Position numbers and translations under genes: made by a program. This document shows, one piece after another, positions 1 to 64,000 of a stretch of 64,000 bases of DNA (position 1 is the first letter of the stretch; each line of letters starts with the position of its first letter). Origin of the DNA: Actinomycetospora lemnae (GTDB lineage Bacteria > Actinomycetota > Actinomycetes > Mycobacteriales > Pseudonocardiaceae); contig NZ_JAQZAO010000012.1 in NCBI RefSeq assembly GCF_028737315.1, forward strand, positions 1 to 64,000. The letters run 5' to 3'. The notes under the pieces are model-generated. The model worked only from the letters and a program-made list of their open reading frames with translations. It did not search any database and was not told the DNA's origin.

Positions 1-268
1 GCGGCGGCAACGACTCCCCCAGCAACGACACCCTCGCGGTGAGGTCGGCGGCCTCGTCGCACCACCGCTTGGCGTCGTGGGCGTCCACGTGCCACAGGTC
101 GCCCACCAGCCGGGAAGTCCCCCGATCGCCCGTCTGCTCGGCGACCCCGGCGGCCTCGAGCGCGGCGATGTCCTCCAACAACCGGAACTGCTCGGCGCGC
201 AGCGCGACCATCCGCGCCCGAGCACGCTCGAGCAGCACCCGCCCGGCCGCTCCCAGTGATTCGCTCAC
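1..268 (-). CDS. DUF222 / 13E12-family protein, N-terminal part (runs off window)
   Basis: Reading leftward from a GTG at 268, about 89 codons are open to the window edge. The peptide begins VSESLGAAGRVLLERARARM and goes on with a helical stretch ending in RLVGDLWHVDAHDAKRWCDE, the typical start of actinobacterial DUF222 (13E12 repeat) proteins, which normally carry an HNH endonuclease domain at the C-terminus. That part is outside the window, so nuclease function is only a family expectation. It lies 56 bp downstream of the PadR gene on the same strand. These genes are often multicopy and can serve as recombination sites. Confidence 0.75.
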   Translation of the reverse strand, partial: MSESLGAAGRVLLERARARMVALRAEQFRLLEDIAALEAAGVAEQTGDRGTSRLVGDLWHVDAHDAKRWCDEAADLTARVSLLGESLPP

Positions 269-324
269 GTGTTCGAACCTAGCGCCGACCCCCGACACTC
301 CCGCCCAGGACGCTGAGACCCGTC

Positions 325-672
325 TCAGGAAGACCCGGACCCGGCGCCGTCGGCGAGGCGGTGCGCCGACGCCGCGAAGGTGTCCGCGGCGCGGAGGCGG
401 GCGCTGAGGGAGCGCTTGCCGACGTCGGTGAGCCGGTAGCGGCGGGGGTCCGAGGACGGGCGGCTCACGAGGCGGTTGCGCTGGAGCCGGTGCAGGGTGG
501 GCACGATCCGGGAGTAGGGCAGGTCGAGCGCGTCGCCGACCTGCCTGCGCAGCGTCTCGGCGATCTCGTCGTGCCGCTTCGCGCCGTCGGCCAGCGCGGC
601 CAGGACGAGGGCGTCGATCTGGCCGCGGTCGCGGATGCGGGCCCGCGAGCCGGTCGGGCGTGCAGTGGTCAT
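325..672 (-). CDS. PadR-family transcriptional regulator
   Basis: 115-residue winged-helix protein starting MTTARPTGSRARIRDRGQID. The segment from 'LVLAALADGAKRHDEIAETL' through 'LDLPYSRIVPTLHRLQRNRL' to 'RRYRLTDVGKRSL' is the PadR DNA-binding fold: helices followed by the wing and a YRLT motif. It is short for PadR (one domain, no long C-terminal dimerisation arm). An in-frame extension 19 codons upstream exists, but the ATG at 672 gives the family-typical N-terminus. No adjacent transporter or enzyme identifies the target; the gene stands alone between the glycosyltransferase operon and the DUF222 gene, all on the minus strand. Confidence 0.8.
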   Translation of the reverse strand: MTTARPTGSRARIRDRGQIDALVLAALADGAKRHDEIAETLRRQVGDALDLPYSRIVPTLHRLQRNRLVSRPSSDPRRYRLTDVGKRSLSARLRAADTFAASAHRLADGAGSGSS

Positions 673-757
673 GGTCAGCAGGATCGCCCGCCTCGACCGG
701 CGCACAAACGACGCCGAAGGGCTCAGCACACGGGCCCGGACGGCCCATTCGCCCAGG

Positions 758-1951
758 TCACGCGGCCCCGGTCGCCCGGGGCGCCGTGCGCGCGAGGACC
801 TCGTCGTACAGGTCGCGGTAGCCGCGCGCCATGACCGCGGGGGTGAAGCGGCGTCGGGCCGCGGCGCGGCAGGCGTCCCGGTCGAGGGTGCGGTCGGCGC
901 CCGCGGCGAGCAGGTCGGCGAGGGTGTCCTCGTCGTCCCGCGCCACCAGCAGACCTGTGCCGGGCTCGTCGAGCAGCTCGGGCAGGCACCCGCGGGCGTA
1001 GCCGACGACGGGCGTGCCCAGCGCCAGCGACTCCACGATCCCGGTGCCGCCCGGCTCCTCCCACCGCAGCGGGCAGAGCTGCGCCGAGGCGGAGGCCACG
1101 AGCCGGTCGCGTGCGGTGCCGCCCAGCGCGCCCACCCACCGGACGCGGTCGCCGTCGAGCAGCGGGGCGACCCGGTCGCAGAACCACGCGACGTCCGGGT
1201 GCTCCCGCGCCCGCGGGTCGGTGGCGAGCGCGTCCGCCAGCGCTGCCTCGGAGTGGTGGGGCCCGACCGGGCCCGCGAGCACCACCCGGCGTCCGGTGCG
1301 GTGCGCCAGGCGGGCGGCGACGTCCTGGCCCTTGCCCGGGGTCAGGCGCGCGAGCACCACGAGGTGGTCCTCGACGCCGACGTCCGGCCCGGGGCGGTCG
1401 GCCAGCGGGGTGGCGAGGTGGACGTGCCCGAGCGCGTGGCGGCGCAGCGCGGCCGGGGCGCCGGCGAGCTGGGCCGCGGACACGCCGTTGACGACCACCC
1501 GGCCGCGACCGTCGAAGCGCCCGTAGAGCTCCGGGTGCTTGCCGAGGTCCCAGTGCAGCGTGTGCAGCACCGGGACGCCCGCATCGGCGTAGGCGACCAG
1601 GCCCCACGCCTCGAGGTGCGAGTGCACGAGGTCGACCCCGCCGTCGACCCCGCCGTCGCCACCGTCGCGGCCGCGCAGCTCCCGCAGGACCGCGTCGACG
1701 TGGGCGGCGGCCACGCCCATGACGCGGTTGTAGGGCGCCGCGATGTCGGCGAACCGCGGCTCGGGGAACGTCGTGATCTGCTCGTCGACCTCGAGCCGGC
1801 TCGCCCCGACCGTCGCCAGCACCACCCGGATCCCGAGCCGCCGCAGCTCCGGGACGAGCGTGGCGAGCACCGCCTCGATCCCGCCGTAGCCCTGCGGCGG
1901 CACGGGCAGCCACGGGCCGGCGTCGACGAGCACCGTCAGCGGCCGGCCCAT
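758..1951 (-). CDS. Glycosyltransferase family 4 (GT-B)
   Basis: 397-residue protein. The N-terminal 'VPPQGYGGIEAVLATLVPEL' is the acceptor-side glycine loop of GT4 enzymes, and the C-terminal half carries 'EEPGGTGIVESLALGTPVVG', the GT4 E-x7-E type donor site. No signal peptide. The ATG at 1951 overlaps the TGA of the upstream GpgS-like gene by one base (TGATG), so the two are translationally coupled. Together they suggest assembly of a small glycoside or glycolipid starting from glucosylglycerate, but the acceptor of this second enzyme cannot be read from sequence. Confidence 0.85.
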   Translation of the reverse strand: MGRPLTVLVDAGPWLPVPPQGYGGIEAVLATLVPELRRLGIRVVLATVGASRLEVDEQITTFPEPRFADIAAPYNRVMGVAAAHVDAVLRELRGRDGGDGGVDGGVDLVHSHLEAWGLVAYADAGVPVLHTLHWDLGKHPELYGRFDGRGRVVVNGVSAAQLAGAPAALRRHALGHVHLATPLADRPGPDVGVEDHLVVLARLTPGKGQDVAARLAHRTGRRVVLAGPVGPHHSEAALADALATDPRAREHPDVAWFCDRVAPLLDGDRVRWVGALGGTARDRLVASASAQLCPLRWEEPGGTGIVESLALGTPVVGYARGCLPELLDEPGTGLLVARDDEDTLADLLAAGADRTLDRDACRAAARRRFTPAVMARGYRDLYDEVLARTAPRATGAA

Positions 1952-2928
1952 CACGCCACCGGCCGCGAGGCTGCGAGGACCTCGCGCAGCGGCGGGCGCT
2001 CCTCCACCGCCACGTCGGTCTCGACGACCTCGCGGTCCAGCCCTCCCGGCCCCGGCTCGGACGGGCGCCGGAACTGCACGAGCGACGTCGCGGGGACGCA
2101 GGTCAGGGCGCCCTCGCGGGCCATCCGCGCCGCCGCCGCGAGCTGGATCTGCGCGGACATCCGCCCGAGGGCGGCCAGGTCGTGGTGCCGGTGGATCCGG
2201 ACCCCGAGGTCGACCTGCGCCATGGCGTCGAGGCCGACGTGGTCGAGGACGTCGACGAGCATCGCCAGCTCGACGCCGTAGCCGGTGGCGAACGGGATGG
2301 CCTCGAGCAGCTCCCGGCGGGCCGCGAACTCGCCCGCCAGGGGCTGGACGAACCCGGCGAGCCGCGGCCAGGCGAGGTTGAGCAGCGGGCGGGCGACCAG
2401 CTCGCTGACCCGCCCGCCGCCGTCGACGTCGACGGTGCCGTCGCCGATCAGCGGCCGGTGGTAGAAGCCCTTGACGAACGCGACGTCCGGGTCCGCGAGC
2501 AGCGGTCCGAGCAGGCCGGTGACGAACGCGGGCTCGACGTCGCGTAGGTCGGCGTCGATCGCGGCGACCAGGTCGCCCGTGCTCGCGGCCAGGCCCTTCC
2601 ACAGGGCCTCGCCCTTGCCGCGCGCGGGCGGCAGGTCCGCGAGCACGGCATCCTGGCCGACGACGGCCGCGCCCGCGGCGGCCGCGATCGCGGCGGTGGC
2701 GTCGCGGGAGCAGGAGTCGACGACGAGCACCTCGTCCACGAGCCCGGTCCGCTCGACGAGCGCCTCCCGGACGACGGTGACGATCCGGCCGATCGTCGCG
2801 GCCTCGTCACGGGCGGGGAGCACGACACTGATCCGCCGACGACCCTTGCGTTCGACCATCCGGTCGACGAGCCACTGCTCGGTACGGCTGGTGCGGCGCG
2901 TGAGCCACTGGCGGACCTCGGGAAGCAC
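1951..2928 (-). CDS. gpgS: Glucosyl-3-phosphoglycerate synthase-like glycosyltransferase (GT81/GT2)
   Basis: 325 residues. N-terminal 'RQWLTRRTSRTEQWLVDRMV' followed by 'ISVVLPARDEAATIGRIV' matches GpgS organisation; 'VDSCSRDAT' and the metal/nucleotide motif 'AIDADLRD' (about residues 118-125) stand for the GT-A DxD site, and 'RIHRHHDLAALGRM' is typical of the GpgS C-terminal region. GpgS transfers glucose from a nucleotide sugar to 3-phosphoglycerate, the first step to glucosylglycerate or methylglucose polysaccharides. Start chosen at GTG 2928, which keeps the conserved WLTRRT segment; the internal ATG at 2862 would remove it. No phosphatase partner (GpgP) is seen beside it. Confidence 0.75.
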   Translation of the reverse strand: MLPEVRQWLTRRTSRTEQWLVDRMVERKGRRRISVVLPARDEAATIGRIVTVVREALVERTGLVDEVLVVDSCSRDATAAIAAAAGAAVVGQDAVLADLPPARGKGEALWKGLAASTGDLVAAIDADLRDVEPAFVTGLLGPLLADPDVAFVKGFYHRPLIGDGTVDVDGGGRVSELVARPLLNLAWPRLAGFVQPLAGEFAARRELLEAIPFATGYGVELAMLVDVLDHVGLDAMAQVDLGVRIHRHHDLAALGRMSAQIQLAAAARMAREGALTCVPATSLVQFRRPSEPGPGGLDREVVETDVAVEERPPLREVLAASRPVA

Positions 2929-2971
2929 GCGGCGTGGTGCCCGATTCCCTCGTCCGGGTACCAGGGCGGCC

Positions 2972-3946
2972 GTGCACACCACGGGCTGTCGTGTCGGGAT
3001 CGTCGGCGCGGGCGGGGTCGCCCGCCGGCACGCCGCGGCGCTGGCCGCGATGCCGGACGTGGCGGTGATCGGCGTGACCGACCCGGACGCCGCCCGCGCC
3101 GCGGACCTCGCGGGGACGGTCGCCACCACGCCGGCGGACGACGTCGACGACCTCGTCGCGCGCGGCGTCGATGCGGTGTGGGTGTGCGTGCCGCCGTTCG
3201 CGCACGGCGAGGTCGAGGAGCGCCTCGCGGCCGCCGGGGTCGCGCTGTTCGTGGAGAAGCCGCTCGGCCTCGACGTCGCGATGGCGCAGCGGGTGGGCGC
3301 GGCGGTGGCGGCGTCCGGGGTCCCGACGTCGGTGGGCCACCACTGGCGCTCGTCGACGGTGGTGGCCCGGGCGCGCGAGCTCCTCGCGGGGCGCACCGTG
3401 CGGCTGGTGGGCGCGACGTGGCTGGACAAGGTGCCCCCGGTGCCGTGGTGGGCGCAGCGGGGGTCGTCGGGCGGCCAGGTGGTCGAGCAGGCCGTGCACG
3501 TCCTCGACCTCGCCCGGCTCCTGGCCGGCGAGGTCACCGCGGTGCACGCCGTCGCCGACGCCGCCCCACCGGCCGGCGGTGACGTGGACTCGGCCACCGC
3601 CGGCACCCTGCGCTTCACCGGCGGCGCGGTCGGGACGCTCGCCGCCACCTGCCGCCTGGGCTGGAAGCACCGCGCGGGCGTCGAGGTCTACGCCGACGAC
3701 CTGGCGCTGGGCGTCACCGAGGAGCAGCTGACGGTCCGCGACGGCGACGGGTCCTGGTCGGTCGAGGTCGACCCGGCCGACGCCCGCACCGCGGCCGACC
3801 GGGCGTTCGTCGACCACCTCGCCGGACGCGCCCCGTCCGGGCCGGGCGCGGTCGTCGGCTACGACGAGGCCCTGCGCACCCACCGGCTGGCCTGCGCGCT
3901 GGCCGACTCCGTGGCGTCGGGCGCGCCGGTGGTGCTGGATGCCTGA
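2972..3946 (+). CDS. Gfo/Idh/MocA-family NAD(P)-dependent oxidoreductase
   Basis: 324 residues. The N-terminal Rossmann motif is 'VGIVGAGGVARRHAAALA', followed by 'VWVCVPPFAHGEVEERLAAA' and the family hallmark 'LFVEKPLG' (EKP lysine). The C-terminal half is the substrate-binding beta-sheet domain. These enzymes oxidise or reduce sugars or inositols, or act as biliverdin-type reductases; the substrate here is unknown. Start GTG 2972 lies just upstream of the Rossmann strand and only 43 bp from the divergent gpgS-like start, so the promoters face each other. The last codons overlap the next gene's ATG by 8 bp, indicating an operon. Confidence 0.85.
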   Translation: MHTTGCRVGIVGAGGVARRHAAALAAMPDVAVIGVTDPDAARAADLAGTVATTPADDVDDLVARGVDAVWVCVPPFAHGEVEERLAAAGVALFVEKPLGLDVAMAQRVGAAVAASGVPTSVGHHWRSSTVVARARELLAGRTVRLVGATWLDKVPPVPWWAQRGSSGGQVVEQAVHVLDLARLLAGEVTAVHAVADAAPPAGGDVDSATAGTLRFTGGAVGTLAATCRLGWKHRAGVEVYADDLALGVTEEQLTVRDGDGSWSVEVDPADARTAADRAFVDHLAGRAPSGPGAVVGYDEALRTHRLACALADSVASGAPVVLDA

Positions 3947-5030
3947 GGCACGGGTCCTCGTCGTCGACGGCCCCGGCCGCGTGCGGTTCGTGCCCGACGA
4001 GCCCACCGGTCCCCGCCCCGAGGGCGGGTTCGACGTCGTCACGCGGTTCTCGGGACTGTCCGCCGGCACCGACCTGAGCTGGGTGAAGGGCACCAACCCC
4101 ATGCTCGCGACCGCCTGGGACCCGGAGCTCGGCCTGTTCGACGACACCCGTCCCGGCGCCGGCTACCCGGTGCGCAAGGTGGGCTACATGCAGGTCGGGG
4201 AGGTGGTCGACGCCGGCCCCGCGTCGGGGCGCACCGCCGGCGACCTCGTGGCGATGACCTACGGGCACCGCACCGCGCACCGTGCCGACCCGGCGACCGA
4301 ACGGGTCGTCCCGCTGCCGCCCGGCCTCGACCCCGTGCTCGGCATCTACGCCGCGCACATGGGCCCGATCTGCGCCAACGGCGTGCTGCACGCGGCGGCC
4401 GAGGACGGCGGCGACACGCTCGACGCCGGGGTCCGCGACCGCGTCGTCGCCGTCGTCGGTGCCGGCGTCGTCGGCCTGCTGACCGCGCTGTTCGCGGCCG
4501 AGCTCGGGGCGGCGTCGGTGACCGTGCTCGACCCCACGCCCGGCCGGCGCGCCGTCGCCGAGGCGCTCGGTCTCGCCGCCCGGGACCCCGACGAGCCGGG
4601 CGCCGTCGCGGACCTCAAGCGCGGCTGGCGCCACGGCCCGGGCGACCACGGCGCCGACGTCGTCTTCCAGTGCCGCGGGCGGGCGACGGCGCTGGCGACG
4701 GCCCTGCGGCTGCTGCGGCCCCAGGGGACGGTCGTCGACCTCGCGTTCTACGCCGACGGTGCCGACGCCGTGCGGCTCGGCGAGGAGTTCCACCACAACG
4801 GGCTCGGGGTGCGGTGCGCGCAGATCGGGCGCGTCCCACGGGCGCTGCGCGGGACCTGGGACCGCGACCGCCTCTCGGCCCTGACGCTGGACCTGCTCGC
4901 GGCGCGGGGCGACGACCTGCTCGCGCACCTGGTCACCGACCGCGTCCCGCTGGCCGACGCCCCCGAGCACCTCGTGGCGCTCGCGGACGGCCGCCGGCAC
5001 GCCGGCATCCAGACGGTCTTCACGGCCTGA
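3939..5030 (+). CDS. Zinc-type medium-chain alcohol dehydrogenase-like protein
   Basis: 363 residues. It contains the MDR Rossmann motif 'VVAVVGAGVVGLLTALFAAE' and an N-terminal GroES-like part with 'FSGLSAGTDLSWVKGTNPML', as in the threonine-dehydrogenase-like zinc-binding branch. The classical structural-zinc cysteine cluster is not visible and the catalytic Cys/His positions are not clear, so zinc use is a family expectation only. Start ATG 3939 overlaps the preceding oxidoreductase by 8 bp. The two enzymes probably act on the same carbohydrate-type metabolite, perhaps linked to the divergent glycosyltransferases. Confidence 0.8.
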   Translation: MPEARVLVVDGPGRVRFVPDEPTGPRPEGGFDVVTRFSGLSAGTDLSWVKGTNPMLATAWDPELGLFDDTRPGAGYPVRKVGYMQVGEVVDAGPASGRTAGDLVAMTYGHRTAHRADPATERVVPLPPGLDPVLGIYAAHMGPICANGVLHAAAEDGGDTLDAGVRDRVVAVVGAGVVGLLTALFAAELGAASVTVLDPTPGRRAVAEALGLAARDPDEPGAVADLKRGWRHGPGDHGADVVFQCRGRATALATALRLLRPQGTVVDLAFYADGADAVRLGEEFHHNGLGVRCAQIGRVPRALRGTWDRDRLSALTLDLLAARGDDLLAHLVTDRVPLADAPEHLVALADGRRHAGIQTVFTA

Positions 5031-5060
5031 ACCCGCTCGCGGTCCGCTCGGCCGCCGTCC

Positions 5061-5066
5061 TAGCCT
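5061..5066 (+). promoter_or_regulatory. TAGCCT -10 element, probable leaderless promoter
   Basis: TAGCCT ends 7 bases before the GTG at 5074. With the usual 6-8 base distance from -10 to transcription start, the mRNA would begin at or next to the start codon. No Shine-Dalgarno is present in front of this GTG, which agrees. Confidence 0.5.
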
Positions 5067-5073
5067 CCGCCCC

Positions 5074-5556
5074 GTGGAGACGACGACCGGCCGGGAGGCC
5101 GTGCGCGAGGCGCTGGCGGCGGCCGGGGCGCCGCGGGAGATCCGGACGTTCACGACCGCGGTGCCGTCGGCGGCGGCCGCGGCCGAGCAGCTGGGCTGCC
5201 CGGTGGGCGCCATCGCCAACAGCCTCGTGTTCACCGCCGGCGACGGGGTGGTGCTCGTGCTGGCGTCGGGCGCCCACCGCGTCGACCCCGGCCGGGTCGC
5301 CGCGCACCTGGGCGTCGCCAAGCGCCGGGTCAAGCGCGCCGACCCCGAGACCGTCCTGCGCGCGACGGGCCAGCGTGTCGGCGGCGTGGCGCCCGTCGGG
5401 CACCCGGCGCCGCTGCCGTGCGTCGTGGACGTCGCGCTGACCGCCTTCCCGACGGTCTGGGCCGGCGCGGGCGACGAGTACGCGATGTTCCCGACGACGG
5501 CCGCCGAGCTCGTGGGGCTCACCGGCGGGACGCTGCTGGAGGTCGCCGCCGGCTGA
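5074..5556 (+). CDS. YbaK/EbsC-family aminoacyl-tRNA deacylase-like protein
   Basis: 160 residues. The YbaK fold is recognisable from 'AEQLGCPVGAIANSLVF' (with the IANSLVF segment), 'LGVAKRRVKRADPETVLRAT' and 'GGVAPVGHP', the conserved loop of this family, followed by 'VDVALTAFPTVWAGAGDEYAMF'. Family members hydrolyse mischarged Cys/Ala-tRNAPro or related aminoacyl-tRNAs in the cytoplasm. The conserved lysine in the 'AKRRVKRAD' segment is present. It is monocistronic, preceded by a leaderless-type promoter. Confidence 0.88.
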   Translation: METTTGREAVREALAAAGAPREIRTFTTAVPSAAAAAEQLGCPVGAIANSLVFTAGDGVVLVLASGAHRVDPGRVAAHLGVAKRRVKRADPETVLRATGQRVGGVAPVGHPAPLPCVVDVALTAFPTVWAGAGDEYAMFPTTAAELVGLTGGTLLEVAAG

Positions 5557-5596
5557 GCCGTGGCGCCGGTCGCCGTGACCGTCGGCACACCTCGAG

Positions 5597-5647
5597 ATAT
5601 GGACGCTGTGTCCTTATCGTGGTTCTATATGGGCACATCGTCCACAT
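5597..5647. promoter_or_regulatory. Two tandem 21-bp inverted repeats, probable TetR operators
   Basis: Site 1 (5597-5617) has arms ATATGGAC and GTCCTTAT around GCTGT, with one arm mismatch. Site 2 (5627-5647) has arms ATATGGGC and GTCCACAT around ACATC, with two arm mismatches. The sites are exactly 30 bp apart, three helical turns, and lie directly in front of the first SDR gene, whose RBS GGAGGAG follows. The only regulator in the operon is the TetR protein at 7311, so autorepression of the SDR-SDR-TetR operon is the simplest reading. Confidence 0.6.
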
Positions 5648-5665
5648 CAGGACCCGGAGGAGACC

Positions 5666-6406
5666 ATGAGCAGCACCGAGACCACCCGCACCGCGCTCGT
5701 CACGGGCGGCTCCGGCGGCATCGGCCGGGCGGTGGCCGAGCGCCTCGCCGCCGACGGGATGGCGGTCGGCGTCCACTACGCGGGCAACAAGGCCCGGGCC
5801 GAGGAGGTCGTCGGCGCCATCGAGGCCGCCGGCGGGCGGGCGATCGCCGTCGGCGGCGACGTCGCCGACCCCGAGGAGATGGCCGCCGCGTTCGACGCGG
5901 TGGAGCAGGCCTTCGGCGGCGTCGACGTCGTCGCCAACACGGCCGGGATCATGATCCTGGCCCCGATCGCCGAGCTCGACCTCGACGACCTCGACCGCAT
6001 GCACCGCACCAACATCCGCGGCACGGTCGTCGTCGCGCAGCTGGCCGCGCGCCGCGTCCGGGCCGGCGGCGCGATCATCGCCTTCTCGACGACGGTGACG
6101 CGCCTGTCCTTCCCGACCTACGGCGCCTACGTCGCCAGCAAGGGCGCCGTCGAGGCGCTGGTGCCGGTGCTCGCCCGCGAGATGCGCGGCCGCGACGTCA
6201 CCGTCAACGCCGTCGCACCCGGGCCGACGGCGACCCCGCTGTTCCTCGACGGCAAGTCCGAGGAGCAGGTCGCGTCCCTCGCCGCGGCCCCGCCGCTCGA
6301 GCGCCTCGGACAGCCGGGCGACATCGCCGAGGCCGTCGCGTTCCTCGCCGGACCCGCGCGGTGGGTCAACGGCCAGACCCTGTTCGCCAACGGCGGGCTC
6401 GCCTGA
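5666..6406 (+). CDS. SDR-family oxidoreductase
   Basis: 246 residues, classical SDR. Cofactor motif 'TALVTGGSGGIGRAVAERL' (TGxxxGIG), 'NTAGIM' for the NAG motif, and the YxxxK catalytic pair in 'PTYGAYVASKGAVEALV'. The catalytic Ser sits in 'IIAFSTTVTRLS', and 'VNAVAPGPTATPLF' gives the PG motif. The ending 'WVNGQTLFANGGLA' is typical of 3-ketoacyl-reductase-like SDRs. It is the first gene of the TetR-controlled operon; the second gene starts 18 bp downstream after a GGAGGAG ribosome site. Substrate unknown. Confidence 0.9.
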   Translation: MSSTETTRTALVTGGSGGIGRAVAERLAADGMAVGVHYAGNKARAEEVVGAIEAAGGRAIAVGGDVADPEEMAAAFDAVEQAFGGVDVVANTAGIMILAPIAELDLDDLDRMHRTNIRGTVVVAQLAARRVRAGGAIIAFSTTVTRLSFPTYGAYVASKGAVEALVPVLAREMRGRDVTVNAVAPGPTATPLFLDGKSEEQVASLAAAPPLERLGQPGDIAEAVAFLAGPARWVNGQTLFANGGLA

Positions 6407-6423
6407 GGCACGGAGGAGAGATC

Positions 6424-7314
6424 ATGATCATCGTCATCAGCGGCGCCTCGAGCGGCTTCGGCGCCATGACCGCCCGCGCGCTGGCGCAGGCGGGACACAC
6501 CGTCCACGCCGGCATCCGCGACACCGCCGGCCGCAACGCCGGCGCCGTCGCCGACGCCGCGGCCTTCGCCGCCGAGCACGGGGTGGACCTGCGGACCGTC
6601 GAGCTCGACGTCGCCGACCAGGCGTCGGTGGACGCCGCGGTCGCGCGGGTGGTCGCCGAGAGCGGCGGGCTCGACGTGGTGGTCCACAACGCCGGGCACA
6701 TGGTGCTGGGCCCGACCGAGGCGTTCACCCCCGAGCAGCTCGCGAGCGTCTACGACACCAACGTCGTGTCCACCCAGCGGCTCAACCGCGCCGCGCTCCC
6801 CCACCTGCGCGCGCAGGGCCACGGGCTCGTGCTGTGGGTCGGGTCGACGAGCACGCGCGGCGGCGCCCCGCCCTACCTCGCGCCGTACTTCGCGGCCAAG
6901 GCGGGGATGGACTCGCTCGCGGTCAGCTACGCCGCCGAGCTCGCCCGCTTCGGCATCGACACCTCGATCGTCGTGCCCGGGTCGTTCACCAGCGGCACCA
7001 ACCACTTCGCGCACGCCGGCCACGCGGCCGACGAGGCGGTGGCCGCCGCCTACGAGGAGCGCTACGGCGGGCTGATGGACCAGGTCGGGGCGCGCCTCGC
7101 CGAGCTGGCCCCGGCCGACGCCGATCCCGCCGAGGTCGCGCGGGCGATCGTGCGGGTCGTCGACACCCCGGCCGGCGAGCGCCCGTTCCGGGTGCACGTC
7201 GACCCGGCCGACGACGGTGCCGAGGTCGTCAACGCCGTCGGCGACCGCGTCCGCACCGAGTTCTACCGGCGCATCGGGCTCGACGACCTGCTGCACCCCC
7301 GGGCGCTGGCGTGA
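6424..7314 (+). CDS. SDR-family oxidoreductase
   Basis: 296 residues. N-terminal 'VISGASSGFGAMTARALAQA' is an SDR cofactor motif with GxxxGFG; 'VVHNAGHMVLGP' gives NAG, and the active site is S in 'WVGSTSTRGG' with YxxxK in 'APYFAAKAGMDSLAV'. The C-terminal extension of about 50 residues after the SDR core resembles SDRs annotated as NADP-dependent short-chain reductases. Its last bases overlap the TetR start (GTGA, 4 bp), so the three genes are one coupled operon. Two different SDRs under one TetR suggest detoxification of a carbonyl compound that may also be the inducer (inference). Confidence 0.88.
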   Translation: MIIVISGASSGFGAMTARALAQAGHTVHAGIRDTAGRNAGAVADAAAFAAEHGVDLRTVELDVADQASVDAAVARVVAESGGLDVVVHNAGHMVLGPTEAFTPEQLASVYDTNVVSTQRLNRAALPHLRAQGHGLVLWVGSTSTRGGAPPYLAPYFAAKAGMDSLAVSYAAELARFGIDTSIVVPGSFTSGTNHFAHAGHAADEAVAAAYEERYGGLMDQVGARLAELAPADADPAEVARAIVRVVDTPAGERPFRVHVDPADDGAEVVNAVGDRVRTEFYRRIGLDDLLHPRALA

Positions 7315-7931
7315 CCGTTACCGTCACCCCGGTGACCGAGCAGCAGACCCCGCGGCGGGGCCGTGGGCGCCGACCCGCGGACGAGGTCCGCGGTGAGGTG
7401 CTCGCCGCCGCGGGGGATCTACTGCTCGCCGAGGGCATGGCCGGCTTCACGTTCGAGCGCGTCTCGGCGATCTCGGGCGCGAGCCGGACCACGCTGCACA
7501 AGTGGTGGCCCTCCCGCGGCGCGCTCGCGGCCGAGGCGTACTTCCGCACGGTGGAGAGCACGCTCGCCTTCCCCGACACCGGCGACATCGCCGCCGACCT
7601 CACCGAGCAGCTGCTCGCCTTCGTGCGGCTGATGACGCGGACGGCCGCGGGGCGGGTGATCGCCGAGCTGATCGGGTCGGCGCAGACCGACCCGGAGCTC
7701 GCCGCCGCCTACCGCGAGCACTACTCGGCGCCGCGCCGCGCGCTCGCGGTCACCGCGGTCGAGGCGGCCCGCGACCGCGGCCAGGTGCGCGACGACGTCG
7801 ACGCCGAGGCCGTCGTCGACCAGCTGTGGGGCGCCTGCTACCACCGGCTGCTGATCCCCGACCAGCCGCTGACCGAGGCCTTCGCCCGCACGCTGGTCGA
7901 CCAGCTCGTGCGGGGCCTCAGGCCCGCCTGA
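7311..7931 (+). CDS. TetR/AcrR-family transcriptional regulator
   Basis: 206 residues. N-terminal HTH: 'VLAAAGDLLLAEGMAGFTFE' then 'RVSAISGASRTTLHKWWPSR', the TetR recognition helix with the KWW variant of K-x-Y/F. The C-terminal ligand domain has 'AAAYREHYSAPRRALAV', as in TetR_C_16-like proteins. Start GTG 7311 overlaps the SDR stop by 4 bp; GTG 7332 is an alternative. It is the likely repressor of its own operon through the tandem inverted repeats at 5597-5647. Its 3' end overlaps the 3' end of the convergent methyltransferase gene by 14 bp. Confidence 0.88.
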   Translation: MTVTVTPVTEQQTPRRGRGRRPADEVRGEVLAAAGDLLLAEGMAGFTFERVSAISGASRTTLHKWWPSRGALAAEAYFRTVESTLAFPDTGDIAADLTEQLLAFVRLMTRTAAGRVIAELIGSAQTDPELAAAYREHYSAPRRALAVTAVEAARDRGQVRDDVDAEAVVDQLWGACYHRLLIPDQPLTEAFARTLVDQLVRGLRPA

Positions 7932-8913
7932 ACAGGAACAGCCCGTACTGCCACACGGGGTCGATCCACTCGGTGTCGAGCGCGAAGCCCGCGGCCGCGG
8001 CCTCGGCGACGAACTCGGGGCGCCCGAACTTCACCGAGTAGCCGTGGACCAGCGAGTCCCCGCGGCGCAGGTCGAGGGTGTGGTCGAGGCCGCGGAAGGT
8101 GACCGTCTGGTCCTCGGTGGCGTAGAGGTGCCCGACGACCGCGGAGACCCCCGGGTCCCACCGGGCGCGCGGGTAGAACCGGTCGGTGCGGGCGTCGCCG
8201 TCGAAGACCCGCGTGAAGTGCTCGAGCTGGTTGAGCCGGAACCGCGCCTGGGCGGTGGCGCCGGGCGGGTCGTTGTAGGCGGCCTCGAGCACGTCGCCGG
8301 GCTTCCAGAGGTCGGCCGTGACGAGGAAGTGGTCGCCGGGCTCGAGGGTCGCGGCCACGTCGTCGAGCAGGGCGGCGCGCTCGCCGGTGGTGGTGTTGCC
8401 GACGGCGCTGCCCAGCCACACGACGGTGAGCGGCCCGGGCCGGTGCTCGCGCAGGTGGGCCAGGGCGGCCTCGTAGCGTCCCCACAGCCCCTGCACGGCC
8501 AGCCCGTCGATCTCGGCGGGCAGCTCGGCCGCGCTGCGCTCGAGCATCGCGCGGGTCACGTCGATCGGCAGGTAGGTCGTCGGGCGCCGTCGCTGACAGG
8601 CCCCGAGCAGGAGGCGGGTCTTGGCCGCGCTGCCGCTGCCCAGCTCGGCGACGTGGGCGCCGACCCGCTCGGCGACCTCGTCGGCGTGGCGCTCGAGCAG
8701 CCCGAACTCGGCCGGCAGCAGGTAGTAGGACGGCAGCTGCGAGAGCTCGACCCACAGGTCCGCGCCGACGGCGTCGTAGCCGTACCAGGCGGGGATGCGC
8801 GGCGGTGTCTCGCGCAGGCAGGCGACGACGGCGTCGCGGTCGTCCCAGGACGCGGCGTCCTCGACGGACTCGACGGTGAGGATGTCGAGTGACGTCGACG
8901 GTGTCGCGGTCAC
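7918..8913 (-). CDS. EgtD-like SAM-dependent amino-acid N-methyltransferase with altered substrate pocket
   Basis: 331 residues, Methyltransf_33/EgtD fold. Family landmarks: YDAVGADLW (46-54), LPSYYLLPAE (60-69), SAM motif ELGSGSAAKT (90-99), WLGSAVGN (166-173; Asn173 matches the EgtD Asn166 carboxylate ligand) and Tyr213 in AAYND (EgtD Tyr206). EgtD trimethylates histidine for ergothioneine. Aligned from memory to M. smegmatis EgtD, the imidazole-contacting Glu282 and Met252 correspond to Gly291 (in VHGYSVKF) and Gly261, while Ser284 is kept as Ser293. A substrate other than histidine is therefore inferred. No EgtB, EgtC or EgtE is nearby. The GTG start overlaps the dioxygenase stop by 4 bp. 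Confidence 0.82.
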   Translation of the reverse strand: MTATPSTSLDILTVESVEDAASWDDRDAVVACLRETPPRIPAWYGYDAVGADLWVELSQLPSYYLLPAEFGLLERHADEVAERVGAHVAELGSGSAAKTRLLLGACQRRRPTTYLPIDVTRAMLERSAAELPAEIDGLAVQGLWGRYEAALAHLREHRPGPLTVVWLGSAVGNTTTGERAALLDDVAATLEPGDHFLVTADLWKPGDVLEAAYNDPPGATAQARFRLNQLEHFTRVFDGDARTDRFYPRARWDPGVSAVVGHLYATEDQTVTFRGLDHTLDLRRGDSLVHGYSVKFGRPEFVAEAAAAGFALDTEWIDPVWQYGLFLFRRA

Positions 8914-9698
8914 GCGTCACCCCCCGCGCGCATGAAGGTGACGACGAGGACGTCCCGGCGCGCGGGCTTCGCCGGGTCGACGGGGCGGATCGGGTCGACG
9001 CCGTGCCAGGTGCGCCGGTCGTCGCCGACCAGCAGCGTCCCGTGCTCGGCCAGCGTCGTCGTCAGGATCTCCCGGCCGTCGCCGTCGACGACCGTGCTCG
9101 TGCCGCCGGTGGCGTTGCCCCGGTCGACGAGCAGCGAGGACACCAGCGTGACCCCGTCCTGGTGGCGCCCCTCGGGGGTCGCGTCGCCGCGGCTGTCGGC
9201 GGAGCCGAGCACGCGGAACGGGTGGACGTGGACGTCCCAGCGCGGCGGGTCGTCCAGCGCGGCGGCGATCCCGCCGAGCAGGGCGAGGACCCCCTCGAGG
9301 ATCGGGTCGGTGAGGAAGGCCTCGGTCAGCGGCTCGAAGGCGCGGCCCTCGTCGACGAACAGGGGGTTGGTGTCGGCGGGCTGGCGGAACTCGCCGTGGG
9401 GCGTGAGCTCGCGCCGCCCGTCCGGGGTGACGGCGAACCGGCCGTACCGGCGGCGGCGCTCAGTGCCCGAGCGCGCGGCGTAGGGGTCGGCGGCGAGGTC
9501 GTCCCAGTGGTCGGCGAAGGCCGCCCAGCGCGTCTCGTCGGCCGCGAGGAGGCGCAGCACGTCGGCGCCCGGCACGACGTGGGCGCCGGGGTCGACGACG
9601 GCCGCGCGGGCCCGGTCGAGGACGGGGTCGTCGCCGGTGTCCGTGGCTGCCTCCGTGGCGGGGGTCCGGGGGGTCCGGTGCTCGCTCGTCACACGCAT
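8910..9698 (-). CDS. Fe(II)/2-oxoglutarate amino-acid hydroxylase (PF10014, IDO-like)
   Basis: 262 residues. Signature 'EGRHQDGVTLVSSLLVDRGN' carries the HxD iron ligands (His179, Asp181); 'GTLLVGDDRRTWHGVDPI' carries the distal His232; 'ARRDVLVVTFMR' supplies the arginine for 2-oxoglutarate. This is the 2OG-Fe_Oxy_2 family, whose characterised members hydroxylate free amino acids such as L-isoleucine (Bacillus thuringiensis IDO). It is the first gene of a two-gene operon with the EgtD-like methyltransferase (GTGA overlap), suggesting consecutive steps on one amino acid. The ATG at 9698 is preferred over an in-frame ATG 6 codons upstream. The first ~25 residues are polar and probably disordered. 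Confidence 0.85.
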   Translation of the reverse strand: MRVTSEHRTPRTPATEAATDTGDDPVLDRARAAVVDPGAHVVPGADVLRLLAADETRWAAFADHWDDLAADPYAARSGTERRRRYGRFAVTPDGRRELTPHGEFRQPADTNPLFVDEGRAFEPLTEAFLTDPILEGVLALLGGIAAALDDPPRWDVHVHPFRVLGSADSRGDATPEGRHQDGVTLVSSLLVDRGNATGGTSTVVDGDGREILTTTLAEHGTLLVGDDRRTWHGVDPIRPVDPAKPARRDVLVVTFMRAGGDA

Positions 9699-9905
9699 GG
9701 ACGTTCGGCTACCCACCCGGACGGGCGTCCTGCACGCGGGGCGACGGTGGCGCGCGACGAGGTTCGGCGTAGCATTGACGAGGCGCTACTGGATCGATCC
9801 GGAACCTCCTCGGCTCCGGATCCCCGGCCGGCGCCCGGGACCGCCCGGTCGACACGCCGGGAGGCCACCGCTCCCCGTACACCCTGTTGCGAAGCGAAGG
9901 TTCCC

Positions 9906-10082
9906 GTGTCCCTCAGCACCACCCCCGAGCCCGAGGTCGACGCCCTCGACACCGAGATCGCGGAGCTGCGCCAGCTCCTCGACCGGCTCGACGGCCTGAC
10001 CCACCAGGCGCGCACCCGTCTGCGGCGCATCGAGCAGCACCGCAACGGCGTCGACGCCCGCTGGATCGACCGGACGCGCTGA
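9906..10082 (+). CDS. Small helical protein of unknown function
   Basis: 58 residues from GTG 9906: acidic N-terminus, then an amphipathic, probably coiled-coil helix (ALDTEIAELRQLLDRLDGLT) and a basic C-terminus ending RWIDRTR. I do not recognise a family. It stands alone and is followed 14 bp later by a strong hairpin terminator. The 200 bp upstream, between it and the dioxygenase start, contain no other convincing gene and must hold both divergent promoters. Confidence 0.6.
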   Translation: MSLSTTPEPEVDALDTEIAELRQLLDRLDGLTHQARTRLRRIEQHRNGVDARWIDRTR

Positions 10083-10095
10083 CGATCGTCCCCCA

Positions 10096-10124
10096 GGCCC
10101 GCCCCGACCCCGTCGGGGCGGGCC
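10096..10124. terminator. Perfect 13-bp stem-loop, bidirectional terminator
   Basis: GGCCCGCCCCGAC (10096-10108), loop CCC, then its exact complement to 10124. It lies between the convergent small gene and the ABC exporter gene. Confidence 0.8.
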
Positions 10125-10143
10125 GACGTGTGTCCGGGCCCGC

Positions 10144-11919
10144 TCAGGCCGCCAGCGCCGCGTAGCGGCCCTCGCGGTCGACCAGCTCGGCGTGCGTCCC
10201 GCTCTCGACCACGCGGCCGTGGTCGAGCACCGCGATGCGGTCGGCGTGGCGCACCGTCGAGAGGCGGTGCGCGATCGTCAGCGTCGTGCGGTGGCGCGCG
10301 AGGTCGTCGAGGGCGAGCTGCACCGCGCGCTCGGTCTCGGTGTCCAGGGCGCTGGTGGCCTCGTCGAGGACGAGCACGCGTGGGTCGCGCAGCAGCGTGC
10401 GGGCGATGGCGATGCGCTGCTTCTCGCCGCCGGAGAACCGGTGGCCGCGGGCCCCGACCATCGTGTCGTAGCCCTCGGGCAGCGCGGCGACGACGTCGTG
10501 GATGCGCGCCGCGCGGGCGGCCGCCTCGACCTCGGCGTCGGTCGCGTCGGGCTTCGCCGCGCGCAGGTTCTCGCGCACGGTGGTGTGCAGCAGGTAGGTC
10601 TCCTGGCTGACGACGCCGACGACGCGCGCGAGGTCGGCGAGGCGCAGGTCGCGCAGGTCGACGCCGTCGATCGTGATGCGGCCGGCGTCGGGGTCGTGGA
10701 GGCGGGCGACGAGCGCGCCGAGCGTCGTCTTGCCCGACCCGGTCTCCCCCACCAGCGCGAGCGTGGTGCCGGCCGGGATGGTCAGGTCGACGTCGTCGAC
10801 GGCGGGGCGGTCGCCGCCGGGGTGGGTGAACGTGACGCCCTCGATCCGGACCTCGCCCCGCACGTCACCCAGCTCGACCGGGTGCTCGGGGTCGGCGATG
10901 TCCACGGTCAGGTCCTGGTACTCGAAGATCCGCGCGAACAGGGCCAGCGAGCTGGCGACCTGCACGCCGACGTCGAGCAGGCCCGAGAGCGGGCGGAAGA
11001 TGCCGGCCTGCAGCGAGGTGAAGGCGACGAGCGTGCCGATCGAGAGCTCGCCGACGGTCCAGGGCAGCCCGGCGCCGAGGTAGATCAGGGCCGGGATCGC
11101 GGCGAAGACCACGCTCATCGTGGCCATGCGCCAGCGGCCCGCGAGCTGGGAGCGCAGCTCGAGGTCGGTGAGGCGCGCCGAGGACGCCGTGAAGCGCTCG
11201 ACCAGCGCGGGGCCGGTGCCGAGCGTGCGGTGCAGCGCGGCGGCGTCGACCGACAGGCCCTCCTCGATGGTGACGTTGAGGTCCGCGAGCTCGCGCTGGC
11301 GGGCGGCGGTGAGCTCGCGGCGCATCCGGGCGACGCGCCGGCTGATGAGGATCGCCGGCGGCAGCACCACGAGCGTGACCAGCGAGAGCTGCCAGGACAG
11401 CGCGACCATCGCGACGGCGGTCGCGACGACGGTGGTGAGGTTGGCGGCGATCGACGTCGCGGTCGAGGTGACCACGGTCTGCATGCCGCCGATGTCGTTG
11501 GTGATGCGCGACTGCACCTCACCGGTGCGGGTGCGCGTGAAGAAGCCCAGCGACTGGCGCTGCAGGTGGGCGAAGACGTCGGTGCGCAGCCGGTGCATGA
11601 CGCGCTGCCCGACGCCGGTGGAGATCCAGGTCTGGACGACGCCGAGCGCGGCGGTGACCGCGGCGACCGCGACCATGCCGCCGGCGAGCCAGGCGAGCAG
11701 GGGCAGGTCGCGGTGCGGGAGCGCGTCGTCGATGACGGCGCGCAGCAGGAACGGCGAGGCCATCGCGACGATCGACGACGCGGCGATGACGGCGACGACG
11801 ACCGCGAGCGGTCCGCGGTGCGGGCGGAACAGGCGCGCGATGCGCCGGAGGGACACGTGCCGGGCCTGTTCGGCATCACGGGCGCGGGTCTCGGGAGAGG
11901 TGTCGACGGGGCGGGGCAA
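10144..11919 (-). CDS. ABC exporter, fused membrane and ATPase domains
   Basis: 591 residues: six-helix ABC_membrane domain (about 25-320) then a nucleotide-binding domain with Walker A '[12 protein letters not shown]', signature '[16 protein letters not shown]', Walker B '[11 protein letters not shown]' and the H-loop in '[14 protein letters not shown]'. This is the homodimer-capable multidrug/lipid exporter (MsbA/LmrA) type. The start is a TTG at 11919; no ATG is available before the membrane domain. It is divergent from a MarR regulator with an inverted-repeat region between them, so MarR control of the exporter is likely. Confidence 0.92.
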
Positions 11920-11963
11920 GGGGCGGCTCCCTGCGGTGGGGTGGCGGTGGTGGTGGTGGCCTT

Positions 11964-12000
11964 GTGCTGAGGCAACCTCAACATGAGGCTACAACAGCAC
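11964..12000. promoter_or_regulatory. Nested inverted repeats, probable MarR operator
   Basis: TGAGG-CAA-CCTCA (11968-11980) is a perfect palindrome. A third half-site TGAGG follows at 11984-11988, and outer arms GTGCTG (11964-11969) and CAGCAC (11995-12000) enclose all of it. It lies between the ABC exporter and the marR gene, immediately upstream of the marR -10 element. Confidence 0.6.
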
Positions 12001-12006
12001 CTCGCC

Positions 12007-12012
12007 TAGACT
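12007..12012 (+). promoter_or_regulatory. TAGACT -10 element, probable leaderless promoter of marR
   Basis: TAGACT ends 7 bases before the GTG at 12020 and directly follows the palindromic operator, so a repressor bound there would cover the -35 region. No Shine-Dalgarno precedes the start codon. Confidence 0.5.
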
Positions 12013-12019
12013 ATTCCCC

Positions 12020-12433
12020 GTGGAGGAGGACGGCTCGCTGGCCGCGGCGTTCTGGCAGGTCGCCCGCCGCCTGCGACACCAGTCGCGCGAGGCCCTCGCC
12101 CCCTGGGGCGTCTCGCCCTCGCAGCTGCGTGCCCTCGACGTGCTGCTGCGCCACGGCCCGGTGCGCCCCGGCGGGCTCGCCGAGCACCTGCACATCGCCC
12201 CGCGCTCGGCCACCGAGGTCGTCGACGCGCTCGCCGAGCGGGGTCTCGTCGAGCGCCGCCCCGACCCGGCCGACCGCCGCGCCACCCAGGTGGTGGTCAC
12301 CGACGCCGGCACCGCGCTGGGCGAGGCCGTCCGCGCGGCGCGCGCCGCCGAGGCCGACCGCGTGTTCGCCGTGCTCTCCGAGGCCGACCGGGCCGAGCTG
12401 CACCGCCTGCTGCGCCGGCTCGCCGAGGACTAG
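12020..12433 (+). CDS. MarR-family transcriptional regulator
   Basis: 137 residues. Winged helix: 'VSPSQLRALDVLLRHGPVRP', 'GGLAEHLHIAPRSATEVVDA', then the wing 'RRPDPADRRATQVVVTDAG' with the D-x-R-x motif of MarR. Helices at both ends would form the dimer interface. No cysteine is present in the N-terminal helix, so thiol-based sensing is not indicated. Divergent from the ABC exporter, with the operator at 11964-12000 between them. Confidence 0.88.
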   Translation: MEEDGSLAAAFWQVARRLRHQSREALAPWGVSPSQLRALDVLLRHGPVRPGGLAEHLHIAPRSATEVVDALAERGLVERRPDPADRRATQVVVTDAGTALGEAVRAARAAEADRVFAVLSEADRAELHRLLRRLAED

Positions 12434-12512
12434 ACCCGTTTCGTCCCGCGGGACTCGCGGCCGCCCGCGTCCACACGGTCATGATCGCAGGCCCGGTCGG
12501 GCACCCTGCGCC

Positions 12513-13007
12513 ATGACGAGCAGCAGGGGACGGACGCTGGCGACGGCCGCGCTCGCGGGCGCGGGCGCGGGGCTGGCCGGCGTGGCCGCGATGACGGCGC
12601 TGGAGAAGGTCGAGCAGGCGGTGCTCGGCCGGCCGTCGTCGTACGTGCCGGCCCGGACGCTGAAGGCGGTGCTCGGCGGCGACCCGTCCGACGCCGAGCG
12701 CCCGCCGGCGTGGAACCACGCGATGCACTGGGGCACCGGCGCACTCGTCGGCACGCTGCACGGCGTCTGGGCCGCGCTCGGGATGCGGGGCCCGCGCGCG
12801 CACCTCGCCCACACCGCGGTCCGGCTGGCGACCGACCAGACGCTCGAGAACGCGACCGGCATCGGCGCGCCGCCGCACACGTGGCCGTGGCGCGAGCAGG
12901 CGGTCGACGTCGCGCACAAGGCGGTGTACTCGCTGGTCACGGGCCTGGTGGCCGAGCGCCTCGTGGCGCCGGAGCTCGAGTCGCACCGGGGTCGGGTCAG
13001 CCACTGA
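12513..13007 (+). CDS. Hypothetical membrane-associated protein
   Basis: 164 residues. The N-terminus 'LATAALAGAGAGLAGVAAMT' is a hydrophobic, glycine/alanine-rich helix, and further amphipathic or hydrophobic segments occur around 'HWGTGALVGTLHGVWAALGM' and 'KAVYSLVTGLVAERL'. Histidines line these helices (NHAMHWG, DVAHKAVY). The pattern recalls small DUF1440/YagU-like membrane proteins, but I cannot assign a family with certainty. It is followed 3 bp later by the convergent alpha/beta hydrolase. Confidence 0.6.
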   Translation: MTSSRGRTLATAALAGAGAGLAGVAAMTALEKVEQAVLGRPSSYVPARTLKAVLGGDPSDAERPPAWNHAMHWGTGALVGTLHGVWAALGMRGPRAHLAHTAVRLATDQTLENATGIGAPPHTWPWREQAVDVAHKAVYSLVTGLVAERLVAPELESHRGRVSH

Positions 13008-13010
13008 CGC

Positions 13011-13877
13011 TCACGCGGCGTCCAGCACCTCGCGGAGCGTCGCGGCGAACTCGTCGGGCTTGCCCGGCCAGCCGAACTCGCCGTCGAGGAAGCCGCCGTG
13101 GTGGCTCGGGAAGACGACGGCCTCCCGGCCGAGCGCGGCGGCCGTGGCGCGGGCGGTGCGCGCGGTGTAGGTGTCGCCGCTCTCCTCGCCAACGGCGACG
13201 ACGACGCGGGTGGGCACGGTGGTCAGCCGGTCGACGTCGAGGACGTAGTCGGTGACGGCGAGCGAGCGGTCGGACAGCAGTGGGTCGTCGCGGGAGCCGT
13301 CGTCCTCGGCCGGCATGCCGAACGCCGCCGGGTCCGGGGCCGGCTGGGCGAAGTAGGCGTCGGTGAACTCGCCGGACCACGACGACATGGCCATGAAGCC
13401 GGCCATCCCGTGCCCCCAGCCCTTGGCCTGGTAGGCCTCGCGGAACCCGCGGGACGCGCGGTCGGTGGCGGCGGCGTCGGGCAGCACGCCGGTGATCGGC
13501 GGCTCGTGGGCCACGAGCGTCACGACGTCCTCGGGGTGCGCGGTGACGAGCTGCAGCCCGGTGACCGCTCCTCCGCTGCTGCCGAACACCTCGACGGGAC
13601 CGGCGCCCAGCTCGGCGACGAGCGCGTGCAGGTCCTCGGCCTGGGTCAGTGGATCGTTGTCGGTCCGGCCGTCACTGCGGGTGCTGCGCCCGAGCCCGCG
13701 CGGGTCGTAGGTGACGACGGTGCGGTCGGGGAACCGCGTCGCGAGGGCACGGAAGCCGCTCGCGTCCATCGGCTGGCCGATCATCAGCAGCACCGGGCGG
13801 CCGTCGGCGGGCGGCAGCGGGCCCTCCACGTCGTAGACGATCTCGGCGCCGGCCGTCGACAGGACACGCGTCTCCAC
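13011..13877 (-). CDS. Alpha/beta-fold hydrolase
   Basis: 288 residues. Strand-loop 'VLLMIGQPMDASGFRALA' corresponds to the oxyanion HG-type region, 'VVTYDPRGLGRSTRS' precedes the nucleophile elbow 'VEVFGSSGGAVTGLQLV' (GxSxG, central Ser), and a late 'VVFPSHHGGFL' supplies the catalytic His. It is of the haloperoxidase/esterase type with no signal peptide. Of two adjacent GTG codons, 13877 has GAGGAG at a proper distance (5 bases) and is preferred. Substrate unknown; divergent from the acyl-CoA dehydrogenase. Confidence 0.85.
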   Translation of the reverse strand: METRVLSTAGAEIVYDVEGPLPPADGRPVLLMIGQPMDASGFRALATRFPDRTVVTYDPRGLGRSTRSDGRTDNDPLTQAEDLHALVAELGAGPVEVFGSSGGAVTGLQLVTAHPEDVVTLVAHEPPITGVLPDAAATDRASRGFREAYQAKGWGHGMAGFMAMSSWSGEFTDAYFAQPAPDPAAFGMPAEDDGSRDDPLLSDRSLAVTDYVLDVDRLTTVPTRVVVAVGEESGDTYTARTARATAAALGREAVVFPSHHGGFLDGEFGWPGKPDEFAATLREVLDAA

Positions 13878-13970
13878 CACGACTCCTCGGGAGGGTACGA
13901 AAAGAGGACCAAGGAGTTGGAGCGTTGCATTCCCCGTGCGGAGGGTCAAGGACGGTGATGAGGTGACCCC

Positions 13971-15173
13971 ATGCCGGAGTCGGACCCCGCCGCCGCGACC
14001 ACGATCGTCACCACCCCGGAGCAGGAGAAGCTGCGCGGCGAGGTCCGCGAGCTGTGCGCCCGCTTCCCGGACTCCTACTGGCGCGAGCGCGACCGGGCCC
14101 GCGAGTACCCCGACGCGTTCGTCGAGGCGCTGACCGAGGCCGGCTACCTCGCGGTGCTCATCCCCACCGAGTACGGCGGCGGCGGGCTCGGGATCACCGA
14201 GGGCTCGATCGTGCTCGAGGAGATCAACCGCTCCGGCGGGCACTCGGCCGCGTGCCACGCGCAGATGTACACGATGGGCGCCCTGCTCAAGCACGGCAGC
14301 GAGGAGCAGAAGCAGACCTACCTGCCCGCGATCGCCGACGGCACCCTGCGCCTGCAGGCCTTCTCGATCACCGAGCCGGGCGCGGGCTCCAACACCACCG
14401 ACATCCGCACCACCGCGACCCGCGACGGGGACTCCTACGTCCTCACCGGGCACAAGAACTGGACCAGCCGCCTCGAGCAGTCCGACCTCGCCCTCGTCCT
14501 CGCCCGCACGGCGCCCCGCAGCGAGGACCCGGCGGAGCGCACGCGGGGCATCAGCCTCTTCCTCGTCGACCTGCGCGAGATCCGACGCGACCAGCCCGAC
14601 ACGCTGCAGGTCACGCCGGTGCGCACGATGTTCAACTACGCCACCAACGAGGTGCGCTACGAGGGCATGCGCGTGCCCGCGAGCGCGCTGATCGGCGAGG
14701 AGGGCCGGGGTTTCCGCTACGTCATCGACGGGTGGAACGCCGAGCGCATCCTGCTCGCGGCCGAGGCGGTCGGCGACGGCTACTGGTTCATCGGCCGGGC
14801 GACGGACTACGCGAACGACCGCCAGGTCTTCGACCGTCCCATCGGCGCCAACCAGGGCGTGCAGTTCCCGCTCGCCCGCGCCTACGCCCAGGTCACCGCC
14901 GCCGACCTCATGCGCTACCGCGCGGCGGCCCTGTTCGACGCCGGCGAGAAGTGCGGCGAGCAGGCCAACCTCGCGAAGTTCCTGGCCAGCGAGGCGAGCT
15001 GGCAGGCCGCGAACGCCTGCCTCGACACCCACGGCGGCTACGGCTTCGTCGACACCTGGGACGTCGAGCGCAAGTTCCGCGAGACGCGGATGTACCAGGT
15101 CGCGCCCGTGAACAACAACCTCGTGCTCGCCTACGTCGGCCAGCACGTCCTGGGGCTGCCGCGCTCCTACTAG
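13971..15173 (+). CDS. Acyl-CoA dehydrogenase
   Basis: 400 residues. FAD-dependent acyl-CoA dehydrogenase: N-terminal helical domain, middle beta-domain with 'LQAFSITEPGAGSNTTDIRT' (flavin/substrate signature) and C-terminal helical domain with 'DTHGGYGFVDTWDVERKFRE' (second signature region). It oxidises an acyl-CoA at the alpha-beta bond, passing electrons to ETF in the cytoplasm. Chain-length specificity cannot be inferred. The upstream gap shared with the divergent hydrolase is 93 bp. No other beta-oxidation gene is adjacent; enoyl-CoA hydratase and FadD genes lie elsewhere in the window. Confidence 0.92.
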   Translation: MPESDPAAATTIVTTPEQEKLRGEVRELCARFPDSYWRERDRAREYPDAFVEALTEAGYLAVLIPTEYGGGGLGITEGSIVLEEINRSGGHSAACHAQMYTMGALLKHGSEEQKQTYLPAIADGTLRLQAFSITEPGAGSNTTDIRTTATRDGDSYVLTGHKNWTSRLEQSDLALVLARTAPRSEDPAERTRGISLFLVDLREIRRDQPDTLQVTPVRTMFNYATNEVRYEGMRVPASALIGEEGRGFRYVIDGWNAERILLAAEAVGDGYWFIGRATDYANDRQVFDRPIGANQGVQFPLARAYAQVTAADLMRYRAAALFDAGEKCGEQANLAKFLASEASWQAANACLDTHGGYGFVDTWDVERKFRETRMYQVAPVNNNLVLAYVGQHVLGLPRSY

Positions 15174-15221
15174 GTGCGCTTCGCGGCCCTCCGAGGTGGC
15201 GGACCGGTCGGGGGGCGCCCC

Positions 15222-15704
15222 TCAGCGCCCGGCCTGCGCCCGCCGCGCCGCCCCGATCACCTCGGTGAGCGCGCCGTGCAGGTCGCGGAGCTCGCCGACG
15301 TCCATCGCGAGGCGCTCGACGATCGCCGGCGGGATCCGCTCGGCCTCCACGCGGAGCGCGACACCGGCGTCGGTGAGGCGCACGGCGAGCGAGCGCTCGT
15401 CGTCGCGGCTGCGCTCGCGGGTGAGGTAGCCGGCGGCCTCGAGACGCTTGAGCAGCGGCGAGAGCGTGCCGGGGTCGAGCTCGAGCCGGCGCCCCAGCTC
15501 GGTGACCGACAGCGGCGCCTCCTGCCAGAGCGCCAGCATGACGAGGTACTGCGGGTGCGTGAGGTTCATCGGCTCGAGCAGCGGCTTGTACACCGAGATC
15601 ACGGTGCGGGCCGCCACCGCGAGCGCGAAGCACACCTGGTTCTCGAGGGCCAGGGGGTCGACGTCGTCGGGGAACGCCGGCAGGGCCTTCTCGAGCGCGT
15701 CCAT
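15222..15704 (-). CDS. OhrR-like MarR-family organic-peroxide sensor
   Basis: 160 residues. The start region 'DPLALENQVCFALAVAARTV' contains the reactive cysteine in the exact OhrR context (LxNQLCFAL). It continues with 'LLEPMNLTHPQYLVMLALWQ', the HTH 'TELGRRLELDPGTLSPLLKR' and the wing 'RERSRDDERSLAVRLTDAG'. OhrR represses peroxide-resistance genes until its cysteine is oxidised. ATG 15704 is chosen because GGGAGG stands 7 bases upstream; a longer in-frame reading exists. No ohr peroxiredoxin gene is in the window; the divergent neighbour is a DUF5313 membrane protein. Confidence 0.88.
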   Translation of the reverse strand: MDALEKALPAFPDDVDPLALENQVCFALAVAARTVISVYKPLLEPMNLTHPQYLVMLALWQEAPLSVTELGRRLELDPGTLSPLLKRLEAAGYLTRERSRDDERSLAVRLTDAGVALRVEAERIPPAIVERLAMDVGELRDLHGALTEVIGAARRAQAGR

Positions 15705-15762
15705 CACGGCCTCCCGGTCTCGCCGGGGCTGTGGTGCAGCTCCCGGTGCCCCCAGCTTACGT

Positions 15763-15800
15763 GGTGCACATACTATTGGGGTGCAAACCATTGGGGCAGC
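15763..15800. promoter_or_regulatory. Divergent promoter/operator region between OhrR-like and DUF5313 genes
   Basis: The region holds a direct repeat of GGTGCA (15764-15769 and 15780-15785), two copies of ATTGGGG about 15 bp apart, and TACTAT (15771-15776), the least GC-rich element, as a possible plus-strand -10. Regulation of both genes by the OhrR-like protein is an inference from position. Confidence 0.4.
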
Positions 15801-15816
15801 GAGCATGGGAGCCCGC

Positions 15817-16230
15817 ATGACGCCCGAGACGCCCGTCCGCCGGCCGAACCCCCTGCGGTGGCTCTGGTACGCCTACGGGGGCGGGCTACCCGCGCGCCAC
15901 GCCTCCTGGGTGCTGCACGACACCACGTGCCGGACCTGGTGGTTGCGCCACGTCCTGCGGGCGATCGTGCAGATCGCCCCGTTCGTCATCGCCATCATCG
16001 TGTTCGTGCCCGGCCCGCTGTGGCTGCGGACGATGTGCGCGCTCGGCGGCGCGATCATGGGCCTGATCTTCTCGATCAGCTACCTGCACGAGACGGCCGA
16101 GCACCGGCTGGTCAAGGCGGGCTACCCGCTGGGCACCGGCCCGGCGACCCGCGCGGAGCGCACCGCCGACCGGGACGCCGCGGCGGCCGATCGCTACGCC
16201 GCGCGCTACCGCATGCCGCCCGGCGACTGA
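15817..16230 (+). CDS. DUF5313 family membrane protein
   Basis: 137 residues. Begins 'RPNPLRWLWYAYGGGLPARH' and continues 'SWVLHDTTCRTWWLRHVLRA', the DUF5313 signature, then two transmembrane helices (IVQIAPFVIAIIVFVPGPLW and a following Gly/Ile-rich one) and a charged cytoplasmic tail. ATG 15817 is preferred because GGGAG lies 5 bases upstream; GTG 15781 and ATG 15805 are in-frame alternatives too close to the -10 candidate. Function of the family is unknown. The divergent OhrR-like gene hints at an oxidative or envelope stress role. Confidence 0.75.
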   Translation: MTPETPVRRPNPLRWLWYAYGGGLPARHASWVLHDTTCRTWWLRHVLRAIVQIAPFVIAIIVFVPGPLWLRTMCALGGAIMGLIFSISYLHETAEHRLVKAGYPLGTGPATRAERTADRDAAAADRYAARYRMPPGD

Positions 16231-16307
16231 GGCCCTCGCGCGCTCCGCGCCCACGTCCACGCCCGCCTGGACAGCGGCACCGGCGAGGTCCTCGACCGGC
16301 GCGCCCG

Positions 16308-16326
16308 CTCGTCCTGCGCGGGTGAG
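16308..16326. promoter_or_regulatory. CTCAyCC-N5-GGrTGAG site (one mismatch)
   Basis: CTCGTCC TGCGC GGGTGAG, 60 bp upstream of the DUF7144 start at 16387, which has its own GGAGGAGA ribosome site. It is a member of the recurrent palindrome described in the findings. Confidence 0.55.
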
Positions 16327-16386
16327 GCACGCGCCCGCGGCGCCGCGACACGCTGGGTCGTCGTCGAGGCGAGGAGGAGAGACGCG

Positions 16387-16848
16387 ATGGCCGACACGAA
16401 GCGCACCCCGGCACAGTGGGTGGACGCGATCTACTGGCGGGAGCCGCAGTCGTACGGCACCGACGTCGACGACCGGACCCCCTGGATCCGCTTCGCCGCC
16501 GTGATGATGATGCTGATCGGCGCGTTCGCCGTGATCCAGGGCCTGGTCGCGCTGCTGAGCCCCGACTTCTACGTGACGAACGGCGACGGCCGCGTGCTCG
16601 TCGTCCTGTCCGCCGCAGGCTGGGGCTGGGTCCACCTCGTGCTCGGCGTGCTCGTCGCCGCGGCCGGTGTCGGGGTCCTCGCCGACCAGCTGTGGGCGCG
16701 GGTGGTGGGGATCGTCCTCGCCGCGATCAGCGTCGTGGTCAACCTGGCGTTCATCGCGGCCTACCCGATGTGGGCGGTCGTCGTCATCGCCCTCGACGTC
16801 GCGGTGATCTGCGCGCTGGTGGTCGGCCGCCGGTTCCCCCGCACCTGA
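16387..16848 (+). CDS. DUF7144 family membrane protein (copy 1)
   Basis: 153 residues with four predicted transmembrane helices: 'FAAVMMMLIGAFAVIQGLVA', a second from GWGWVHLVLGVLVAAAGVGV, a third VVGIVLAAISVVVNLAFIAA, and 'WAVVVIALDVAVICALVVG'. The conserved pattern of helix 1 (IGAFAVIQG) and helix 3-4 (YPMWAVVVIALD) defines the family. A paralogue of the same length is at 21342. The N-terminal 30 residues are soluble and acidic/basic mixed. Function unknown; the paired inverted-repeat operators and stress-type neighbours suggest an envelope stress role. Confidence 0.82.
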   Translation: MADTKRTPAQWVDAIYWREPQSYGTDVDDRTPWIRFAAVMMMLIGAFAVIQGLVALLSPDFYVTNGDGRVLVVLSAAGWGWVHLVLGVLVAAAGVGVLADQLWARVVGIVLAAISVVVNLAFIAAYPMWAVVVIALDVAVICALVVGRRFPRT

Positions 16849-16852
16849 GGGC

Positions 16853-16910
16853 GCCGGACAGCACCGCCGGACAGCACCGCCGGACAGCACCCCGGGGTGC
16901 TGTCCGGCGG
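16853..16910. terminator. Triplicated 13-bp repeat ending in a perfect 34-bp palindrome, bidirectional terminator
   Basis: GCCGGACAGCACC is repeated three times head-to-tail (16853, 16866, 16879). The last copy forms, with its inverted partner, a loop-less perfect palindrome: CCGCCGGACAGCACCCC at 16877-16893 and its complement at 16894-16910. It lies between the convergent DUF7144 and SHOCT genes. The extra upstream copies could pair alternatively with the same 3' arm. Confidence 0.75.
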
Positions 16911-16915
16911 GCCGC

Positions 16916-17236
16916 TCAGCCGAGGATCCGGCGCTTCTGCTCCTCGAACTCCGCGTCGGTCAGCACGCCCTGGCTGCGCAGCTCCGCGAGCTCCTTGAGC
17001 TGGCTGATCGTGTCGCCGCCGCCACCCGCGGGTGGTGGGGGCGGCGGAGGCGCGGACGAGGGCTGCGGTTCGTACGGCGGTGGATACGACGGCGGTGGAT
17101 ACGACGGCGGCGGGGCGGACGCGGCCTCCTGGGCCGCCCACCGCCCGGCCTGGCGGCGCGAGACGCGGTTCGACACCGCGGTCGCCGTGCCCGCCACCAG
17201 CGCGGTCCGTGCGAGTCCCCGCAACAGTCCCGGCAT
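16916..17236 (-). CDS. SHOCT-domain protein with proline-rich linker
   Basis: 106 residues. N-terminal 'MPGLLRGLARTALVAGTATA' is a weakly hydrophobic segment, then a low-complexity PPPSYPPPSYPPPYEP-type proline/tyrosine linker (about 45-75), then a C-terminal SHOCT motif 'LKELAELRSQGVLTDAEFEE'. SHOCT is a short oligomerisation domain found at protein termini. It starts 6 bp after the DUF6325 gene on the same strand, so the two form an operon. Role unknown; the proline-rich linker may span the envelope (inference). Confidence 0.8.
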   Translation of the reverse strand: MPGLLRGLARTALVAGTATAVSNRVSRRQAGRWAAQEAASAPPPSYPPPSYPPPYEPQPSSAPPPPPPPAGGGGDTISQLKELAELRSQGVLTDAEFEEQKRRILG

Positions 17237-17241
17237 GTCCC

Positions 17242-17703
17242 TCACCCCGTCCCGTCCGCCCCGACGGCCGCGGGCGCGGCGTCGAGGGAGGCCATCACGA
17301 GGTCGACGGGGATCCGTCCCCCGGCGACCAGCTGCGCCCCGCCGCGGCGCAGCGCCGAGGCCAGCGGCGCCGCCCACACGTTCTCGTAGACGAGGACCAC
17401 CGCGGTCGCGCCCGGCGCCAGCACCGAGCCGGCCTCCGCGAGGTCGCCCTCGTCGAGCAGCCCGGACGCGGCGCCGTGGAACAGCGCGAGGTCGAGGGAC
17501 CCGTCGCCGTCGAGGTCGGCGATCTCGATCCGCGTCACCGAGCGGTCGTCCTCCTTGCGCAGGAAGACCAGGTCGAGGATGCGGATCAGGCCACGGTCCA
17601 CGAGGTCGAGCAGCAGGGGCAGGCCCTCGCCGGTCGCCGCGCCCGGGGGGAACTCGACGATCAGGTAGTCGATGGGCCCGGTGTCGGGCGGCTGGTCGTC
17701 CAC
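17242..17703 (-). CDS. DUF6325 family protein
   Basis: 153 residues, no membrane helix. 'GPIDYLIVEFPPGAATGEGL' at the start, 'LLDLVDRGLIRILDLVFLRK' and 'LVYENVWAAPLASALRRGGA' are the conserved blocks of DUF6325 proteins, which resemble the soluble part of DUF1269 proteins such as the one at 36448. These occur widely in actinobacterial stress loci but have no established function. It is co-transcribed with the SHOCT gene; the shared upstream region with the divergent YrhK-like gene holds a CTCAyCC-type palindrome. Confidence 0.78.
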   Translation of the reverse strand: MDDQPPDTGPIDYLIVEFPPGAATGEGLPLLLDLVDRGLIRILDLVFLRKEDDRSVTRIEIADLDGDGSLDLALFHGAASGLLDEGDLAEAGSVLAPGATAVVLVYENVWAAPLASALRRGGAQLVAGGRIPVDLVMASLDAAPAAVGADGTG

Positions 17704-17837
17704 GGTCTCCTCCTTCCGTCGGCCCCCGCACGTCGGGAGGCGGGGCCGTGCTCGACGCTCCCGTGCCGGCGACGCCGGGGCATCGCCCGCGGTGGGTGAC
17801 CGGGCGGGCCCGCCGACCCGGGCCGCCGGCCGGACCG

Positions 17838-17856
17838 ATCATCCCCGCCGGGTGAG
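17838..17856. promoter_or_regulatory. CTCAyCC-N5-GGrTGAG site (one mismatch)
   Basis: ATCATCC CCGCC GGGTGAG. It lies 49 bp before the YrhK-like start (17906) and 135 bp before the divergent DUF6325 start. TTGTCT at 17878-17883, in an AT-richer patch, could be the plus-strand -10. Confidence 0.55.
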
Positions 17857-17905
17857 CCGCGCGCGCCCGCGCGGTTGTTGTCTCGTGACACCGCCTGGAG
17901 GAGGG

Positions 17906-18190
17906 GTGACCGTGTTCCTGATCTGGTACCTGCGCCGCATCAGCCGGACCGCCCACGACGTCCCCTGGGTCCACCTGGCCATCGGCCTCGTGGGCAACCT
18001 CGCGTTCGTCGTCGGCAGCCTGTTCTTCCTCAGCCCGGCGCTGACCCGGGCCGGGACCTGGCTGTTCGTCGTCGCGTCCTGGGGGCTGCTCATCGGCGTG
18101 CTCGGCGAGATCCTGGTCCGCTACGAGACGCGGCGGCGGGCGGCGTCCGCCGGGCAGGCGGGGACCGCCCCGGCCGCCGTCGACGGGTGA
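17906..18190 (+). CDS. Small YrhK-like membrane protein
   Basis: 94 residues with two membrane helices: 'LAIGLVGNLAFVVGSLFFLS' and 'GTWLFVVASWGLLIGVLGEI'. The G-N-x-x-F-x-x-G-S-x-x-F-x and W-L-F-x-x-x-S patterns match the YrhK-like two-helix domain. GGAGGAGG just before the GTG at 17906 sets the start, with GTG 17912 as an alternative. A charged C-terminal tail follows. It ends 3 bp from the convergent ClC gene. Function unknown; likely in the CTCAyCC regulon. Confidence 0.65.
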   Translation: MTVFLIWYLRRISRTAHDVPWVHLAIGLVGNLAFVVGSLFFLSPALTRAGTWLFVVASWGLLIGVLGEILVRYETRRRAASAGQAGTAPAAVDG

Positions 18191-18193
18191 GCC

Positions 18194-19573
18194 CTAGGCC
18201 GCCGCGGCCTCGTGCGCGGGGCCCGGTGCCGGGCCCAGCCGGGCCGCCGCGACGTGGGCGACGACCACCGCCACGATCACCAGCGGGGTGACGACCAGCC
18301 CGTCGTCCGCGAGCAGCAGCACGGCGAGCAGCACCGAGGTCAGGGGCAGCCGCAGCATCACCACGGACATCGCGCCGATGCCCATGGCGACCGCCGGCAC
18401 GAGCGAGAGCCCGGGCAGCGGGGCGAGCGCGAGCCCGCCCGCCGCCCCGAGGAACATCGCCGGGAAGATCGGGCCGCCGCGGAAGGCGCTGAGGCAGATC
18501 AGGTAGCCGAGCCCCTTGCACACCACGAGGACCACGAGGGCGCCCACCGAGTACCGCGCGGGGTCGGCGAGCAGGGCCGGCAGGGCCTCCTGGCCCGAGA
18601 AGAGCACGTCGGACGAGGAGTGGCCGGTGGTGAGCGCGTAGAGCGTCGCGAGGGCCGCGACCACCAGCCCCGCGAGGGTCGTCAGCAGGAGCCGCGACCG
18701 GTCGACCAGGTCGCGCACCCGCAGGGCGAGCCGCGAGATCGTCGTGCCCAGCAGCGCGGCGGCGATGCCGATGACGACGGCCCAGCCGAACTGGGCGACG
18801 GTCGGGTGCGCGAAGTCCGGGAGCCCGGGCAGGGCGAGGGACACGGTGCCGAGCCCGGTCAGCGAGTCCAGCCCGAGGAAGATCAGCGAGCCGATGCCGG
18901 ACGCCAGGAGGCCCGGGAGCAGGACCAGGCCCAGCGTCGCGCCCCCGATGCCCGCGGCCTCCATGAGCAGGAACGCACCGAGCAGCGGCGAGCCCAGCAG
19001 CGTGCTGATCGCGGCGAAGCTCCCGGTGCTCGCGACGACGGTCACCGCTGACGGGGCGGGCGACGAGCGGGCGGCCCGGACCGCGAGGACGGCGAGGCCG
19101 CCGCCGATGGCGATCAGCGGCGCCTCGGGGCCGAGCACGGCCCCGAACACCAGGGTCCCGGCGGCCGCGAGGACCACGCCCGGGAGCTCCCGCGCGGTCG
19201 GCGGCGGGTGGGGCGCGAAGCCGTCCGCGGGCGAGTGCCCGCCGTGCCCGGGCAGGTAGCGGATCGTCGCCCCGACGAGCAGCCCGCCGACCGCGAGCAC
19301 GGGCAGCGGCCACCACGCGGGCGACGGGCCGAGGCCGAGCGCCGCCGGCAGCCGGACGAACAGGGCCTCCTGGAGCACCGCCACGCCCTGGAGGAACCCG
19401 TACGCCAGGGCCGAGATCGGCACCCCGATCACCGCGGCGAGCGCGAGCAGCCGCAGGTAGGCCGGCGAGCGGAGCAGCTCGGCCGGGCTGGGGCCCGCGG
19501 CCGGCCCGTCCGACCCGTCCTGGCTCGCACCGGACGTCGCCGCCTGGTGGTTCCCGGTCGTCCCCGCGGACAT
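18194..19573 (-). CDS. ClC-family chloride channel/antiporter
   Basis: 459 residues with about ten membrane helices. 'VFGAVLGPEAPLIAIGGGLA' is the GxEGP-type filter with the gating glutamate kept; 'GSPLLGAFLLMEAAGIGG' and 'FRGGPIFPAMFLGAAGGLA' (GxFxP region) give the other filter segments. The gating Glu makes H+/Cl- exchange possible, but the internal proton glutamate could not be placed. The ATG at 19573 shares one base with the stop of a 39-codon small ORF, itself overlapping the MFS gene, so all three are translationally coupled. Confidence 0.88.
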   Translation of the reverse strand: MSAGTTGNHQAATSGASQDGSDGPAAGPSPAELLRSPAYLRLLALAAVIGVPISALAYGFLQGVAVLQEALFVRLPAALGLGPSPAWWPLPVLAVGGLLVGATIRYLPGHGGHSPADGFAPHPPPTARELPGVVLAAAGTLVFGAVLGPEAPLIAIGGGLAVLAVRAARSSPAPSAVTVVASTGSFAAISTLLGSPLLGAFLLMEAAGIGGATLGLVLLPGLLASGIGSLIFLGLDSLTGLGTVSLALPGLPDFAHPTVAQFGWAVVIGIAAALLGTTISRLALRVRDLVDRSRLLLTTLAGLVVAALATLYALTTGHSSSDVLFSGQEALPALLADPARYSVGALVVLVVCKGLGYLICLSAFRGGPIFPAMFLGAAGGLALAPLPGLSLVPAVAMGIGAMSVVMLRLPLTSVLLAVLLLADDGLVVTPLVIVAVVVAHVAAARLGPAPGPAHEAAAA

Positions 19574-19692
19574 CACGACGCCCCCGGGACCGTCGCCACC
19601 GGGATGGCGGTGCTCGAGGCCTCCCCCGTCATGCGGTCCAGGTCCGCCTCGATGACCCGGACGAACGGCGTCGCGCGGAGCACGGCCGTCAC
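19573..19692 (-). CDS. 39-residue small ORF coupled between MFS and ClC genes
   Basis: GTG at 19692 overlaps the MFS stop as GTGA, and its TGA overlaps the ClC ATG as TGATG. The peptide starts MTAVLRATPFVRVIEADLDR and ends IPVATVPGAS. It has no membrane helix and I do not recognise it. The precise overlaps on both sides argue that it is translated, at least to carry ribosomes from the MFS to the ClC gene; a free functional peptide is unproven. Confidence 0.5.
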   Translation of the reverse strand: MTAVLRATPFVRVIEADLDRMTGEASSTAIPVATVPGAS

Positions 19693-21194
19693 ACCGCGCC
19701 GCCCACCGGGCGCGCGTCCCGCTCCGGCGGCACCGGGATCGTGTGGGTCGTCGACGCGGCGGCGGCCGCCAGCTCGGCGGCGTTCGGCCGCGGCCGCCGG
19801 CCCGCGCGGCGGGCGAGCGGGATGCCCAGGACGCTGATGATCGCCAGCGCGATCACCGCGCGGGAGAAGGCGGTGGCCAGGGCGTCGGGAGGGGCGGCGC
19901 CGGCGGCGGTCCGCGCGGCGTCCGTCGAGGTGTAGATCCCGGAGACGATCGCGGTCACGACGGCGCCGCCGACGTAGCGGGCCATGTTCGAGATGCCCGA
20001 CGCCGCGCCGACCTGGGCCGGCGGCACCGCGGCCGTCGCGGCGGACGACGCGGGCCCGTTGGAGAAGCTCAGCCCGACGGCGACCGCGAGCAGGCCCGGC
20101 AGGAACCACAGGTAGGTCCACGAGGCGTCGACGAACGCCAGCGCGACGAACCCGCCGGTGAGCAGCACGAAGCCGAGCACCACGACGGGGCGGGCGCCGA
20201 TCTTGTGGGCGAGGGGCGTGATGACGGGCGCCGCCACGACGACGAGCGCGGCCACCGGCAGGCAGGCGAGCCCCGCCTCCAGGCTGCTCATGCCGAAAGC
20301 GACGGGGTCCTGGAAGTACAGGCTGAGGAGGAACGAGATGCCGGCGATCGCCCCGGCGCCGATGAGGATGGCGACCGTCGAGCCGACGAGCAGGGCGTTG
20401 CGCAGCAGCCCGAGGTCGACCAGGGGCGCGGGGACGCGGCGCTCGACGAGGACGAAGCCGACGGCCGCCAGGGCCGAGACGACGAAGCAGCCGATGGTCG
20501 CGGGCGAGCCCCAGCCCCACGTCCCGCCCTCGGTGATCCCGAAGACCAGGGGCGCGAGGATCGCCGCCACGAGGACGGTGCCCCAGAGGTCGATCGAGCG
20601 GGGACGGTCCGGGTCGCGCGACTCGGGGACCGCGGCGAGGACCCACGGGATGCAGGCCGCGGCGATCGCGGCGTCGATCCAGAACAGGCCCTGCCAGCCC
20701 GTCGCCTCCGCGAGCACGCCGCCGACCACCGGGCCCGCGGCGGCCCCGGCCGCCGAGGCGGCGCCCCACAGCGTCACCGCGCGCAGCCGCGCCGGTCCCT
20801 CGGTGGCGACCGAGAGCAGCGACAGCCCCGTCGCGAGGATGGCGGCGCCGGACGCGCCCTGGATCACGCGCCCGAGCACGACCACCTCGCCCGTGGGCGC
20901 CAGGGCGATGAGCACGCAGGACGCCACGAAGAGGCCCAGCCCGGCCACGAACATCAGGCGGCGCCCGAAGACGTCGCCCATGGCCCCCGTGGTGACGATG
21001 GTGGCCGCCCCGACCAGGAGGTAGCCGGTCACCGCCCACTGCAGCAGCGAGATCGGCGCCGCGAGGTCGGTGCTGATCGAGGGCAGCAGGATGCTCACCG
21101 CCGAGGTGTTGGCGTTCACCACGAACGTCGAGAGGCAGCTCGTCGCGAGCACGCTGCCCGCCCCCCGGATCCTGGGCGCCTCCGTGTCGGTCAT
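19689..21194 (-). CDS. DHA2-type MFS drug/proton antiporter
   Basis: 501 residues, 14-helix EmrB/QacA layout. 'LLQWAVTGYLLVGAATIVTT' with 'GAMGDVFGRRLMFVAGLGLF' gives motif A; 'LGRVIQGASGAAILATGLSL' is motif B; 'AGAAAGPVVGGVLAEATGWQ' is motif C of antiporters. It exports hydrophobic compounds through the cytoplasmic membrane. First gene of a three-gene minus-strand operon (MFS, 39-aa ORF, ClC). The ATG at 21194 lies 34 bp from the nearer of two CTCAyCC palindromes shared with the divergent DUF7144 gene. Confidence 0.9.
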   Translation of the reverse strand: MTDTEAPRIRGAGSVLATSCLSTFVVNANTSAVSILLPSISTDLAAPISLLQWAVTGYLLVGAATIVTTGAMGDVFGRRLMFVAGLGLFVASCVLIALAPTGEVVVLGRVIQGASGAAILATGLSLLSVATEGPARLRAVTLWGAASAAGAAAGPVVGGVLAEATGWQGLFWIDAAIAAACIPWVLAAVPESRDPDRPRSIDLWGTVLVAAILAPLVFGITEGGTWGWGSPATIGCFVVSALAAVGFVLVERRVPAPLVDLGLLRNALLVGSTVAILIGAGAIAGISFLLSLYFQDPVAFGMSSLEAGLACLPVAALVVVAAPVITPLAHKIGARPVVVLGFVLLTGGFVALAFVDASWTYLWFLPGLLAVAVGLSFSNGPASSAATAAVPPAQVGAASGISNMARYVGGAVVTAIVSGIYTSTDAARTAAGAAPPDALATAFSRAVIALAIISVLGIPLARRAGRRPRPNAAELAAAAASTTHTIPVPPERDARPVGGAV

Positions 21195-21228
21195 GCGGCG
21201 AGCCTGCGGCCCCGGCCGGGGTCCTCGC

Positions 21229-21277
21229 CTCATCCACTCCGGGTGAGTCCCGGCCCGTCTCATCCGGTTGGGGTGAG
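21229..21277. promoter_or_regulatory. Two CTCAyCC-N5-GGrTGAG palindromes in a divergent promoter
   Basis: Site 1 (21229-21247) is CTCATCC ACTCC GGGTGAG; site 2 (21259-21277) is CTCATCC GGTTG GGGTGAG. Both fit the consensus fully and are offset by 30 bp, i.e. on the same helix face. They lie between the MFS gene (minus) and DUF7144 copy 2 (plus) and could control both. Confidence 0.7.
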
Positions 21278-21341
21278 GTCCGCGAGCCCGCCGCGGAGCA
21301 CCGTCGGCCACCACGATCCGAGGTGTGCCCTGGAGGAGATC

Positions 21342-21803
21342 ATGACCGAACAGCAGACCCCGCCGGTCTCGGGACCGACGATGACGCCCCGTGCGAACGG
21401 GAGGACGGCTCCCCGCGACTCGGGCGCCTGGACGGGGTGGGTCCGCTTCGGCGGCGTCGTGATGACGATCATCGGCGGCTTCGCGGTGATCCAGGGCTTC
21501 TTCGCGCTGTTCTCGCCGACCTACGTGACGCTGACGGGCGCGGGCGTCCTGTTGCTCGACCTCACGGCGTGGGGCTGGCTGCACATCCTGCTCGGCGCCC
21601 TGGTGCTGGCCACCGGCCTGGCCCTCGTGGGCAGCGCGCCGGGCTGGGCCCGCGGCACGGCCATCGTGCTGCTCGCGCTCAACACGATCGTGCAGCTGGC
21701 CTACATGCCCGCCTACCCGATCTGGTCGCTCGTCCTCATCGTCCTCGACATCGTCGTGATCTTCGCGCTCATGGTCACGTGGGACGAGGCCTCCGCCTAC
21801 TGA
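21342..21803 (+). CDS. DUF7144 family membrane protein (copy 2)
   Basis: 153 residues, same length as copy 1 at 16387. Four helices: 'FGGVVMTIIGGFAVIQGFFA', 'WGWLHILLGALVLATGLALV', 'GTAIVLLALNTIVQLAYMPA', 'IWSLVLIVLDIVVIFALMV'. Start ATG 21342 follows GGAGGAGA. The identical IIGGFAVIQG / YPIWSLVLIVLD framework and similar operators show a duplicated gene whose copies diverged. The stop codon lies inside a 12-bp tandem repeat, so slippage would alter or keep the end without frameshift. Function unknown. Confidence 0.82.
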   Translation: MTEQQTPPVSGPTMTPRANGRTAPRDSGAWTGWVRFGGVVMTIIGGFAVIQGFFALFSPTYVTLTGAGVLLLDLTAWGWLHILLGALVLATGLALVGSAPGWARGTAIVLLALNTIVQLAYMPAYPIWSLVLIVLDIVVIFALMVTWDEASAY

Positions 21804-21836
21804 TCCGCCTACTGATCCGCCTATTGATCCGCCGAC
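21801..21836. repeat. 12-bp tandem repeat overlapping a stop codon
   Basis: TGATCCGCCTAC, TGATCCGCCTAT, TGATCCGCCGAC in a row, beginning at the TGA of the DUF7144 gene. Each unit contains an in-frame stop. Confidence 0.8.
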
Positions 21837-21863
21837 GGAGCCACCGGACAGGAGGCCGCCGAC

Positions 21864-21892
21864 GAGGCCCGCCCGGGTGACGGGCGGGCCTC
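21864..21892 (+). terminator. 12-bp stem-loop terminator
   Basis: GAGGCCCGCCCG (21864-21875), loop GGTGA, exact complement to 21892, after the DUF7144 gene and before the K+ channel gene. There is no T tract, as usual in this kind of genome. Confidence 0.75.
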
Positions 21893-21920
21893 TCGTGCGG
21901 GTGACGGGAGGGATGCGGCC

Positions 21921-22487
21921 GTGGAGCCCGAGGCACCGTCGAGACGACGGGTGGCGCTGGTCCTCGCGCGCGCGACGGTCACGATCGTGCTGCTCGTGAC
22001 GGTCTACTTCGCGCTGCCGCTGCGCGCACGGGAGGACGACGGGACGCTCGTGCTGTTCCTCCTCGGGCTCGCCGCGCTCGTCGCGATGGTCGTCTGGCAG
22101 CTCCGCGCGATCACGACGGCCGTGCACCCCGCCCTGCGGGCGGTCGAGGCGTTCGCCAGTGCGATCCCCCTGTTCCTGCTGATCTTCGCGTCCGCCTACG
22201 TGGTGCTCGACGGGACGCGCCCCGGGACGTTCACCGAGCCGATGTCCCGGGTCGACGCCCTCTACTTCACCGTCACGGTGTTCGCGACCGTCGGGTTCGG
22301 CGACATCGCCCCGGTCAGCCAGACCGCCCGCGTCCTCGTGACCGGGCAGATGGTCGCCGACCTGCTCGTGCTCGGTCTCCTCGTCAACGCGATGCTCGAG
22401 GCGGTCCGGCGGGGGCGGTCCCGCCGCGCGGCTCCGGGCGTCCGCCGTCCTGGCCCCCACCCGACCCCACCCGATCGCGAGGAGTGA
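21921..22487 (+). CDS. K+ channel-type ion channel (copy 1)
   Basis: 188 residues. Helices at about 12-30 and 37-58, then the pore module: helix 'AIPLFLLIFASAYVVLDGTR', pore loop 'YFTVTVFATVGFGDIAPVSQ' with selectivity filter TVGFGD, and a final helix 'MVADLLVLGLLVNAMLEAVR'. There is no cytoplasmic RCK domain; a short basic/proline-rich tail follows. It is a plasma-membrane potassium channel of the Ion_trans_2 family. A close paralogue is at 40379. The last bases overlap a GTG of the next gene. Confidence 0.88.
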   Translation: MEPEAPSRRRVALVLARATVTIVLLVTVYFALPLRAREDDGTLVLFLLGLAALVAMVVWQLRAITTAVHPALRAVEAFASAIPLFLLIFASAYVVLDGTRPGTFTEPMSRVDALYFTVTVFATVGFGDIAPVSQTARVLVTGQMVADLLVLGLLVNAMLEAVRRGRSRRAAPGVRRPGPHPTPPDREE

Positions 22488-22492
22488 TCGCC

Positions 22493-22783
22493 GTGCCCGC
22501 GAGTCCCGTGACCCCGGTGCCCCCCACGCCGGAGGAACCGCCGCCGGCAGCGTCGGCGCCGCCGGCGCCGTCCACCGGCTGGCACGTCGACGTGCCCCTC
22601 CTCGGCCCGGTGGGGTGGCCGCCGACCGGCACGCTCGCCTTCGTCGTCGTCCTCGGCGGCCTCGTCGCCGTCGACATCCTCGCGTGGCCGGTGGCGGTGG
22701 CGATCGGCGCCGGCCACGTCCTCGCCCGCGACCACGACCACCGGATCCTCCGGGAGGTCGGCGAGACCCTGCAGGAGGCGTGA
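22493..22783 (+). CDS. Proline-rich single-span membrane protein
   Basis: 96 residues. N-terminal proline/alanine-rich stretch ('VTPVPPTPEEPPPAASAPPA'), then a hydrophobic helix around 'TGTLAFVVVLGGLVAVDILA' continuing to WPVAVAIGAGHVL, and a basic/acidic tail. GTG 22493 has AGGAG 8 bases upstream; GTG 22484, which overlaps the channel stop, is in frame as well. The TGA overlaps the ATG of the DUF3040 gene. I do not recognise a family. The chain channel - this gene - DUF3040 - FGE is tightly coupled. Confidence 0.6.
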   Translation: MPASPVTPVPPTPEEPPPAASAPPAPSTGWHVDVPLLGPVGWPPTGTLAFVVVLGGLVAVDILAWPVAVAIGAGHVLARDHDHRILREVGETLQEA

Positions 22784-23061
22784 TGCTCGACGACGCCGAA
22801 CGCGAGTCGCTCGCCGAGACCGCACGGCAGCTGGCCCGCACCGATCCCCACCTGGTCGCCCTGCTGCGCGACGGCCACGCGCGCCGCCGCCGCGTCGTGA
22901 CCGTCACCGTCTGGGTGGTCGGGGTCGTCGCGTCGCTGCTCGTGATGGGCCTGCTCGTCCTCGGCCTCGGGTGGCAGGCGCTCCTCGTCGCGACGCTGGC
23001 GACCCTCGTCCTCGGACACCGCCGGGTCCGCGCGCTGCGGCGCCGGCAGCGGCGTCCGTGA
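22783..23061 (+). CDS. DUF3040-like membrane protein
   Basis: 92 residues. The N-terminal amphipathic part 'LDDAERESLAETARQLARTD' ending in DPHLVALL corresponds to the DUF3040 start (LSExExxxLxxIExxLxxxDP). It is followed by a basic patch, two adjacent membrane helices (VVTVTVWVVGVVASLLVMGL and a second about 20 residues long) and an arginine-rich tail. ATG 22783 overlaps the previous stop; its own TGA overlaps the FGE start (GTGA). Function of the family is unknown. Confidence 0.68.
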   Translation: MLDDAERESLAETARQLARTDPHLVALLRDGHARRRRVVTVTVWVVGVVASLLVMGLLVLGLGWQALLVATLATLVLGHRRVRALRRRQRRP

Positions 23062-23834
23062 GGGGCCCCTGGCGCGACGTACCGGGCGGGTCGTTCCTCC
23101 ACGGCGACCCGCCGGGTCGCCTCGTGCACGTCGACGGACTGCGCCTCGCGGCGTACACGGTCACCAACGTCGAGTTCCTCGCGTTCGTCCGGGCCACCGG
23201 CTACGTGACGAGCGCCGAGGCGTACGGCTGGTCGTTCGTGTTCGCGGGCCTGCTCCCCGACGGCCTGCCCCCGACCCGCGGCGTCGTGGACGCGCCGTGG
23301 TGGCGCCGGGTCGCCGGCGCCTGCTGGTGGCGTCCCGAAGGGCCCGGCTCCGCCGTGGCGCGGCGCCCCGACCACCCCGTCGTGCACGTGTCCTTCGACG
23401 ACGCCGTCGCCTACTGCCACTGGGCCGGGGTCCGGCTGCCCACCGAGGTCGAGTGGGAGCGCGCCGCCCGCGGCGGGCACGAGGGCCGGCGTTTCCCGTG
23501 GGGCGACGAGCTCACGCCCGGCGGGGAGCACCGCATGAACGTCTTCCAGGGCACCTTCCCGACCCACGACACCGGCGACGACGGGTACGTCGGGACCGCC
23601 CCGGTGACCGCGTTCGCCCCCAACGACTACGGGCTCCACCAGACCACGGGCAACGTCTGGGAGTGGTGCGCCGGTCCCGACCCCGCCGTCGCGACGCCCA
23701 CGCGGGGCCTGCGCGGCGGGTCCTACCTCTGCCACGCCTCCCACTGCGAGCGCTACCGGTGCGCCGGCCGCACCGAGAGCGGGCCCGACAGCAGCGCGGG
23801 CAACGTCGGGTTCCGGGTCGCCGCCCGGGCCTGA
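23058..23834 (+). CDS. Formylglycine-generating enzyme (sulfatase-modifying factor)
   Basis: 258 residues. FGE-sulfatase fold: 'WRDVPGGSFLHGDPPG' start, 'YTVTNVEFLAFVRATGY', 'RLPTEVEWERAARGG', 'NVWEWCAG', and the C-terminal catalytic block 'RGGSYLCHASHCERYRCAGR' with both copper-binding cysteines in the canonical LCxxSxC spacing, then PDSSAGNVGFRV. FGE oxidises a cysteine in CxPxR of sulfatases to formylglycine. The likely client is the sulfatase at 24235, which has Cys in that motif. Start GTG 23058 overlaps the DUF3040 stop by 4 bp. No signal peptide. Confidence 0.92.
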   Translation: MRGPWRDVPGGSFLHGDPPGRLVHVDGLRLAAYTVTNVEFLAFVRATGYVTSAEAYGWSFVFAGLLPDGLPPTRGVVDAPWWRRVAGACWWRPEGPGSAVARRPDHPVVHVSFDDAVAYCHWAGVRLPTEVEWERAARGGHEGRRFPWGDELTPGGEHRMNVFQGTFPTHDTGDDGYVGTAPVTAFAPNDYGLHQTTGNVWEWCAGPDPAVATPTRGLRGGSYLCHASHCERYRCAGRTESGPDSSAGNVGFRVAARA

Positions 23835-23835
23835 G

Positions 23836-24042
23836 CTACCGGTCCAGCGGGTGCGCCTCGACGACCGTGAGCCCGAGCAGGCGCAGCTGTTCGAGGATGC
23901 CGTGCAGGTGGGCGTCGTCGACGACGGTGCCGCGCAGCACCGCGCCGGGCCGGACCTCCTCGACGTCCATGTCGCAGAACGCCTCGCGGGCGGTCCCCGT
24001 GAGCAGGCCGTCGACCCGGAACTCGTAGCGCCGATCGGTCAT
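23836..24042 (-). CDS. Small conserved protein, paralogue of the gene at 36203
   Basis: 68 residues: 'YEFRVDGLLTGTAREAFCDM' then a segment with 'VRPGAVLRGTVVDDAHLHGI' and 'LEQLRLLGLTVVEAHPL'. It aligns along its length with the 71-residue product at 36203 (FEIRVSGRLSDRARAAFADM; VHGILDRIQELGLELVSLR). It looks like a single alpha/beta domain; similar small proteins are common in actinobacteria without known function. It lies between FGE and sulfatase on the opposite strand, with a CTCACCC half-palindrome 54 bp from its ATG. Confidence 0.7.
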   Translation of the reverse strand: MTDRRYEFRVDGLLTGTAREAFCDMDVEEVRPGAVLRGTVVDDAHLHGILEQLRLLGLTVVEAHPLDR

Positions 24043-24096
24043 CCGGTCCTCCCCGCGTCGCGGAACCGGAGCGTCGCGGACGGGCGGGCGCCCGCC

Positions 24097-24154
24097 CTCA
24101 CCCGCCGAGGATGGTCCGGGGCCCGGCCGGTCCCGTTCATCCCGGTGGGGTGAG
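24097..24154. promoter_or_regulatory. CTCAyCC-type sites upstream of the sulfatase gene
   Basis: 24136-24154 is TTCATCC CGGTG GGGTGAG (one mismatch), 80 bp before the sulfatase ATG. 24097-24115 is CTCACCC GCCGA GGATGGT, a good left arm and a degraded right arm, nearer the divergent small gene. Confidence 0.55.
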
Positions 24155-24234
24155 CCCGGACGTCACCGGGCCCGCGACGGTCGAGGACCGACAGGGGGCC
24201 CGCCGGCCCCCGCGGACCCGGGAGAACACCGACG

Positions 24235-26601
24235 ATGAGCCCGTCCGACCCTGCGCGGAGCATCCTGCCGATCCCCGACCGTCCCGCTCCCGGGCTCACG
24301 ACCTACGACGCCAAGGACCCCGACACGGCGTTCGCGCCCATCGAGCCGCTGCTCCCCCCGGCCGGCGCGCCGAACGTGGTGGTCGTCCTGCTCGACGACG
24401 TCGGCTTCGGGGCCTCGTCGACCTTCGGCGGACCCTGCCGCACCCCCACCGCCGACCGGCTGGCCGCGCGCGGCCTGCGCTACAACCGCTTCCACACGAC
24501 GGCGCTCTGCGCGCCCACCCGGCAGGCCATGCTGACCGGGCGCAACCACCACTCCGTCGGCATGGGCAGCGTCACCGAGACGGCGACCGCCGCGCCGGGC
24601 TACAGCTCCGTGCGGCCGAACACCAAGGCCCCGCTGGCGCTGACGCTCAAGCTCAACGGCTACTCGACGGCCCAGTTCGGCAAGTGCCACGAGGTGCCCG
24701 TCTGGCAGACCTCCCCGGTGGGCCCGTTCGACGCCTGGCCGACGGGCGGCGGCGGGTTCGAGACCTTCTACGGCTTCATCGGCGGCGAGAACAACCAGTG
24801 GGAGCCCTCGCTCTACGACGGCACGACCCCGGTGGATCCGCCGCGGACCCCCGAGGAGGGCTACCACCTCACCGAGGACCTCGCCGACCGCGCCACCGCC
24901 TGGATGCGCCAGCAGAAGGCCCTCGCCCCGGAGCGGCCCTTCTTCCTCTACTTCGCGCCCGGCGCCACGCACGCCCCCCACCACGTGCCGAGGGAGTGGG
25001 CCGACCGCTACCGCGGCGAGTTCGACGACGGGTGGGACGCCGCGCGCGAGCGCACCTTCGCCCGGCAGAAGGAGGCGGGGGTGGTCCCGCCGGAGGCCGA
25101 GCTGACCGAGCGGCACGAGGAGATCCCGGCCTGGGACGAGATCCCCGACGATCTCAAGCCCGTGCTGGCCCGCCAGATGGAGGTCTACGCGGGCTTCCTG
25201 GAGCACACCGACCACCAGGTCGGCCGTCTCGTCGACACCCTCGACGACCTGGGGATCCTCGACGACACGCTGGTGTTCTACATCGTCGGGGACAACGGGG
25301 CGTCCGCGGAGGGGACGCTGCAGGGCGCGTTCAACGAGATGGCCAACTTCAACGGCATGGCCGCGCTGGAAACGACCGAGTTCCTGCGCAGCACGATGGA
25401 CCGGCTCGGCTCGCCGGAGTCCTACAACCACTACGCGGTGGGCTGGGCGTGGGCGATGTGCACGCCCTTCCGGTGGACCAAGCAGGTGGCCTCGCACTGG
25501 GGCGGCACCCGCAACGGCACGGTCGTGCACTGGCCCCGGGGCATCACCGACCCGGGCGGCCTGCGCTCGCAGTTCACCCACGTCATCGACCTGGCCCCCA
25601 CGATCCTCGAGGCCGCCGGCATCCCCGAGCCGACCGCCGTCAACGGCGTGCAGCAGTCCCCGATGGAGGGGACGAGCATGCTCTACACCTTCACCGAGCC
25701 GGACGCGGCGGAGCGCCACGACCTGCAGTACTTCGAGATGGTCGGCAACCGCGGCGTCTACCACCGGGGCTGGAGCGCGGTGACCAAGCACCGCACGCCC
25801 TGGCTGATGATCGGTCACCAGCCGCCGCCGTTCGACGAGGACGTCTGGGAGCTCTACGACGGGGACAGCGACTACAGCCAGGCCCGCGACCTCGCCGCCG
25901 ACAAGGCCGAGGTCCTCGCGCACCTCCAGCGGCTGTGGCTCATCGAGGCGACCAAGTACGGGGTGCTCCCGCTCGACGACCGGGCGGCCGAGCGCCTCGA
26001 GCCGACCATGGCGGGGCGGCCGACCCTGATCCGGGGCAGCTCGCAGCTCTTCTTCCCGGGCATGGGGCGGCTCTCGGAGAACAGCGTGCTCAGCATCAAG
26101 AACCGCTCGTTCGCGGTGACCGCGGAGATCGACGTCCCGGACGGCGGAGCGAACGGGGTCCTCATCGCGCAGGGTGGGCGGTTCGGTGGCTGGTCGGTCC
26201 ACCTGTCCGAGGGCCGGCCGACGTTCTGCTACAACGTGCTCGGCATCCGGATCTTCACGGTGCGCGGGGACGCGCCCGTGCCCGCCGGCCTCCACCGGGT
26301 ACGGGCCGAGTTCGCGTACGACGGCGGCGGCCTGGGCAAGGGCGGGGACGTGTCCCTGTCCGTCGACGGCACGGCGAGCGGGTCGGGCCGGGTCGAGATG
26401 ACGCAGCCCGTGGTCTTCTCGGCGGACGAGACGGCCGACATCGGACGGGACGAGGGCACGCCGGTCAGCCCCGACCACACGGCGGCGACGAGCCGGTTCA
26501 CCGGGCGGATCCACTGGGTCGCGCTCGACGTCGGCGAGGACGCCCACGACCACCACCTCGACCCCGAGGAGCGGCTGCGCATCGCCATCGCCCGCCAGTA
26601 G
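24235..26601 (+). CDS. Arylsulfatase, formylglycine (Cys) type
   Basis: 788 residues. 'NVVVVLLDDVGFGASSTFGG' supplies the paired metal aspartates (Asp54-Asp55); 'HTTALCAPTRQAMLTGRNHH' contains the CxPxR modification motif with Cys92 and the second signature LTGR. 'YIVGDNGASAEGTLQGAFNE' and the C-terminal 'AVTAEIDVPDGGANGVLIAQ' beta-domain complete the long arylsulfatase form. It hydrolyses sulfate esters after formylglycine formation by the neighbouring FGE. No signal peptide or lipobox is visible, so it seems cytoplasmic. A palindromic operator stands upstream. Confidence 0.92.
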   Translation: MSPSDPARSILPIPDRPAPGLTTYDAKDPDTAFAPIEPLLPPAGAPNVVVVLLDDVGFGASSTFGGPCRTPTADRLAARGLRYNRFHTTALCAPTRQAMLTGRNHHSVGMGSVTETATAAPGYSSVRPNTKAPLALTLKLNGYSTAQFGKCHEVPVWQTSPVGPFDAWPTGGGGFETFYGFIGGENNQWEPSLYDGTTPVDPPRTPEEGYHLTEDLADRATAWMRQQKALAPERPFFLYFAPGATHAPHHVPREWADRYRGEFDDGWDAARERTFARQKEAGVVPPEAELTERHEEIPAWDEIPDDLKPVLARQMEVYAGFLEHTDHQVGRLVDTLDDLGILDDTLVFYIVGDNGASAEGTLQGAFNEMANFNGMAALETTEFLRSTMDRLGSPESYNHYAVGWAWAMCTPFRWTKQVASHWGGTRNGTVVHWPRGITDPGGLRSQFTHVIDLAPTILEAAGIPEPTAVNGVQQSPMEGTSMLYTFTEPDAAERHDLQYFEMVGNRGVYHRGWSAVTKHRTPWLMIGHQPPPFDEDVWELYDGDSDYSQARDLAADKAEVLAHLQRLWLIEATKYGVLPLDDRAAERLEPTMAGRPTLIRGSSQLFFPGMGRLSENSVLSIKNRSFAVTAEIDVPDGGANGVLIAQGGRFGGWSVHLSEGRPTFCYNVLGIRIFTVRGDAPVPAGLHRVRAEFAYDGGGLGKGGDVSLSVDGTASGSGRVEMTQPVVFSADETADIGRDEGTPVSPDHTAATSRFTGRIHWVALDVGEDAHDHHLDPEERLRIAIARQ

Positions 26602-26722
26602 GACCACCCGCCCACCGACGTTCTCCCCGACGTCGACCGAACGGCCGGTGACCAGCCGCTTCCGCGCCGTCGCCGACTGGTCCGAACGTCCCTTCCTCCA
26701 GGGCCGGAGGACCCAGGATGAA

Positions 26723-26767
26723 CGGGGAGGTTGCCCGATTCCGGGGAGGTCGCGCGAGACCTAACGT
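26723..26767 (+). promoter_or_regulatory. Direct repeat and -10 in front of the LAL regulator operon
   Basis: CGGGGAGGT occurs at 26723-26731 and again at 26742-26750, a 19-bp period. TAACGT (26762-26767) is a good -10, placing transcription start near 26774 and the repeats at about -50 and -30. The CTCAyCC palindrome is absent here, so the operon has a different input. The rest of the 208-bp gap after the sulfatase shows no gene. Confidence 0.5.
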
Positions 26768-26809
26768 GGCCATGGCCAGCGATCCGCGCAGCCACCCGAG
26801 GTCAACCAG

Positions 26810-29350
26810 ATGGCCCACGTCCCCCGCACCCGTCCCCCGCAGCTCTCGGCCGGCCACGTCCGTCGCCGGGCGCTCGAGGACGTCCTCGAGCGGGGCGCGG
26901 ACCGGGACCTCACGGTGCTCTCGGCGCCGCCGGGGTTCGGCAAGACGTCGCTGCTCGCCGCGTGGGTGGGCGACGACCACGGGCGTGCCACGGCCTGGGT
27001 GTGCCTCGAGCCCGAGGACCGCGACCCGCGCCGTCTCTGGAGCGCGGTCCTCGCCGAGCTGACGGCGCTCTCGGCGGTCCCGCCGTCCAGCCGCCTCCAC
27101 CGCCTGGTGGTGTCCCGGTCGACGGTGGCGCCCGAGTTCCTCACCGAGCTCACCGCGGCGATCACCGCCCTGCCGTCGCCGGTGCGGCTGGTGCTCGACG
27201 ACGTCCACCACCTCGCGGATCCGCTCTCCCGGCAGGGGCTGGCGATGCTCCTGCGCGACACCGGCGACCGGCTCGGGCTCGTGCTCGCGGGCCGGCGCGA
27301 CCCCCCGCTCCCCCTGCCGCGCCTGCGGATGGACGAGCGGGTCACCGAGCTGCGCGCCGAGCAGCTCGCCTTCTCCCCCGCGGAGTCGGCGGCGCTGCTG
27401 GCCGCCTGGAGCCCGTCCCTCACGCCCGCGCAGGTCACGGTGCTGCACGAGCGCACCGGCGGCTGGGTGGCCGGGCTGCGGCTGGCGGCGCTGTCGCTGC
27501 GCGACCACCCGGACCCCGACCGGTTCCTCGACGGCTTCTCCGGCGACGAGCGACCGGTCGCCGACTACCTCGTCGACGAGGTCCTCGCCGGGCTCCCGGA
27601 GTCCCGGCGCGAGGTCCTGCGCCGGATCAGCGTGGCCCCCGAGGTGCCGGCGGGGCTCGCGCCCCGGCTCGCCGGCCGTGACGACGCGGCCGAGGTGCTC
27701 GACGACCTCGCCCACACCACCGGCCTGGTCGCCGGCAGCGGCGCCCGCGGGGACGCCTACCGCCTCCCGGAGCTGCTGCGCTCGCACCTCGTGGCCGACC
27801 TCGGCCGGCGGGGGCCAGGGCTCGTGGCGGCGCTCGAGAGGACCGCCGCCGTCTGGTGGGCCGCGCAGGGCGCGCCGGTCGAGGCGCTCCGGCACGCGGC
27901 CCGAGCCGACGACCCGGCGCTCCTCGCCGACCTCGTCGGACGCTGGGCCCCGTGGCTCGCCGGCCGGGGCGAGCACGCGGCGCTGGCCGCCGCGGTGGGG
28001 TCGTCGGAGCCGGTCGGCGACGCCCGCCTCGCCACCGCCGCCGCCCACGTCCACCTCGCCCGCGGGGAGGACGACCTCGCCCGCGCCGCCCTGCGCCGGG
28101 CCCGCCGCGACCGGCGGCCTGGCGCCGACGCCGCCGCGTTCCGCGCCGCGACCGAGCGGGTCCTCGGCCGCGCGCTGCCCGTCGCGGACCGCGAGCCGGT
28201 GCCCGCCGAGCCCGCGCTCGCGGCGCACGCGCGGATCGGGCGCGGCGCGGCCGCCGTCCGCGCCGACGACCCGTCCCGCGCCCGCACCGAGCTCGGCGCC
28301 GGCCTCGCCCTGGCGCACCGGCTCGGCCTCGACGGGCTCGCGCACCGCGGCCGGTGCCTGCTGGCCGCCGCGCTGTGGATCGCCGGCGACGTGCCGCGCG
28401 CCGGGGCCGCGGCGGCCCGGGCGCTCGCCGAGCCCGGCGCCGACGGCCCCGGGAGCGCACCGTGGTCGGCGCTCGCGCGGGCGGTCGCCGCGCACGCGGC
28501 CCTGCTGCACGCCGACCCGGGGGCGGCGCGGGCCCTGACCGGCGCCGGCGAGGAGGTCGCCGACCCGGTGGTGCGCTTCGCCCTGCTCTGCGCCCGGGGC
28601 GGGGCCGCGGTCGACCTCGGTGAGCGGACCGCCGGGCTGCTCGCGCTGCAGGCCGCCCGGACCGCGCTCGGCGACACCGTCGTACCGGGCGCGCTGGCCG
28701 CCACCGCGGCGCTGCTCGAGCACCGCGCCGCGGTCGGCCTGGGCCACGCGACGGCGGCCGGCGCCGTCACCGCCTGGCTCGCCGGCCGCGACCCGGCGAG
28801 TCCCGCCCTGGCCCTGGTGCGCGGGTGGAGCGCGGCCGCGGCGGGCGAGCTCGCCGCTGCCCGCACCGCGATCGCCGTCCTGCTCGCGCCGCCGGCGCGC
28901 CCGTCGCCGGACGCCCTCGACGTCGAGGCCTGGCTGCTCGAGGCCCGGATCCGCCTGGCCCGGGCGGACCGACCCGGGGCCCGGGCCGCCGCGCGGCACG
29001 CCGTCGACCTCGCCGCGCCGCGCGACGCGCTGCGGCCCTTCGTCCACGCCGACGGCGGCGTCCGCGCCCTGCTGGTCGACGAGCTCGCGACCGGCGCCGC
29101 GCGGGCCGGGTTCGTCGCGCGGGCCCTGGCGGCGGGCGCGACGTCGCCGGCCGGGATCGCGCTGAGCGGCCGCGAGCACGACGTCCTGGCCCGCCTGCCC
29201 TCGCTGGAGAGCTTCGACGAGATCGCGGGCGACCTCGACGTCTCGATCAACACGATCAAGACCCACGTCCGGGCGCTCTACGGCAAGCTCGGGGTCACGA
29301 CCCGGCGGGACGCGGTGCTCGTCGCGCACGAGCAGGGCCTGCTGGGGTGA
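26810..29350 (+). CDS. LAL-type LuxR regulator with N-terminal ATPase (copy 1)
   Basis: 846 residues. Walker A 'SAPPGFGKTSLLAAWV' (about 38-53), Walker B in 'VRLVLDDVHHLAD', sensor-type 'LVLAGRRDPPLPLPRLRM', a long alpha-helical TPR-like middle (about 350-780), and a C-terminal LuxR helix-turn-helix 'LSGREHDVLARL' with 'VSINTIKTHVRALYGKLGVT'. This is the MalT/LAL architecture, an ATP-dependent activator triggered by a ligand. First gene of the LAL-MFS-LAL-LAL operon; its stop overlaps the MFS GTG. Ligand unknown. Confidence 0.9.
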   Translation: MAHVPRTRPPQLSAGHVRRRALEDVLERGADRDLTVLSAPPGFGKTSLLAAWVGDDHGRATAWVCLEPEDRDPRRLWSAVLAELTALSAVPPSSRLHRLVVSRSTVAPEFLTELTAAITALPSPVRLVLDDVHHLADPLSRQGLAMLLRDTGDRLGLVLAGRRDPPLPLPRLRMDERVTELRAEQLAFSPAESAALLAAWSPSLTPAQVTVLHERTGGWVAGLRLAALSLRDHPDPDRFLDGFSGDERPVADYLVDEVLAGLPESRREVLRRISVAPEVPAGLAPRLAGRDDAAEVLDDLAHTTGLVAGSGARGDAYRLPELLRSHLVADLGRRGPGLVAALERTAAVWWAAQGAPVEALRHAARADDPALLADLVGRWAPWLAGRGEHAALAAAVGSSEPVGDARLATAAAHVHLARGEDDLARAALRRARRDRRPGADAAAFRAATERVLGRALPVADREPVPAEPALAAHARIGRGAAAVRADDPSRARTELGAGLALAHRLGLDGLAHRGRCLLAAALWIAGDVPRAGAAAARALAEPGADGPGSAPWSALARAVAAHAALLHADPGAARALTGAGEEVADPVVRFALLCARGGAAVDLGERTAGLLALQAARTALGDTVVPGALAATAALLEHRAAVGLGHATAAGAVTAWLAGRDPASPALALVRGWSAAAAGELAAARTAIAVLLAPPARPSPDALDVEAWLLEARIRLARADRPGARAAARHAVDLAAPRDALRPFVHADGGVRALLVDELATGAARAGFVARALAAGATSPAGIALSGREHDVLARLPSLESFDEIAGDLDVSINTIKTHVRALYGKLGVTTRRDAVLVAHEQGLLG

Positions 29351-30600
29351 CGGGCGAGCGCCCGGGGCCGTCACCCCGGACCGTCCTCGCACTGCTCGCC
29401 GCCCTCATGCTCGTCGACTTCGCCGACCGCCAGGTCCTCGTCGCGGCCTTCCCGTACCTGCGGGCGGAGTGGGGCCTCGACGACGCGACGCTCGGCGCGC
29501 TCGTGTCGGCGGTGACGCTGACGGTGGGGCTGGGCGCCCTGCCGGTCGCCGCGCTCGTGGACCGGTGGAGCCGGGTCCGGGCGATCGCGCTCATGGGGAC
29601 GGTGTGGAGCGCGGCGTCGGCGGCGTCGGCGGTCGCCCCGGGACCCGGCGCGCTCCTCGCCGCGCGGATCGGGGTGGGAGCCGGCGAGGCGGGCTACGGG
29701 CCCGCCGGCGGCGCGCTGCTCGCCACCGTGTTCCCGGCGACGCGCCGCGCGGCGGTGCTCGGCGTGTTCCAGGCGGCCGGGCCGCTCGGGACCGTCGTGG
29801 GGATGGCGCTGGGCAGCGCGGTCGCCGCCCAGTGGGGCTGGCGGTGGGCGGTCGGCCTGTTCGCCGTGCCGGGGCTGCTGCTCGCGCTCGCCGTGCTGCG
29901 GGTGCGCGACTACCCCACCGTCCGCCGCACGCGGGTGCGCGGGACGGTCGCCGGGGTCCTGCGCACCCGGACCGTCGTCGCCACCGTCACCGGCATGGTG
30001 CTGCTGCTCGTCGTCGCGTCGGCGCTGTACACGTGGCTGCCCACGCACCTCGAGCGCGACCTCGGCCTCGTCCCGGCGGCGGCGGGCGGGCTGGCCGCGG
30101 TCGTCGTGCTGGCCGGGGTCGCCGGGACCGCGGGCGCGGGGGTGCTCACCGACCGCGCCGCCCGCCGGGACCCCGACGTCCGGCTGCGGACGCCGCTGCT
30201 CGCCGGCCTCGCGGCGGCCGCGCTGCTCGTGCCGGCGTTCGCGGTCGTGCCCGCCGGTGCCGTCCAGGTGGCCCTCGTCCTGCTCGGGTCGGCGGCCGTG
30301 ACGGCGGCGATCGGGCCCGCGGCGGCCGCGATCGTGGACGTCACCGACCCCGGGGCGCGGGCGACCGCGGTCTCCGTGCTGGTCGTCGCCCAGAACCTGC
30401 TCGGGCTGACCGTCGGCCCGGTCCTGGCCGGGACCCTGGCGGGGGCGGTCGGGCTCGCCACCGCGCTCGCGCTCGTCGCCGGTCTCGGGGTGGTCGCCGC
30501 GGTGGCCTTCCGGCTCGCGGGACGCACCTACCCCGGCGACCGCGAGGCGGTGGCCGGCCGGGCACCGCCCCGGGACCCCGCGCCGGCGGTCGGGGCGTAG
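29347..30600 (+). CDS. MFS transporter inside the LAL operon
   Basis: 417 residues, 12 helices. 'LMLVDFADRQVLVAAFPYLR' is helix 1 with the DxxDRQ motif common in spinster-like/organic-anion MFS proteins; 'LPVAALVDRWSRVRAIALMG' is motif A; 'ARIGVGAGEAGYGPAGGALL' is motif B and 'FQAAGPLGTVVGMALGSAVA' motif C. The GTG start overlaps the LAL-1 stop by 4 bp; LAL-2 begins 5 bp after it. Its position between regulators suggests transport of the ligand sensed by a LAL protein (inference). Confidence 0.88.
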   Translation: MTGERPGPSPRTVLALLAALMLVDFADRQVLVAAFPYLRAEWGLDDATLGALVSAVTLTVGLGALPVAALVDRWSRVRAIALMGTVWSAASAASAVAPGPGALLAARIGVGAGEAGYGPAGGALLATVFPATRRAAVLGVFQAAGPLGTVVGMALGSAVAAQWGWRWAVGLFAVPGLLLALAVLRVRDYPTVRRTRVRGTVAGVLRTRTVVATVTGMVLLLVVASALYTWLPTHLERDLGLVPAAAGGLAAVVVLAGVAGTAGAGVLTDRAARRDPDVRLRTPLLAGLAAAALLVPAFAVVPAGAVQVALVLLGSAAVTAAIGPAAAAIVDVTDPGARATAVSVLVVAQNLLGLTVGPVLAGTLAGAVGLATALALVAGLGVVAAVAFRLAGRTYPGDREAVAGRAPPRDPAPAVGA

Positions 30601-30604
30601 CGCG

Positions 30605-33301
30605 GTGGCCGCCCACCGCGCGACGTCCGGGCCCGTGGTCGCGGGGCCGTGGACGGCGGACCCGGCAGCGACGACGGGCGCCCGGCGCGCCGAGGCCGAG
30701 CACGCCGTCCCCGTGGCGACGCACGTCGTCGGGCGCCCGCGCCTGCACGCCCTGCTCGACCGGGCCGTGGCCACCGCCGCGGCCACGCTCGTGGCGGGGC
30801 CCGCGGGCTGGGGGAAGACGCTGCTCGTCGGGTCGTGGCTCGCCACCGGCGCCGGTGGGAGGGCGGTGGCGTGGGTGACGCTCGAGCCGGGGCACGACGA
30901 GCCCACGGTGTTCTGGGCCGCGCTCGCCCGGGCGGTGGGGGCGCAGGCCGGACCGGCGACCGCCGCGGCGCTCGCGCGGATCCACGCCCGCCCCGGCGGC
31001 CGGCTCGCCGACCCCGACGAGCTGCCCGGCGCGTTCGCCCGCGCGCTGCGGCAGGCGGAGCGCCCGGTCGTCGTCGTCCTCGACGACCTCCACGAGGTGT
31101 CCTCGGCGGCCGTGCACCAGGGGCTGCGCAGCCTCGTCGAGCGGCCCGTGCCGTCGCTCGCGCTCGTCGCCACCAGCCGGCGCGACCCGCCGTGGCCGAT
31201 CACCCGGCTGCGGCTGGCGGGCCTGCTCGCCGAGATCCGGCCCGACGAGCTCGCCTTCCGCGACGAGGAGGCCGCCGCCCTCTTCGCCCAGCTCGACGTG
31301 CGGGCCGACGACGAGCACGTCCGGGAGATGGTCGCGCGCACGGGCGGCTGGGCGGCGGGGATGCGGCTGGCGGCGCTCGACCTGGCCACGCGTCCGGACG
31401 TCGACGCCGCGGTCGCCGCGTTCTCGGGCGACGCGCACAGCGTGTCGGCGTACCTGCTCGACGAGGTCCTCGGGCGCCAGCCGGCCGAGCTCGTGGCGTT
31501 CCTCGAGCAGATCAGCGTCGTCGACCTCGTCTGCGCCGACCTCGCCGACGCGCTCACGGGGCGCACCGACGGCGAGACGATGCTCGCGGAGCTCTCCGCC
31601 GCGCACCTGTTCGTCCAGGCGCTCGACCACCCGGGGCGGTGGTACCGCCTCCACCGCCTGGTCCTCGACGTCCTGCGGGCGCGCCCGCGGCCCCGCCGCG
31701 AGCGGCGCGACCGCCACCGCCGGGCCGCCGAGTGGTTCCGCCACCACGAGATGCCGCTCGAGGCGCTGCGCTCCGCGCTGCGCGGGGAGCTCTGGGCGCT
31801 GGCCGCCGACGTGGCCGGGGCGCACCTGGTCGCGCTCGTCCTGCGGGGCTCCGCCGACGAGGTCGCCCGCGCCCTCACGGCGGTCCCGGAACCGGTCCTG
31901 CTCGACCGGCCCGAGCTCGCGGCAGCGCTGGCCGCGGCCCGGGTGGCGGGCGGCGACACGACGCAGGTCGGGGCCCTCGTCGCGGCGGCCCGGCGCGGTG
32001 CCGACGCGCTCGGCGGGCGCCGGCACCGCCTCGAGGTCCACCTCGCGCTCGTCGAGGCCGCCCTCGCCCGCACGCGGGGCGACCTGGAGGCCGTGGCCCG
32101 CGCCTACCGCACGGTGCCCCTCGACGTGGCCGCGCTGGACCGCTGGGGCGTGCGGGACGCGGCCGTCGTGCCGGTCGTCGTGATCAACAACCTCGGCACC
32201 GCCGAGCTCTGGACCGGGGACCTCGCGGCGGCCGAGGGCCACCTGCGTGCGACCGCCGAGGGCACCGGGCCGGCCCCGCTCCCCCGCGTCAACGCCGCGG
32301 CGCACCTCGCCCTGCTCGCGGGCGAGCGCGGCGAGCTCGAGGAGGCCGAGCAGCGGGCCCGGGCGGTGGTCGAGACGGCGACCGAGGCCGGCTGGACACG
32401 GATGCCGCAGGTCGCGCCCGCCTACCTGACGCTGGCGCGGGTGACGATCGACCGTGACGAGCTGGGCGCTGCGGAGGTCTGGCTGGCCCGCCTCGCCGCG
32501 GTCGAGGAGGTGGCGCCCGAGCCCCACGTGCAGCTCGCCCGGGCGCTGGCGCTCGCCGCCCGCCACGACGCCGCCGGCGACCGCGAGGAGGCGCTGTCCC
32601 GGCTGCGGGACGCCCGGGCCCGCGCCGGGTCCTGGACGCCGCCGCGGCCGCTGGACGAGCAGTGCGCGCTCGCGGAGGCCGACCTCCTGGCCCGCACGGG
32701 CGCCCCGGACGTCGCGCGGGCGACGGCCGACCGTCTCGGGCCGGCGCGTACCGACGCCGGCCGGGTCGCCGCCGCGCGGCTGCTGCGCCACCTCGGCGAG
32801 CCGGTCAGCGACGTCCTGGGCGACACCGTCACCAGCCGGCTGCCCCGCGTCCGCACCGAGGCGTGCCTGGTCGGCGCCCTCGCCGCCGAGCGCGCCGGCG
32901 CGCCGGAGCAGGCGACGGCGCTGCTCGAGGAGGCCCTCCTGGCGGCCGCGCCCCACGCGCTGCGCCGACCCTTCCTCGCCGAGCCCGCGCTCACGGACCT
33001 CCTGCGTCGCCGCGTCGACCGGGGCAGCGGGGCGGCCGGCTTCGCGGTCGACCTGCTCGAGCGCCTCACGGGCCGGCCCGCGGACCGGGGGGCGCGCCCC
33101 GCGCTCGCCGAACCCCTCACCGAGCGGGAGGCGACGATGCTGCGCTACCTCGCGAGCACGCTGTCGAATCCCGAGATCGCCGCGGAGCTCTACGTCTCGG
33201 TGAACACCGTCAAGACCCACCAGCGGGCCGTGTACCGCAAGCTCGGCGCGACCGGCCGGCGGGAAGCGGTGCACCGCGCGCGGCGTCTCGGATTGCTGTG
33301 A
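30605..33301 (+). CDS. LAL-type LuxR regulator with N-terminal ATPase (copy 2)
   Basis: 898 residues. Walker A 'VAGPAGWGKTLLVGSWLATG' (about 63-82), Walker B 'VVVVLDDLHEVSSAAVHQGL', then 'LALVATSRRDPPWPITRLRL', helical repeat region, and HTH 'LTEREATMLRYLASTLSNPE' plus 'LYVSVNTVKTHQRAVYRKLG'. It has a ~40-residue N-terminal extension not found in copy 1. Start GTG 30605, 5 bp after the MFS stop. The recognition helix (VNTVKTHQRAVYRKL) differs from copies 1 and 3, so its DNA target may differ. Confidence 0.9.
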   Translation: MAAHRATSGPVVAGPWTADPAATTGARRAEAEHAVPVATHVVGRPRLHALLDRAVATAAATLVAGPAGWGKTLLVGSWLATGAGGRAVAWVTLEPGHDEPTVFWAALARAVGAQAGPATAAALARIHARPGGRLADPDELPGAFARALRQAERPVVVVLDDLHEVSSAAVHQGLRSLVERPVPSLALVATSRRDPPWPITRLRLAGLLAEIRPDELAFRDEEAAALFAQLDVRADDEHVREMVARTGGWAAGMRLAALDLATRPDVDAAVAAFSGDAHSVSAYLLDEVLGRQPAELVAFLEQISVVDLVCADLADALTGRTDGETMLAELSAAHLFVQALDHPGRWYRLHRLVLDVLRARPRPRRERRDRHRRAAEWFRHHEMPLEALRSALRGELWALAADVAGAHLVALVLRGSADEVARALTAVPEPVLLDRPELAAALAAARVAGGDTTQVGALVAAARRGADALGGRRHRLEVHLALVEAALARTRGDLEAVARAYRTVPLDVAALDRWGVRDAAVVPVVVINNLGTAELWTGDLAAAEGHLRATAEGTGPAPLPRVNAAAHLALLAGERGELEEAEQRARAVVETATEAGWTRMPQVAPAYLTLARVTIDRDELGAAEVWLARLAAVEEVAPEPHVQLARALALAARHDAAGDREEALSRLRDARARAGSWTPPRPLDEQCALAEADLLARTGAPDVARATADRLGPARTDAGRVAAARLLRHLGEPVSDVLGDTVTSRLPRVRTEACLVGALAAERAGAPEQATALLEEALLAAAPHALRRPFLAEPALTDLLRRRVDRGSGAAGFAVDLLERLTGRPADRGARPALAEPLTEREATMLRYLASTLSNPEIAAELYVSVNTVKTHQRAVYRKLGATGRREAVHRARRLGLL

Positions 33302-33307
33302 GCCGTC

Positions 33308-36076
33308 GTGGGCGTGCTCCTGATGTCCTCATCCCCGGCGGACGACGCCGTCTCACCCGCCCCGCCGACACCCTCCGTGGCGACGAGTCGGAGGTCGCCC
33401 GAGATGGTCCGCATCCTCGCGAGCAGGACGGCGGTGCCGGCACTGCCCGCCTGGCACGTGCCGCGCCCCGCGCTGTGGCGGCACCTGGAGGCGGCCGATC
33501 CCGGGACGCTCGTGGCGGTCGTCGCGCCGGCGGGGTCGGGCAAGACCGTCGTGCTCGCCGAGTGGGCCCGCCACGGCACCGGTCCGACGGCCTGGGTGGG
33601 CCTGGACCGGGACGACGCCGACCCGGACCGCTTCTGGTCGGCGGTCCTCGCGGCCGTGCTCGCGACCGGCGCCGTCCCCGCCGGCAGCCCGCTGCACGAC
33701 CTGGCCGGGGACGGCGAGGCCCTCGCCGACACGTTGCTCGAGGGCCTCGCGGCCCTGCCCGGCCCGTTGCGCCTCGTGCTCGACGACGTCCACGACCTCG
33801 CCGACCGGCCGGCCGGGGTCCGCGCGCTGGCCCGGCTGGTGCGCCACCGCCCGCCCGGGCTGCGCCTGGTGATCGCGGCCCGCTCCGACCCGGCCGTCGG
33901 CCTGCCCCGGCTCCGCCTCGAGGACGGGCTGCGGGAGCTGCGCGCCGACGGGCTGCGGTTCTCCGTCACCGACGCGGGCGCCCTCGCCGCGGCCAGCGGG
34001 GTGACGCTGGGGGACGAGGACGTCGCGACCCTGCACCGACGCACGGACGGCTGGGCGGCCGGGCTGCGGCTCGCGGTGCTCGCCCTGCGCCGCGAGGGCG
34101 ACGCGCCGGGCTTCCTCGCGCGGTTCTCCGGCGACGATCGCTCGATCGCCGACTACCTCGGCGGCGAGCTCCTCGCCGGCCTCGACCCCGCCGACCGCTC
34201 GCTGCTCGACGACCTCGGCGTCTGCCGCCGCCTGCCGGACGCGCTCGCGGTGACGCTCTCCGGGCACGCCGACGTCGCCCGGCGGCTGGAGGAGCTCGCC
34301 CACGGCCTGGGGATGGTCGAGCGCGTCGCCCCGGGCGAGCACCGCCTCCACGTCCTGCTGCGCGCGCACCTGGCCGCGGACCTCGCCCGGCGGCGGCCGG
34401 AGCGTCACCGCCGCCAGCACGCCATCGCGGCGCGGTGGTGGGCCGAGCGCGCCGAGCACGCCGAGCCGGGCGACGCGGCCCATGCCCTCCACCACGCCGA
34501 GCGCGCCGAGGACCCGGCCCTCACCGCCGAGCTCCTCGGCCGGCTCGCCGTGCCGCTGCTGCTGCGCGGCGAGCTCGTCACCCTGCGCCGGGCCCTGCGG
34601 ACGGCCGGCACCGACGCCCTGCGCGCCGCCCCGACCGTGGCGCTGGTCGCGGCGCTCGCCCACCTCCACGCAGGCGAGCGCCCGGCCGCCGCGGTGCGGC
34701 TGCGGCTGGCCCGGCAGGCCTGGCCCGCCGCCCCCGGCCCGGACCTCGCGGCCCTGCGCGCGGCCTGCGAGCTGCTCGCCGGCGTCCGGACCACGGTCCG
34801 GAAGGACACGGTCGCCGACGACCCGGGCGTCGCCGGCCTCCTGCACCTCGCCCGCGGGACCGCCCTGCTCACCGCGCCCGGCGACGCCGCCGGCGCCGCC
34901 ACCGCCCGCGGTGAGCTCCACCGCGCGCTGGCCGCGGCCCGCGGCGAGGGCCGTACCCCCCTCCCCCACCTCGAGCAGGCCGCCCTCGCCGAGCTCGCGC
35001 TCGCCGCGGTGGCCGAGGGCGACGCCGCCGGAGTGGCCGGCCCCGGGGAGGCCGCCGTGAGCGCCGTGAACACCGTGAGCGCCCCGGAGCACCGGCCCCG
35101 CACGGCGCGCACCGTCGCGCTGCTCGCCTGGTCCGACCTGCTGCGCGGCGACCCCGCCCGCGCCGCGGACCGCTGCGCGCGCCTCCTCGACGACGCGGGC
35201 GGCACGGGCGGCGCGGGCGGCACGGGCGGCACGGACGGCCCAGACGGCCCGGGCGGCACGGGCGGCACGGGTGGCCCCGGCCCGCTCGCCCCGGCCGACC
35301 GGTACGCCCTGCGCGCGGTGCACGGCAGCGCGGTCGGCGACCTGGGGTGCCGCGGTGAGGGGCTGGCCGCGGCCCGCGCGGCCCGGGCCGACCTGGGCGC
35401 CGCGCCCCTGCCCGCCCCGCTCGCGGAGGCCCTCGCGCTGCTCGAGCACCGCGCGGCGCTGCGGCTGGGCAACCTGCGCGCCGCGGGCGAGGTCGCCGCG
35501 TGGCTCGCCGAGCGGGTCGGCACGTCGACGGACGCCGAGGCCCTGATGCGGGCGTGGACCGAGGCGGCGACGGGACGCTGGGAGGCCGCCCGGGCCGCGG
35601 TGGCCCCGCTGCGCCGTTCGCCGGCGACCGTGCTCGTCGAGGCCCGTCTCGTCGAGGCCGAGGCCGCCCTGCGGGCCGGCGACCCCGCCGGCGGCCGGGG
35701 TGCGCTCGACGCCGCCCTCGCCCTCGGGCGGACCCGCGACCTCGTGCGCCCCTTCGCACTCGCCGGCCCGCTGGTCCGGGCTCTGGTCCTGGAGCAGCCG
35801 GCCACGCCGGCCACGCCGGTCGCCCGCGGCCACGCCCGCCGGCTCGCCGCCGCCTGCGCCGCGGTCACCGACGAGCCCGCCCCGCCGCTGTCCGAGCGGG
35901 AGCTCGTCGTCCTCGCCCTGCTCCCCTCGCTGCTCGACGCCCCGACGATGGCCGAGGAGCTCGTGGTCTCGGTGAACACCGTCAAGACCCAGATCCGGTC
36001 GATCTACGCCAAGCTCGGGGTGTCGACCCGGCGGGGCGCCGTCGCCGAGGCGCGGCAGCGCGGACTGCTGGTCTGA
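33308..36076 (+). CDS. LAL-type LuxR regulator with N-terminal ATPase (copy 3)
   Basis: 922 residues. Walker A 'VAPAGSGKTVVLAEWARHGT' (about 72-91), Walker B 'LRLVLDDVHDLADRPAG', sensor region 'LRLVIAARSDPAVGLPRLRL', helical middle, and C-terminal HTH 'LSERELVVLALLPSLLDAPT' with 'VVSVNTVKTQIRSIYAKLGV'. A glycine/threonine-rich low-complexity insert (about residues 632-658) breaks the helical region, encoded by GC-rich tandem repeats at 35195-35280. The start GTG 33308 is 6 bp after LAL-2; internal Met6 or Met33 are alternatives. Confidence 0.9.
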   Translation: MGVLLMSSSPADDAVSPAPPTPSVATSRRSPEMVRILASRTAVPALPAWHVPRPALWRHLEAADPGTLVAVVAPAGSGKTVVLAEWARHGTGPTAWVGLDRDDADPDRFWSAVLAAVLATGAVPAGSPLHDLAGDGEALADTLLEGLAALPGPLRLVLDDVHDLADRPAGVRALARLVRHRPPGLRLVIAARSDPAVGLPRLRLEDGLRELRADGLRFSVTDAGALAAASGVTLGDEDVATLHRRTDGWAAGLRLAVLALRREGDAPGFLARFSGDDRSIADYLGGELLAGLDPADRSLLDDLGVCRRLPDALAVTLSGHADVARRLEELAHGLGMVERVAPGEHRLHVLLRAHLAADLARRRPERHRRQHAIAARWWAERAEHAEPGDAAHALHHAERAEDPALTAELLGRLAVPLLLRGELVTLRRALRTAGTDALRAAPTVALVAALAHLHAGERPAAAVRLRLARQAWPAAPGPDLAALRAACELLAGVRTTVRKDTVADDPGVAGLLHLARGTALLTAPGDAAGAATARGELHRALAAARGEGRTPLPHLEQAALAELALAAVAEGDAAGVAGPGEAAVSAVNTVSAPEHRPRTARTVALLAWSDLLRGDPARAADRCARLLDDAGGTGGAGGTGGTDGPDGPGGTGGTGGPGPLAPADRYALRAVHGSAVGDLGCRGEGLAAARAARADLGAAPLPAPLAEALALLEHRAALRLGNLRAAGEVAAWLAERVGTSTDAEALMRAWTEAATGRWEAARAAVAPLRRSPATVLVEARLVEAEAALRAGDPAGGRGALDAALALGRTRDLVRPFALAGPLVRALVLEQPATPATPVARGHARRLAAACAAVTDEPAPPLSERELVVLALLPSLLDAPTMAEELVVSVNTVKTQIRSIYAKLGVSTRRGAVAEARQRGLLV
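35195..35280 (+). repeat. In-frame GGC-rich tandem repeat in LAL-3
   Basis: Imperfect units of GGCGGCACGGGC-type code for GGT/GGA/GPD triplets in the middle of the regulator. Neighbouring LAL proteins have no such insert, so it is a recent expansion or a flexible linker. Confidence 0.7.
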
Positions 36077-36104
36077 CCCCCGTCCCGATCCCGTTCCGCC
36101 CCCG

Positions 36105-36123
36105 TTCACCTGCCCGGGATGAG
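36105..36123. promoter_or_regulatory. CTCAyCC-N5-GGrTGAG site (two mismatches)
   Basis: TTCACCT GCCCG GGATGAG, 29 bp after the LAL-3 stop and 79 bp before the small gene at 36203. Confidence 0.45.
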
Positions 36124-36202
36124 GCGGGCGCACCGTTCCCGCGACGAGCATCGGGACCGTCGGCGGCCGACCGGGCCCCGTGGGAGAGGCGAGGAGACGG
36201 CG

Positions 36203-36418
36203 GTGGCGGGACGCTTCGAGATCCGGGTCAGCGGGCGGCTCTCCGACCGGGCGCGGGCCGCCTTCGCGGACATGGCCGTCGTCGAGGTGCCCGCGGAGAC
36301 CGTCCTGTCGGGCTGGTCGCACGACGCCGACGAGGTGCACGGGATCCTCGACCGCATCCAGGAGCTGGGGCTCGAGCTGGTCTCGTTGCGGCAGGTCCGG
36401 GAGTCGGGCGACGCCTGA
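36203..36418 (+). CDS. Small conserved protein, paralogue of the gene at 23836
   Basis: 71 residues: 'GRFEIRVSGRLSDRARAAFA' then 'VVEVPAETVLSGWSHDADEV' and 'HGILDRIQELGLELVSLRQV'. Full-length similarity to the 68-residue product at 23836 shows a duplicated family. GAGGAGA before GTG 36203 sets the start; an upstream ATG at 36119 would add an implausible arginine-rich leader. The order of a short beta-strand, helix and second strand suggests a small alpha/beta domain. Function unknown; both copies have CTCAyCC-type sites upstream. Confidence 0.7.
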   Translation: MAGRFEIRVSGRLSDRARAAFADMAVVEVPAETVLSGWSHDADEVHGILDRIQELGLELVSLRQVRESGDA

Positions 36419-36424
36419 CGCGCC

Positions 36425-36447
36425 GCCCGACCCCCGGGGGTCCGGGC
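36425..36447. terminator. Hairpin between convergent genes
   Basis: GCCCGACCCCC (36425-36435) faces GGGGGTCCGGGC (36436-36447): 11-bp arms with one bulged C and no loop bases to spare. It separates the small gene at 36203 from the convergent DUF1269 gene. Confidence 0.5.
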
Positions 36448-36960
36448 TCAGGCCTTCACCGGCTCCTGCTCGTCGACGTCGGAGAACACCTCACGCAGCT
36501 GCGTCTCCTGGTCGCTCGAGAGGTTGGTGTGCAGCAGCTCGGCGTGACTGCCGCGGAACGCGTCGGCGACCTTGTCGGTGACGGCGTTCGCGGTCAGGGC
36601 GAACAGCGCCGACGTTCCCGGCGTCACCTTGGAGCGCACGTCGTCGATGAAGTCGTCGTCGATCCCGACGTCCGACATCGCCCCGGCGGCGGCGCCGGCC
36701 GCGGCGCCGACGACGAGCCCGAGCAGCGGGACGAAGAAGATCAGGCCGAACAGCAGGCCCCAGAAGCTGCCGCCGAGGGCACCGCCGCCCGCCAGGTTGT
36801 GCAGCTGCCGGGTCTTCGGCCGCTTGCGGTCGGCGGGCCAGGTCACGACGGCCGCGTCCAGGACCTGGATCAGCTCCTCCTTCTGGAGCCGTTCGAGCGT
36901 CGCGAGCGCCTGGTCCGCCCCCTCCGGGGTCGGGAACTTCCACGCGGTCAGGGTCGCCAT
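36448..36960 (-). CDS. DUF1269 family protein with glycine-zipper membrane segment
   Basis: 170 residues. Starts 'MATLTAWKFPTPEGADQALA' and 'LIQVLDAAVVTWPADRKRPK', then a glycine/alanine-rich membrane hairpin 'GGALGGSFWGLLFGLIFFVP' and 'LGLVVGAAAGAAAGAMSDVG', then 'DDFIDDVRSKVTPGTSALFA' and a C-terminal acidic tail. This is the DUF1269 pattern; members are membrane-associated and of unknown function. It begins 3 bp after the BrkB-like gene. A CTCAyCC palindrome lies 99 bp upstream, inside the 3' end of that gene. Confidence 0.85.
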   Translation of the reverse strand: MATLTAWKFPTPEGADQALATLERLQKEELIQVLDAAVVTWPADRKRPKTRQLHNLAGGGALGGSFWGLLFGLIFFVPLLGLVVGAAAGAAAGAMSDVGIDDDFIDDVRSKVTPGTSALFALTANAVTDKVADAFRGSHAELLHTNLSSDQETQLREVFSDVDEQEPVKA

Positions 36961-36963
36961 CGG

Positions 36964-37941
36964 TCATCCTCCTCGGTGCCACGGGCCGCCCTCGGGCACC
37001 GGCGCGATCGACGGCGCGGAGGGCTCGCCCGGACTCTCGCCGCGGGCGTCGCCCGCGACCTCATCCGCGCGGGGTGAGCCCGCCGGCGGACGGGCGGGGA
37101 GGCCGACCGCCACGAAGTGACCCACGAGCGCGCCGCCCAGCATCACGACCCCGAAGGCCACGAACCACGACAGCAGCACGAAGACGATCCCGAGCGGCCC
37201 GTACTGTCGGTAGTGCGACGTGATCGCCGGCGACAGCACGAGCGTCGCGGCGAGCCGCAGACCCACGAGCCCGAGGCCGATGAGCACGGCGCCCGGCAGC
37301 AGGCGCGGCCACGGGACGCGGCCGGCCAGCAGGAGGTACTGGGTCCACCACGCCCAGGCGATCGCGAGCGGGGTCCCGACGGCGAGGACCACGACGAGCC
37401 ACACGACCCCCTCGAGGACCGGATCCACGAGCGCAGCCGCCCCGACGATCGCGAGGAAGCCCAGCAGCCAGACGAGGGGACGCCACAGCGCGCGGACGGT
37501 GCCGTGGGGCACGTCCCACACGAGCTCGTACCCGCGCTGGAGCGCGAGCGGCCAGCGCACGGTGAGGACCACGGTCAGGACCAGCCCGATCCCGGTCGTG
37601 GCCCCGGAGACGGTCGCGGTGGTGGGGAAGAGCTGCTGCAGGTCGTGGGCGGCCTGCGGGGTCAGCCCGAGCCGGCGGACGAGCCCGGCCACGGCGCCGT
37701 CGGGCTCGCCGAGCGGCACGACCGCGGCGAGGGTGACCAGGGCGGGGACCACGAGCATGAGGGCGAGGGCGGCGAGGAGCAGGGCCTGCCTGGTGAGCTG
37801 CACGTCGACGATCCGGCGCGTGAGCACGCCGACCGACGACGCCTCGTAGCGCGTCCGCGTGTCCCGCAGACGGTCGCGCCAGGCGGGCGGCGCACCGGGG
37901 TCGTCGGGGCCGCCGTCGGGCGGGCCGGTGGGGATGGTCAT
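36964..37941 (-). CDS. YihY/BrkB-family inner membrane protein
   Basis: 325 residues with about six helices: 'ALLLAALALMLVVPALVTLA' through 'YGPLGIVFVLLSWFVAFGVV' and 'LGGALVGHFVAVGLPARPPA'. The conserved W-Y-x(n)-G-hydrophobic last helix pair and the position of helices fit YihY/BrkB (once annotated as RNase BN). A soluble proline-rich C-terminal tail of about 40 residues follows. Middle gene of a three-gene minus operon (hypothetical membrane protein, BrkB, DUF1269). Role in envelope homeostasis is unproven. Confidence 0.8.
   Translation of the reverse strand: MTIPTGPPDGGPDDPGAPPAWRDRLRDTRTRYEASSVGVLTRRIVDVQLTRQALLLAALALMLVVPALVTLAAVVPLGEPDGAVAGLVRRLGLTPQAAHDLQQLFPTTATVSGATTGIGLVLTVVLTVRWPLALQRGYELVWDVPHGTVRALWRPLVWLLGFLAIVGAAALVDPVLEGVVWLVVVLAVGTPLAIAWAWWTQYLLLAGRVPWPRLLPGAVLIGLGLVGLRLAATLVLSPAITSHYRQYGPLGIVFVLLSWFVAFGVVMLGGALVGHFVAVGLPARPPAGSPRADEVAGDARGESPGEPSAPSIAPVPEGGPWHRGG
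37060..37078. promoter_or_regulatory. CTCAyCC-N5-GGrTGAG site (perfect) inside the brkB-like 3' end
   Basis: CTCATCC GCGCG GGGTGAG matches the consensus fully. It lies in the coding sequence for the low-complexity tail of the BrkB-like protein, 99 bp upstream of the DUF1269 ATG, so it could drive an internal promoter. Confidence 0.5.
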
Positions 37942-37950
37942 CGTGCCGGA

Positions 37951-38472
37951 TCAGTGCAGCGCGGCCTTGAGCAGCACGATCGCCGATCCGACGAGCAGCG
38001 AGGCGACGGCCCACGCGAGCTGGACGGCGGGGCGACGGCGTGCCGCTCGCCCGCCCAGCAGGCTCAGCACCGCGAGCGCGGCCACCCCGACCCAGAGCGT
38101 GATGTCGATCAGCGGGCCGGCATCGAGCCCCGTGACGGTCAGCACGACCAGGATCACCCCCGCGGCGACGCCCGGCAGCGCCGTGCCGAGACAGTCCGCG
38201 ACCACGGCCCGCAGGATCCGCCGCCCCGAGTGCGGTCGCCCGGTGAGCGTGCGGGCGAGCACGCCCGCGTAGGTCTCCGCGAGGAAGATCACGACGCCCG
38301 TGCCCGCCACGGTCACGGCCGCCACCCCCGGCCGTGGGTCGTAGTCGCCCAGGTAGGCGAGCACCGACATCGCCATCAGGGTGCCGTAGGTCGTGGCGCG
38401 CAACCGGTCGTGCTTCAGGACCGCCGGCGTGCGGGTCGCGGCCGTCGACGGGGCGTCCGGGGACGTGGTCAC
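37951..38472 (-). CDS. Hypothetical membrane protein, first gene of BrkB operon
   Basis: 173 residues with four to five helices, including 'LRATTYGTLMAMSVLAYLGD', 'VAAVTVAGTGVVIFLAETYA', 'VAAGVILVVLTVTGLDAGPL' and 'LAWAVASLLVGSAIVLLKAA'. GGAGGAG seven bases before GTG 38472 sets the start; a longer in-frame reading to 38529 lacks a ribosome site. I do not recognise the family. It is 9 bp upstream of the BrkB-like gene, and divergent from AI-2E with a perfect palindrome between. Confidence 0.65.
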   Translation of the reverse strand: MTTSPDAPSTAATRTPAVLKHDRLRATTYGTLMAMSVLAYLGDYDPRPGVAAVTVAGTGVVIFLAETYAGVLARTLTGRPHSGRRILRAVVADCLGTALPGVAAGVILVVLTVTGLDAGPLIDITLWVGVAALAVLSLLGGRAARRRPAVQLAWAVASLLVGSAIVLLKAALH

Positions 38473-38558
38473 GCTGTCTCCTCCGGGGTGGACGGGACGG
38501 GCGGACGCCCGGCGGGAGGGCGCGACCACGGACGCTAGGCAGCGGCCGCCGCCCGGTG

Positions 38559-38577
38559 CTCACCCCGCACGGGTGAG
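38559..38577. promoter_or_regulatory. CTCAyCC-N5-GGrTGAG site (perfect palindrome)
   Basis: CTCACCC CGCAC GGGTGAG, arms exactly complementary. It ends 21 bp before the TAGCGT -10 (38599-38604) of the AI-2E gene, so a bound protein would touch the -35 region, typical of activators. It also faces the divergent BrkB operon 86 bp away. Confidence 0.7.
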
Positions 38578-38598
38578 CCTCGACGCGGCCCCCGGTCC

Positions 38599-38604
38599 TA
38601 GCGT
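38599..38604 (+). promoter_or_regulatory. TAGCGT -10 element of the AI-2E gene
   Basis: Ends 8 bases before the ATG at 38613; with no Shine-Dalgarno present, the transcript is probably leaderless. Confidence 0.5.
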
Positions 38605-38612
38605 CGCCGGGC

Positions 38613-39875
38613 ATGTCGACCATCACCGCGACGACGGGCACCGCGACGACCGGCACCGACTCGCGGGCACCACGCGCCGGGGTCCCCCGTGCCCTGATGC
38701 TGCTGCTCGGTGCGGCGGCCATCGTCATCGTCATCGCCGGCCTGCAGGCCGGCGCGTGGCTCGTCGCGCCGATCCTGCTCGCCCTGGTGATCGTGATCGC
38801 GGTCAGCCCGATCCAGTCCTGGATGCGGCGCCGGGGCCTGCCCGGGTGGTCGACCGTGCTCACCCTGCTGGTGGTGATCTTCGCTGTCATCGTCGGCCTG
38901 GTCTGGGTGCTGCTGGCGTCGGTCGGGCAGCTCATCGCCCTGGTGCCGCAGTACTCCGGCCAGATCCAGCAGACGACCGCCTCGATCTCACGGCTGCTCA
39001 CCCAGGCCGGGTTCAACCCCGAGCAGGCCCGGGCCGCCGCGTCGTCGGTGGACGTCGGTCAGATCGCGTCCGTGGTCGGCGGCCTGCTCTCCGGGGTGAG
39101 CGGCGCGCTGACGAGCCTGGTGTTCATCCTCGCCCTCATCCTCTTCCTCGTCGCCGAGGCCGGGGGCGCCAGCCGGCGCCTGGCGGCCATCGGCGCCGAC
39201 CGGCCCCACATGGTCGAGGCCATGCAGAGCTTCGCCCAGGGCACGCGGCGCTACCTCGTCGTCACCGCGGTGTTCGGGCTGATCGTCGCGGTCCTCGACT
39301 CGATCGCGCTCGCGATCATGGGCATCCCGCTGGTGGTGCTGTGGGGGCTGCTGTCGTTCATCACGAACTTCATCCCGAACATCGGCTTCATCATCGGGGT
39401 CATCCCGCCGGCGTTCGTCGCGCTGCTCGTGGGCGGCTGGCAGCTCGCGCTCGCGGTGGTGGTCGTCTACATCATCCTCAACGCCGTCGTGCAGTCGCTC
39501 ATCCAGCCGCACTTCACCGGCGACGCCGTCGGGCTCTCCACGACCATCACGTTCGTGGCCCTGCTCTTCTGGGCCTGGATCCTCGGCCCGCTCGGGGCCC
39601 TGCTGGCGATCCCGGCCACGCTGCTGATCAAGGCGGTGCTGGTCGACTGCGACCCGAGCGCGCGCTGGGTCGAGGCCCTCATCGGCGCCAACAGCCCGCC
39701 GAAGCCGGAGAAGCCGGGCGCCGGGACGGCCGCGACGGACGATGCGGCCGCCGAGCGTGACGTGGCCGCCACCGACGGTACTGCCGACGGCGCTCCCGAC
39801 AGCGCTCCCGACAGCGCTCCCGACGGCGGCCCCGAACGCGGCACGCCCGCGCACCGCGCGGCACCGGTGACCTGA
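38613..39875 (+). CDS. AI-2E family membrane transporter
   Basis: 420 residues. Eight-helix AI-2E/UPF0118 fold: 'AAAIVIVIAGLQAGAWLVAP' and 'ILLALVIVIAVSPIQSWMRR', central amphipathic region 'AQGTRRYLVVTAVFGLIVAV', then 'LVVLWGLLSFITNFIPNIGF' with the P-N-I-G-F-I motif and 'VVVYIILNAVVQSLIQPHFT' with the QP motif. Family members export signalling molecules or exchange Na+/H+. A disordered C-terminus with DSAPDSAPDGGP repeats comes from a 12-bp tandem repeat around 39791-39830. Leaderless start at ATG 38613. Confidence 0.9.
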   Translation: MSTITATTGTATTGTDSRAPRAGVPRALMLLLGAAAIVIVIAGLQAGAWLVAPILLALVIVIAVSPIQSWMRRRGLPGWSTVLTLLVVIFAVIVGLVWVLLASVGQLIALVPQYSGQIQQTTASISRLLTQAGFNPEQARAAASSVDVGQIASVVGGLLSGVSGALTSLVFILALILFLVAEAGGASRRLAAIGADRPHMVEAMQSFAQGTRRYLVVTAVFGLIVAVLDSIALAIMGIPLVVLWGLLSFITNFIPNIGFIIGVIPPAFVALLVGGWQLALAVVVVYIILNAVVQSLIQPHFTGDAVGLSTTITFVALLFWAWILGPLGALLAIPATLLIKAVLVDCDPSARWVEALIGANSPPKPEKPGAGTAATDDAAAERDVAATDGTADGAPDSAPDSAPDGGPERGTPAHRAAPVT

Positions 39876-39903
39876 GCCGGGGTCGGGAGGGCACACTGAG
39901 CCC

Positions 39904-40353
39904 GTGACCACCCCCGACGCCACTCCCGACGCCACCACCGGCGACGACCGCGACGCCGGCGACGACCTCGTCTTCGAGCAGCTCGACGAGGCCGAGTCCC
40001 TCGACGACCCCGACCTCGCCGACCCCCTCGACGAGGGCATCTCGCCGAACGAGCAGCCCTGGGGCACCGACGCCTGGGGCACCACGCCCCAGGAGGAGCG
40101 CGAGGGCCAGCCGCTGGCCGGGCGCCTGCGCCGCGAGGACCCCGACACCACCGACCGCGGCTGGGGCGACGGCATCGGCGACGCCAGCGACACCGACGGC
40201 GAGCCGTGGGACGACGAGGTCGGCGAGGGCCGGTCGGGGCGGCTGGTCCTGCGCGAGGACGGCGAGGACTTCTTCGCCGACGACGTCGGCGTCGACGGCG
40301 CCGGGGCGAGCGCCGAGGAGGCCGCCGTCCACCTGGTCGACGACGACCGCTGA
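39904..40353 (+). CDS. DUF5709 family acidic protein
   Basis: 149 residues, strongly acidic. 'LVFEQLDEAESLDDPDLADP' followed by 'LDEGISPNEQPWGTDAWGTT' and 'GQPLAGRLRREDPD' are the DUF5709 signature (LDEGYSPPERP-type, W-G-T, RLxxEEPD). No membrane segment. Function is unknown. It is monocistronic with a GTG start at 39904, between AI-2E and the second K+ channel. Confidence 0.82.
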   Translation: MTTPDATPDATTGDDRDAGDDLVFEQLDEAESLDDPDLADPLDEGISPNEQPWGTDAWGTTPQEEREGQPLAGRLRREDPDTTDRGWGDGIGDASDTDGEPWDDEVGEGRSGRLVLREDGEDFFADDVGVDGAGASAEEAAVHLVDDDR

Positions 40354-40378
40354 CGCCGCGCCCGCTCCGCGTCCGTCC

Positions 40379-40903
40379 GTGGTCGCCCCCGTGACGTCCC
40401 CCTCGGGACGCGAGGTCGCGCTCGCCGTCATCCGGTCGGTGCTGACCGTGGTGCTGCTCCTGCTCGTCTACGCCGCGCTGCCGCTGCGGACCGCCGACGG
40501 CGACGGCGCGTGGCTGCTCTTCCTGGTGGGGCTCCCGGCACTCGTCGCCGTGATCGTCTGGCAGCTGCGCGCGATCGTCGAGGCGCGCCACCCCGCGCTG
40601 CGCGCCGTCGAGGCGTTCGCGACGGCGATCCCGCTATACCTCCTGCTGTTCGCGGCGACCTACGTCCTGCTCTCCGCGGCCCACCCCGGCACGTTCACCA
40701 CGCCGCTGACCCGCATCGACGCGGTCTACTTCACGATGACGGTGTTCGCGACCGTCGGCTTCGGCGACATCGCGGCGGTCAGCCAGACCGGCCGGGTGCT
40801 GGTCACCCTGCAGATGGTGGGCAACCTCCTCGTGCTCGGTCTGCTCGTGCGCACGTTCCTCGAGGCGGTCCGGCGCGGTCAGCGCCGGCGCCAGGGGTCC
40901 TAG
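40379..40903 (+). CDS. K+ channel-type ion channel (copy 2)
   Basis: 174 residues, close paralogue of the gene at 21921 with the same layout: 'SVLTVVLLLLVYAALPLRTA' first helix, 'LLFLVGLPALVAVIVWQLRA' second, 'AIPLYLLLFAATYVLLSAAH' third, pore 'YFTMTVFATVGFGDIAAVSQ' with TVGFGD filter, and last helix 'MVGNLLVLGLLVRTFLEAVR'. No ligand-binding RCK domain. GTG 40391 is an alternative start. Having two such channels within 19 kb fits duplication of a stress-island module. Confidence 0.87.
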   Translation: MVAPVTSPSGREVALAVIRSVLTVVLLLLVYAALPLRTADGDGAWLLFLVGLPALVAVIVWQLRAIVEARHPALRAVEAFATAIPLYLLLFAATYVLLSAAHPGTFTTPLTRIDAVYFTMTVFATVGFGDIAAVSQTGRVLVTLQMVGNLLVLGLLVRTFLEAVRRGQRRRQGS

Positions 40904-40928
40904 GGGCGTCAGGAGAGCTCGGGCGAGC

Positions 40929-41555
40929 TCAGGCGAGGTCCGAGAGCGCCACCGCGGACAGCCCCCGCCGCGCGGTGCGCTCGAGCAGCCCGTCGACGGT
41001 GCCGGCGACGCCGACGCGCTGCGGGCCCTCGTGCAGGACGACGATCCCGCCGCGGCGCACGACGGGGTCGAGCCACCGCGCGGTGGTGGCCGTCCCGGCG
41101 CCGGCGCCGCTGATCGCCACCGCCGTGCCCAGCACGCAGCGCAGGCCCTCCTCCTCGGCGATCGCGAGATGGCGGGGCGTCGGCCACCCGGAGCCGGGCC
41201 GGAACCAGCGCACCGGGCCGTGGGCGGCGAGCACCCGCTGCGTCGCGCGCAGGTCCTCCCGGAACTCGGCGGGCGCCAGCCGCCACGTCGGCTCGTCGCG
41301 CCAGGTGTGGTTGCCGATCTCGTGGCCCTCGGCGGCGATGCGCGCCACGAGCTCCGGATACGCGCTCGCCCGCTCGCCGAGCAGGAAGAACGTCGCGTGC
41401 GCCCCGTGGCGGGCCAGGACGTCGAGCAGCGCGGGCGTCGTCGCCGGGTGCGGGCCGTCGTCGAACGTCAGCACGAACCGCGGGACCCACGTGGGCACGG
41501 CGAAGAGCACGCGCCCCCGCAGCACGGGCCCGAGAGCGGTGAGCGGGGTGATCAC
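40929..41555 (-). CDS. Polysaccharide deacetylase (NodB homology domain)
   Basis: 208 residues. NodB motifs in order: 'FVLTFDDGPHPATTPALLDV' (TFDDGP, catalytic Asp pair), 'IAAEGHEIGNHTWRDEP' (HxxxH zinc ligands), 'VRWFRPGSGWPTP' (RxPxG-type), 'VVRRGGIVVLHEGP' (last His). It removes N-acetyl or other acyl groups from cell-wall or extracellular sugars. No signal peptide is visible, so the site of action is unclear. Between the second K+ channel (convergent) and the DUF6158 gene. Confidence 0.87.
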   Translation of the reverse strand: MITPLTALGPVLRGRVLFAVPTWVPRFVLTFDDGPHPATTPALLDVLARHGAHATFFLLGERASAYPELVARIAAEGHEIGNHTWRDEPTWRLAPAEFREDLRATQRVLAAHGPVRWFRPGSGWPTPRHLAIAEEEGLRCVLGTAVAISGAGAGTATTARWLDPVVRRGGIVVLHEGPQRVGVAGTVDGLLERTARRGLSAVALSDLA

Positions 41556-41574
41556 CGGTCGCAGTCTGCCCCGC

Positions 41575-41817
41575 TCAGGTGTCGTGGCGCGCGCCCTGCC
41601 GGGTGCGGGCGGGGTCGACCTCGCGCTCGGGGAAGCGCCGCAGGTACTCGTCCTCGAGCTCGTGGGTGCGGCGGTCGTGGGCCGCGAGGGCGTCGTCGCT
41701 GCCGTGGCGGAACGTGGCGTGCCGCGTCTCGTGGAGGTGTCCCAGCTCCGTGAGCAGGGACTCGTCGTCGAGCTCGCGGGGGTCCCGTCCCGGCGCGCTG
41801 CCGTTGTCTGCGGTCAT
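41575..41817 (-). CDS. DUF6158 family small protein
   Basis: 80 residues. 'LDDESLLTELGHLHETRHAT' with 'FRHGSDDALAAHDRRTHELE' and ending 'EYLRRFPEREVDP' is the whole DUF6158 signature; a histidine-rich helical bundle without membrane segments. ATG 41817. It is followed 19 bp later by the deacetylase. Function unknown. Confidence 0.8.
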   Translation of the reverse strand: MTADNGSAPGRDPRELDDESLLTELGHLHETRHATFRHGSDDALAAHDRRTHELEDEYLRRFPEREVDPARTRQGARHDT

Positions 41818-41901
41818 GGGCCCGGGCGTACCCGGCGGGCCCCTCGCGCACCCTCCCGTACCCCCGTGGGAGCTCGCCCCGGATCGGGCACCCCGCTCGC
41901 C

Positions 41902-42342
41902 ATGGGACACCCCGAGACCATGATCGACGTCCCCGTCGGCCCCGACACGGTGTGGGCCGTCCTGGAGGACGGCTGGCTCTACCCCCTCTGGGTCGTCGGT
42001 GCGACGCACATGCGCGACGTGGACGACGCCTGGCCCGCGGTCGGGTCGCGCCTGCACCACAGCGTCGGTCCGTGGCCACTGCAGCTCGGCGACGACACCG
42101 AGGTGCTCGACGTCGACCCCGGCCGCATGCTGACCCTGCGGGCGCGGGCGTGGCCGTTCGGGACCGCGCGGGTGGTCCTCACCCTCGAGGCGACCGAGGT
42201 GGGGTGTCGCGTCCGCATGGCGGAGGAGGCCGACCAGGGCCTCGGGTGGCTCGTGCCGAGCATGCTCCAGGCGCCCTTCGTCGAGGCGCGCAACGCCGAG
42301 GCCCTGAGCCGCCTGGCCGACATCGCGACCCAGCGGGGCTGA
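41902..42342 (+). CDS. SRPBCC-family protein
   Basis: 146 residues. The START/Bet v1-like pattern: 'MIDVPVGPDTVWAVLEDGWL' then 'YPLWVVGATHMRDVDDAWPA', 'VGSRLHHSVGPWPLQLGD', beta-strands with 'VLDVDPGRMLTLRARAWPFG', and a long C-terminal helix ('VEARNAEALSRLADIA'). Such proteins bind hydrophobic ligands in a deep cavity. Divergent from the DUF6158 gene, with an 84-bp gap that contains CTCCC/GGGAG inverted arms. No operon partner gives a function. Confidence 0.85.
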   Translation: MGHPETMIDVPVGPDTVWAVLEDGWLYPLWVVGATHMRDVDDAWPAVGSRLHHSVGPWPLQLGDDTEVLDVDPGRMLTLRARAWPFGTARVVLTLEATEVGCRVRMAEEADQGLGWLVPSMLQAPFVEARNAEALSRLADIATQRG

Positions 42343-42355
42343 CGGGGGCGGCTGC

Positions 42356-42361
42356 TAGCTT
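42356..42361 (+). promoter_or_regulatory. TAGCTT -10 element, probable leaderless promoter
   Basis: Ends 7 bases before the ATG at 42369. No ribosome site is present. Confidence 0.5.
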
Positions 42362-42368
42362 CGCCGCC

Positions 42369-42713
42369 ATGGCCGACGTGCACGACGTCCGCCGGCTCGC
42401 GCTCGGCCTGGACGGCGTCGAGGAGCGCGACTGCGACGGCTTCGACTTCCGCGTGGGCGGGCGGGGCTTCGTCTGGTCCTACCCCGACCGCACCGGCGGC
42501 CGCCGGGTGCTGCGCACCGACGTCGCTGTGCTGTTCGTCGGCGACGAGGCCGAGCGCCAGGCGCTGCTGCGCGGCGAGCCGGACCTGTTCTTCTCGACGC
42601 CGTCGTACGAGGGCCTGCCCCTCGTGCTGCTGCGCCTGGAGGCCGTCGACGTGGCGCGCCTGGGCGAGCTGGTCACCGACGCGTGGCGCATGCGCGTCGA
42701 GCAGGGCGCCTGA
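42369..42713 (+). CDS. MmcQ/YjbR-family protein
   Basis: 114 residues. 'DVRRLALGLDGVEERDCDGF' leading to 'DFRVGGRGFVWSYPDR' and 'LLRGEPDLFFSTPSYEGLPL' fits the YjbR fold, with the conserved FxVxGKxF-like and PxxFYTPHYxGxxxV-like segments. Family members are called DNA-binding from structure, but their role is unknown. Leaderless start at ATG 42369. Ends 5 bp before the convergent enoyl-CoA hydratase. Confidence 0.85.
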   Translation: MADVHDVRRLALGLDGVEERDCDGFDFRVGGRGFVWSYPDRTGGRRVLRTDVAVLFVGDEAERQALLRGEPDLFFSTPSYEGLPLVLLRLEAVDVARLGELVTDAWRMRVEQGA

Positions 42714-42718
42714 GCGCG

Positions 42719-43513
42719 TCACTCGCCGGTGAACGTGGCCTTCCCGTGGCCCTGCTCGACGAACGACGCCATCGCCCCGCGCAGGTCGGCCGTCGCGAAC
42801 AGCGCGCCCGCCGCCTGCGGGGTCACCTCGTGCGCGGCCTCCAGCCCGCCCTCGGCGAGGTGGCGCAGGATCTCCTTCGTGGCCGCGTGCGCCCGGGTCG
42901 GGCCCGTGGCGAGCTGCGTGGCGAACGCCCGCGCGGCGTCGTCGAACCCGTCCTCGGGCATCAGCCGGTCGACGACGCCCCAGCCCTCGAGCTCCTCCGC
43001 GCCGAAGCGGCCCGCGGTCATGACGAGCAGGCGCGCCCGCCCCGCGCCGGCGCGCTCGGCGAGGCGCTGGGTGCCGCCCATCGCCGGGGTCAGGCCGACG
43101 GTGGCCTCGATGAGCCCGAACGACGCCCGCGGCGTGGCGATGATGAGGTCGCACGCGAGCGCCACCTCGAACGCCCAGGTCAGCGTCAGTCCGTGGGCGG
43201 CGAAGACGGTCGGGAACGGCAGGTGGTGGATGCGCCGGCCGATGTCGACGAGCTCGGCGAAGTACGCGGTGCCGCCCCCGACGTCGCCGGCCTGCGCCAT
43301 CGGGTGGAAGACCTGCTTGACGTCGACGCCGCCGCTGACGACCTTGCCCTCCGCGCGCACCAGCGCCGCGCGGGGCCGGGCGCCCTCCAGCTCGGCGACG
43401 GCCGCGCGCAGCGCCTCGTGCAGGTCCTCGTCGTAGAGGTTGAGCGGCGGGTGGTCGATGGTCACCACGGCGAGGCCGGCGTCGTCCACGTCGACGGTCA
43501 CGGGGGGCGTCAT
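42719..43513 (-). CDS. Enoyl-CoA hydratase/isomerase family protein
   Basis: 264 residues, crotonase fold. The oxyanion-hole region is 'EGKVVSGGVDVKQVFHPMAQ' (SGG in the first oxyanion loop), 'VFAAHGLTLTWAFEVALACD' (second loop, normally G-x-x-x-G-G-G; here AHGLTLTWAF) and 'FGLIEATVGLTPAMGGTQRL' (catalytic-Glu region). The second loop departs from the usual GGG, so the reaction may not be simple hydration. The gene is followed on the left by the convergent YjbR gene. No other beta-oxidation gene is adjacent. Confidence 0.82.
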   Translation of the reverse strand: MTPPVTVDVDDAGLAVVTIDHPPLNLYDEDLHEALRAAVAELEGARPRAALVRAEGKVVSGGVDVKQVFHPMAQAGDVGGGTAYFAELVDIGRRIHHLPFPTVFAAHGLTLTWAFEVALACDLIIATPRASFGLIEATVGLTPAMGGTQRLAERAGAGRARLLVMTAGRFGAEELEGWGVVDRLMPEDGFDDAARAFATQLATGPTRAHAATKEILRHLAEGGLEAAHEVTPQAAGALFATADLRGAMASFVEQGHGKATFTGE

Positions 43514-43528
43514 GACGGAGAACCTGCC

Positions 43529-44101
43529 CTACACCGGCCGTCCGAGCAGCGCGAGGAGCACGTCGCGGGGCTCGTCGCTGCGCGGGGTCACCGGGGCGGC
43601 CCACAGCCCGGGGCCGGTGAGCATGACCGGCTCGCCGCGGACGTACGCGAGCGCGCGGTCCACGCCGACCGGGTCGAGCTCCTCGTCGAGGCCGGCGCCG
43701 CGCGCGAGGTCCCACTCGTGGACGGTGAGGTCGAGCAGCATCTGCTCGGCGTACTCCTCGACCGGGATCCACCCGAACGACGTGTGCACGCGGGGGGCGT
43801 GGGTGTCGGTCGCCGTCCAGGCCGGCCGCGACCGGGCGACGGCGCGCTCCCACGCACCCCGCGGGTCGCCCTGGAGCAGGTCGCCCTCGTAGCGGTCGCC
43901 GACCACGTCCATCGTCGTGCCCGCCAGGACGTGCGGTGCCCAGAGGTGCTCGAGGCAGAGGTGCGCGACGAGGTCGCCGACGGTCCACGCGGTGCACGGG
44001 CTCGGCGCGGCCCAGGCGTCGGGGCGCACGGCGCGGACCCGGGCGGTGACGCGGTCCACGGCGCCGGGGAGGAGGGGGCGGGCGTCGGCGGTGTCGGTCA
44101 C
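43529..44101 (-). CDS. TIGR03086 / DinB-fold maleylpyruvate isomerase-like protein
   Basis: 190 residues. 'SPCTAWTVGDLVAHLCLEHL' is the TIGR03086 start (C-x-x-W-x-V-x-x-L-x-x-H), and 'YAEQMLLDLTVHEWDLARGA' supplies the second histidine block (TVHxWDLAR). The two His blocks form the metal site of the four-helix DinB fold. Mycothiol-dependent reactions are known for relatives. Starts with GTG 44101; it is 15 bp upstream of the enoyl-CoA hydratase on the same strand, so probably an operon. Confidence 0.82.
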   Translation of the reverse strand: MTDTADARPLLPGAVDRVTARVRAVRPDAWAAPSPCTAWTVGDLVAHLCLEHLWAPHVLAGTTMDVVGDRYEGDLLQGDPRGAWERAVARSRPAWTATDTHAPRVHTSFGWIPVEEYAEQMLLDLTVHEWDLARGAGLDEELDPVGVDRALAYVRGEPVMLTGPGLWAAPVTPRSDEPRDVLLALLGRPV

Positions 44102-44153
44102 GGACGCCGACCCTGCTCCTCGCCGGCCGCGCCGTCGAGAGCACCCCGGACGG

Positions 44154-44390
44154 TCAGTCGCGCGGGGCCGCGACGAGCACGCCGACGGGTGCCGCGGTGG
44201 GGATCGTCCGCTCGAGGCGCAGGCCGGCGCGGTCGAGGAGGGCCGCGTACTCCCGCTCGGTGCGCTCCCGGCCCCCGACCAGGGCGATCATCATGATGTC
44301 GAGCAGCTTGCCGACGTGCGGCTCGTCGCCCTCGGGCAGCACCACCTCGAGGACGAGCAGGCGACCGGCCGCGTCCATGGCCGTGCGCAC
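44154..44390 (-). pseudogene. C-terminal remnant of an O-methyltransferase
   Basis: 78 codons: 'MDAAGRLLVLEVVLPEGDEP' then 'KLLDIMMIALVGGRERTERE', 'YAALLDRAGLRLERTIPTAA' and a normal C-terminus. This is the last fifth of a PF00891-type (hydroxyneurine/acetylserotonin-like) O-methyltransferase of about 340 residues; the dimerisation domain and the SAM-binding GxGxG part are missing. Nothing coding for them is found in the ~90 bp upstream in any frame. I read it as a deletion remnant; expression of the fragment cannot be excluded. Confidence 0.7.
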
Positions 44391-44479
44391 GTTCCTCGCT
44401 GAACACGCCGCGCGAGGACGAGCGCGGCGGGGGCCGCGAGAGCGTCACGATTCGACCCGCGGGGTCGCCGGACGCGCGG

Positions 44480-45556
44480 CTACTGGCGCGCCGGGGTGAG
44501 CCCGCTCGTCGGGAGGTGGAGGGTCAGGCGCACCGTCGTCCCGTCGCGGGGGTCGCTGTGGACCTGCACGAGGTCGCAGAGCTGGTGGGCCAGCCGCAGG
44601 CCGTAGCCCCGGCCCTCGGCGGGGCCGCAGGGGTGGCGCCCGACGAGCGGGTCGGCGATCCAGCCGCTGTCCTGCACCTCGCAGACCACGGCGGCCGGCT
44701 CCACCGCCTCCCAGCCCGGCGCGCCCGCGCCACGGGTCCACAGCGCGAGGAGGCCCGGGCGCCCGGTGTGCACCACGGTGTTCACCGCGACCTCGTAGGC
44801 GGCCAGGGCGAGGTCTGCGGCCCGGTCCTCGTCGAGCCCGGCGCGCAGCGCGTGCTCGACGACGGCGGTGCGCACCGTGCGTGGCCCGGTCGGCGCGCTG
44901 AACACGAGCGTCTCGCCGAGCTCGGTCGGCTCGGCGAGCGGCCCGGCGACGCCCTGCGCGAGCTCGGTGGGGTCGACGTAGCGCCCGCTCGACGTGGTGT
45001 GCCCGTGCTCGACGAGGACGGGGTGCGTGCGCTGCGCGTCGGCGATCGCGGCGGGGGCGAGTGCGGTGGTGTCGTACGGGCAGAGCACGGTCGCCGGGCG
45101 GTCGGCGAGCGCGACGTTGATGAGGGCCTCGTGCTGGACCGCGGCGGCGTACTCCTGCGGGCTGCGCCCGGCCCAGATCGGTTCGCCGATGATGCGCACC
45201 CGCCCACGGTCGGCGTGCTCGTCGACGAACGCCCGCAGGACCCCGGCGATGATGCGGCCGGGGTTGCGACCGGCGAGCGTCATGTCGTGGAGGGCGACCC
45301 GCGCCGCGAGCGGGCCCAGGGCGTCCTCCACGAGGGCGAGACGGCTGGGCGGCGCGGCCATCATGACGGGCTCGTCGCGCTCCAGACCCTCGCGCAGGAA
45401 GGGGACCGTCCCGGCGACGTAGGCGTCGTCGTCGGCGTAGAACAGGGCCGGGTGGACGAGCGTGCCGGCCCCGCCGTCGCGGCTCGACGACGCGTGCGCG
45501 TGTCCGGCACTCACTGCAGCGACTCCGTGGTGTCGAGGTCCTGGCGCCGCCATCAT
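44480..45556 (-). CDS. MEDS-domain plus HATPase regulator (RsbA/anti-sigma type)
   Basis: 358 residues. N-terminal MEDS-like domain: 'LVHPALFYADDDAYVAGTVP' to 'RVRIIGEPIWAGRSPQEYAA', then 'CPYDTTALAPAAIADAQRTH'. C-terminal serine-kinase-like HATPase: 'DLALAAYEVAVNTVVHTGRP' (N-box), 'VVCEVQDSGWIADP' (G1 D-x-G), 'GRGYGLRLAHQLCDLV' (G2). This is the RsbA/anti-sigma arrangement used in actinobacterial stress signalling. ATG 45556 is the first start; GTG 45514 is an alternative. A CTCAyCC-like site is 40 bp upstream. Confidence 0.85.
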   Translation of the reverse strand: MMAAPGPRHHGVAAVSAGHAHASSSRDGGAGTLVHPALFYADDDAYVAGTVPFLREGLERDEPVMMAAPPSRLALVEDALGPLAARVALHDMTLAGRNPGRIIAGVLRAFVDEHADRGRVRIIGEPIWAGRSPQEYAAAVQHEALINVALADRPATVLCPYDTTALAPAAIADAQRTHPVLVEHGHTTSSGRYVDPTELAQGVAGPLAEPTELGETLVFSAPTGPRTVRTAVVEHALRAGLDEDRAADLALAAYEVAVNTVVHTGRPGLLALWTRGAGAPGWEAVEPAAVVCEVQDSGWIADPLVGRHPCGPAEGRGYGLRLAHQLCDLVQVHSDPRDGTTVRLTLHLPTSGLTPARQ

Positions 45557-45596
45557 GCCTGGTCCAGGGCCTGATCACCGCCCTCACCCGCCGGTT

Positions 45597-45615
45597 CTCA
45601 CCGACCACGGGCGAG
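45597..45615. promoter_or_regulatory. CTCAyCC-like site (two mismatches)
   Basis: CTCACCG ACCAC GGGCGAG, with another left half-site CTCACCC at 45583-45589. Located 40 bp upstream of the MEDS/HATPase start on the minus strand. Confidence 0.4.
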
Positions 45616-45696
45616 GTGAGCAACAGCGTGGTGCCGATGCCCCGGTGACCTTCCCCCGGTTGCGCCACCACGGCGCGGCGACGGCGCGGGGACGCC

Positions 45697-45900
45697 TCAG
45701 CGGCGGCCCTTGCTCTGCCAGTAGCCCGGGCCGGGGGTGTCGACCGTGTGACGCCGGCTCTTCGCGTTCCACGACCAGCGGCCGGCGCCCAGCCCCCAGC
45801 TGACGCCGTCGGGCCCGACGTGCAGGCGCAGCGGCCCGAACCGGAACGTGCGGCGCATGTGGTGGCGCGGATGGACGTGGGGCAGCAGGCGAAATCCCAC
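45697..45900 (-). CDS. Small DUF4236-like protein
   Basis: 67 residues: 'RRTFRFGPLRLHVGPDGVSW' then 'GLGAGRWSWNAKSRRHTVDT' and 'PGPGYWQSKGRR'. The FRFGPLRLxxxxxGxSxGxGxxRxxxxxxxRxTxxxPGxGxxxS pattern recalls the beta-rich DUF4236. Start decided by ribosome site: AAGGAGG five bases before GTG 45900 is the strongest in this region; an ATG 5 codons further up overlaps that site. Isolated gene in a 430-bp stretch. Function unknown. Confidence 0.65.
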   Translation of the reverse strand: MGFRLLPHVHPRHHMRRTFRFGPLRLHVGPDGVSWGLGAGRWSWNAKSRRHTVDTPGPGYWQSKGRR

Positions 45901-45990
45901 GGGGACCTCCTTCATGGCTGTCGGTGCGACAACGGCTGCCCGACCCACGGGGTTCCCGAACGGCGCCATCCGGACGAACCGGGTGCGCGG

Positions 45991-47190
45991 TCAGGTGGTG
46001 GCGGGGATCTCGGCACGCGCGGCGGCCCGGTCCGCGGCCGCCGCGCGGTGGCGCAGCAGCATCCGCCGCCCGACGAGCACGCCGAGCCCGGCGACGAGCA
46101 TCGCCGCCGCGGCGACGACCCAGGCCACCGCGAACGAGAGCCCCGTGGCGAGCAGGCCGAACCCGACCGGCCCCAGGCACCCGCCCGCGTACACCCCGAC
46201 CTGCACGATCGCGGTCGCCGCGGCCGGCGCGGCCGGGTTGAGGCGCACCACGGCGAACTGCAGCAGCCCGGGCCACGACCAGCCGAGCCCGAAGCCCAGC
46301 ACCGTGCCGACGACCAGCGCGAGCGAGCCCGGCACCGCGAGCAGCAGGACACCCGCCGCCCCGAGGATCAGGCACCCCGCGACCACCGCGACGTGCCCGC
46401 CGCCGCGCCGGTCGGCGAGCCACCCGTGGAGCATGCGCATGGCCACCGCGACGACGCTGCCCAGCGTCAGCACCAGGCCGGCGAGCCCGGGGGCGACGCC
46501 GCCGTCGACGGCCGAGGCGACGAGGAAGATGCTCAGGCCCGTGGAGCTCGCCGCGCCGAGGCCGGCCGCGATCCCGATGACGACGAGCGCACCGGTCGCG
46601 CGCTCGGCGGTGCGGTCGGCGGAGCGCTCCTCGGGCCCCGACCCGTGCGGCGCCACGGCCAGCGCCGCCAGCGCGATGGCCGCGCCGATCACGTACGCCC
46701 AGCGCCAGCCGACCGTCAGCCCGACGGCCGGCACCGCGAGGCCGGCGAGGAGGGTCGCCAGCGGGACGCAGGCCTGCTTGACCCCGAACGACAGCCCGAG
46801 CCGCGCCGCCGGCATCGCGCGGGCGAGGGTGAGGTTGGTGCTGAGCTGGCCCATGACGTTGGTCCACGCCCCGAGCAGCACGATGGCGACGACGGCCGTG
46901 GAGCTGCGGGCGAGCCAGGCCGTCGCCAGCATCGCGACGGCGGCGCCGACCAGCCCGATCCGGCTGGTCCGCCGCGACCCGAGCCGCTCGACGAGCTTGC
47001 CGACCGGCAGTGACACCAGCGCCGACACCCCGAAGTAGGCGGACACCACGAGGCCCAGCGCGGCCGGGTCGAACCCCAGCTCCGCGCCGATCTGCACCGA
47101 CAGCGCGCCCAGCAGGAACACCGGCAGCACCGTGGCGGTGGTGATCGCGACGGCGCCCGCCCCGGTCCGCAGTGCCGACTGCTCGCTCAT
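45991..47190 (-). CDS. MFS transporter
   Basis: 399 residues, 12 helices. 'FDPAALGLVVSAYFGVSALV' and 'SLPVGKLVERLGSRRTSRIG' give helix 2 and motif A (GKLVERLGSRR); 'ASSTGLSIFLVASAVDGGVA' and 'MLHGWLADRRGGGHVAVVAG' give the second half. Substrate unknown. ATG 47190 is preceded by TAGCAT at 47204-47199, 8 bases away, hence a leaderless transcript; the longer reading lacks a ribosome site. It runs in the same direction as the sigma-factor gene, 11 bp downstream of its end. Confidence 0.85.
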   Translation of the reverse strand: MSEQSALRTGAGAVAITTATVLPVFLLGALSVQIGAELGFDPAALGLVVSAYFGVSALVSLPVGKLVERLGSRRTSRIGLVGAAVAMLATAWLARSSTAVVAIVLLGAWTNVMGQLSTNLTLARAMPAARLGLSFGVKQACVPLATLLAGLAVPAVGLTVGWRWAYVIGAAIALAALAVAPHGSGPEERSADRTAERATGALVVIGIAAGLGAASSTGLSIFLVASAVDGGVAPGLAGLVLTLGSVVAVAMRMLHGWLADRRGGGHVAVVAGCLILGAAGVLLLAVPGSLALVVGTVLGFGLGWSWPGLLQFAVVRLNPAAPAAATAIVQVGVYAGGCLGPVGFGLLATGLSFAVAWVVAAAAMLVAGLGVLVGRRMLLRHRAAAADRAAARAEIPATT

Positions 47191-47198
47191 CGTGAGCA

Positions 47199-47204
47199 AT
47201 GCTA
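47199..47204 (-). promoter_or_regulatory. TAGCAT -10 element, leaderless MFS promoter
   Basis: On the minus strand TAGCAT ends 8 bases before ATG 47190. It overlaps the 3' end of the sigma gene, so the MFS gene has its own promoter. Confidence 0.45.
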
Positions 47205-48436
47205 ACCGACGTCGGGGGACGAACGGGACGCCCGCTCCTCGAGGTAGCGCTGCTCGGCGCGGTTGAGCGCGGCGCGGGCCGCCCGCCGGTAGTGCTCGCA
47301 CGCGCCGGCGTGGTCGCCGAGGCGCTCGAGCAGGTGCGCGCGGACGGCATCGGGGCGGTGGCTGCGGCGCAGGCGGGGGTCGTCGGCGACGGTGTCGAGG
47401 ACGGCGAGCCCGGCCCGCGGCCCCTGCGCCATGCCGACGGCGACCGCGCGGTTCAGCGTCACCACCGGGTTGTCGGTGCGGCGCTCGAGCAGGCCGTAGA
47501 GGACGACGATCTGCGCCCAGTCGGTGTCGGCGTCGCCGGCCGCCTCGGCGTGCACGGCCGCGATGGCCGCCTGGAGCTGGTAGGGGCCGAGCGGGCCGGC
47601 GGCGAGCGCGGCCGCGAGCAGCGTGGTCGCCTCGGCGATGGCCGCGTGGTCCCAGCGCGCGCGGTCCTGCTCGGCGAGCCCGACCATCCGCCCGTCGGGC
47701 CCGACCCGCGCGTCGCGGCGGGCGTCGGTGAGCAGCATGAGAGCGAGCAGACCCGCGACCTCGCCGTCGCCGGGCAGCAGGCGGTGCAGCCGGCGCACGA
47801 GCCGGATCGCCTCGGCGGTGAGGTCGACGCGGGTCAGCGACGGCCCCGCGGTGGCCGTGTAGCCCTCGTCGAAGACCAGGTAGAGGACGTGCAGGGCGCT
47901 GGCCAGGCGTGCGTCGCGGTACGCGGGCGGGGCGTCGAGGCCGGCGTCGGCGATCGTCGCCTTCGCCCGGCCGATCCGCTGGGCCATCGTCGCCTCGGGG
48001 ACGAGGAACGCCCGCGCGATCTCGCGGGTCCGCAGACCGCCGACGGCGCGCAGGGTCAGCGCGATCCGGCTGGGCTCCGACAGCGCGGGGTGGGCGCAGA
48101 GCAGGAGCAGCGCGAGGGTGTCGTCGGCGGGGTCGCCGTCGACCGTCCGCGGGCCGGCTCCCCGGACCGGTCGCGCGCCGCCAGCGCGTCCTCCCGGCGG
48201 CGGCGCGAGGACTCGCTGCGCTGCAGGTCGGTGAGCCGCCGTCCGGCCACCGTGACGAGCCAGGCGACCGGTTCGTCGGGGACCCCGTCGCGCGGCCAGC
48301 CGGTGGCCGCGGCGAGCAGCGCCTCCTGGACGGCGTCCTCGCACAGCGCGAACTGCCCGTGGCGGCGGACCAGCGCGCCGAGGACCTGCGGCGCCGCGGC
48401 GCGCAGCAGCTCCTCGACGGCGCGGTCGGCGCTCAC
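47202..48436 (-). pseudogene. ECF42-type sigma factor, reading frame broken by one missing base
   Basis: Frame 1 from GTG 48436 encodes region 2: 'LVRRHGQFALCEDAVQEALL', 'WPRDGVPDEPVAWLVTVAGR', 'RLTDLQRSESSRRRREDALA'. Frame 2, entered around 48135-48175, continues with 'DDTLALLLLCAHPALSEPSR', 'ALTLRAVGGLRTREIARAFL' (region 4) and a long TPR-like extension to 'AEQRYLEERASRSSPDVG'. One inserted base gives 411 residues, the normal ECF42 length. A G run (CCCC on plus, 48160-48163) is the likeliest site. Start overlaps the DGPF gene stop (GTGA). It would control the DGPF gene in ECF42 systems. Confidence 0.8.
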
Positions 48437-48813
48437 GGGGTGTCCGGCTCCCCCAGCCCGTAGCCCGCCGTGAAGATCACCGGGCGGACCTCGACGGGGA
48501 GCCGGTCGGTGCCGGGGATCATCGCCGCGAGCTCGTACGCGCGCTCGGGACCGTCGCAGTCCACGACGTAGAAGCCGCCCATGTACTCCTTGGCCTCGAG
48601 GAACGGGCCGTCGGTCACCGTCACCGCGCCGGGCCGGCCGCGCACCACCGCGCTCTGCGACGGGTCGGCGAGCGCGTGGGTCCCGACCATCTCCCCCGAC
48701 GCGGTGATGGTGTCCATGAACCCCTGCTGGCCGGAGGCGATCTCGTTCCGCTCGTCCTCGGACAGCGACTCCCAGACCTCGGGGTTCATCTGGATGATCA
48801 GCAGGTACTTCAC
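48433..48813 (-). CDS. YCII-domain DGPF protein, partner of ECF42 sigma
   Basis: 126 residues. 'VKYLLIIQMNPEVWESLSED' start, 'AVTVTDGPFLEAKEYMGGFY' containing the name-giving DGPF-x-E motif, and 'VVDCDGPERAYELAAMIPGT' as in YCII-related dimeric alpha-beta barrels; 'PVEVRPVIF' ends the domain. Genes for DGPF proteins are the conserved partners and targets of ECF42 sigma factors. GTG 48813 follows GAGGAGG. Biochemical role unknown; it may bind a small ligand. Confidence 0.88.
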   Translation of the reverse strand: MKYLLIIQMNPEVWESLSEDERNEIASGQQGFMDTITASGEMVGTHALADPSQSAVVRGRPGAVTVTDGPFLEAKEYMGGFYVVDCDGPERAYELAAMIPGTDRLPVEVRPVIFTAGYGLGEPDTP

Positions 48814-48931
48814 GGGTCCTCCTCGGTCGCCGGCCCCGCGTACCGGGGCCGTCCGGCAGCACGTCGGAGCCGGCCGCTCGCCCCTCGACATCCTCGTCGT
48901 GTGACGACGGTCACGGCACGACGACGTCGAG

Positions 48932-49900
48932 GTGACCGGGTCGGCTCCGACCGCGGGTCATGACCTCCCCGCGGACCGTCCGACACGCGACCCGGCCCTC
49001 GCCCTGGTGGGGCGGCTCGACCCCGCGAGCGTCGCGCTCTCGCTGCTCGCCGTGCTGCCGGTGGTGTGGGGCGTCAAGGTCGCGGCCACCGGGACGGCGC
49101 CGCTGGTGGCCGCCGGAGCCGCGCTCGTCGGCGGCATCACGGTGGGCGTGGTGTTCGTCCGCCGGCAGCTCCGCCTCGAGCGCCCGCTGCTCGACCTCGG
49201 CCTGTTCCGGCGGCGGCGGGTGACGGTCGTGCTCGGCGCGCTGGTCGGCGCCGGCGTGGCGATGGCGGGCACCGGCCTGCTCGTCACCCAGTACCTGCAG
49301 GTCGTGGTCGGTCTCTCCCCCGTCGCCGCGGCGATCTGGTTCGCGCCCATGGGGCTCGGCGTGGCCGCGGGGACGCTGCTGACGCCGGTGCTGGTCCGCC
49401 GGGTGCGCCCGCACGTCGCGGTGGCCGGCGGGCTCGCGCTCGCGGCCCTCGGCGCGCTGCTCCTCGTGCTCGTGCCGGTCGAGGGCGGCGCACCCGTCGC
49501 GGTCCTGGCGGTCACCGTGCTCGCGCTCGGGACCGGCCCGCTCTTCGCGCGGGGCATCGGGAGCATCGTCGGCGCCGTGCCCGCGACCCGGGCCGGCGCG
49601 GCCGCCTCGCTGGCCGAGACGGGCAACTACCTCGGGGGCGCGCTCGGCCTCGCCCTGCTGGGCACCCTGGCCGCCGCGGCGTACCGGGGGGCGATGGGGA
49701 CGACCGACGGCGCGGCGCGCGAGACGGTCAGCGGCGCCGCCGCGGAGGCCGCGACCCTGCCCGCCGGAGAGGCCGGCGAGCTCCTGCGCGCGGCGCACGA
49801 GGCCTTCACCGGCAGCCTGCACCTCGTCGGCGTCGTCGCCGCGGCGCTCTTCGTCGTCCTGGCCGTGGCGACGAGCCAGGTCCGGCCGGACACGCCGTGA
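48932..49900 (+). pseudogene. 5'-truncated DHA2 MFS transporter
   Basis: 322 codons that start directly in the central region of a 14-helix drug exporter: 'LDPASVALSLLAVLPVVWGV' is the inter-half helix 7 region, 'RRQLRLERPLLDLGLFRRRR' the conserved loop before helix 9, then five to six further helices and 'GSLHLVGVVAAALFVVLAVA'. Helices 1-6 with motifs A to C are missing, and the 118 bp upstream, which adjoin the DGPF gene start, code for nothing like them. A GTG at 48932 may still allow translation. Deletion remnant or half-transporter. Confidence 0.7.
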
Positions 49901-49950
49901 CGACGGGGGCTGTGGCCCCGCGGGTATGAGGCGCGGGACCACAGCCGGTA

Positions 49951-49982
49951 GGCCGAGCGCGCCCCTGACGGCGCGCTCGGCC
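49951..49982. terminator. Perfect 13-bp stem-loop, bidirectional terminator
   Basis: GGCCGAGCGCGCC (49951-49963), loop CCTGAC, exact complement 49970-49982. Between the MFS remnant and the convergent cold-shock gene. Confidence 0.8.
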
Positions 49983-50005
49983 AGGTCACCCGGTCGAGGG
50001 GGTGA

Positions 50006-50209
50006 TCAGAGCGCGCGGACCGAGTCGGCCTGCGGGCCCTTCTGGCCCTGGCTCCACTCGAAGCTGACCCGCTGGTTCTCCTCGAGGGACTTGAAGCCAC
50101 CACCCTCGATGGCCGAGTAGTGGACGAAGACGTCCTTCGCCCCGTCATCGGGGGCGATGAAGCCGAACCCCTTCTCGGAGTTGAACCACTTGACCGTGCC
50201 TTCGGACAT
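50006..50209 (-). CDS. Cold-shock protein (CspA family)
   Basis: 67 residues, full-length CSD. '[20 protein letters not shown]' contains RNP1 (KGFGFI), and '[20 protein letters not shown]' contains RNP2 (VFVHY). It binds single-stranded RNA/DNA as an RNA chaperone. The 180 bp between its ATG and the nitrile-hydratase-like gene are non-coding and comparatively rich in A/T, as expected for the long regulatory leader of csp mRNAs. GAGG lies a few bases before the ATG. Confidence 0.95.
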
Positions 50210-50388
50210 GCATCCTCTTTCGTTCGTGGCCGGACGACGGGATGTCGCCGGCAGGTGATTGCCCGACGGCACGCACCGAAGAGAGATCGTCTGTGCGAGC
50301 GGAGTCGAAATCGACCAATCCACGGAGCTCGAGCACAGAGGACAAGAAGAAGGCAACTGCACTCACCGTAGCACCCGACCGCGAGTGC

Positions 50389-50979
50389 TCAGACCGCCGC
50401 CGTCCCGATCAGCCCCTTGCGCGTGACGAGCCCGGCGAGCTCGGCCTCGGTGAGGTCGTCGGTGCCCTCGGGGCGGCGCGGCAGCACGAGGTAGCGCGAC
50501 TCCGCGCTGGCGTCCCACACCGTGATCCGCGTCGACGCCGGCAGCTCGAGCCCCAGCTCGCCCAGCACCCCGCGCGGGTCACGGACCACCCGCGAGCGGT
50601 ACGCCTCGCTCTTGTACCAGCTCGGCGAGGGCCCGAGGAGCGCGATCGGGTAGCAGGAGCACAGCGTGCAGACGACGACGTGGTGCTCGTCGGCGTCGTT
50701 CGCGACCACGATCAGCTCCTGCTCCTGGAGCGCGCCGCCCATCGAGAACCCGAGCTCGCCGATCGCCGCGCTCGCGTCGGCGAGCAGCCGGGCGCGGAAG
50801 TCCGGGTCGATCCAGGCCCGCGCGACGATCGCCGCGCCGTGCGCCGGGGAGCCGCCGGCGGCGAAGGCGTCGAGACGCTCGTCGATCTCGCCCGGTGCGA
50901 GCCAGCCCCGCTCCTCCAGCACGGCCTCCAGGTGCCGCACCTGCGCCGCGAGCGGCGCGTCGTCGTGGGTGGTGCTCAC
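50389..50979 (-). CDS. Nitrile hydratase / thiocyanate hydrolase-like metal subunit (alpha type)
   Basis: 196 residues. The metal site is 'VVCTLCSCYPIALLGPSPSW' with the cobalt-type Cys-Thr-Leu-Cys-Ser-Cys motif, then 'YKSEAYRSRVVRDPRGVLGE' and 'ITVWDASAESRYLVLPRRPE', all conserved in NHase alpha. The cysteines become sulfinic/sulfenic ligands of Co(III). Third gene of an operon; its GTG overlaps the previous stop by 4 bp. Together with the two half-beta subunits this gives the three-subunit form known from thiocyanate hydrolase and toyocamycin nitrile hydratase. Confidence 0.88.
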   Translation of the reverse strand: MSTTHDDAPLAAQVRHLEAVLEERGWLAPGEIDERLDAFAAGGSPAHGAAIVARAWIDPDFRARLLADASAAIGELGFSMGGALQEQELIVVANDADEHHVVVCTLCSCYPIALLGPSPSWYKSEAYRSRVVRDPRGVLGELGLELPASTRITVWDASAESRYLVLPRRPEGTDDLTEAELAGLVTRKGLIGTAAV

Positions 50980-51272
50980 CGGCTGCTCCTCTCCTCGTCC
51001 GGTTCGAGGTAGTCCTCCCAGAGCTCGACGACCACCGCGTGGTCGCCCTCGCCGAACAGGTCGCGGGCGGCGAAGCGCACGTGGTGGACCGCCCGCGGCG
51101 CCGAGGGGAGGCCGCGGGCGCGCTCGTCGGCGAGCGGGTGGTGCCCGGCGGTCGAGACGATCACTCCGCGCGCCCCGCGGGCGTAGCGGGGCAGGCGGGT
51201 GTGGCCGGGCGGGTCGGTGATGCGGGTGCGCACGGGATCCCCCGGGGCGAAGCGGTCGGGGTGGTCAGGCAC
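50976..51272 (-). CDS. Nitrile hydratase beta-subunit C-terminal-domain protein
   Basis: 98 residues. 'DRFAPGDPVRTRITDPPGHT' with 'RLPRYARGARGVIVSTAGHH' and 'AVHHVRFAARDLFGEGDHAV' leading to 'VVELWEDYLEP' is the SH3-like C-terminal half of NHase beta (PxGHTRxPxYxRGxxGxI). The N-terminal half is encoded by the gene before it, so this subunit is naturally split, as in thiocyanate hydrolase. GTG 51272 overlaps the upstream gene by 8 bp and its stop overlaps the alpha gene by 4 bp. Confidence 0.87.
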   Translation of the reverse strand: MPDHPDRFAPGDPVRTRITDPPGHTRLPRYARGARGVIVSTAGHHPLADERARGLPSAPRAVHHVRFAARDLFGEGDHAVVVELWEDYLEPDEERSSR

Positions 51273-51549
51273 CGGCGAGCTCCGCCGGGGTCACGACGCC
51301 CTTCTCCGCGAGCAGCGTGGTGATCGCCCGCAGCCACTTCTCGTAGTACGACGCGGCGAGGTACTGGTCGGGCGGGATGCGCTCGATCGCGTCACGGAAC
51401 TCGTCGAGGTTGTAGACGCCCCGGCGGATCATCGCCGCGTTGAGCGCGACGACGTGCGCCTCCCAGTCGGCGTGGAACGCGGGCTCGTCCGGCTCCTCGA
51501 CGATCGGCGGGAACCCGACCATCCCGCCCACGTCGTTGATGCGGCTCAC
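51265..51549 (-). CDS. Nitrile hydratase beta-subunit N-terminal-domain protein
   Basis: 94 residues. 'MSRINDVGGMVGFPPIVEEP' carries the MxGxxDxGGMxGFGP-like beta start, and 'AFHADWEAHVVALNAAMIRR' with 'YYEKWLRAITTLLAEKGVVT' gives the helices of the NHase beta N-terminal half. Related small proteins also act as cobalt-insertion chaperones for NHase, so it might serve as subunit, chaperone or both. No separate activator gene is seen. GTG 51549 is divergent from the acyl-CoA ligase gene. Confidence 0.83.
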   Translation of the reverse strand: MSRINDVGGMVGFPPIVEEPDEPAFHADWEAHVVALNAAMIRRGVYNLDEFRDAIERIPPDQYLAASYYEKWLRAITTLLAEKGVVTPAELAGA

Positions 51550-51636
51550 GGGACAGTCCTACCGCGCCGGCGCCGTCCTTGACACCGCCTCCCGCCGGGA
51601 CCTACCTCTGGACCGACCACGGGGCGAGGAGCGCGC

Positions 51637-53208
51637 ATGGCGACGGAGCCGATCACCGGCCGAGGCATGACCCTCAGCGACATCCTGGCCCGCTGGGCCC
51701 GGGTCACGCCCGACGCGGAGGTCCTCGTCGACGCCGGCACGGGGGTGCGGCGGACCTACGCCCAGTCGGACGACCGGATCACGCGCCTGGCGAACACGCT
51801 GGTCGCCGAGGGCGTCGAGCCGGGCGACCGGGTCGCGGTCCTGGGGCTCAACAGCGCCGACCTGCTCGAGTCCTACATCGCCGTCCTGCGCGCCGGGGCG
51901 ATCTGCGTGCCGGTGAACTTCCGGCTCGTCGCCGCCGAGGTCGCCTACGCGCTGCGCGACTCGGGCGCCGTCGTCGCGATCGCCGACGTCGTCACCGCCG
52001 GGGCCCTGCGCGACGCCCGCGCCGACGCCCCCGACGTCCGCCGGACGATCACCATCGGCGACGACCTCGAGGACGTCCTCGCCGCCGCCGACCCCACCTA
52101 CCGCGAGCTCGCCGTCCCGGACGAGGCCACCGCGTTCATCATGTACACCTCGGGGACCACCGGCGCCCCGAAGGGCGCGATGCTCACCCACCGCAACCTG
52201 TACCTGCACGCCTTCTCGACCACCATGCACCTCGGCGGGCCCGGCGGCCCCGGCGTCTGGCTCTCGGGCACGCCGCTGTTCCACATCGCGGGCGTCGCGG
52301 GCTTCCTGCCGACGCTCTTCGCGGGCGGCACCACGGTCATCCCGCCGTCGACCGGCTTCGACCCCGACGCCGTGCTCGATGTCCTCGAGCGCGAGCGGGT
52401 CACGGCGTGCTTCTTCGTCCCGGCGCAGTGGGCGGCGCTCTGCGAGCGGGTGGCCGCGCAGGACCGCGACCTCTCGGCGCTGCGCAAGGCGGCGTGGGGC
52501 GCGGCGCCGGCGTCGACCGCCCTGCTCCGCACGATGATCGCGACCTTCCCGGACGCCGACATCGTCACCTCGTTCGGCCAGACCGAGTGCAGCCCGGTCA
52601 CCACGACGCTGCGCGGCGAGGACGCCGTCCGGAAGATCGGCTCGGTGGGCACCCCGATGATCAACGTGGAGTGCCGGGTGGTGGACGACGAGATGCGCGA
52701 CGTCGCGCCGGGCGAGGTCGGGGAGATCGTCTACCGCGGCCCGCTGGTGATGTCGGGCTACTGGGACAAGCCCGAGCAGACCGCCGAGGCGTTCCGCGGC
52801 GGCTGGTTCCACTCGGGCGACCTGGTCCGCCAGGACACCGACGGCTACTACTACGTGGTCGACCGCAAGAAGGACATGATCATCTCGGGCGGCGAGAACA
52901 TCTACTGCGCCGAGGTCGAGAACGTCCTCGCCGGCCACCCGCAGGTCGCCGACGTCGCCCTCATCGGGGTCGCCGACGACAAGTGGGGCGAGACACCGCT
53001 CGCGGTGATCGTGCCGACGAAGCCCGACGACCCGCCCGCCCCCGGGTCGATCGACGAGCACTGCCGCGCCCAGCTCGCGCGCTACAAGCGCCCCCGGCGC
53101 ATCGCGGTGGTCGACGCCCTGCCGCGCAACGCCACCGGCAAGGTCCAGAAAGCGGTGCTGCGCGAGCGGGCGCAGGCGGGCGCGCTGACCTCGGAGACCG
53201 TCTCCTGA
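51637..53208 (+). CDS. FadD-type long-chain acyl-CoA ligase (AMP-binding)
   Basis: 523 residues, ANL superfamily. A3 'AFIMYTSGTTGAPKGAMLTH', A5 'DIVTSFGQTECSPV', A7-A8 'WFHSGDLVRQDTDGYYYVVD' followed by 'RKKDMIISGGENIYCAEVEN', and A10 'ARYKRPRRIAVVDALPRNAT' with the catalytic Lys in GKVQKA. It activates a carboxylic acid with ATP and CoA in the cytoplasm; chain length is unknown. ATG 51637 follows a GAGGAG site. Divergent from the nitrile-hydratase-like operon: an acid released from a nitrile or amide could be its substrate (inference). Confidence 0.92.
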   Translation: MATEPITGRGMTLSDILARWARVTPDAEVLVDAGTGVRRTYAQSDDRITRLANTLVAEGVEPGDRVAVLGLNSADLLESYIAVLRAGAICVPVNFRLVAAEVAYALRDSGAVVAIADVVTAGALRDARADAPDVRRTITIGDDLEDVLAAADPTYRELAVPDEATAFIMYTSGTTGAPKGAMLTHRNLYLHAFSTTMHLGGPGGPGVWLSGTPLFHIAGVAGFLPTLFAGGTTVIPPSTGFDPDAVLDVLERERVTACFFVPAQWAALCERVAAQDRDLSALRKAAWGAAPASTALLRTMIATFPDADIVTSFGQTECSPVTTTLRGEDAVRKIGSVGTPMINVECRVVDDEMRDVAPGEVGEIVYRGPLVMSGYWDKPEQTAEAFRGGWFHSGDLVRQDTDGYYYVVDRKKDMIISGGENIYCAEVENVLAGHPQVADVALIGVADDKWGETPLAVIVPTKPDDPPAPGSIDEHCRAQLARYKRPRRIAVVDALPRNATGKVQKAVLRERAQAGALTSETVS

Positions 53209-53212
53209 GACG

Positions 53213-53920
53213 TCAGTCGGGCTTCCCGCCCGCCTCGCCGACCAGCCAGCGGGCGACGTCCACGAGCTTGATGTTCGTGTCCTGCGAGCTGCGCACCAGG
53301 CGCTGGAACGCCTCGTCGTCGCTCAGGCCGAAGCGCTCCATGAGGATGCCCTTGGCGGTGCCGATGACGTCGCGCGAGCTCACGGCCCTGTCGAGCTGGG
53401 CGGCCCGCTGGGCGCCGCGCAGGGCGAGGCCCGCCTGGTTCGCGAACAGCGCGCCGAGGACGCGGTCGTCCTCGCCGAAGGCGTGGGTACGGCGGCTGAA
53501 GAGGTTCAGCGACGCCGCCCGCTTGTTCTCGCTGTAGAGCTGGAACGACAGCGAGCTGTGGACCCCGTGGTCGAGGGCGCGACGCACGAAGTGCGGCCAG
53601 CGGTCCTCGTGCTCGGCGAAGTCCTGGACGAGCACGATCTCCTCGTCGTAGATCGACTCCACGCACGGGCCCTCGCCGGTGTCGGCCTGCACCTGGTCGA
53701 GCTCGTTGACCACCTCGTCGGTGGTCGCCGGCGAGACGATCTTCCCCCGGCCCTCGAGCAGCAGCACCCCGGCCATGTCGGTGGCGGGCGAGGTGTCCAC
53801 GGCCGCGGCGAGGATCAGGGCGAGGGTGTCCTCGACGCTCGTCGCGGCGCCCATCTGTCGCCCCGAGGTCAGGAGATCACGCAGACGTGCGTCGTCCTCG
53901 GCGAACACCGTCGGGGTCAC
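53213..53920 (-). CDS. GAF-ANTAR transcription antitermination regulator
   Basis: 235 residues. GAF domain about 20-165 ('SPATDMAGVLLLEGRGKIVS', 'EGPCVESIYDEEIVLVQDFA', 'GVHSSLSFQLYSENKRAASL'), ANTAR helices about 175-225 ('SRDVIGTAKGILMERFGLSD', 'DEAFQRLVRSSQDTNIKLVD'). ANTAR proteins bind paired RNA hairpins in leader regions and prevent termination. GTG 53920 is preferred because GAGAGG precedes it; a longer reading to 53977 is basic and unlike the family. No kinase or obvious target is adjacent. Ends 4 bp from the convergent FadD gene. Confidence 0.87.
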   Translation of the reverse strand: MTPTVFAEDDARLRDLLTSGRQMGAATSVEDTLALILAAAVDTSPATDMAGVLLLEGRGKIVSPATTDEVVNELDQVQADTGEGPCVESIYDEEIVLVQDFAEHEDRWPHFVRRALDHGVHSSLSFQLYSENKRAASLNLFSRRTHAFGEDDRVLGALFANQAGLALRGAQRAAQLDRAVSSRDVIGTAKGILMERFGLSDDEAFQRLVRSSQDTNIKLVDVARWLVGEAGGKPD

Positions 53921-54029
53921 CCGCCTCTCGTCGGCCTGGGGCGCAGGCCTCGACGGAGGCCTCCACCGGGCCTCCACGGACCGGCCGACCCTAACGTCCG
54001 GCCGGACCCCGCGCCGACAGCGGCCCGGC

Positions 54030-55561
54030 TCAGACCTGCGCCCAGGTCGGATCCCGCAGGAGCTCGACCGCGACGTCGACGTCGTCGGTCAGCGGGCGGT
54101 CCTCCGTGCGCGGGTCGAGGACCTCCTCGGCGCGGGCCAGCGCCTCCTCCACCGGGACGGGCCCGCCGGTCGCCGCGCTCGCCGTCGGCAGCCCCGCGCG
54201 GCGCCGCAGGCGCAGGGCCCGTACCGCCGCCACGAGCTCGCACGCCAGCACCCGGGTGTAGGCCGTCGCCACCTCGGCGGTGGCCCGGGCGGCCTGGGTC
54301 GAGAAGCTCGCGTGGTCCTCCAGCCCGCGGGACACGACCGCGCTCCCCAGGGTCACCGGCAGCGCGGCCTGGCGGAGCGCCGCGAGGGCGTCGTGGCTCA
54401 TGTACTCGAGGATCATCACCCCGGAACTGCCGGGCGGACCGTCGGCGAGGAACGCCCGCAGGCCGGTCTGCTCGGGCTCGACGAGGTCGCCGAGGCGGGC
54501 CGCGGAGAGCTCGGCGACACCGTGCACGCAGGCCCGCACGTGGTCGAGCGCGCCCGCCACGTAGGCGGTGTGGAAGTGCGCGTGGTGGTAGGCGTCGTCC
54601 TCGGCGACGGCGATCATGGGGTTCTCCGCCCCGGCGTTGACCTCGACGTCGAGCACCCCGTGCAGCGTCGTCAGCGCGTCGATGGCCGGCCCGTTGACCT
54701 GCGGGAACGCGCGCAGCCCGAACGGGTCCTGGATGCGCCGGCCGCGCGGCGGGGTGCGCTCCATGCCGAGCAGGTGGCGCATCCGCTGCGCGCAGCGCAC
54801 CTGGCCGGGGTGCGGGCGGGCGCGGTGCACGGGGTCGGCGTACGCCTCGGGGCTGCCGTCGAGCGCGAGGTAGGACAGCGCCGCCACGGCGTGGCTCGAC
54901 GCGACCACGACGTCGAGCGTGCCCGCCGCGAGCGCCGCCTCGGCGAGGGTGACCGCGTTGCTCGAGACGAACGCCAGCGCGTCGCCGGCGTCGACGGGGA
55001 CCGGGCCGTGCCGCGGCGGGGCCGTCTCCCACGCGCCCTCCCCCGCGAGCGCCAGCGCGATCTGCGCCAGCGGCGCGAGGTCGCCGGTCCCGATCGCGCC
55101 GAGACGGTGCACGACGGGCCGCGCGTCGGCCGCGACCGCGTCGCCCAGCGCGCGCACGAGCGCCGGCGACACCCCGGAGCGCCCCGCGAGGAGCTGGTTG
55201 AGCCGGACCAGCAGCGCCGCCCGCACGAGCTCGGCGTCGAGCCCTCCCCCGCGCCGCCCGAGTGGCTGCGCAGCAGGCGCAGGCCGTGACCGGTGGGGTC
55301 GTCGGCGACGGCGGTCTCGTCGCGGTTCGCCCCGACACCGGTGGTGCGCCCGTACACGGCGCGGCGGGTGCTGAGGTCCGCCCCCAGCCGGGCGGCGCGC
55401 TCCACGCGGGCGAGCGCGCCGCGGTCGAGGTGCAGGTCGACCGGACCCGGGGTCCGCGCGGTCGCCGCGACGGCGCGGGCGGTGAGCGACGCGCCGCCGA
55501 GCCGGAGCGGCGGGCGACCCGCCGGCGGCAGGTCCGGCCGGACCGGGCTGTCGGTGCTCAC
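54030..55561 (-). pseudogene. hutH: Histidine ammonia-lyase (hutH), broken by one missing base and with an altered MIO triad
   Basis: Frame 1 from GTG 55561: 'LSTRRAVYGRTTGVGANRDE' (Tyr of YGxxTGFG) to HGLRLLRSHSGG. Frame 2 from about 55250 on: 'LDAELVRAALLVRLNQLLAG' through 'IQDPFGLRAFPQVNGPAIDA' and 'VVSRGLEDHASFSTQAARAT' to the C-terminus. The break is in a plus-strand run ccctccccc (55242-55250); one extra G restores 510 residues, the normal length. The triad that forms the MIO electrophile (A/C-S-G before DLAPL) reads G-T-G (AIGTGDLAPL), and the catalytic Tyr of QDxYSxR is Phe. Start overlaps hutI stop (GTGA). Confidence 0.8.
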
Positions 55562-56745
55562 GGACGGACCTCCTCCGGTACCGGGCACGGGGTGACGGGC
55601 ACGCGCCGCCCGGCCCGCCACACCGCCGCGGTCAGCGGCACGCCGGGGCGCTGGGCCAGGTGGACGACGGTCGGCGCGTCGAGCACGTGCAGGTCGGCGC
55701 GGGCGCCCACCCGCAGGTGGCCGACGTCGTCGCGGCGCAGGGCCCGGGCGCCGCCGAGTGTCGCCGCGCGGACGGCCTCGGGCACCGACAGCCCGCACTG
55801 CAGCACGGCGAGGGCCACGCAGAGCGCCATGGACGTGGTGTAGCAGCTCCCGGGGTTGGCGTTGCTGGCCAGCGCGACCGTGGCGCCGGCGTCGACGAGG
55901 CGGCGGGCCGGTGGCGGGGGCTGGCCGGTCGAGAGGTCGCAGGCGGGCAGCAGGGTCGCCACGGTGTCCGACCCGGCGAGGGCCTCGACGTCGTCGTCGG
56001 CCAGGTGCGTGGCGTGGTCGACCGACGCGGCCCCGGCGGCCACGGCGACCGCCACCCCGGGTCCCGGGCCGAGCTGGTTGCCGTGCACGCGCCCGCCGAG
56101 CCCCCGCGCGGCACCCGCGGCGAGGACCCGGGCGGCGGCGTCGCCGTCGAACGCGCCCTCCTCGCAGAACACGTCGATCCACCGGACGTGCCCGGCGACG
56201 GCGTCGAGCATCGGGCCGCAGACGACGTCGAGGTAGTCGGCGGTCGTCGTGCCGGCGGGGGCGAGGTGGGCGCCGAGGAACGTGACCTCGTCGACGCCCG
56301 CGGCCGCGATCCGGGCCGCACGGGCCTCGTCGGCGACCGTGAGCCCGTACCCGGTCTTCGTCTCCAGGCAGGTGGTGCCCTGCCGGGCGGCCTCCGCCAC
56401 GTGGCGGCGCAGCCGGTCGGCGAGGTCGGCGTCGGGCGCGGCCCGGGTCGCGTCGACCGTCGTCCGAATCCCCGCCGCGGCGTAGGGCTGCCCCGCGACC
56501 CGCCGCGCGAACTCCTCGCCCCGGTCCCCGGCGAAGACGAGGTGGGTGTGGCTGTCCACCCAGCCGGGCAGCACCGCGCGGCCGTCGACGTCGACGGCGG
56601 TGTCGGCGACCGGGGCGTCCCGTGCCCGTCCCGTCCAGGCGATCCGCTCGCCCTCGACGACGACGGCGAAGGGACCGGGTCCCGCGGGCCCGTCGGGGTC
56701 GTGGGTGGTGAGCTCGCCGATGCCCGTGACCAGCAGGGACGTCAC
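55558..56745 (-). CDS. hutI: Imidazolonepropionase
   Basis: 395 residues, amidohydrolase superfamily. '[20 protein letters not shown]' has the metal HxH; '[20 protein letters not shown]' and '[20 protein letters not shown]' surround the substrate pocket (E-K-T-G-Y-G); '[20 protein letters not shown]' gives the third metal His, '[17 protein letters not shown]' the fourth, and '[20 protein letters not shown]' (normally D-x-N-P-G) the catalytic region. It opens the imidazolone ring to formiminoglutamate. In operon with hutF (GTGA) and hutH (GTGA). The Asp of SDxNPG appears as SNANPG, a change worth noting. Confidence 0.9.
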
Positions 56746-58031
56746 GGCGCGTGCACCGCCCGGATCGCGGCGGCCAGGTCCGCGGCGGGTCGCTCGACGA
56801 GCTGGTGGACCCCGTCACGGACGATCACGCGGCCCCCGACGCGGACCTCCCGGACGTCGGCGGCGGTGGCCGCGAGGAGCACCCCGTCCGGGTGCGCGCC
56901 CGCGGTGCGCACGGAGGCGGTGTCGACGGTGACGAGGTCGGCCGGGGCGCCGACGGCGAGGGCGCCCCCGTCCGTGCCGGCGCGCAGGAGGGCGTCGGGG
57001 GCGAAGCGCTCCCGGACGCCGTGCGCCAGGCGCTCGTGCATCTCCAGGGCGCGCATCTCCTCGCAGGGGTCGATCACCGCGTGGCTGTCGCTGCCCAGGC
57101 ACAGCGGCACGCCGGCGGCCGCGAGCGCGCCCGCGGGGCCGATCCCGTCGCCCAGGTCGCGCTCGGTGGTCGGGCAGAGGCACGCCCGGGTCCCGGTGCG
57201 GGCGAGGCGGGCGACGTCGTCGCCGGTCAGGTGGGTGGCGTGGACGGCGGTGGTGGTCGGGGCGAGCACCCCTGCATCGTCGAGCAGGGCCGTGGGGGTC
57301 AGGCCGTGGGCGGCGAGGCACGCGGCGTTCTCGGCGGGCTGCTCGGAGAGGTGGACGTGCAGGGCCCGCTCCCCCGTCCACGCGGCGACGGTCGGCAGGG
57401 CCTCCCGCGGCACCGCGCGCACCGAGTGGATCGCCCCGCCGACGCGCACGCGGTCCCCGTCGTCGAGCTTCGCGACGAGCGACGCCCGCTCCGCCCAGGC
57501 CTCGACGTCGGCGTCGGCGAAGCGGCGCTGCACGCCCTCCGGTGCGCGGTCGAACCCGGCGGCGAGGTAGCAGGTGTCGAGCAGGGTGATCCGCAGCCCG
57601 GCGGCCTGGGCGGCCTCGACGAGGGCGCGGTCCATGGCGACGGGGTCGGCGTACGGGTGGCCGCCCGGCGCGTGGTGCAGGTAGTGGAACTCGGTCAGTG
57701 CGGTGTGGCCGGCGAGCGCCATCTCGACGTAGACGGCGGTGGCGAGGCGGCGGTAGGTGTCGGGGTCGAGCGCGGCGGCGACGCGGTACATGCCCTCGCG
57801 CCAGCTCCAGAACGAGTCGGCCGCCCGCGCGGGCCGGCCGCGCAGGGCGCGGTGGAAGGCGTGCGAGTGCCGGTTGACCAGGCCGGGGAGGGTGAGACCG
57901 GGCAGGACGGTGCCCCGGCGTGGCGCACCGGGTGCGACGCCGACGATCCGGTCGCCGTCCAGCTCCAGGGCGACGGCGTCGACCGGCCCGCCGGGCAGCC
58001 ACGCCTGCTCGCACCACAGGGTCAGCGACAC
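56742..58031 (-). CDS. hutF: Formimidoylglutamate deiminase
   Basis: 429 residues. '[20 protein letters not shown]' supplies the HxH metal pair; '[20 protein letters not shown]' is a hutF signature; '[20 protein letters not shown]' follows; '[20 protein letters not shown]' (third His with HxSEQ), '[20 protein letters not shown]' and '[20 protein letters not shown]' (metal Asp). It converts N-formimidoyl-Glu to N-formyl-Glu plus ammonia, the second route of histidine breakdown. GTG 58031 overlaps the AllC-like gene by 10 bp and has GGAGGT just before it. Confidence 0.92.
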
Positions 58032-59199
58032 AGCACCTCCAGGACGTCGGCGAGGGCCCGCACGCCGGCCTCGACGTCGGCGTCGTCCGCGTGCTCGTCG
58101 GGCGCGTGGCTGACACCGGTGGGGTTGCGGACGTGGAGCATCCCGGCGGGGACGTGCGCGGCGAGGACCCCGGCGTCGTGGCCGGCGGCCGTGGCGAGGC
58201 GTCCCGCACCGGTGACCGCGGCCAGGGTGTCGGCGAGCGCGGCGTCGAGCGTGACCGCGTCCGACACCGACTCGGCGCGGACCTCGACCGTGCACCCCTC
58301 GTCGGCCGCGGCGGCGTACGCGGCGGCGGCGACGTCGTCCACGAGCGTCTGCGGGAGGGGCCCCCGGGCGTCGAGCCAGAGGTCCACCCGGGACGCGACG
58401 ACGTTGGTGCCGCCGGGCACCGCGTGCAGGCGCCCGACCGTCGCGCGGGCCTCGTCGCCGTGGTGCGCCATCGCGGCGCGGGCGGCGAGCACCGTGGCGG
58501 CGGCCGGCAGCATCGGGTCGCGGCGGTCGTCGAGGCGGGTGGTGCCGGCGTGGTCGGCGCGCCCGAGGAACGACAGCCGCCACCGGCCGTGGGCGACGAT
58601 CGTCGACCCGACGGCCAGCGCCTCCCCGCGCGGGGCGAGCGCGCGGCCCTGCTCGACGTGCAGCTCGACGAAGCGGCCGATCAGCGCCAGGCGCTCCGGC
58701 TCGGCGCCGAGCCGTGCGGGGTCCCGGCCCCACTGCGTCAGGGCCTCGGCGAGGCTGACGCCGTCGGGATCGCGCAGGTCGCGGGCGCGGTCGGGGTCGA
58801 GGGCGCCGGTGAGCAGTCGTGACCCGAGGCAGGGCACGCCGAAGCGCCCGCCCTCCTCCTCGGCGAACACGACGACCGCCAGCGGACGCGCCGGGACGAC
58901 CCCGCGGGCGCGGAGCTCGTCCACCGCGCGCAGCGCCGAGACGACCCCGAGCGGCCCGTCGTGGGCGCCGCCGCCCGGGACGGAGTCGAGGTGGCTGCCG
59001 GTGACGACGGCACCCGGCCCCGGCGTGCCCCACCACGCCCACAGGTTGAGGTTCACGTCGGTCTCGACCGCGAGGCCCCGCCGCTCCGCCTGCTCGGTGA
59101 ACCACGCCCGCAGCGTCCACTCGGCGTCGTCGCCGAGGTGGCGGGACCAGCCGCCGCGGCGCGCGTCGCGGCCGATGTCGGCGATGTCGTCCAGGAGCC

Positions 59200-59203
<4 letters not shown>
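58022..59203 (-). CDS. AllC/HyuC-like M20 amidohydrolase, probable N-formylglutamate deformylase
   Basis: 393 residues, M20 peptidase fold. '[20 protein letters not shown]' gives the zinc HxD, '[20 protein letters not shown]' the E-E pair, '[20 protein letters not shown]' the third ligand (H-V-E-Q-G), and '[20 protein letters not shown]' the dimer-domain His. The family hydrolyses allantoate, carbamoyl-amino acids and similar amides. No hutG deformylase occurs in the cluster, and this gene lies inside it (ATGA overlap with hutU, 10-bp overlap with hutF), so release of formate from N-formyl-Glu is the likely role (inference). Confidence 0.85.
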
Positions 59204-60849
<1,646 letters not shown>

Positions 60850-60903
60850 GGGTCCAGTGCAGCGCCCGGACGGGCCGGCCGACAGGGGCGCTGGCGTCCT
60901 GCT

Positions 60904-60919
60904 GTCTCGGATACGAGAC
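60904..60919. promoter_or_regulatory. Perfect 16-bp palindrome, probable IclR operator of the hut operon
   Basis: GTCTCG GATA CGAGAC between hutU (minus, start 60849) and the iclR gene (plus, start 60929). The arms are exactly complementary. It lies directly in front of the iclR start (leaderless-like) and 55 bp from hutU, so it can control both. Confidence 0.65.
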
Positions 60920-60928
60920 TCTGGCCCC

Positions 60929-61741
60929 GTGGCCGGTGTCCCGGGGTTGCGCCGGGGGCTCGCGATCCTGCGCCTGCTCGCGGCGGGCGAGCCCCTGACG
61001 GCGGCGACGCTGTCCGCGCGCCTCGGCCTGCCCCGCTCGACGACCTACCACCTGCTCACCGAGCTCGAGGCCGCCGGCGTCGTCGCGCACCTCCCGGACA
61101 CCGCGCGCTGGGCCGTCGGCATCGGCGCGTTCGAGATCGGGACGGCGTACCTGCGCCACCACCCGCTCGACGAGGTGGCGGGCCCGTCCCTGCGCCGGCT
61201 CGCGCACCGCGTCGACCACGACGTGCACCTCGGGGTGCTCGACGGGCGCGAGCTGCTCTACCTGCTGCGCGAGCGCCCGCCGCGCCCGCAGACGCTCGTC
61301 ACCGCCGTCGGCGTCCGCCTCCCCGCGCACCTCACGGCGTCGGGGCGCGCCGTCCTCGCCGGGCTCGCCCCCGCCCAGCGCCGGGCCCTGCTCGCCGGCG
61401 CCGGACCGCTGCCGCGGCGCACCGACCGCGGCCCGACCTCCGTGCGCGCGCTCTCGGCGGTGCTCGCGGTCGAGGCGCGGCGCGGCTGGTCGGTGAAGGA
61501 CGGCGAGGTCAGTCGCGGCTACGCCTCGGTCGCGCGGGCGATCCACGGCGCCGACGGGGTGGCGGTCGCGGCGATCAGCGTGACGTTCCCGCACCACTGC
61601 GACCCGGCGTGCGGGGCCGACTTCGGCGACCTCGCGGCGGTGGTCGGGCGCACCGCCGTCGAGGTCACCCGCCGGCTGGGCGGTCGGTCAGGGGCGGGCG
61701 TCGGGCCGCCCGCACCACCTGGGGGCGGTGGCTCCCGCTGA
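60929..61741 (+). CDS. IclR-family regulator of the hut operon
   Basis: 270 residues. N-terminal HTH '[20 protein letters not shown]' and '[20 protein letters not shown]', then the IclR effector domain ('[20 protein letters not shown]', '[20 protein letters not shown]', '[20 protein letters not shown]', '[20 protein letters not shown]'). The effector-domain motif E-x-x-x-G-x-x-S/C-I/V-A is present as [14 protein letters not shown]. Urocanate or histidine is the expected inducer (inference). GTG 60929; the C-terminal ~20 residues are glycine/proline-rich. Confidence 0.88.
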
Positions 61742-61837
61742 TCGCCGTGGACTCGCGTCGGCGGGGTTCCCCGTGGGTGGGTGTGGTGGGCGTGGACCGC
61801 GACGTCGGCGACGTCGGCGACGATGGTGCACAACCGA

Positions 61838-62605
61838 TCAGCCGGGAGCGACCCAGCCCTTGACGAAGGCGAAGTGCTCGTCGAACCGCAGGACCGGCTC
61901 GTCGCGGTAGGCGTGGCGGAACTGGGCGATGCCCGCCCGGAGCTCGTCCTCCGAGAACTCGCCCAGCACCGAGAGGTAGCGCGCCTCGAGCAGCCGGACG
62001 TAGCGCTGCCGGTCGATCGTGGTGTGGAAGGTCCGGTAGCTGACGCTGGTGCGCAGGCCCGCCGCCGCGAGGGTCTCGACGATCTCCGACGTCTCGGGCT
62101 GGAGCTGCGCGAACCGCTCGTGGGCCTCGCGGAACAGCGGATGGTCGATCGTCCGCGGGAGCATCACGACGAGGATCCGGCCGTGCCGTGACAGCAGTCC
62201 GACGAGCCCCTCGAGGGTCTTCCGCCGGTCGCCGACGTGGTGGATCGACTCCTTCATGATGATCGCGTCGAGCGTGTCGGCGCCGGGCAGCGGCACCTGC
62301 CCGGACGCGAGGTCCTCGGCGCGGGCGACCAGCGGCTGCAGGCCGGGCAGCTTCGGGAGGCGGTCGAGCATCGCCGGTACGGGGTCGACGCAGAGGATCG
62401 GCCGGGTCGGTCGGACGGCCTCGGCGACATGGCGGGTGTAGAGGCCGGTGCCGCAGCCGACATCGGCGATCGCGTCCGAGGACGTCAGCCGCAGCGCGTC
62501 CGTGATGGCCCCGGCGAAGCGCCGCACGTAGTCCGGGTCGTAGGACCAGTGCTCGTCGTAGTCGGCGGCGACGCTCTCGTAGTGCTCGGCGGTCCGGTCG
62601 GTCAT
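61838..62605 (-). CDS. Class I SAM-dependent methyltransferase
   Basis: 255 residues. 'AEHYESVAADYDEHWSYDPD' start, motif I 'SDAIADVGCGTGLYTRHVAE' (VGCGTGLY), motif II in 'PILCVDPVPAMLDRLPKLPG', motif post-II 'LDAIIMKESIHHVGDRRKTL' (MKESIHH, as in cyclopropane/UbiE-like enzymes), then 'GRILVVMLPRTIDHPLFREA'. The substrate region ('YRTFHTTIDRQRYVRLLEAR') is shared with uncharacterised actinobacterial methyltransferases. Substrate unknown; it stands alone, convergent to the iclR gene at 96 bp. Confidence 0.85.
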   Translation of the reverse strand: MTDRTAEHYESVAADYDEHWSYDPDYVRRFAGAITDALRLTSSDAIADVGCGTGLYTRHVAEAVRPTRPILCVDPVPAMLDRLPKLPGLQPLVARAEDLASGQVPLPGADTLDAIIMKESIHHVGDRRKTLEGLVGLLSRHGRILVVMLPRTIDHPLFREAHERFAQLQPETSEIVETLAAAGLRTSVSYRTFHTTIDRQRYVRLLEARYLSVLGEFSEDELRAGIAQFRHAYRDEPVLRFDEHFAFVKGWVAPG

Positions 62606-62904
62606 GGCGGCCTCCCCGCGTGCGCTGTGACGGCGGTCTCGGCCGTCGCGTCAGGGTGGCATGCGTGAGCCGGACGGAGCAGGGGTGGTGGAGATCGGAT
62701 CTGTCGGCGCGGAGGGAGCGGGTGCCGGCTCGGGATGGGGGACGGAGATCGCCGCCGCGGCCGGCGGGGAGCGGTGACGGCCGTGGGGTGACCGCTCCTG
62801 GTGGCGCCCGTCGGGAGGGCCGGGCGGGTGGTGTCACCACCGTCTCGTCCCACCGGCGCCGCCTCGTCTGGTGCCGGGACGCCGGACGTGCCAGCGTTCC
62901 CGTC
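62606..62904. other. Intergenic region, nothing convincing
   Basis: Between the methyltransferase (minus) and the 49-codon gene (plus). It must contain both divergent promoters. I see no gene, CTCAyCC site or strong palindrome. Confidence 0.5.
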
Positions 62905-63054
62905 ATGGACATCGGCCCCGTCCGTCGCCGCCTCACCGCCGAACCGATCAGCTCCCCGGTGCCGGGCGAGTCGTCGACCGAAGGGGCCGACGACGCCGTC
63001 GCCGCGCCGGTGCCTGCCGCCCCCGACGACACCGCCCCGCAGCCCGCGCGGTGA
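62905..63054 (+). CDS. 49-residue hypothetical protein
   Basis: 'MDIGPVRRRLTAEPISSPVP' then an acidic, alanine/proline-rich, probably disordered tail ending DDTAPQPAR. No family recognised. Its TGA overlaps the GTG of the next gene (GTGA), which supports it being translated, perhaps only as a leader for coupling. Confidence 0.5.
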   Translation: MDIGPVRRRLTAEPISSPVPGESSTEGADDAVAAPVPAAPDDTAPQPAR

Positions 63055-63695
63055 CGACCCCGGTCGACCCCGATCGCCGCCCCGGACCCGCCGAGGTCCT
63101 GGGCGTCCCGGACCTGCCCGCACCGATCCTCGGATGGCGGACCTGGCGCGTGGGCCGCCGGGCGCAGCGCCGCGCCGACCTCATCGCGCCGCTGGCCGGC
63201 GTCGTGTGGCCGGCGCGCCGACCGATGATCGCCCACTGCGGGTCGGCGGGGCACTCACCGCCCGGCGACCGCTGCCGCTGCGGCCTCTACGCCGTCTCCG
63301 ACCCGGGCACGCTCGAGTGGGGCCCGTCCGACGTCGAGGTGCTGGGTGTCGTGGCGCTGTGGGGACAGGTCGTCGAGGGGACGCGCGGCTGGCGGGCGTC
63401 GCACGGCTACCCGCGGATGATCGTCGCCGGGCCGGGCGTGACCACCGAGCAGCGGGCCGCGCTGGCCCGGCGCTACGGGGTGCCGGTGCACGGCGCGGGT
63501 CTGCCCGCGAAGGCCCTCGCCACGCAGCTGTCGGGCGACCGCGAGGCCGCGGACCGCCTGCTCCACCGCCCGGTCGACGAGACCGAGGCCGTGCTCACCG
63601 AGCGGATGCCCGAGTGGACGCGGCGCTGGCAGGCCCGCCAGGCCTGCACCGCGCCGCGTCCCGGGACCTTCGGCCGGCTCTGGCGACGGCGCTGA
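63051..63695 (+). CDS. Hypothetical protein with H..C.CGxYA motif
   Basis: 214 residues. 'APILGWRTWRVGRRAQRRAD' and 'PMIAHCGSAGHSPPGDRCRC' followed by GLYAVSDP and 'VEVLGVVALWGQVVEGTRGW' form a pattern seen in many uncharacterised actinobacterial proteins: a W-R-x-W-R-V segment, a Cys/His cluster (HC-x6-P-x4-CxCGLYA) and a LGxVxLWGxVxE segment. The Cys/His set could bind zinc. No membrane segment. Coupled to the 49-codon gene by a 4-bp overlap. Function unknown. Confidence 0.7.
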   Translation: MTTPVDPDRRPGPAEVLGVPDLPAPILGWRTWRVGRRAQRRADLIAPLAGVVWPARRPMIAHCGSAGHSPPGDRCRCGLYAVSDPGTLEWGPSDVEVLGVVALWGQVVEGTRGWRASHGYPRMIVAGPGVTTEQRAALARRYGVPVHGAGLPAKALATQLSGDREAADRLLHRPVDETEAVLTERMPEWTRRWQARQACTAPRPGTFGRLWRRR

Positions 63696-63952
63696 GGGTC
63701 GGGGCTGACGCCCTACGGCTGCAGGGTCCGCAGCATCGCCCAGAGCTCGGGTACACGGTGACCAGGACGATCGGGTGCTGACCAGCAGCTCCCGGGCACG
63801 CCGGCGTCGATCATGCCGAGCAGGGCTCGCACGGGTCGGCGAGGGCGGTGGAGGTCCCGCTCCACATCGTGACCCGTTCGTGACCTGGAGCAGGTCCTCA
63901 TCGGCCCTCGATCCGACCGGCACTGTCGGGGGTCGCCTCTAACGTCGTCTCC
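63696..63952. other. Intergenic region, no gene supported
   Basis: 257 bp. An 84-codon open frame on the minus strand (to 63967) has composition unlike a gene and no ribosome site, so I reject it. The region is slightly less GC-rich than its surroundings near 63850-63950. Confidence 0.5.
63940..63945 (+). promoter_or_regulatory. TAACGT -10 element, probable leaderless promoter
   Basis: Ends 7 bases before the GTG at 63953. Confidence 0.5.
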
Positions 63953-64000
63953 GTGAGCATCGACCACGACCTCCGGCCCGGCCTCGCCGCCGAGCTGGAC
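63953..64000 (+). CDS. Start of a gene running off the window
   Basis: GTG followed by 15 codons (SIDHDLRPGLAAELD) to the edge. Too short to identify; the -10 at the proper distance supports it as a real start. Confidence 0.4.
   Translation, partial: MSIDHDLRPGLAAELD

What the first reader, a model, noticed from the sequence alone, without database searches (positions are those of the whole stretch)
16308..45615. Recurrent palindrome CTCAyCC-N5-GGrTGAG defines an undescribed stress-island regulon
Four exact sites (21229, 21259, 37060, 38559) and at least five near matches with one or two changes (16308, 17838, 24136, 36105, 45597) always have 7-bp arms and a 5-bp spacer. All but 37060 lie in gaps upstream of genes of one kind: DUF7144 (twice), YrhK-like/DUF6325, MFS, sulfatase, the 68-71 aa family, DUF1269, AI-2E/BrkB, MEDS-ATPase. 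At AI-2E the site ends 21 bp before the -10, an activator position; two sites at 21229/21259 are 30 bp apart. A rough composition-based expectation (about 74% GC, independent bases) is far below one exact site per 64 kb. I do not know this motif from described regulons.
Basis: partly seen in the sequence, partly recalled or inferred. Interest (0 to 1): 0.82.

Follow-up and report, generated by a model that had tools for sequence, protein, structure and literature searches.

The report
MalT-type LAL activator regulon in Actinomycetospora
The repeated palindrome is real: it looks like an activator-binding site set at a fixed distance before the promoters of an island of poorly understood membrane and small-protein genes, and it matches a motif already reported for a MalT-like regulator in Actinoplanes, though its spread and gene set here seem unreported.

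Summary
CTCAyCC-N5-GGrTGAG occurs 5 times exactly in the 6.06-Mb genome, 4 of them in the window, control 0. In 18 genomes of the genus (most likely Actinomycetospora) there are 40 exact places, control 0. Of 99 sites, 92 are outside called genes. Of 140 arms that face a gene, 92 have a -10-like NANNNT 21 or 22 bp away; other offsets average 2.1: a class-II activator layout. The one 'coding' site, 37060, is the DUF1269 promoter, lying in the end of BrkB.

The motif is not undescribed. Droste et al. 2020 (PMC7567727) report TCATCC-5nt-GGATGA over the -35 region of 17 start sites in an Actinoplanes region activated by a MalT-like LAL. The window has three LALs. Of 77 loci fetched by LAL protein alone, 73 carry the core with at most one mismatch, over several Actinomycetota families.

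Best reading: operator of MalT-like LAL activators. New, as far as I searched: Pseudonocardiaceae and wider spread, a recurring core (DUF7144, DUF1269, a 68-71-aa family, the LAL itself, AI-2E) and symmetric divergent promoters. Which LAL acts, the signal and any stress role are unproven.

The parts
16308..16326 (.). operator, 1 mismatch; -10-like CACGCT at 16349-16354 facing DUF7144a
16387..16848 (+). DUF7144 gene (a)
   Evidence: Pfam PF23636
17242..17703 (-). DUF6325 gene
17838..17856 (.). operator, 1 mismatch, between DUF6325 (-) and YrhK (+); no -10-like box at 20-23 bp
   Evidence: 1-mismatch site at the same place in L057
17906..18190 (+). YrhK-like gene
19689..21194 (-). MFS transporter gene
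21229..21247 (.). exact operator; -10-like CAGGCT (minus strand, 21201-21206) facing MFS
21259..21277 (.). exact operator; -10-like CACCGT at 21299-21304 facing DUF7144b
21342..21803 (+). DUF7144 gene (b); start moved from my caller's 21462 to the in-frame ATG at 21342 behind GGAGGAG (inference from sequence)
23836..24042 (-). 68-aa protein of the 68-71-aa family
   Evidence: no Pfam or NCBIfam hit; cluster
24136..24154 (.). operator, 1 mismatch; -10-like GACGGT at 24176-24181 facing sulfatase, and CATCCT (minus strand, 24108-24113) facing the 68-aa gene
24235..26601 (+). sulfatase gene
26810..29350 (+). LAL1, large LuxR-type regulator
   Evidence: GerE; AAA_22 just below cut-off
30605..33301 (+). 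LAL2; of the three the one that groups with the Actinoplanes LALs in the tree
   Evidence: MalT ATPase part (8bob) E 1.6e-34; tree
33328..33346 (.). possible operator, 2 mismatches, before LAL3; -10-like CACCCT at 33369-33374; none listed before LAL3 in the relatives fetched
33404..36076 (+). LAL3
   Evidence: GerE; similarity to the N-terminal half of the MalT profile
36105..36123 (.). operator, 2 mismatches; -10-like GAGCAT at 36146-36151; a 2-mismatch site at the same place in six relatives
36203..36418 (+). 71-aa protein of the 68-71-aa family
36448..36960 (-). DUF1269 gene
36964..37941 (-). BrkB-like membrane protein gene
37060..37078 (.). exact operator inside the end of BrkB; -10-like GAGAGT (minus strand, 37033-37038) facing DUF1269
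   Evidence: 1-mismatch site at the same place in six relatives, intergenic in one of them (L055)
37951..38472 (-). 173-aa protein gene, no family
38559..38577 (.). exact operator with TAGCGT boxes at 21 bp on both sides (38599-38604 plus strand; 38532-38537 minus strand)
   Evidence: exact in six relatives
38613..39875 (+). AI-2E family transporter gene; its ATG lies 8 nt behind the -10 box, so possibly leaderless (inference)
44480..45514 (-). MEDS-HATPase gene
45597..45615 (.). weak operator candidate, 2 mismatches, no -10-like box; 1-mismatch site at the same place in L056

Best explanation
The palindrome (core TCAyCC-N5-GGrTGA) is the operator of one or more of the MalT-like LAL regulators of the island. 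Two LAL DNA-binding domains bind the two half-sites and activate transcription from a promoter whose -10 box lies 21 or 22 bp beyond the site; the site stands in for the -35 element, as at class-II activator promoters. Because the palindrome is symmetric, one site can serve two divergent promoters (38559), or two neighbouring sites can each serve one direction (21229 for MFS, 21259 for DUF7144). Shown here by sequence: motif, spacing, conservation, link to LAL genes. Shown elsewhere, in Actinoplanes, by deletion and overexpression: a LAL activates a region that carries this motif. Inferred: that the window's LALs bind it, which of the three does, dimer binding, and the inducing signal.
For: N5 is the only strongly enriched spacer, in motif-chosen loci and in 77 loci fetched by LAL protein only (33 exact and 69 one-mismatch, against 0-1 and 1-7 for spacers 0-4 and 6-10). 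Fixed -10-like box: 92 of 140 gene-facing arms; 201 of 311 in the LAL-fetched set, against 10 of 202 arms at wrong-spacer matches. Sites at the places of 36105, 37060 and 38559 in six relatives each (aligned in five, six and six). LAL link: 73 of 77 LAL loci carry the core with at most 1 mismatch; LAL matches against sites in the 15 genus genomes of at least 90% completeness, Spearman 0.82, against control motif -0.30. The site lies before a LAL gene 19 times under 11 genus labels. Published twin in Actinoplanes with genetics and mapped starts 34.4 +/- 1.0 nt from the motif, which fits the spacing here.
Against: No binding or expression data for this organism. 48 of 140 gene-facing arms lack the box, and in the LAL-fetched set 49 of 217 arms that face no called gene have it (missed genes could explain part). 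Within the genus the LAL link is not perfect: G010 (59% complete) has one exact site and no LAL match; G005, G011 and G017 have 1, 4 and 1 LAL matches and no exact site, and the G017 LAL locus holds only one 2-mismatch site, inside a gene. LAL matches count aligned segments, so the correlation is rough, and the whole island could travel together. LAL2 and LAL1/LAL3 lie in different parts of the tree, so they need not share an operator. Several Lentzea LAL loci hold up to 4 matches with a 6-bp spacer. Four of 77 LAL loci have no site.
Confidence: 0.86

Rival explanations
1. The site is bound by another regulator coded elsewhere (for example a NarL-type response regulator), and the LALs are merely among its targets.
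For: LAL genes themselves have the site in front (19 proteins under 11 genus labels), so they are targets as well; a palindrome of this size would also fit other LuxR-type (GerE) dimers (general knowledge).
Against: Sites track LAL genes at separate loci and in several families; the half-site GGATGA equals the MalT core hexamer (quoted); deleting a LAL in Actinoplanes lowers the motif-bearing region. Among the 30 island-region genes scanned, the LALs were the only DNA-binding family found; MarR and TetR genes lie outside, at 7.4-15.7 kb. A few small genes of the island were not scanned.
Confidence: 0.1
2. The site is a repressor operator over the -35 region.
For: It overlaps the -35 position.
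Against: With a usual 17-bp spacer the -35 hexamer would have to begin with the motif's own last bases AG, unlike TTGACA (deduced from the spacing), so an activator seems needed; the Actinoplanes twin is an activator.
Confidence: 0.03
3. Chance, repeat element or codon-driven palindrome.
For: At up to 3 mismatches the window is not above shuffles; 5 of the 8 off-window sites of the genome with at most 1 mismatch have no -10-like box and look accidental.
Against: 40 exact against 0 control in the genus; 5-bp spacer only; 92 of 99 sites outside called genes.
Confidence: 0.01

Closest known systems
[quoted passage not shown] SE50/110 (PMC7567727)
   Same: Palindrome TCATCC-5nt-GGATGA over the -35 region, fixed distance to the start site, one large region with two MalT-like LAL genes inside, many genes of unknown function; the authors already saw the motif in corresponding regions of four other Micromonosporaceae
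   Different: Another family (Pseudonocardiaceae), three LALs, C/T and G/A allowed at one position per arm, different gene set (sulfatase, AI-2E, BrkB, DUF7144); no arginine deiminase gene among the 50 window genes scanned; no maltose link known
E. coli MalT and MalT boxes
   Same: LAL/STAND activator; core GGA(T/G)GA; site near -35 (as quoted)
   Different: MalT boxes are described as repeats of one hexamer (their direct orientation is recalled), not a 5-bp-spaced palindrome; LAL2 and LAL3 score below the MalT equivalog cut-off
Streptomyces LALs SCO0877/SCO7173 (PMC3282765) and SCO6993 (PMC9628970)
   Same: LAL family
   Different: In the passages read no such palindrome is reported; the SCO6993 footprints gave no consensus

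Membership tests
Actinoplanes MalT-type LAL regulon | TCATCC-5nt-GGATGA palindrome upstream of many genes of one region | tested here: met
   with C/T and G/A variation at one position per arm
Actinoplanes MalT-type LAL regulon | fixed distance from motif to promoter, overlapping -35 | tested here: met
   -10-like box at 21/22 bp; start sites themselves not mapped here
Actinoplanes MalT-type LAL regulon | MalT-like LAL gene inside the region | tested here: met
   three
Actinoplanes MalT-type LAL regulon | shared gene content with that region | tested here: inconclusive
   Two other Actinoplanes LAL loci (L189, L193) each have two LALs, sites, and homologues of DUF1269, DUF6325 and MFS; L189 also BrkB and DUF7144 and a class-II glutamine amidotransferase as the published region does; the SE50/110 region itself was not fetched
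Actinoplanes MalT-type LAL regulon | LAL needed for expression; higher expression on maltose | not testable with these tools
   needs mutants and RNA
LAL (large ATP-binding LuxR-type) regulators | large size, N-terminal ATPase, C-terminal LuxR-type HTH | tested here: met
   846, 898 and 890 aa; GerE in all three; ATPase part: LAL2 clear (AAA_16; MalT 8bob), LAL3 by the MalT profile, LAL1 weak (AAA_22 25.7 against cut-off 27)
E. coli MalT equivalog | NF003420 score of at least 537 | tested here: not met
   LAL2 253.1, LAL3 200.8 bits; LAL1 not scanned
E. coli MalT box | repeat of single hexamers rather than a spaced palindrome | tested here: not met
   inverted arms at one spacer

The most novel reading that the evidence does not exclude
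A single operator code, TCAyCC-N5-GGrTGA with a -10 box at 21-22 bp, is used by a large branch of LAL/STAND regulators throughout Actinomycetota, and several LAL paralogues of one island share it. They would control a recurring core of unknown genes (DUF7144, DUF1269, the 68-71-aa family, AI-2E) that forms one undefined, widely kept physiological response; the paralogues may act together, each with its own signal.
Probability: 0.45. Interest if true: 0.68.

Novelty: new member of a known kind. Interest (0 to 1): 0.5.

Why it matters
LAL regulators are large STAND-type ATPases, numerous in actinobacteria, and few have known operators or targets (general knowledge). The site-plus-promoter rule lets their regulons be read from sequence, gives a ready test for which LAL acts, and puts several widespread families of unknown function (DUF1269, DUF7144, DUF6325, the 68-71-aa family) under one regulator type. 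It also widens a system described in one Actinoplanes strain and four relatives of Micromonosporaceae.

Tried and rejected
Set aside: the motif as undescribed (refuted by PMC7567727); 37060 as an accidental coding hit (recurs in six relatives, has a -10-like box, intergenic in L055); 24097 as a second full operator before sulfatase/68-aa (it recurs with 2 mismatches in relatives, but overlaps the -10 box facing the 68-aa gene, so unclear); LAL3 autoregulation through 33328 (no such site listed before LAL3 in the relatives). Everted arms gave 2 exact matches; one is the gap between two tandem sites (L061), the other lies in L137.

Literature: the listings (each shows only its top rows; no paper); among the rows shown, only PMC7567727 describes this motif. 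Of PMC7567727 I saw the abstract, results and discussion; of PMC3282765 and PMC9628970 passages; of the others listings only.

Limits: gene calls are from a home-made caller trained on the window; some starts are wrong (DUF7144b). Dropped before counting: duplicate sequence contexts and sites too near a locus end. Loci L032-L071 and L121-L140 were fetched because they hold the motif or a LAL, so exact counts there are biased; L141-L217 were fetched by LAL protein only, but overlap in part with the others (same species). L064-L071 were not used.
Full report
The sites. The pattern search confirms all nine coordinates. In the whole genome the exact pattern occurs five times, four of them in this window, against none for the reversed control. 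With up to two mismatches there are 72 places against 18. First-order Markov windows rarely hold even a one-mismatch site (mean 0.075 in 40 simulations; observed 7). At up to three mismatches the window is not unusual (22 against a shuffle mean of 15.3).

Identity of the genome. So the window is most likely from an Actinomycetospora species; its LALs stand beside those of A. straminea in the tree. Family Pseudonocardiaceae.

Relatives. In the genus there are 40 exact places in 13 of 18 genomes, control 0 (my sum), and 215 against 17 with up to one mismatch (sums). In 249 genomes of the family, genus included, 75 have an exact match; I count control matches in 4. In 149 genomes drawn over the phylum 14 have a match, the own genome included; 1 has a control match.

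Position. In 53 loci (window, L032-L063, L121-L140), 99 distinct sites with at most one mismatch were counted, 92 outside called genes. Aligning the flanks on the site shows one further element, NANNNT, starting 21 or 22 bp after the site: 92 of 140 arms that face a gene have it; other offsets average 2.1 and reach at most 7. Arms that face no gene start have it 7 times in 58 (sum of the two offsets). At 38559 the box is TAGCGT on both sides, so one palindrome can drive AI-2E and the divergent gene. At 21229 and 21259 each site has the box on one side only, facing MFS and DUF7144. At 37060 the box GAGAGT faces DUF1269. Sites 17838 and 45597 lack the box.

Conservation. Sites at the places of 36105, 37060 and 38559 stand in L038, L046, L054, L055, L056 and L062 (with 2, 1 and 0 mismatches). 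In the alignments the arms and the -10 box are among the best conserved columns while the spacer and much of the surroundings vary (36105 aligned without L056). In L055 the 37060 counterpart is intergenic, behind another gene. The pair 21229/21259 recurs in L053, L057 and L061 (both exact) and L047 (one exact, one with a mismatch); L039 shows one site. 16308 has no counterpart in L057, where the DUF7144a gene is also missing.

Which protein. Among the 30 island-region genes scanned, the three LALs were the DNA-binding ones. LAL3-like matches per genome follow the number of sites (Spearman 0.82 in 15 genomes; control motif -0.30), though matches count aligned segments. In G005, with a single LAL match, two one-mismatch sites flank it. 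Against: G017 has one LAL match and no nearby good site. Of 12 regions fetched from other genera because of the motif, 7 hold a LAL (L121, L122, L124, L128-L131), with DUF1269, DUF7144, AI-2E or the 68-71-aa family next to sites.

Test from the protein side. Only the 5-bp spacer stands out: 33 exact and 69 one-mismatch matches, against 0-1 and 1-7 for the ten other spacers tried. The core with up to one mismatch occurs at 264 distinct places in 73 of 77 loci, 28 of them inside called genes; 201 of 311 gene-facing arms have the -10-like box, 49 of 217 other arms, and 10 of 202 arms of wrong-spacer matches. Leaving Actinomycetospora out, 152 of 237. Reversed core: 5 matches in all. Taxa include Amycolatopsis, Lentzea, Rhodococcus, Nocardia, Modestobacter, Actinoplanes, Terrabacter and Nitriliruptoraceae. 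Proteins directly behind sites, clustered: DUF7144 (30 proteins, 9 genus labels), DUF1269 (28, 12), the 68-71-aa family (23, 10), the LAL itself (19, 11), AI-2E (16, 9); 41 of 263 stood alone (the labels split Amycolatopsis into two and MAGs are named by higher taxa, so label numbers are rough).

What is known. Droste et al. 2020 (PMC7567727; abstract, results and discussion read) found by MEME the palindrome 5'-TCATCC-5 nt-GGATGA-3' before 17 start sites of a 51-gene region of Actinoplanes sp. SE50/110, 34.4 +/- 1.0 bases from the start. Deleting the LAL gene ACSP50_3915 (their malT) lowered 42 of the 51 genes and overexpression raised 39; no direct binding test is described in the sections I read. 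They note the likeness to MalT boxes and the motif in four other Micromonosporaceae. The spacing here (22-23 nt from core end to the -10 box) predicts about the same start distance. Two other Actinoplanes LAL loci fetched here have homologues of the window's DUF1269, DUF6325 and MFS genes next to such sites.

Verdict. An activator regulon of a described kind, in a family for which my searches showed no report of it. The stress label is a guess; the signal is open.

Noticed in passing
L160-L171 (Lentzea LAL loci): Several Lentzea loci hold matches of the core with a 6-bp spacer (up to 4, in L160) beside the usual 5-bp ones; could be chance, a repeat, or a shifted operator.
   Followed up: no
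38599-38613 and 21194-21206: The -10-like boxes of AI-2E and MFS end 8 and 6 nt before the start codon, which suggests leaderless mRNAs.
   Followed up: partly
23836-24042, 36203-36418: A 68-71-aa protein family without any Pfam or NCBIfam hit is one of the commonest genes behind the site (23 proteins, 10 genus labels).
   Followed up: partly
L067:10033-10051, L125:1104-1162: An off-window site of the own genome with a -10-like box precedes an 80-aa gene whose relative in another genus (L125) stands behind two sites: a likely regulon member outside the island.
   Followed up: partly
23124-23834: A gene of the sulfatase-modifying factor (FGE) family lies close to the sulfatase gene.
   Followed up: no
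50389-50979: Nitrile hydratase alpha chain gene.
   Followed up: no
7918-9692: Neighbouring genes for a histidine-specific methyltransferase family protein and a 2OG-Fe dioxygenase.
   Followed up: no
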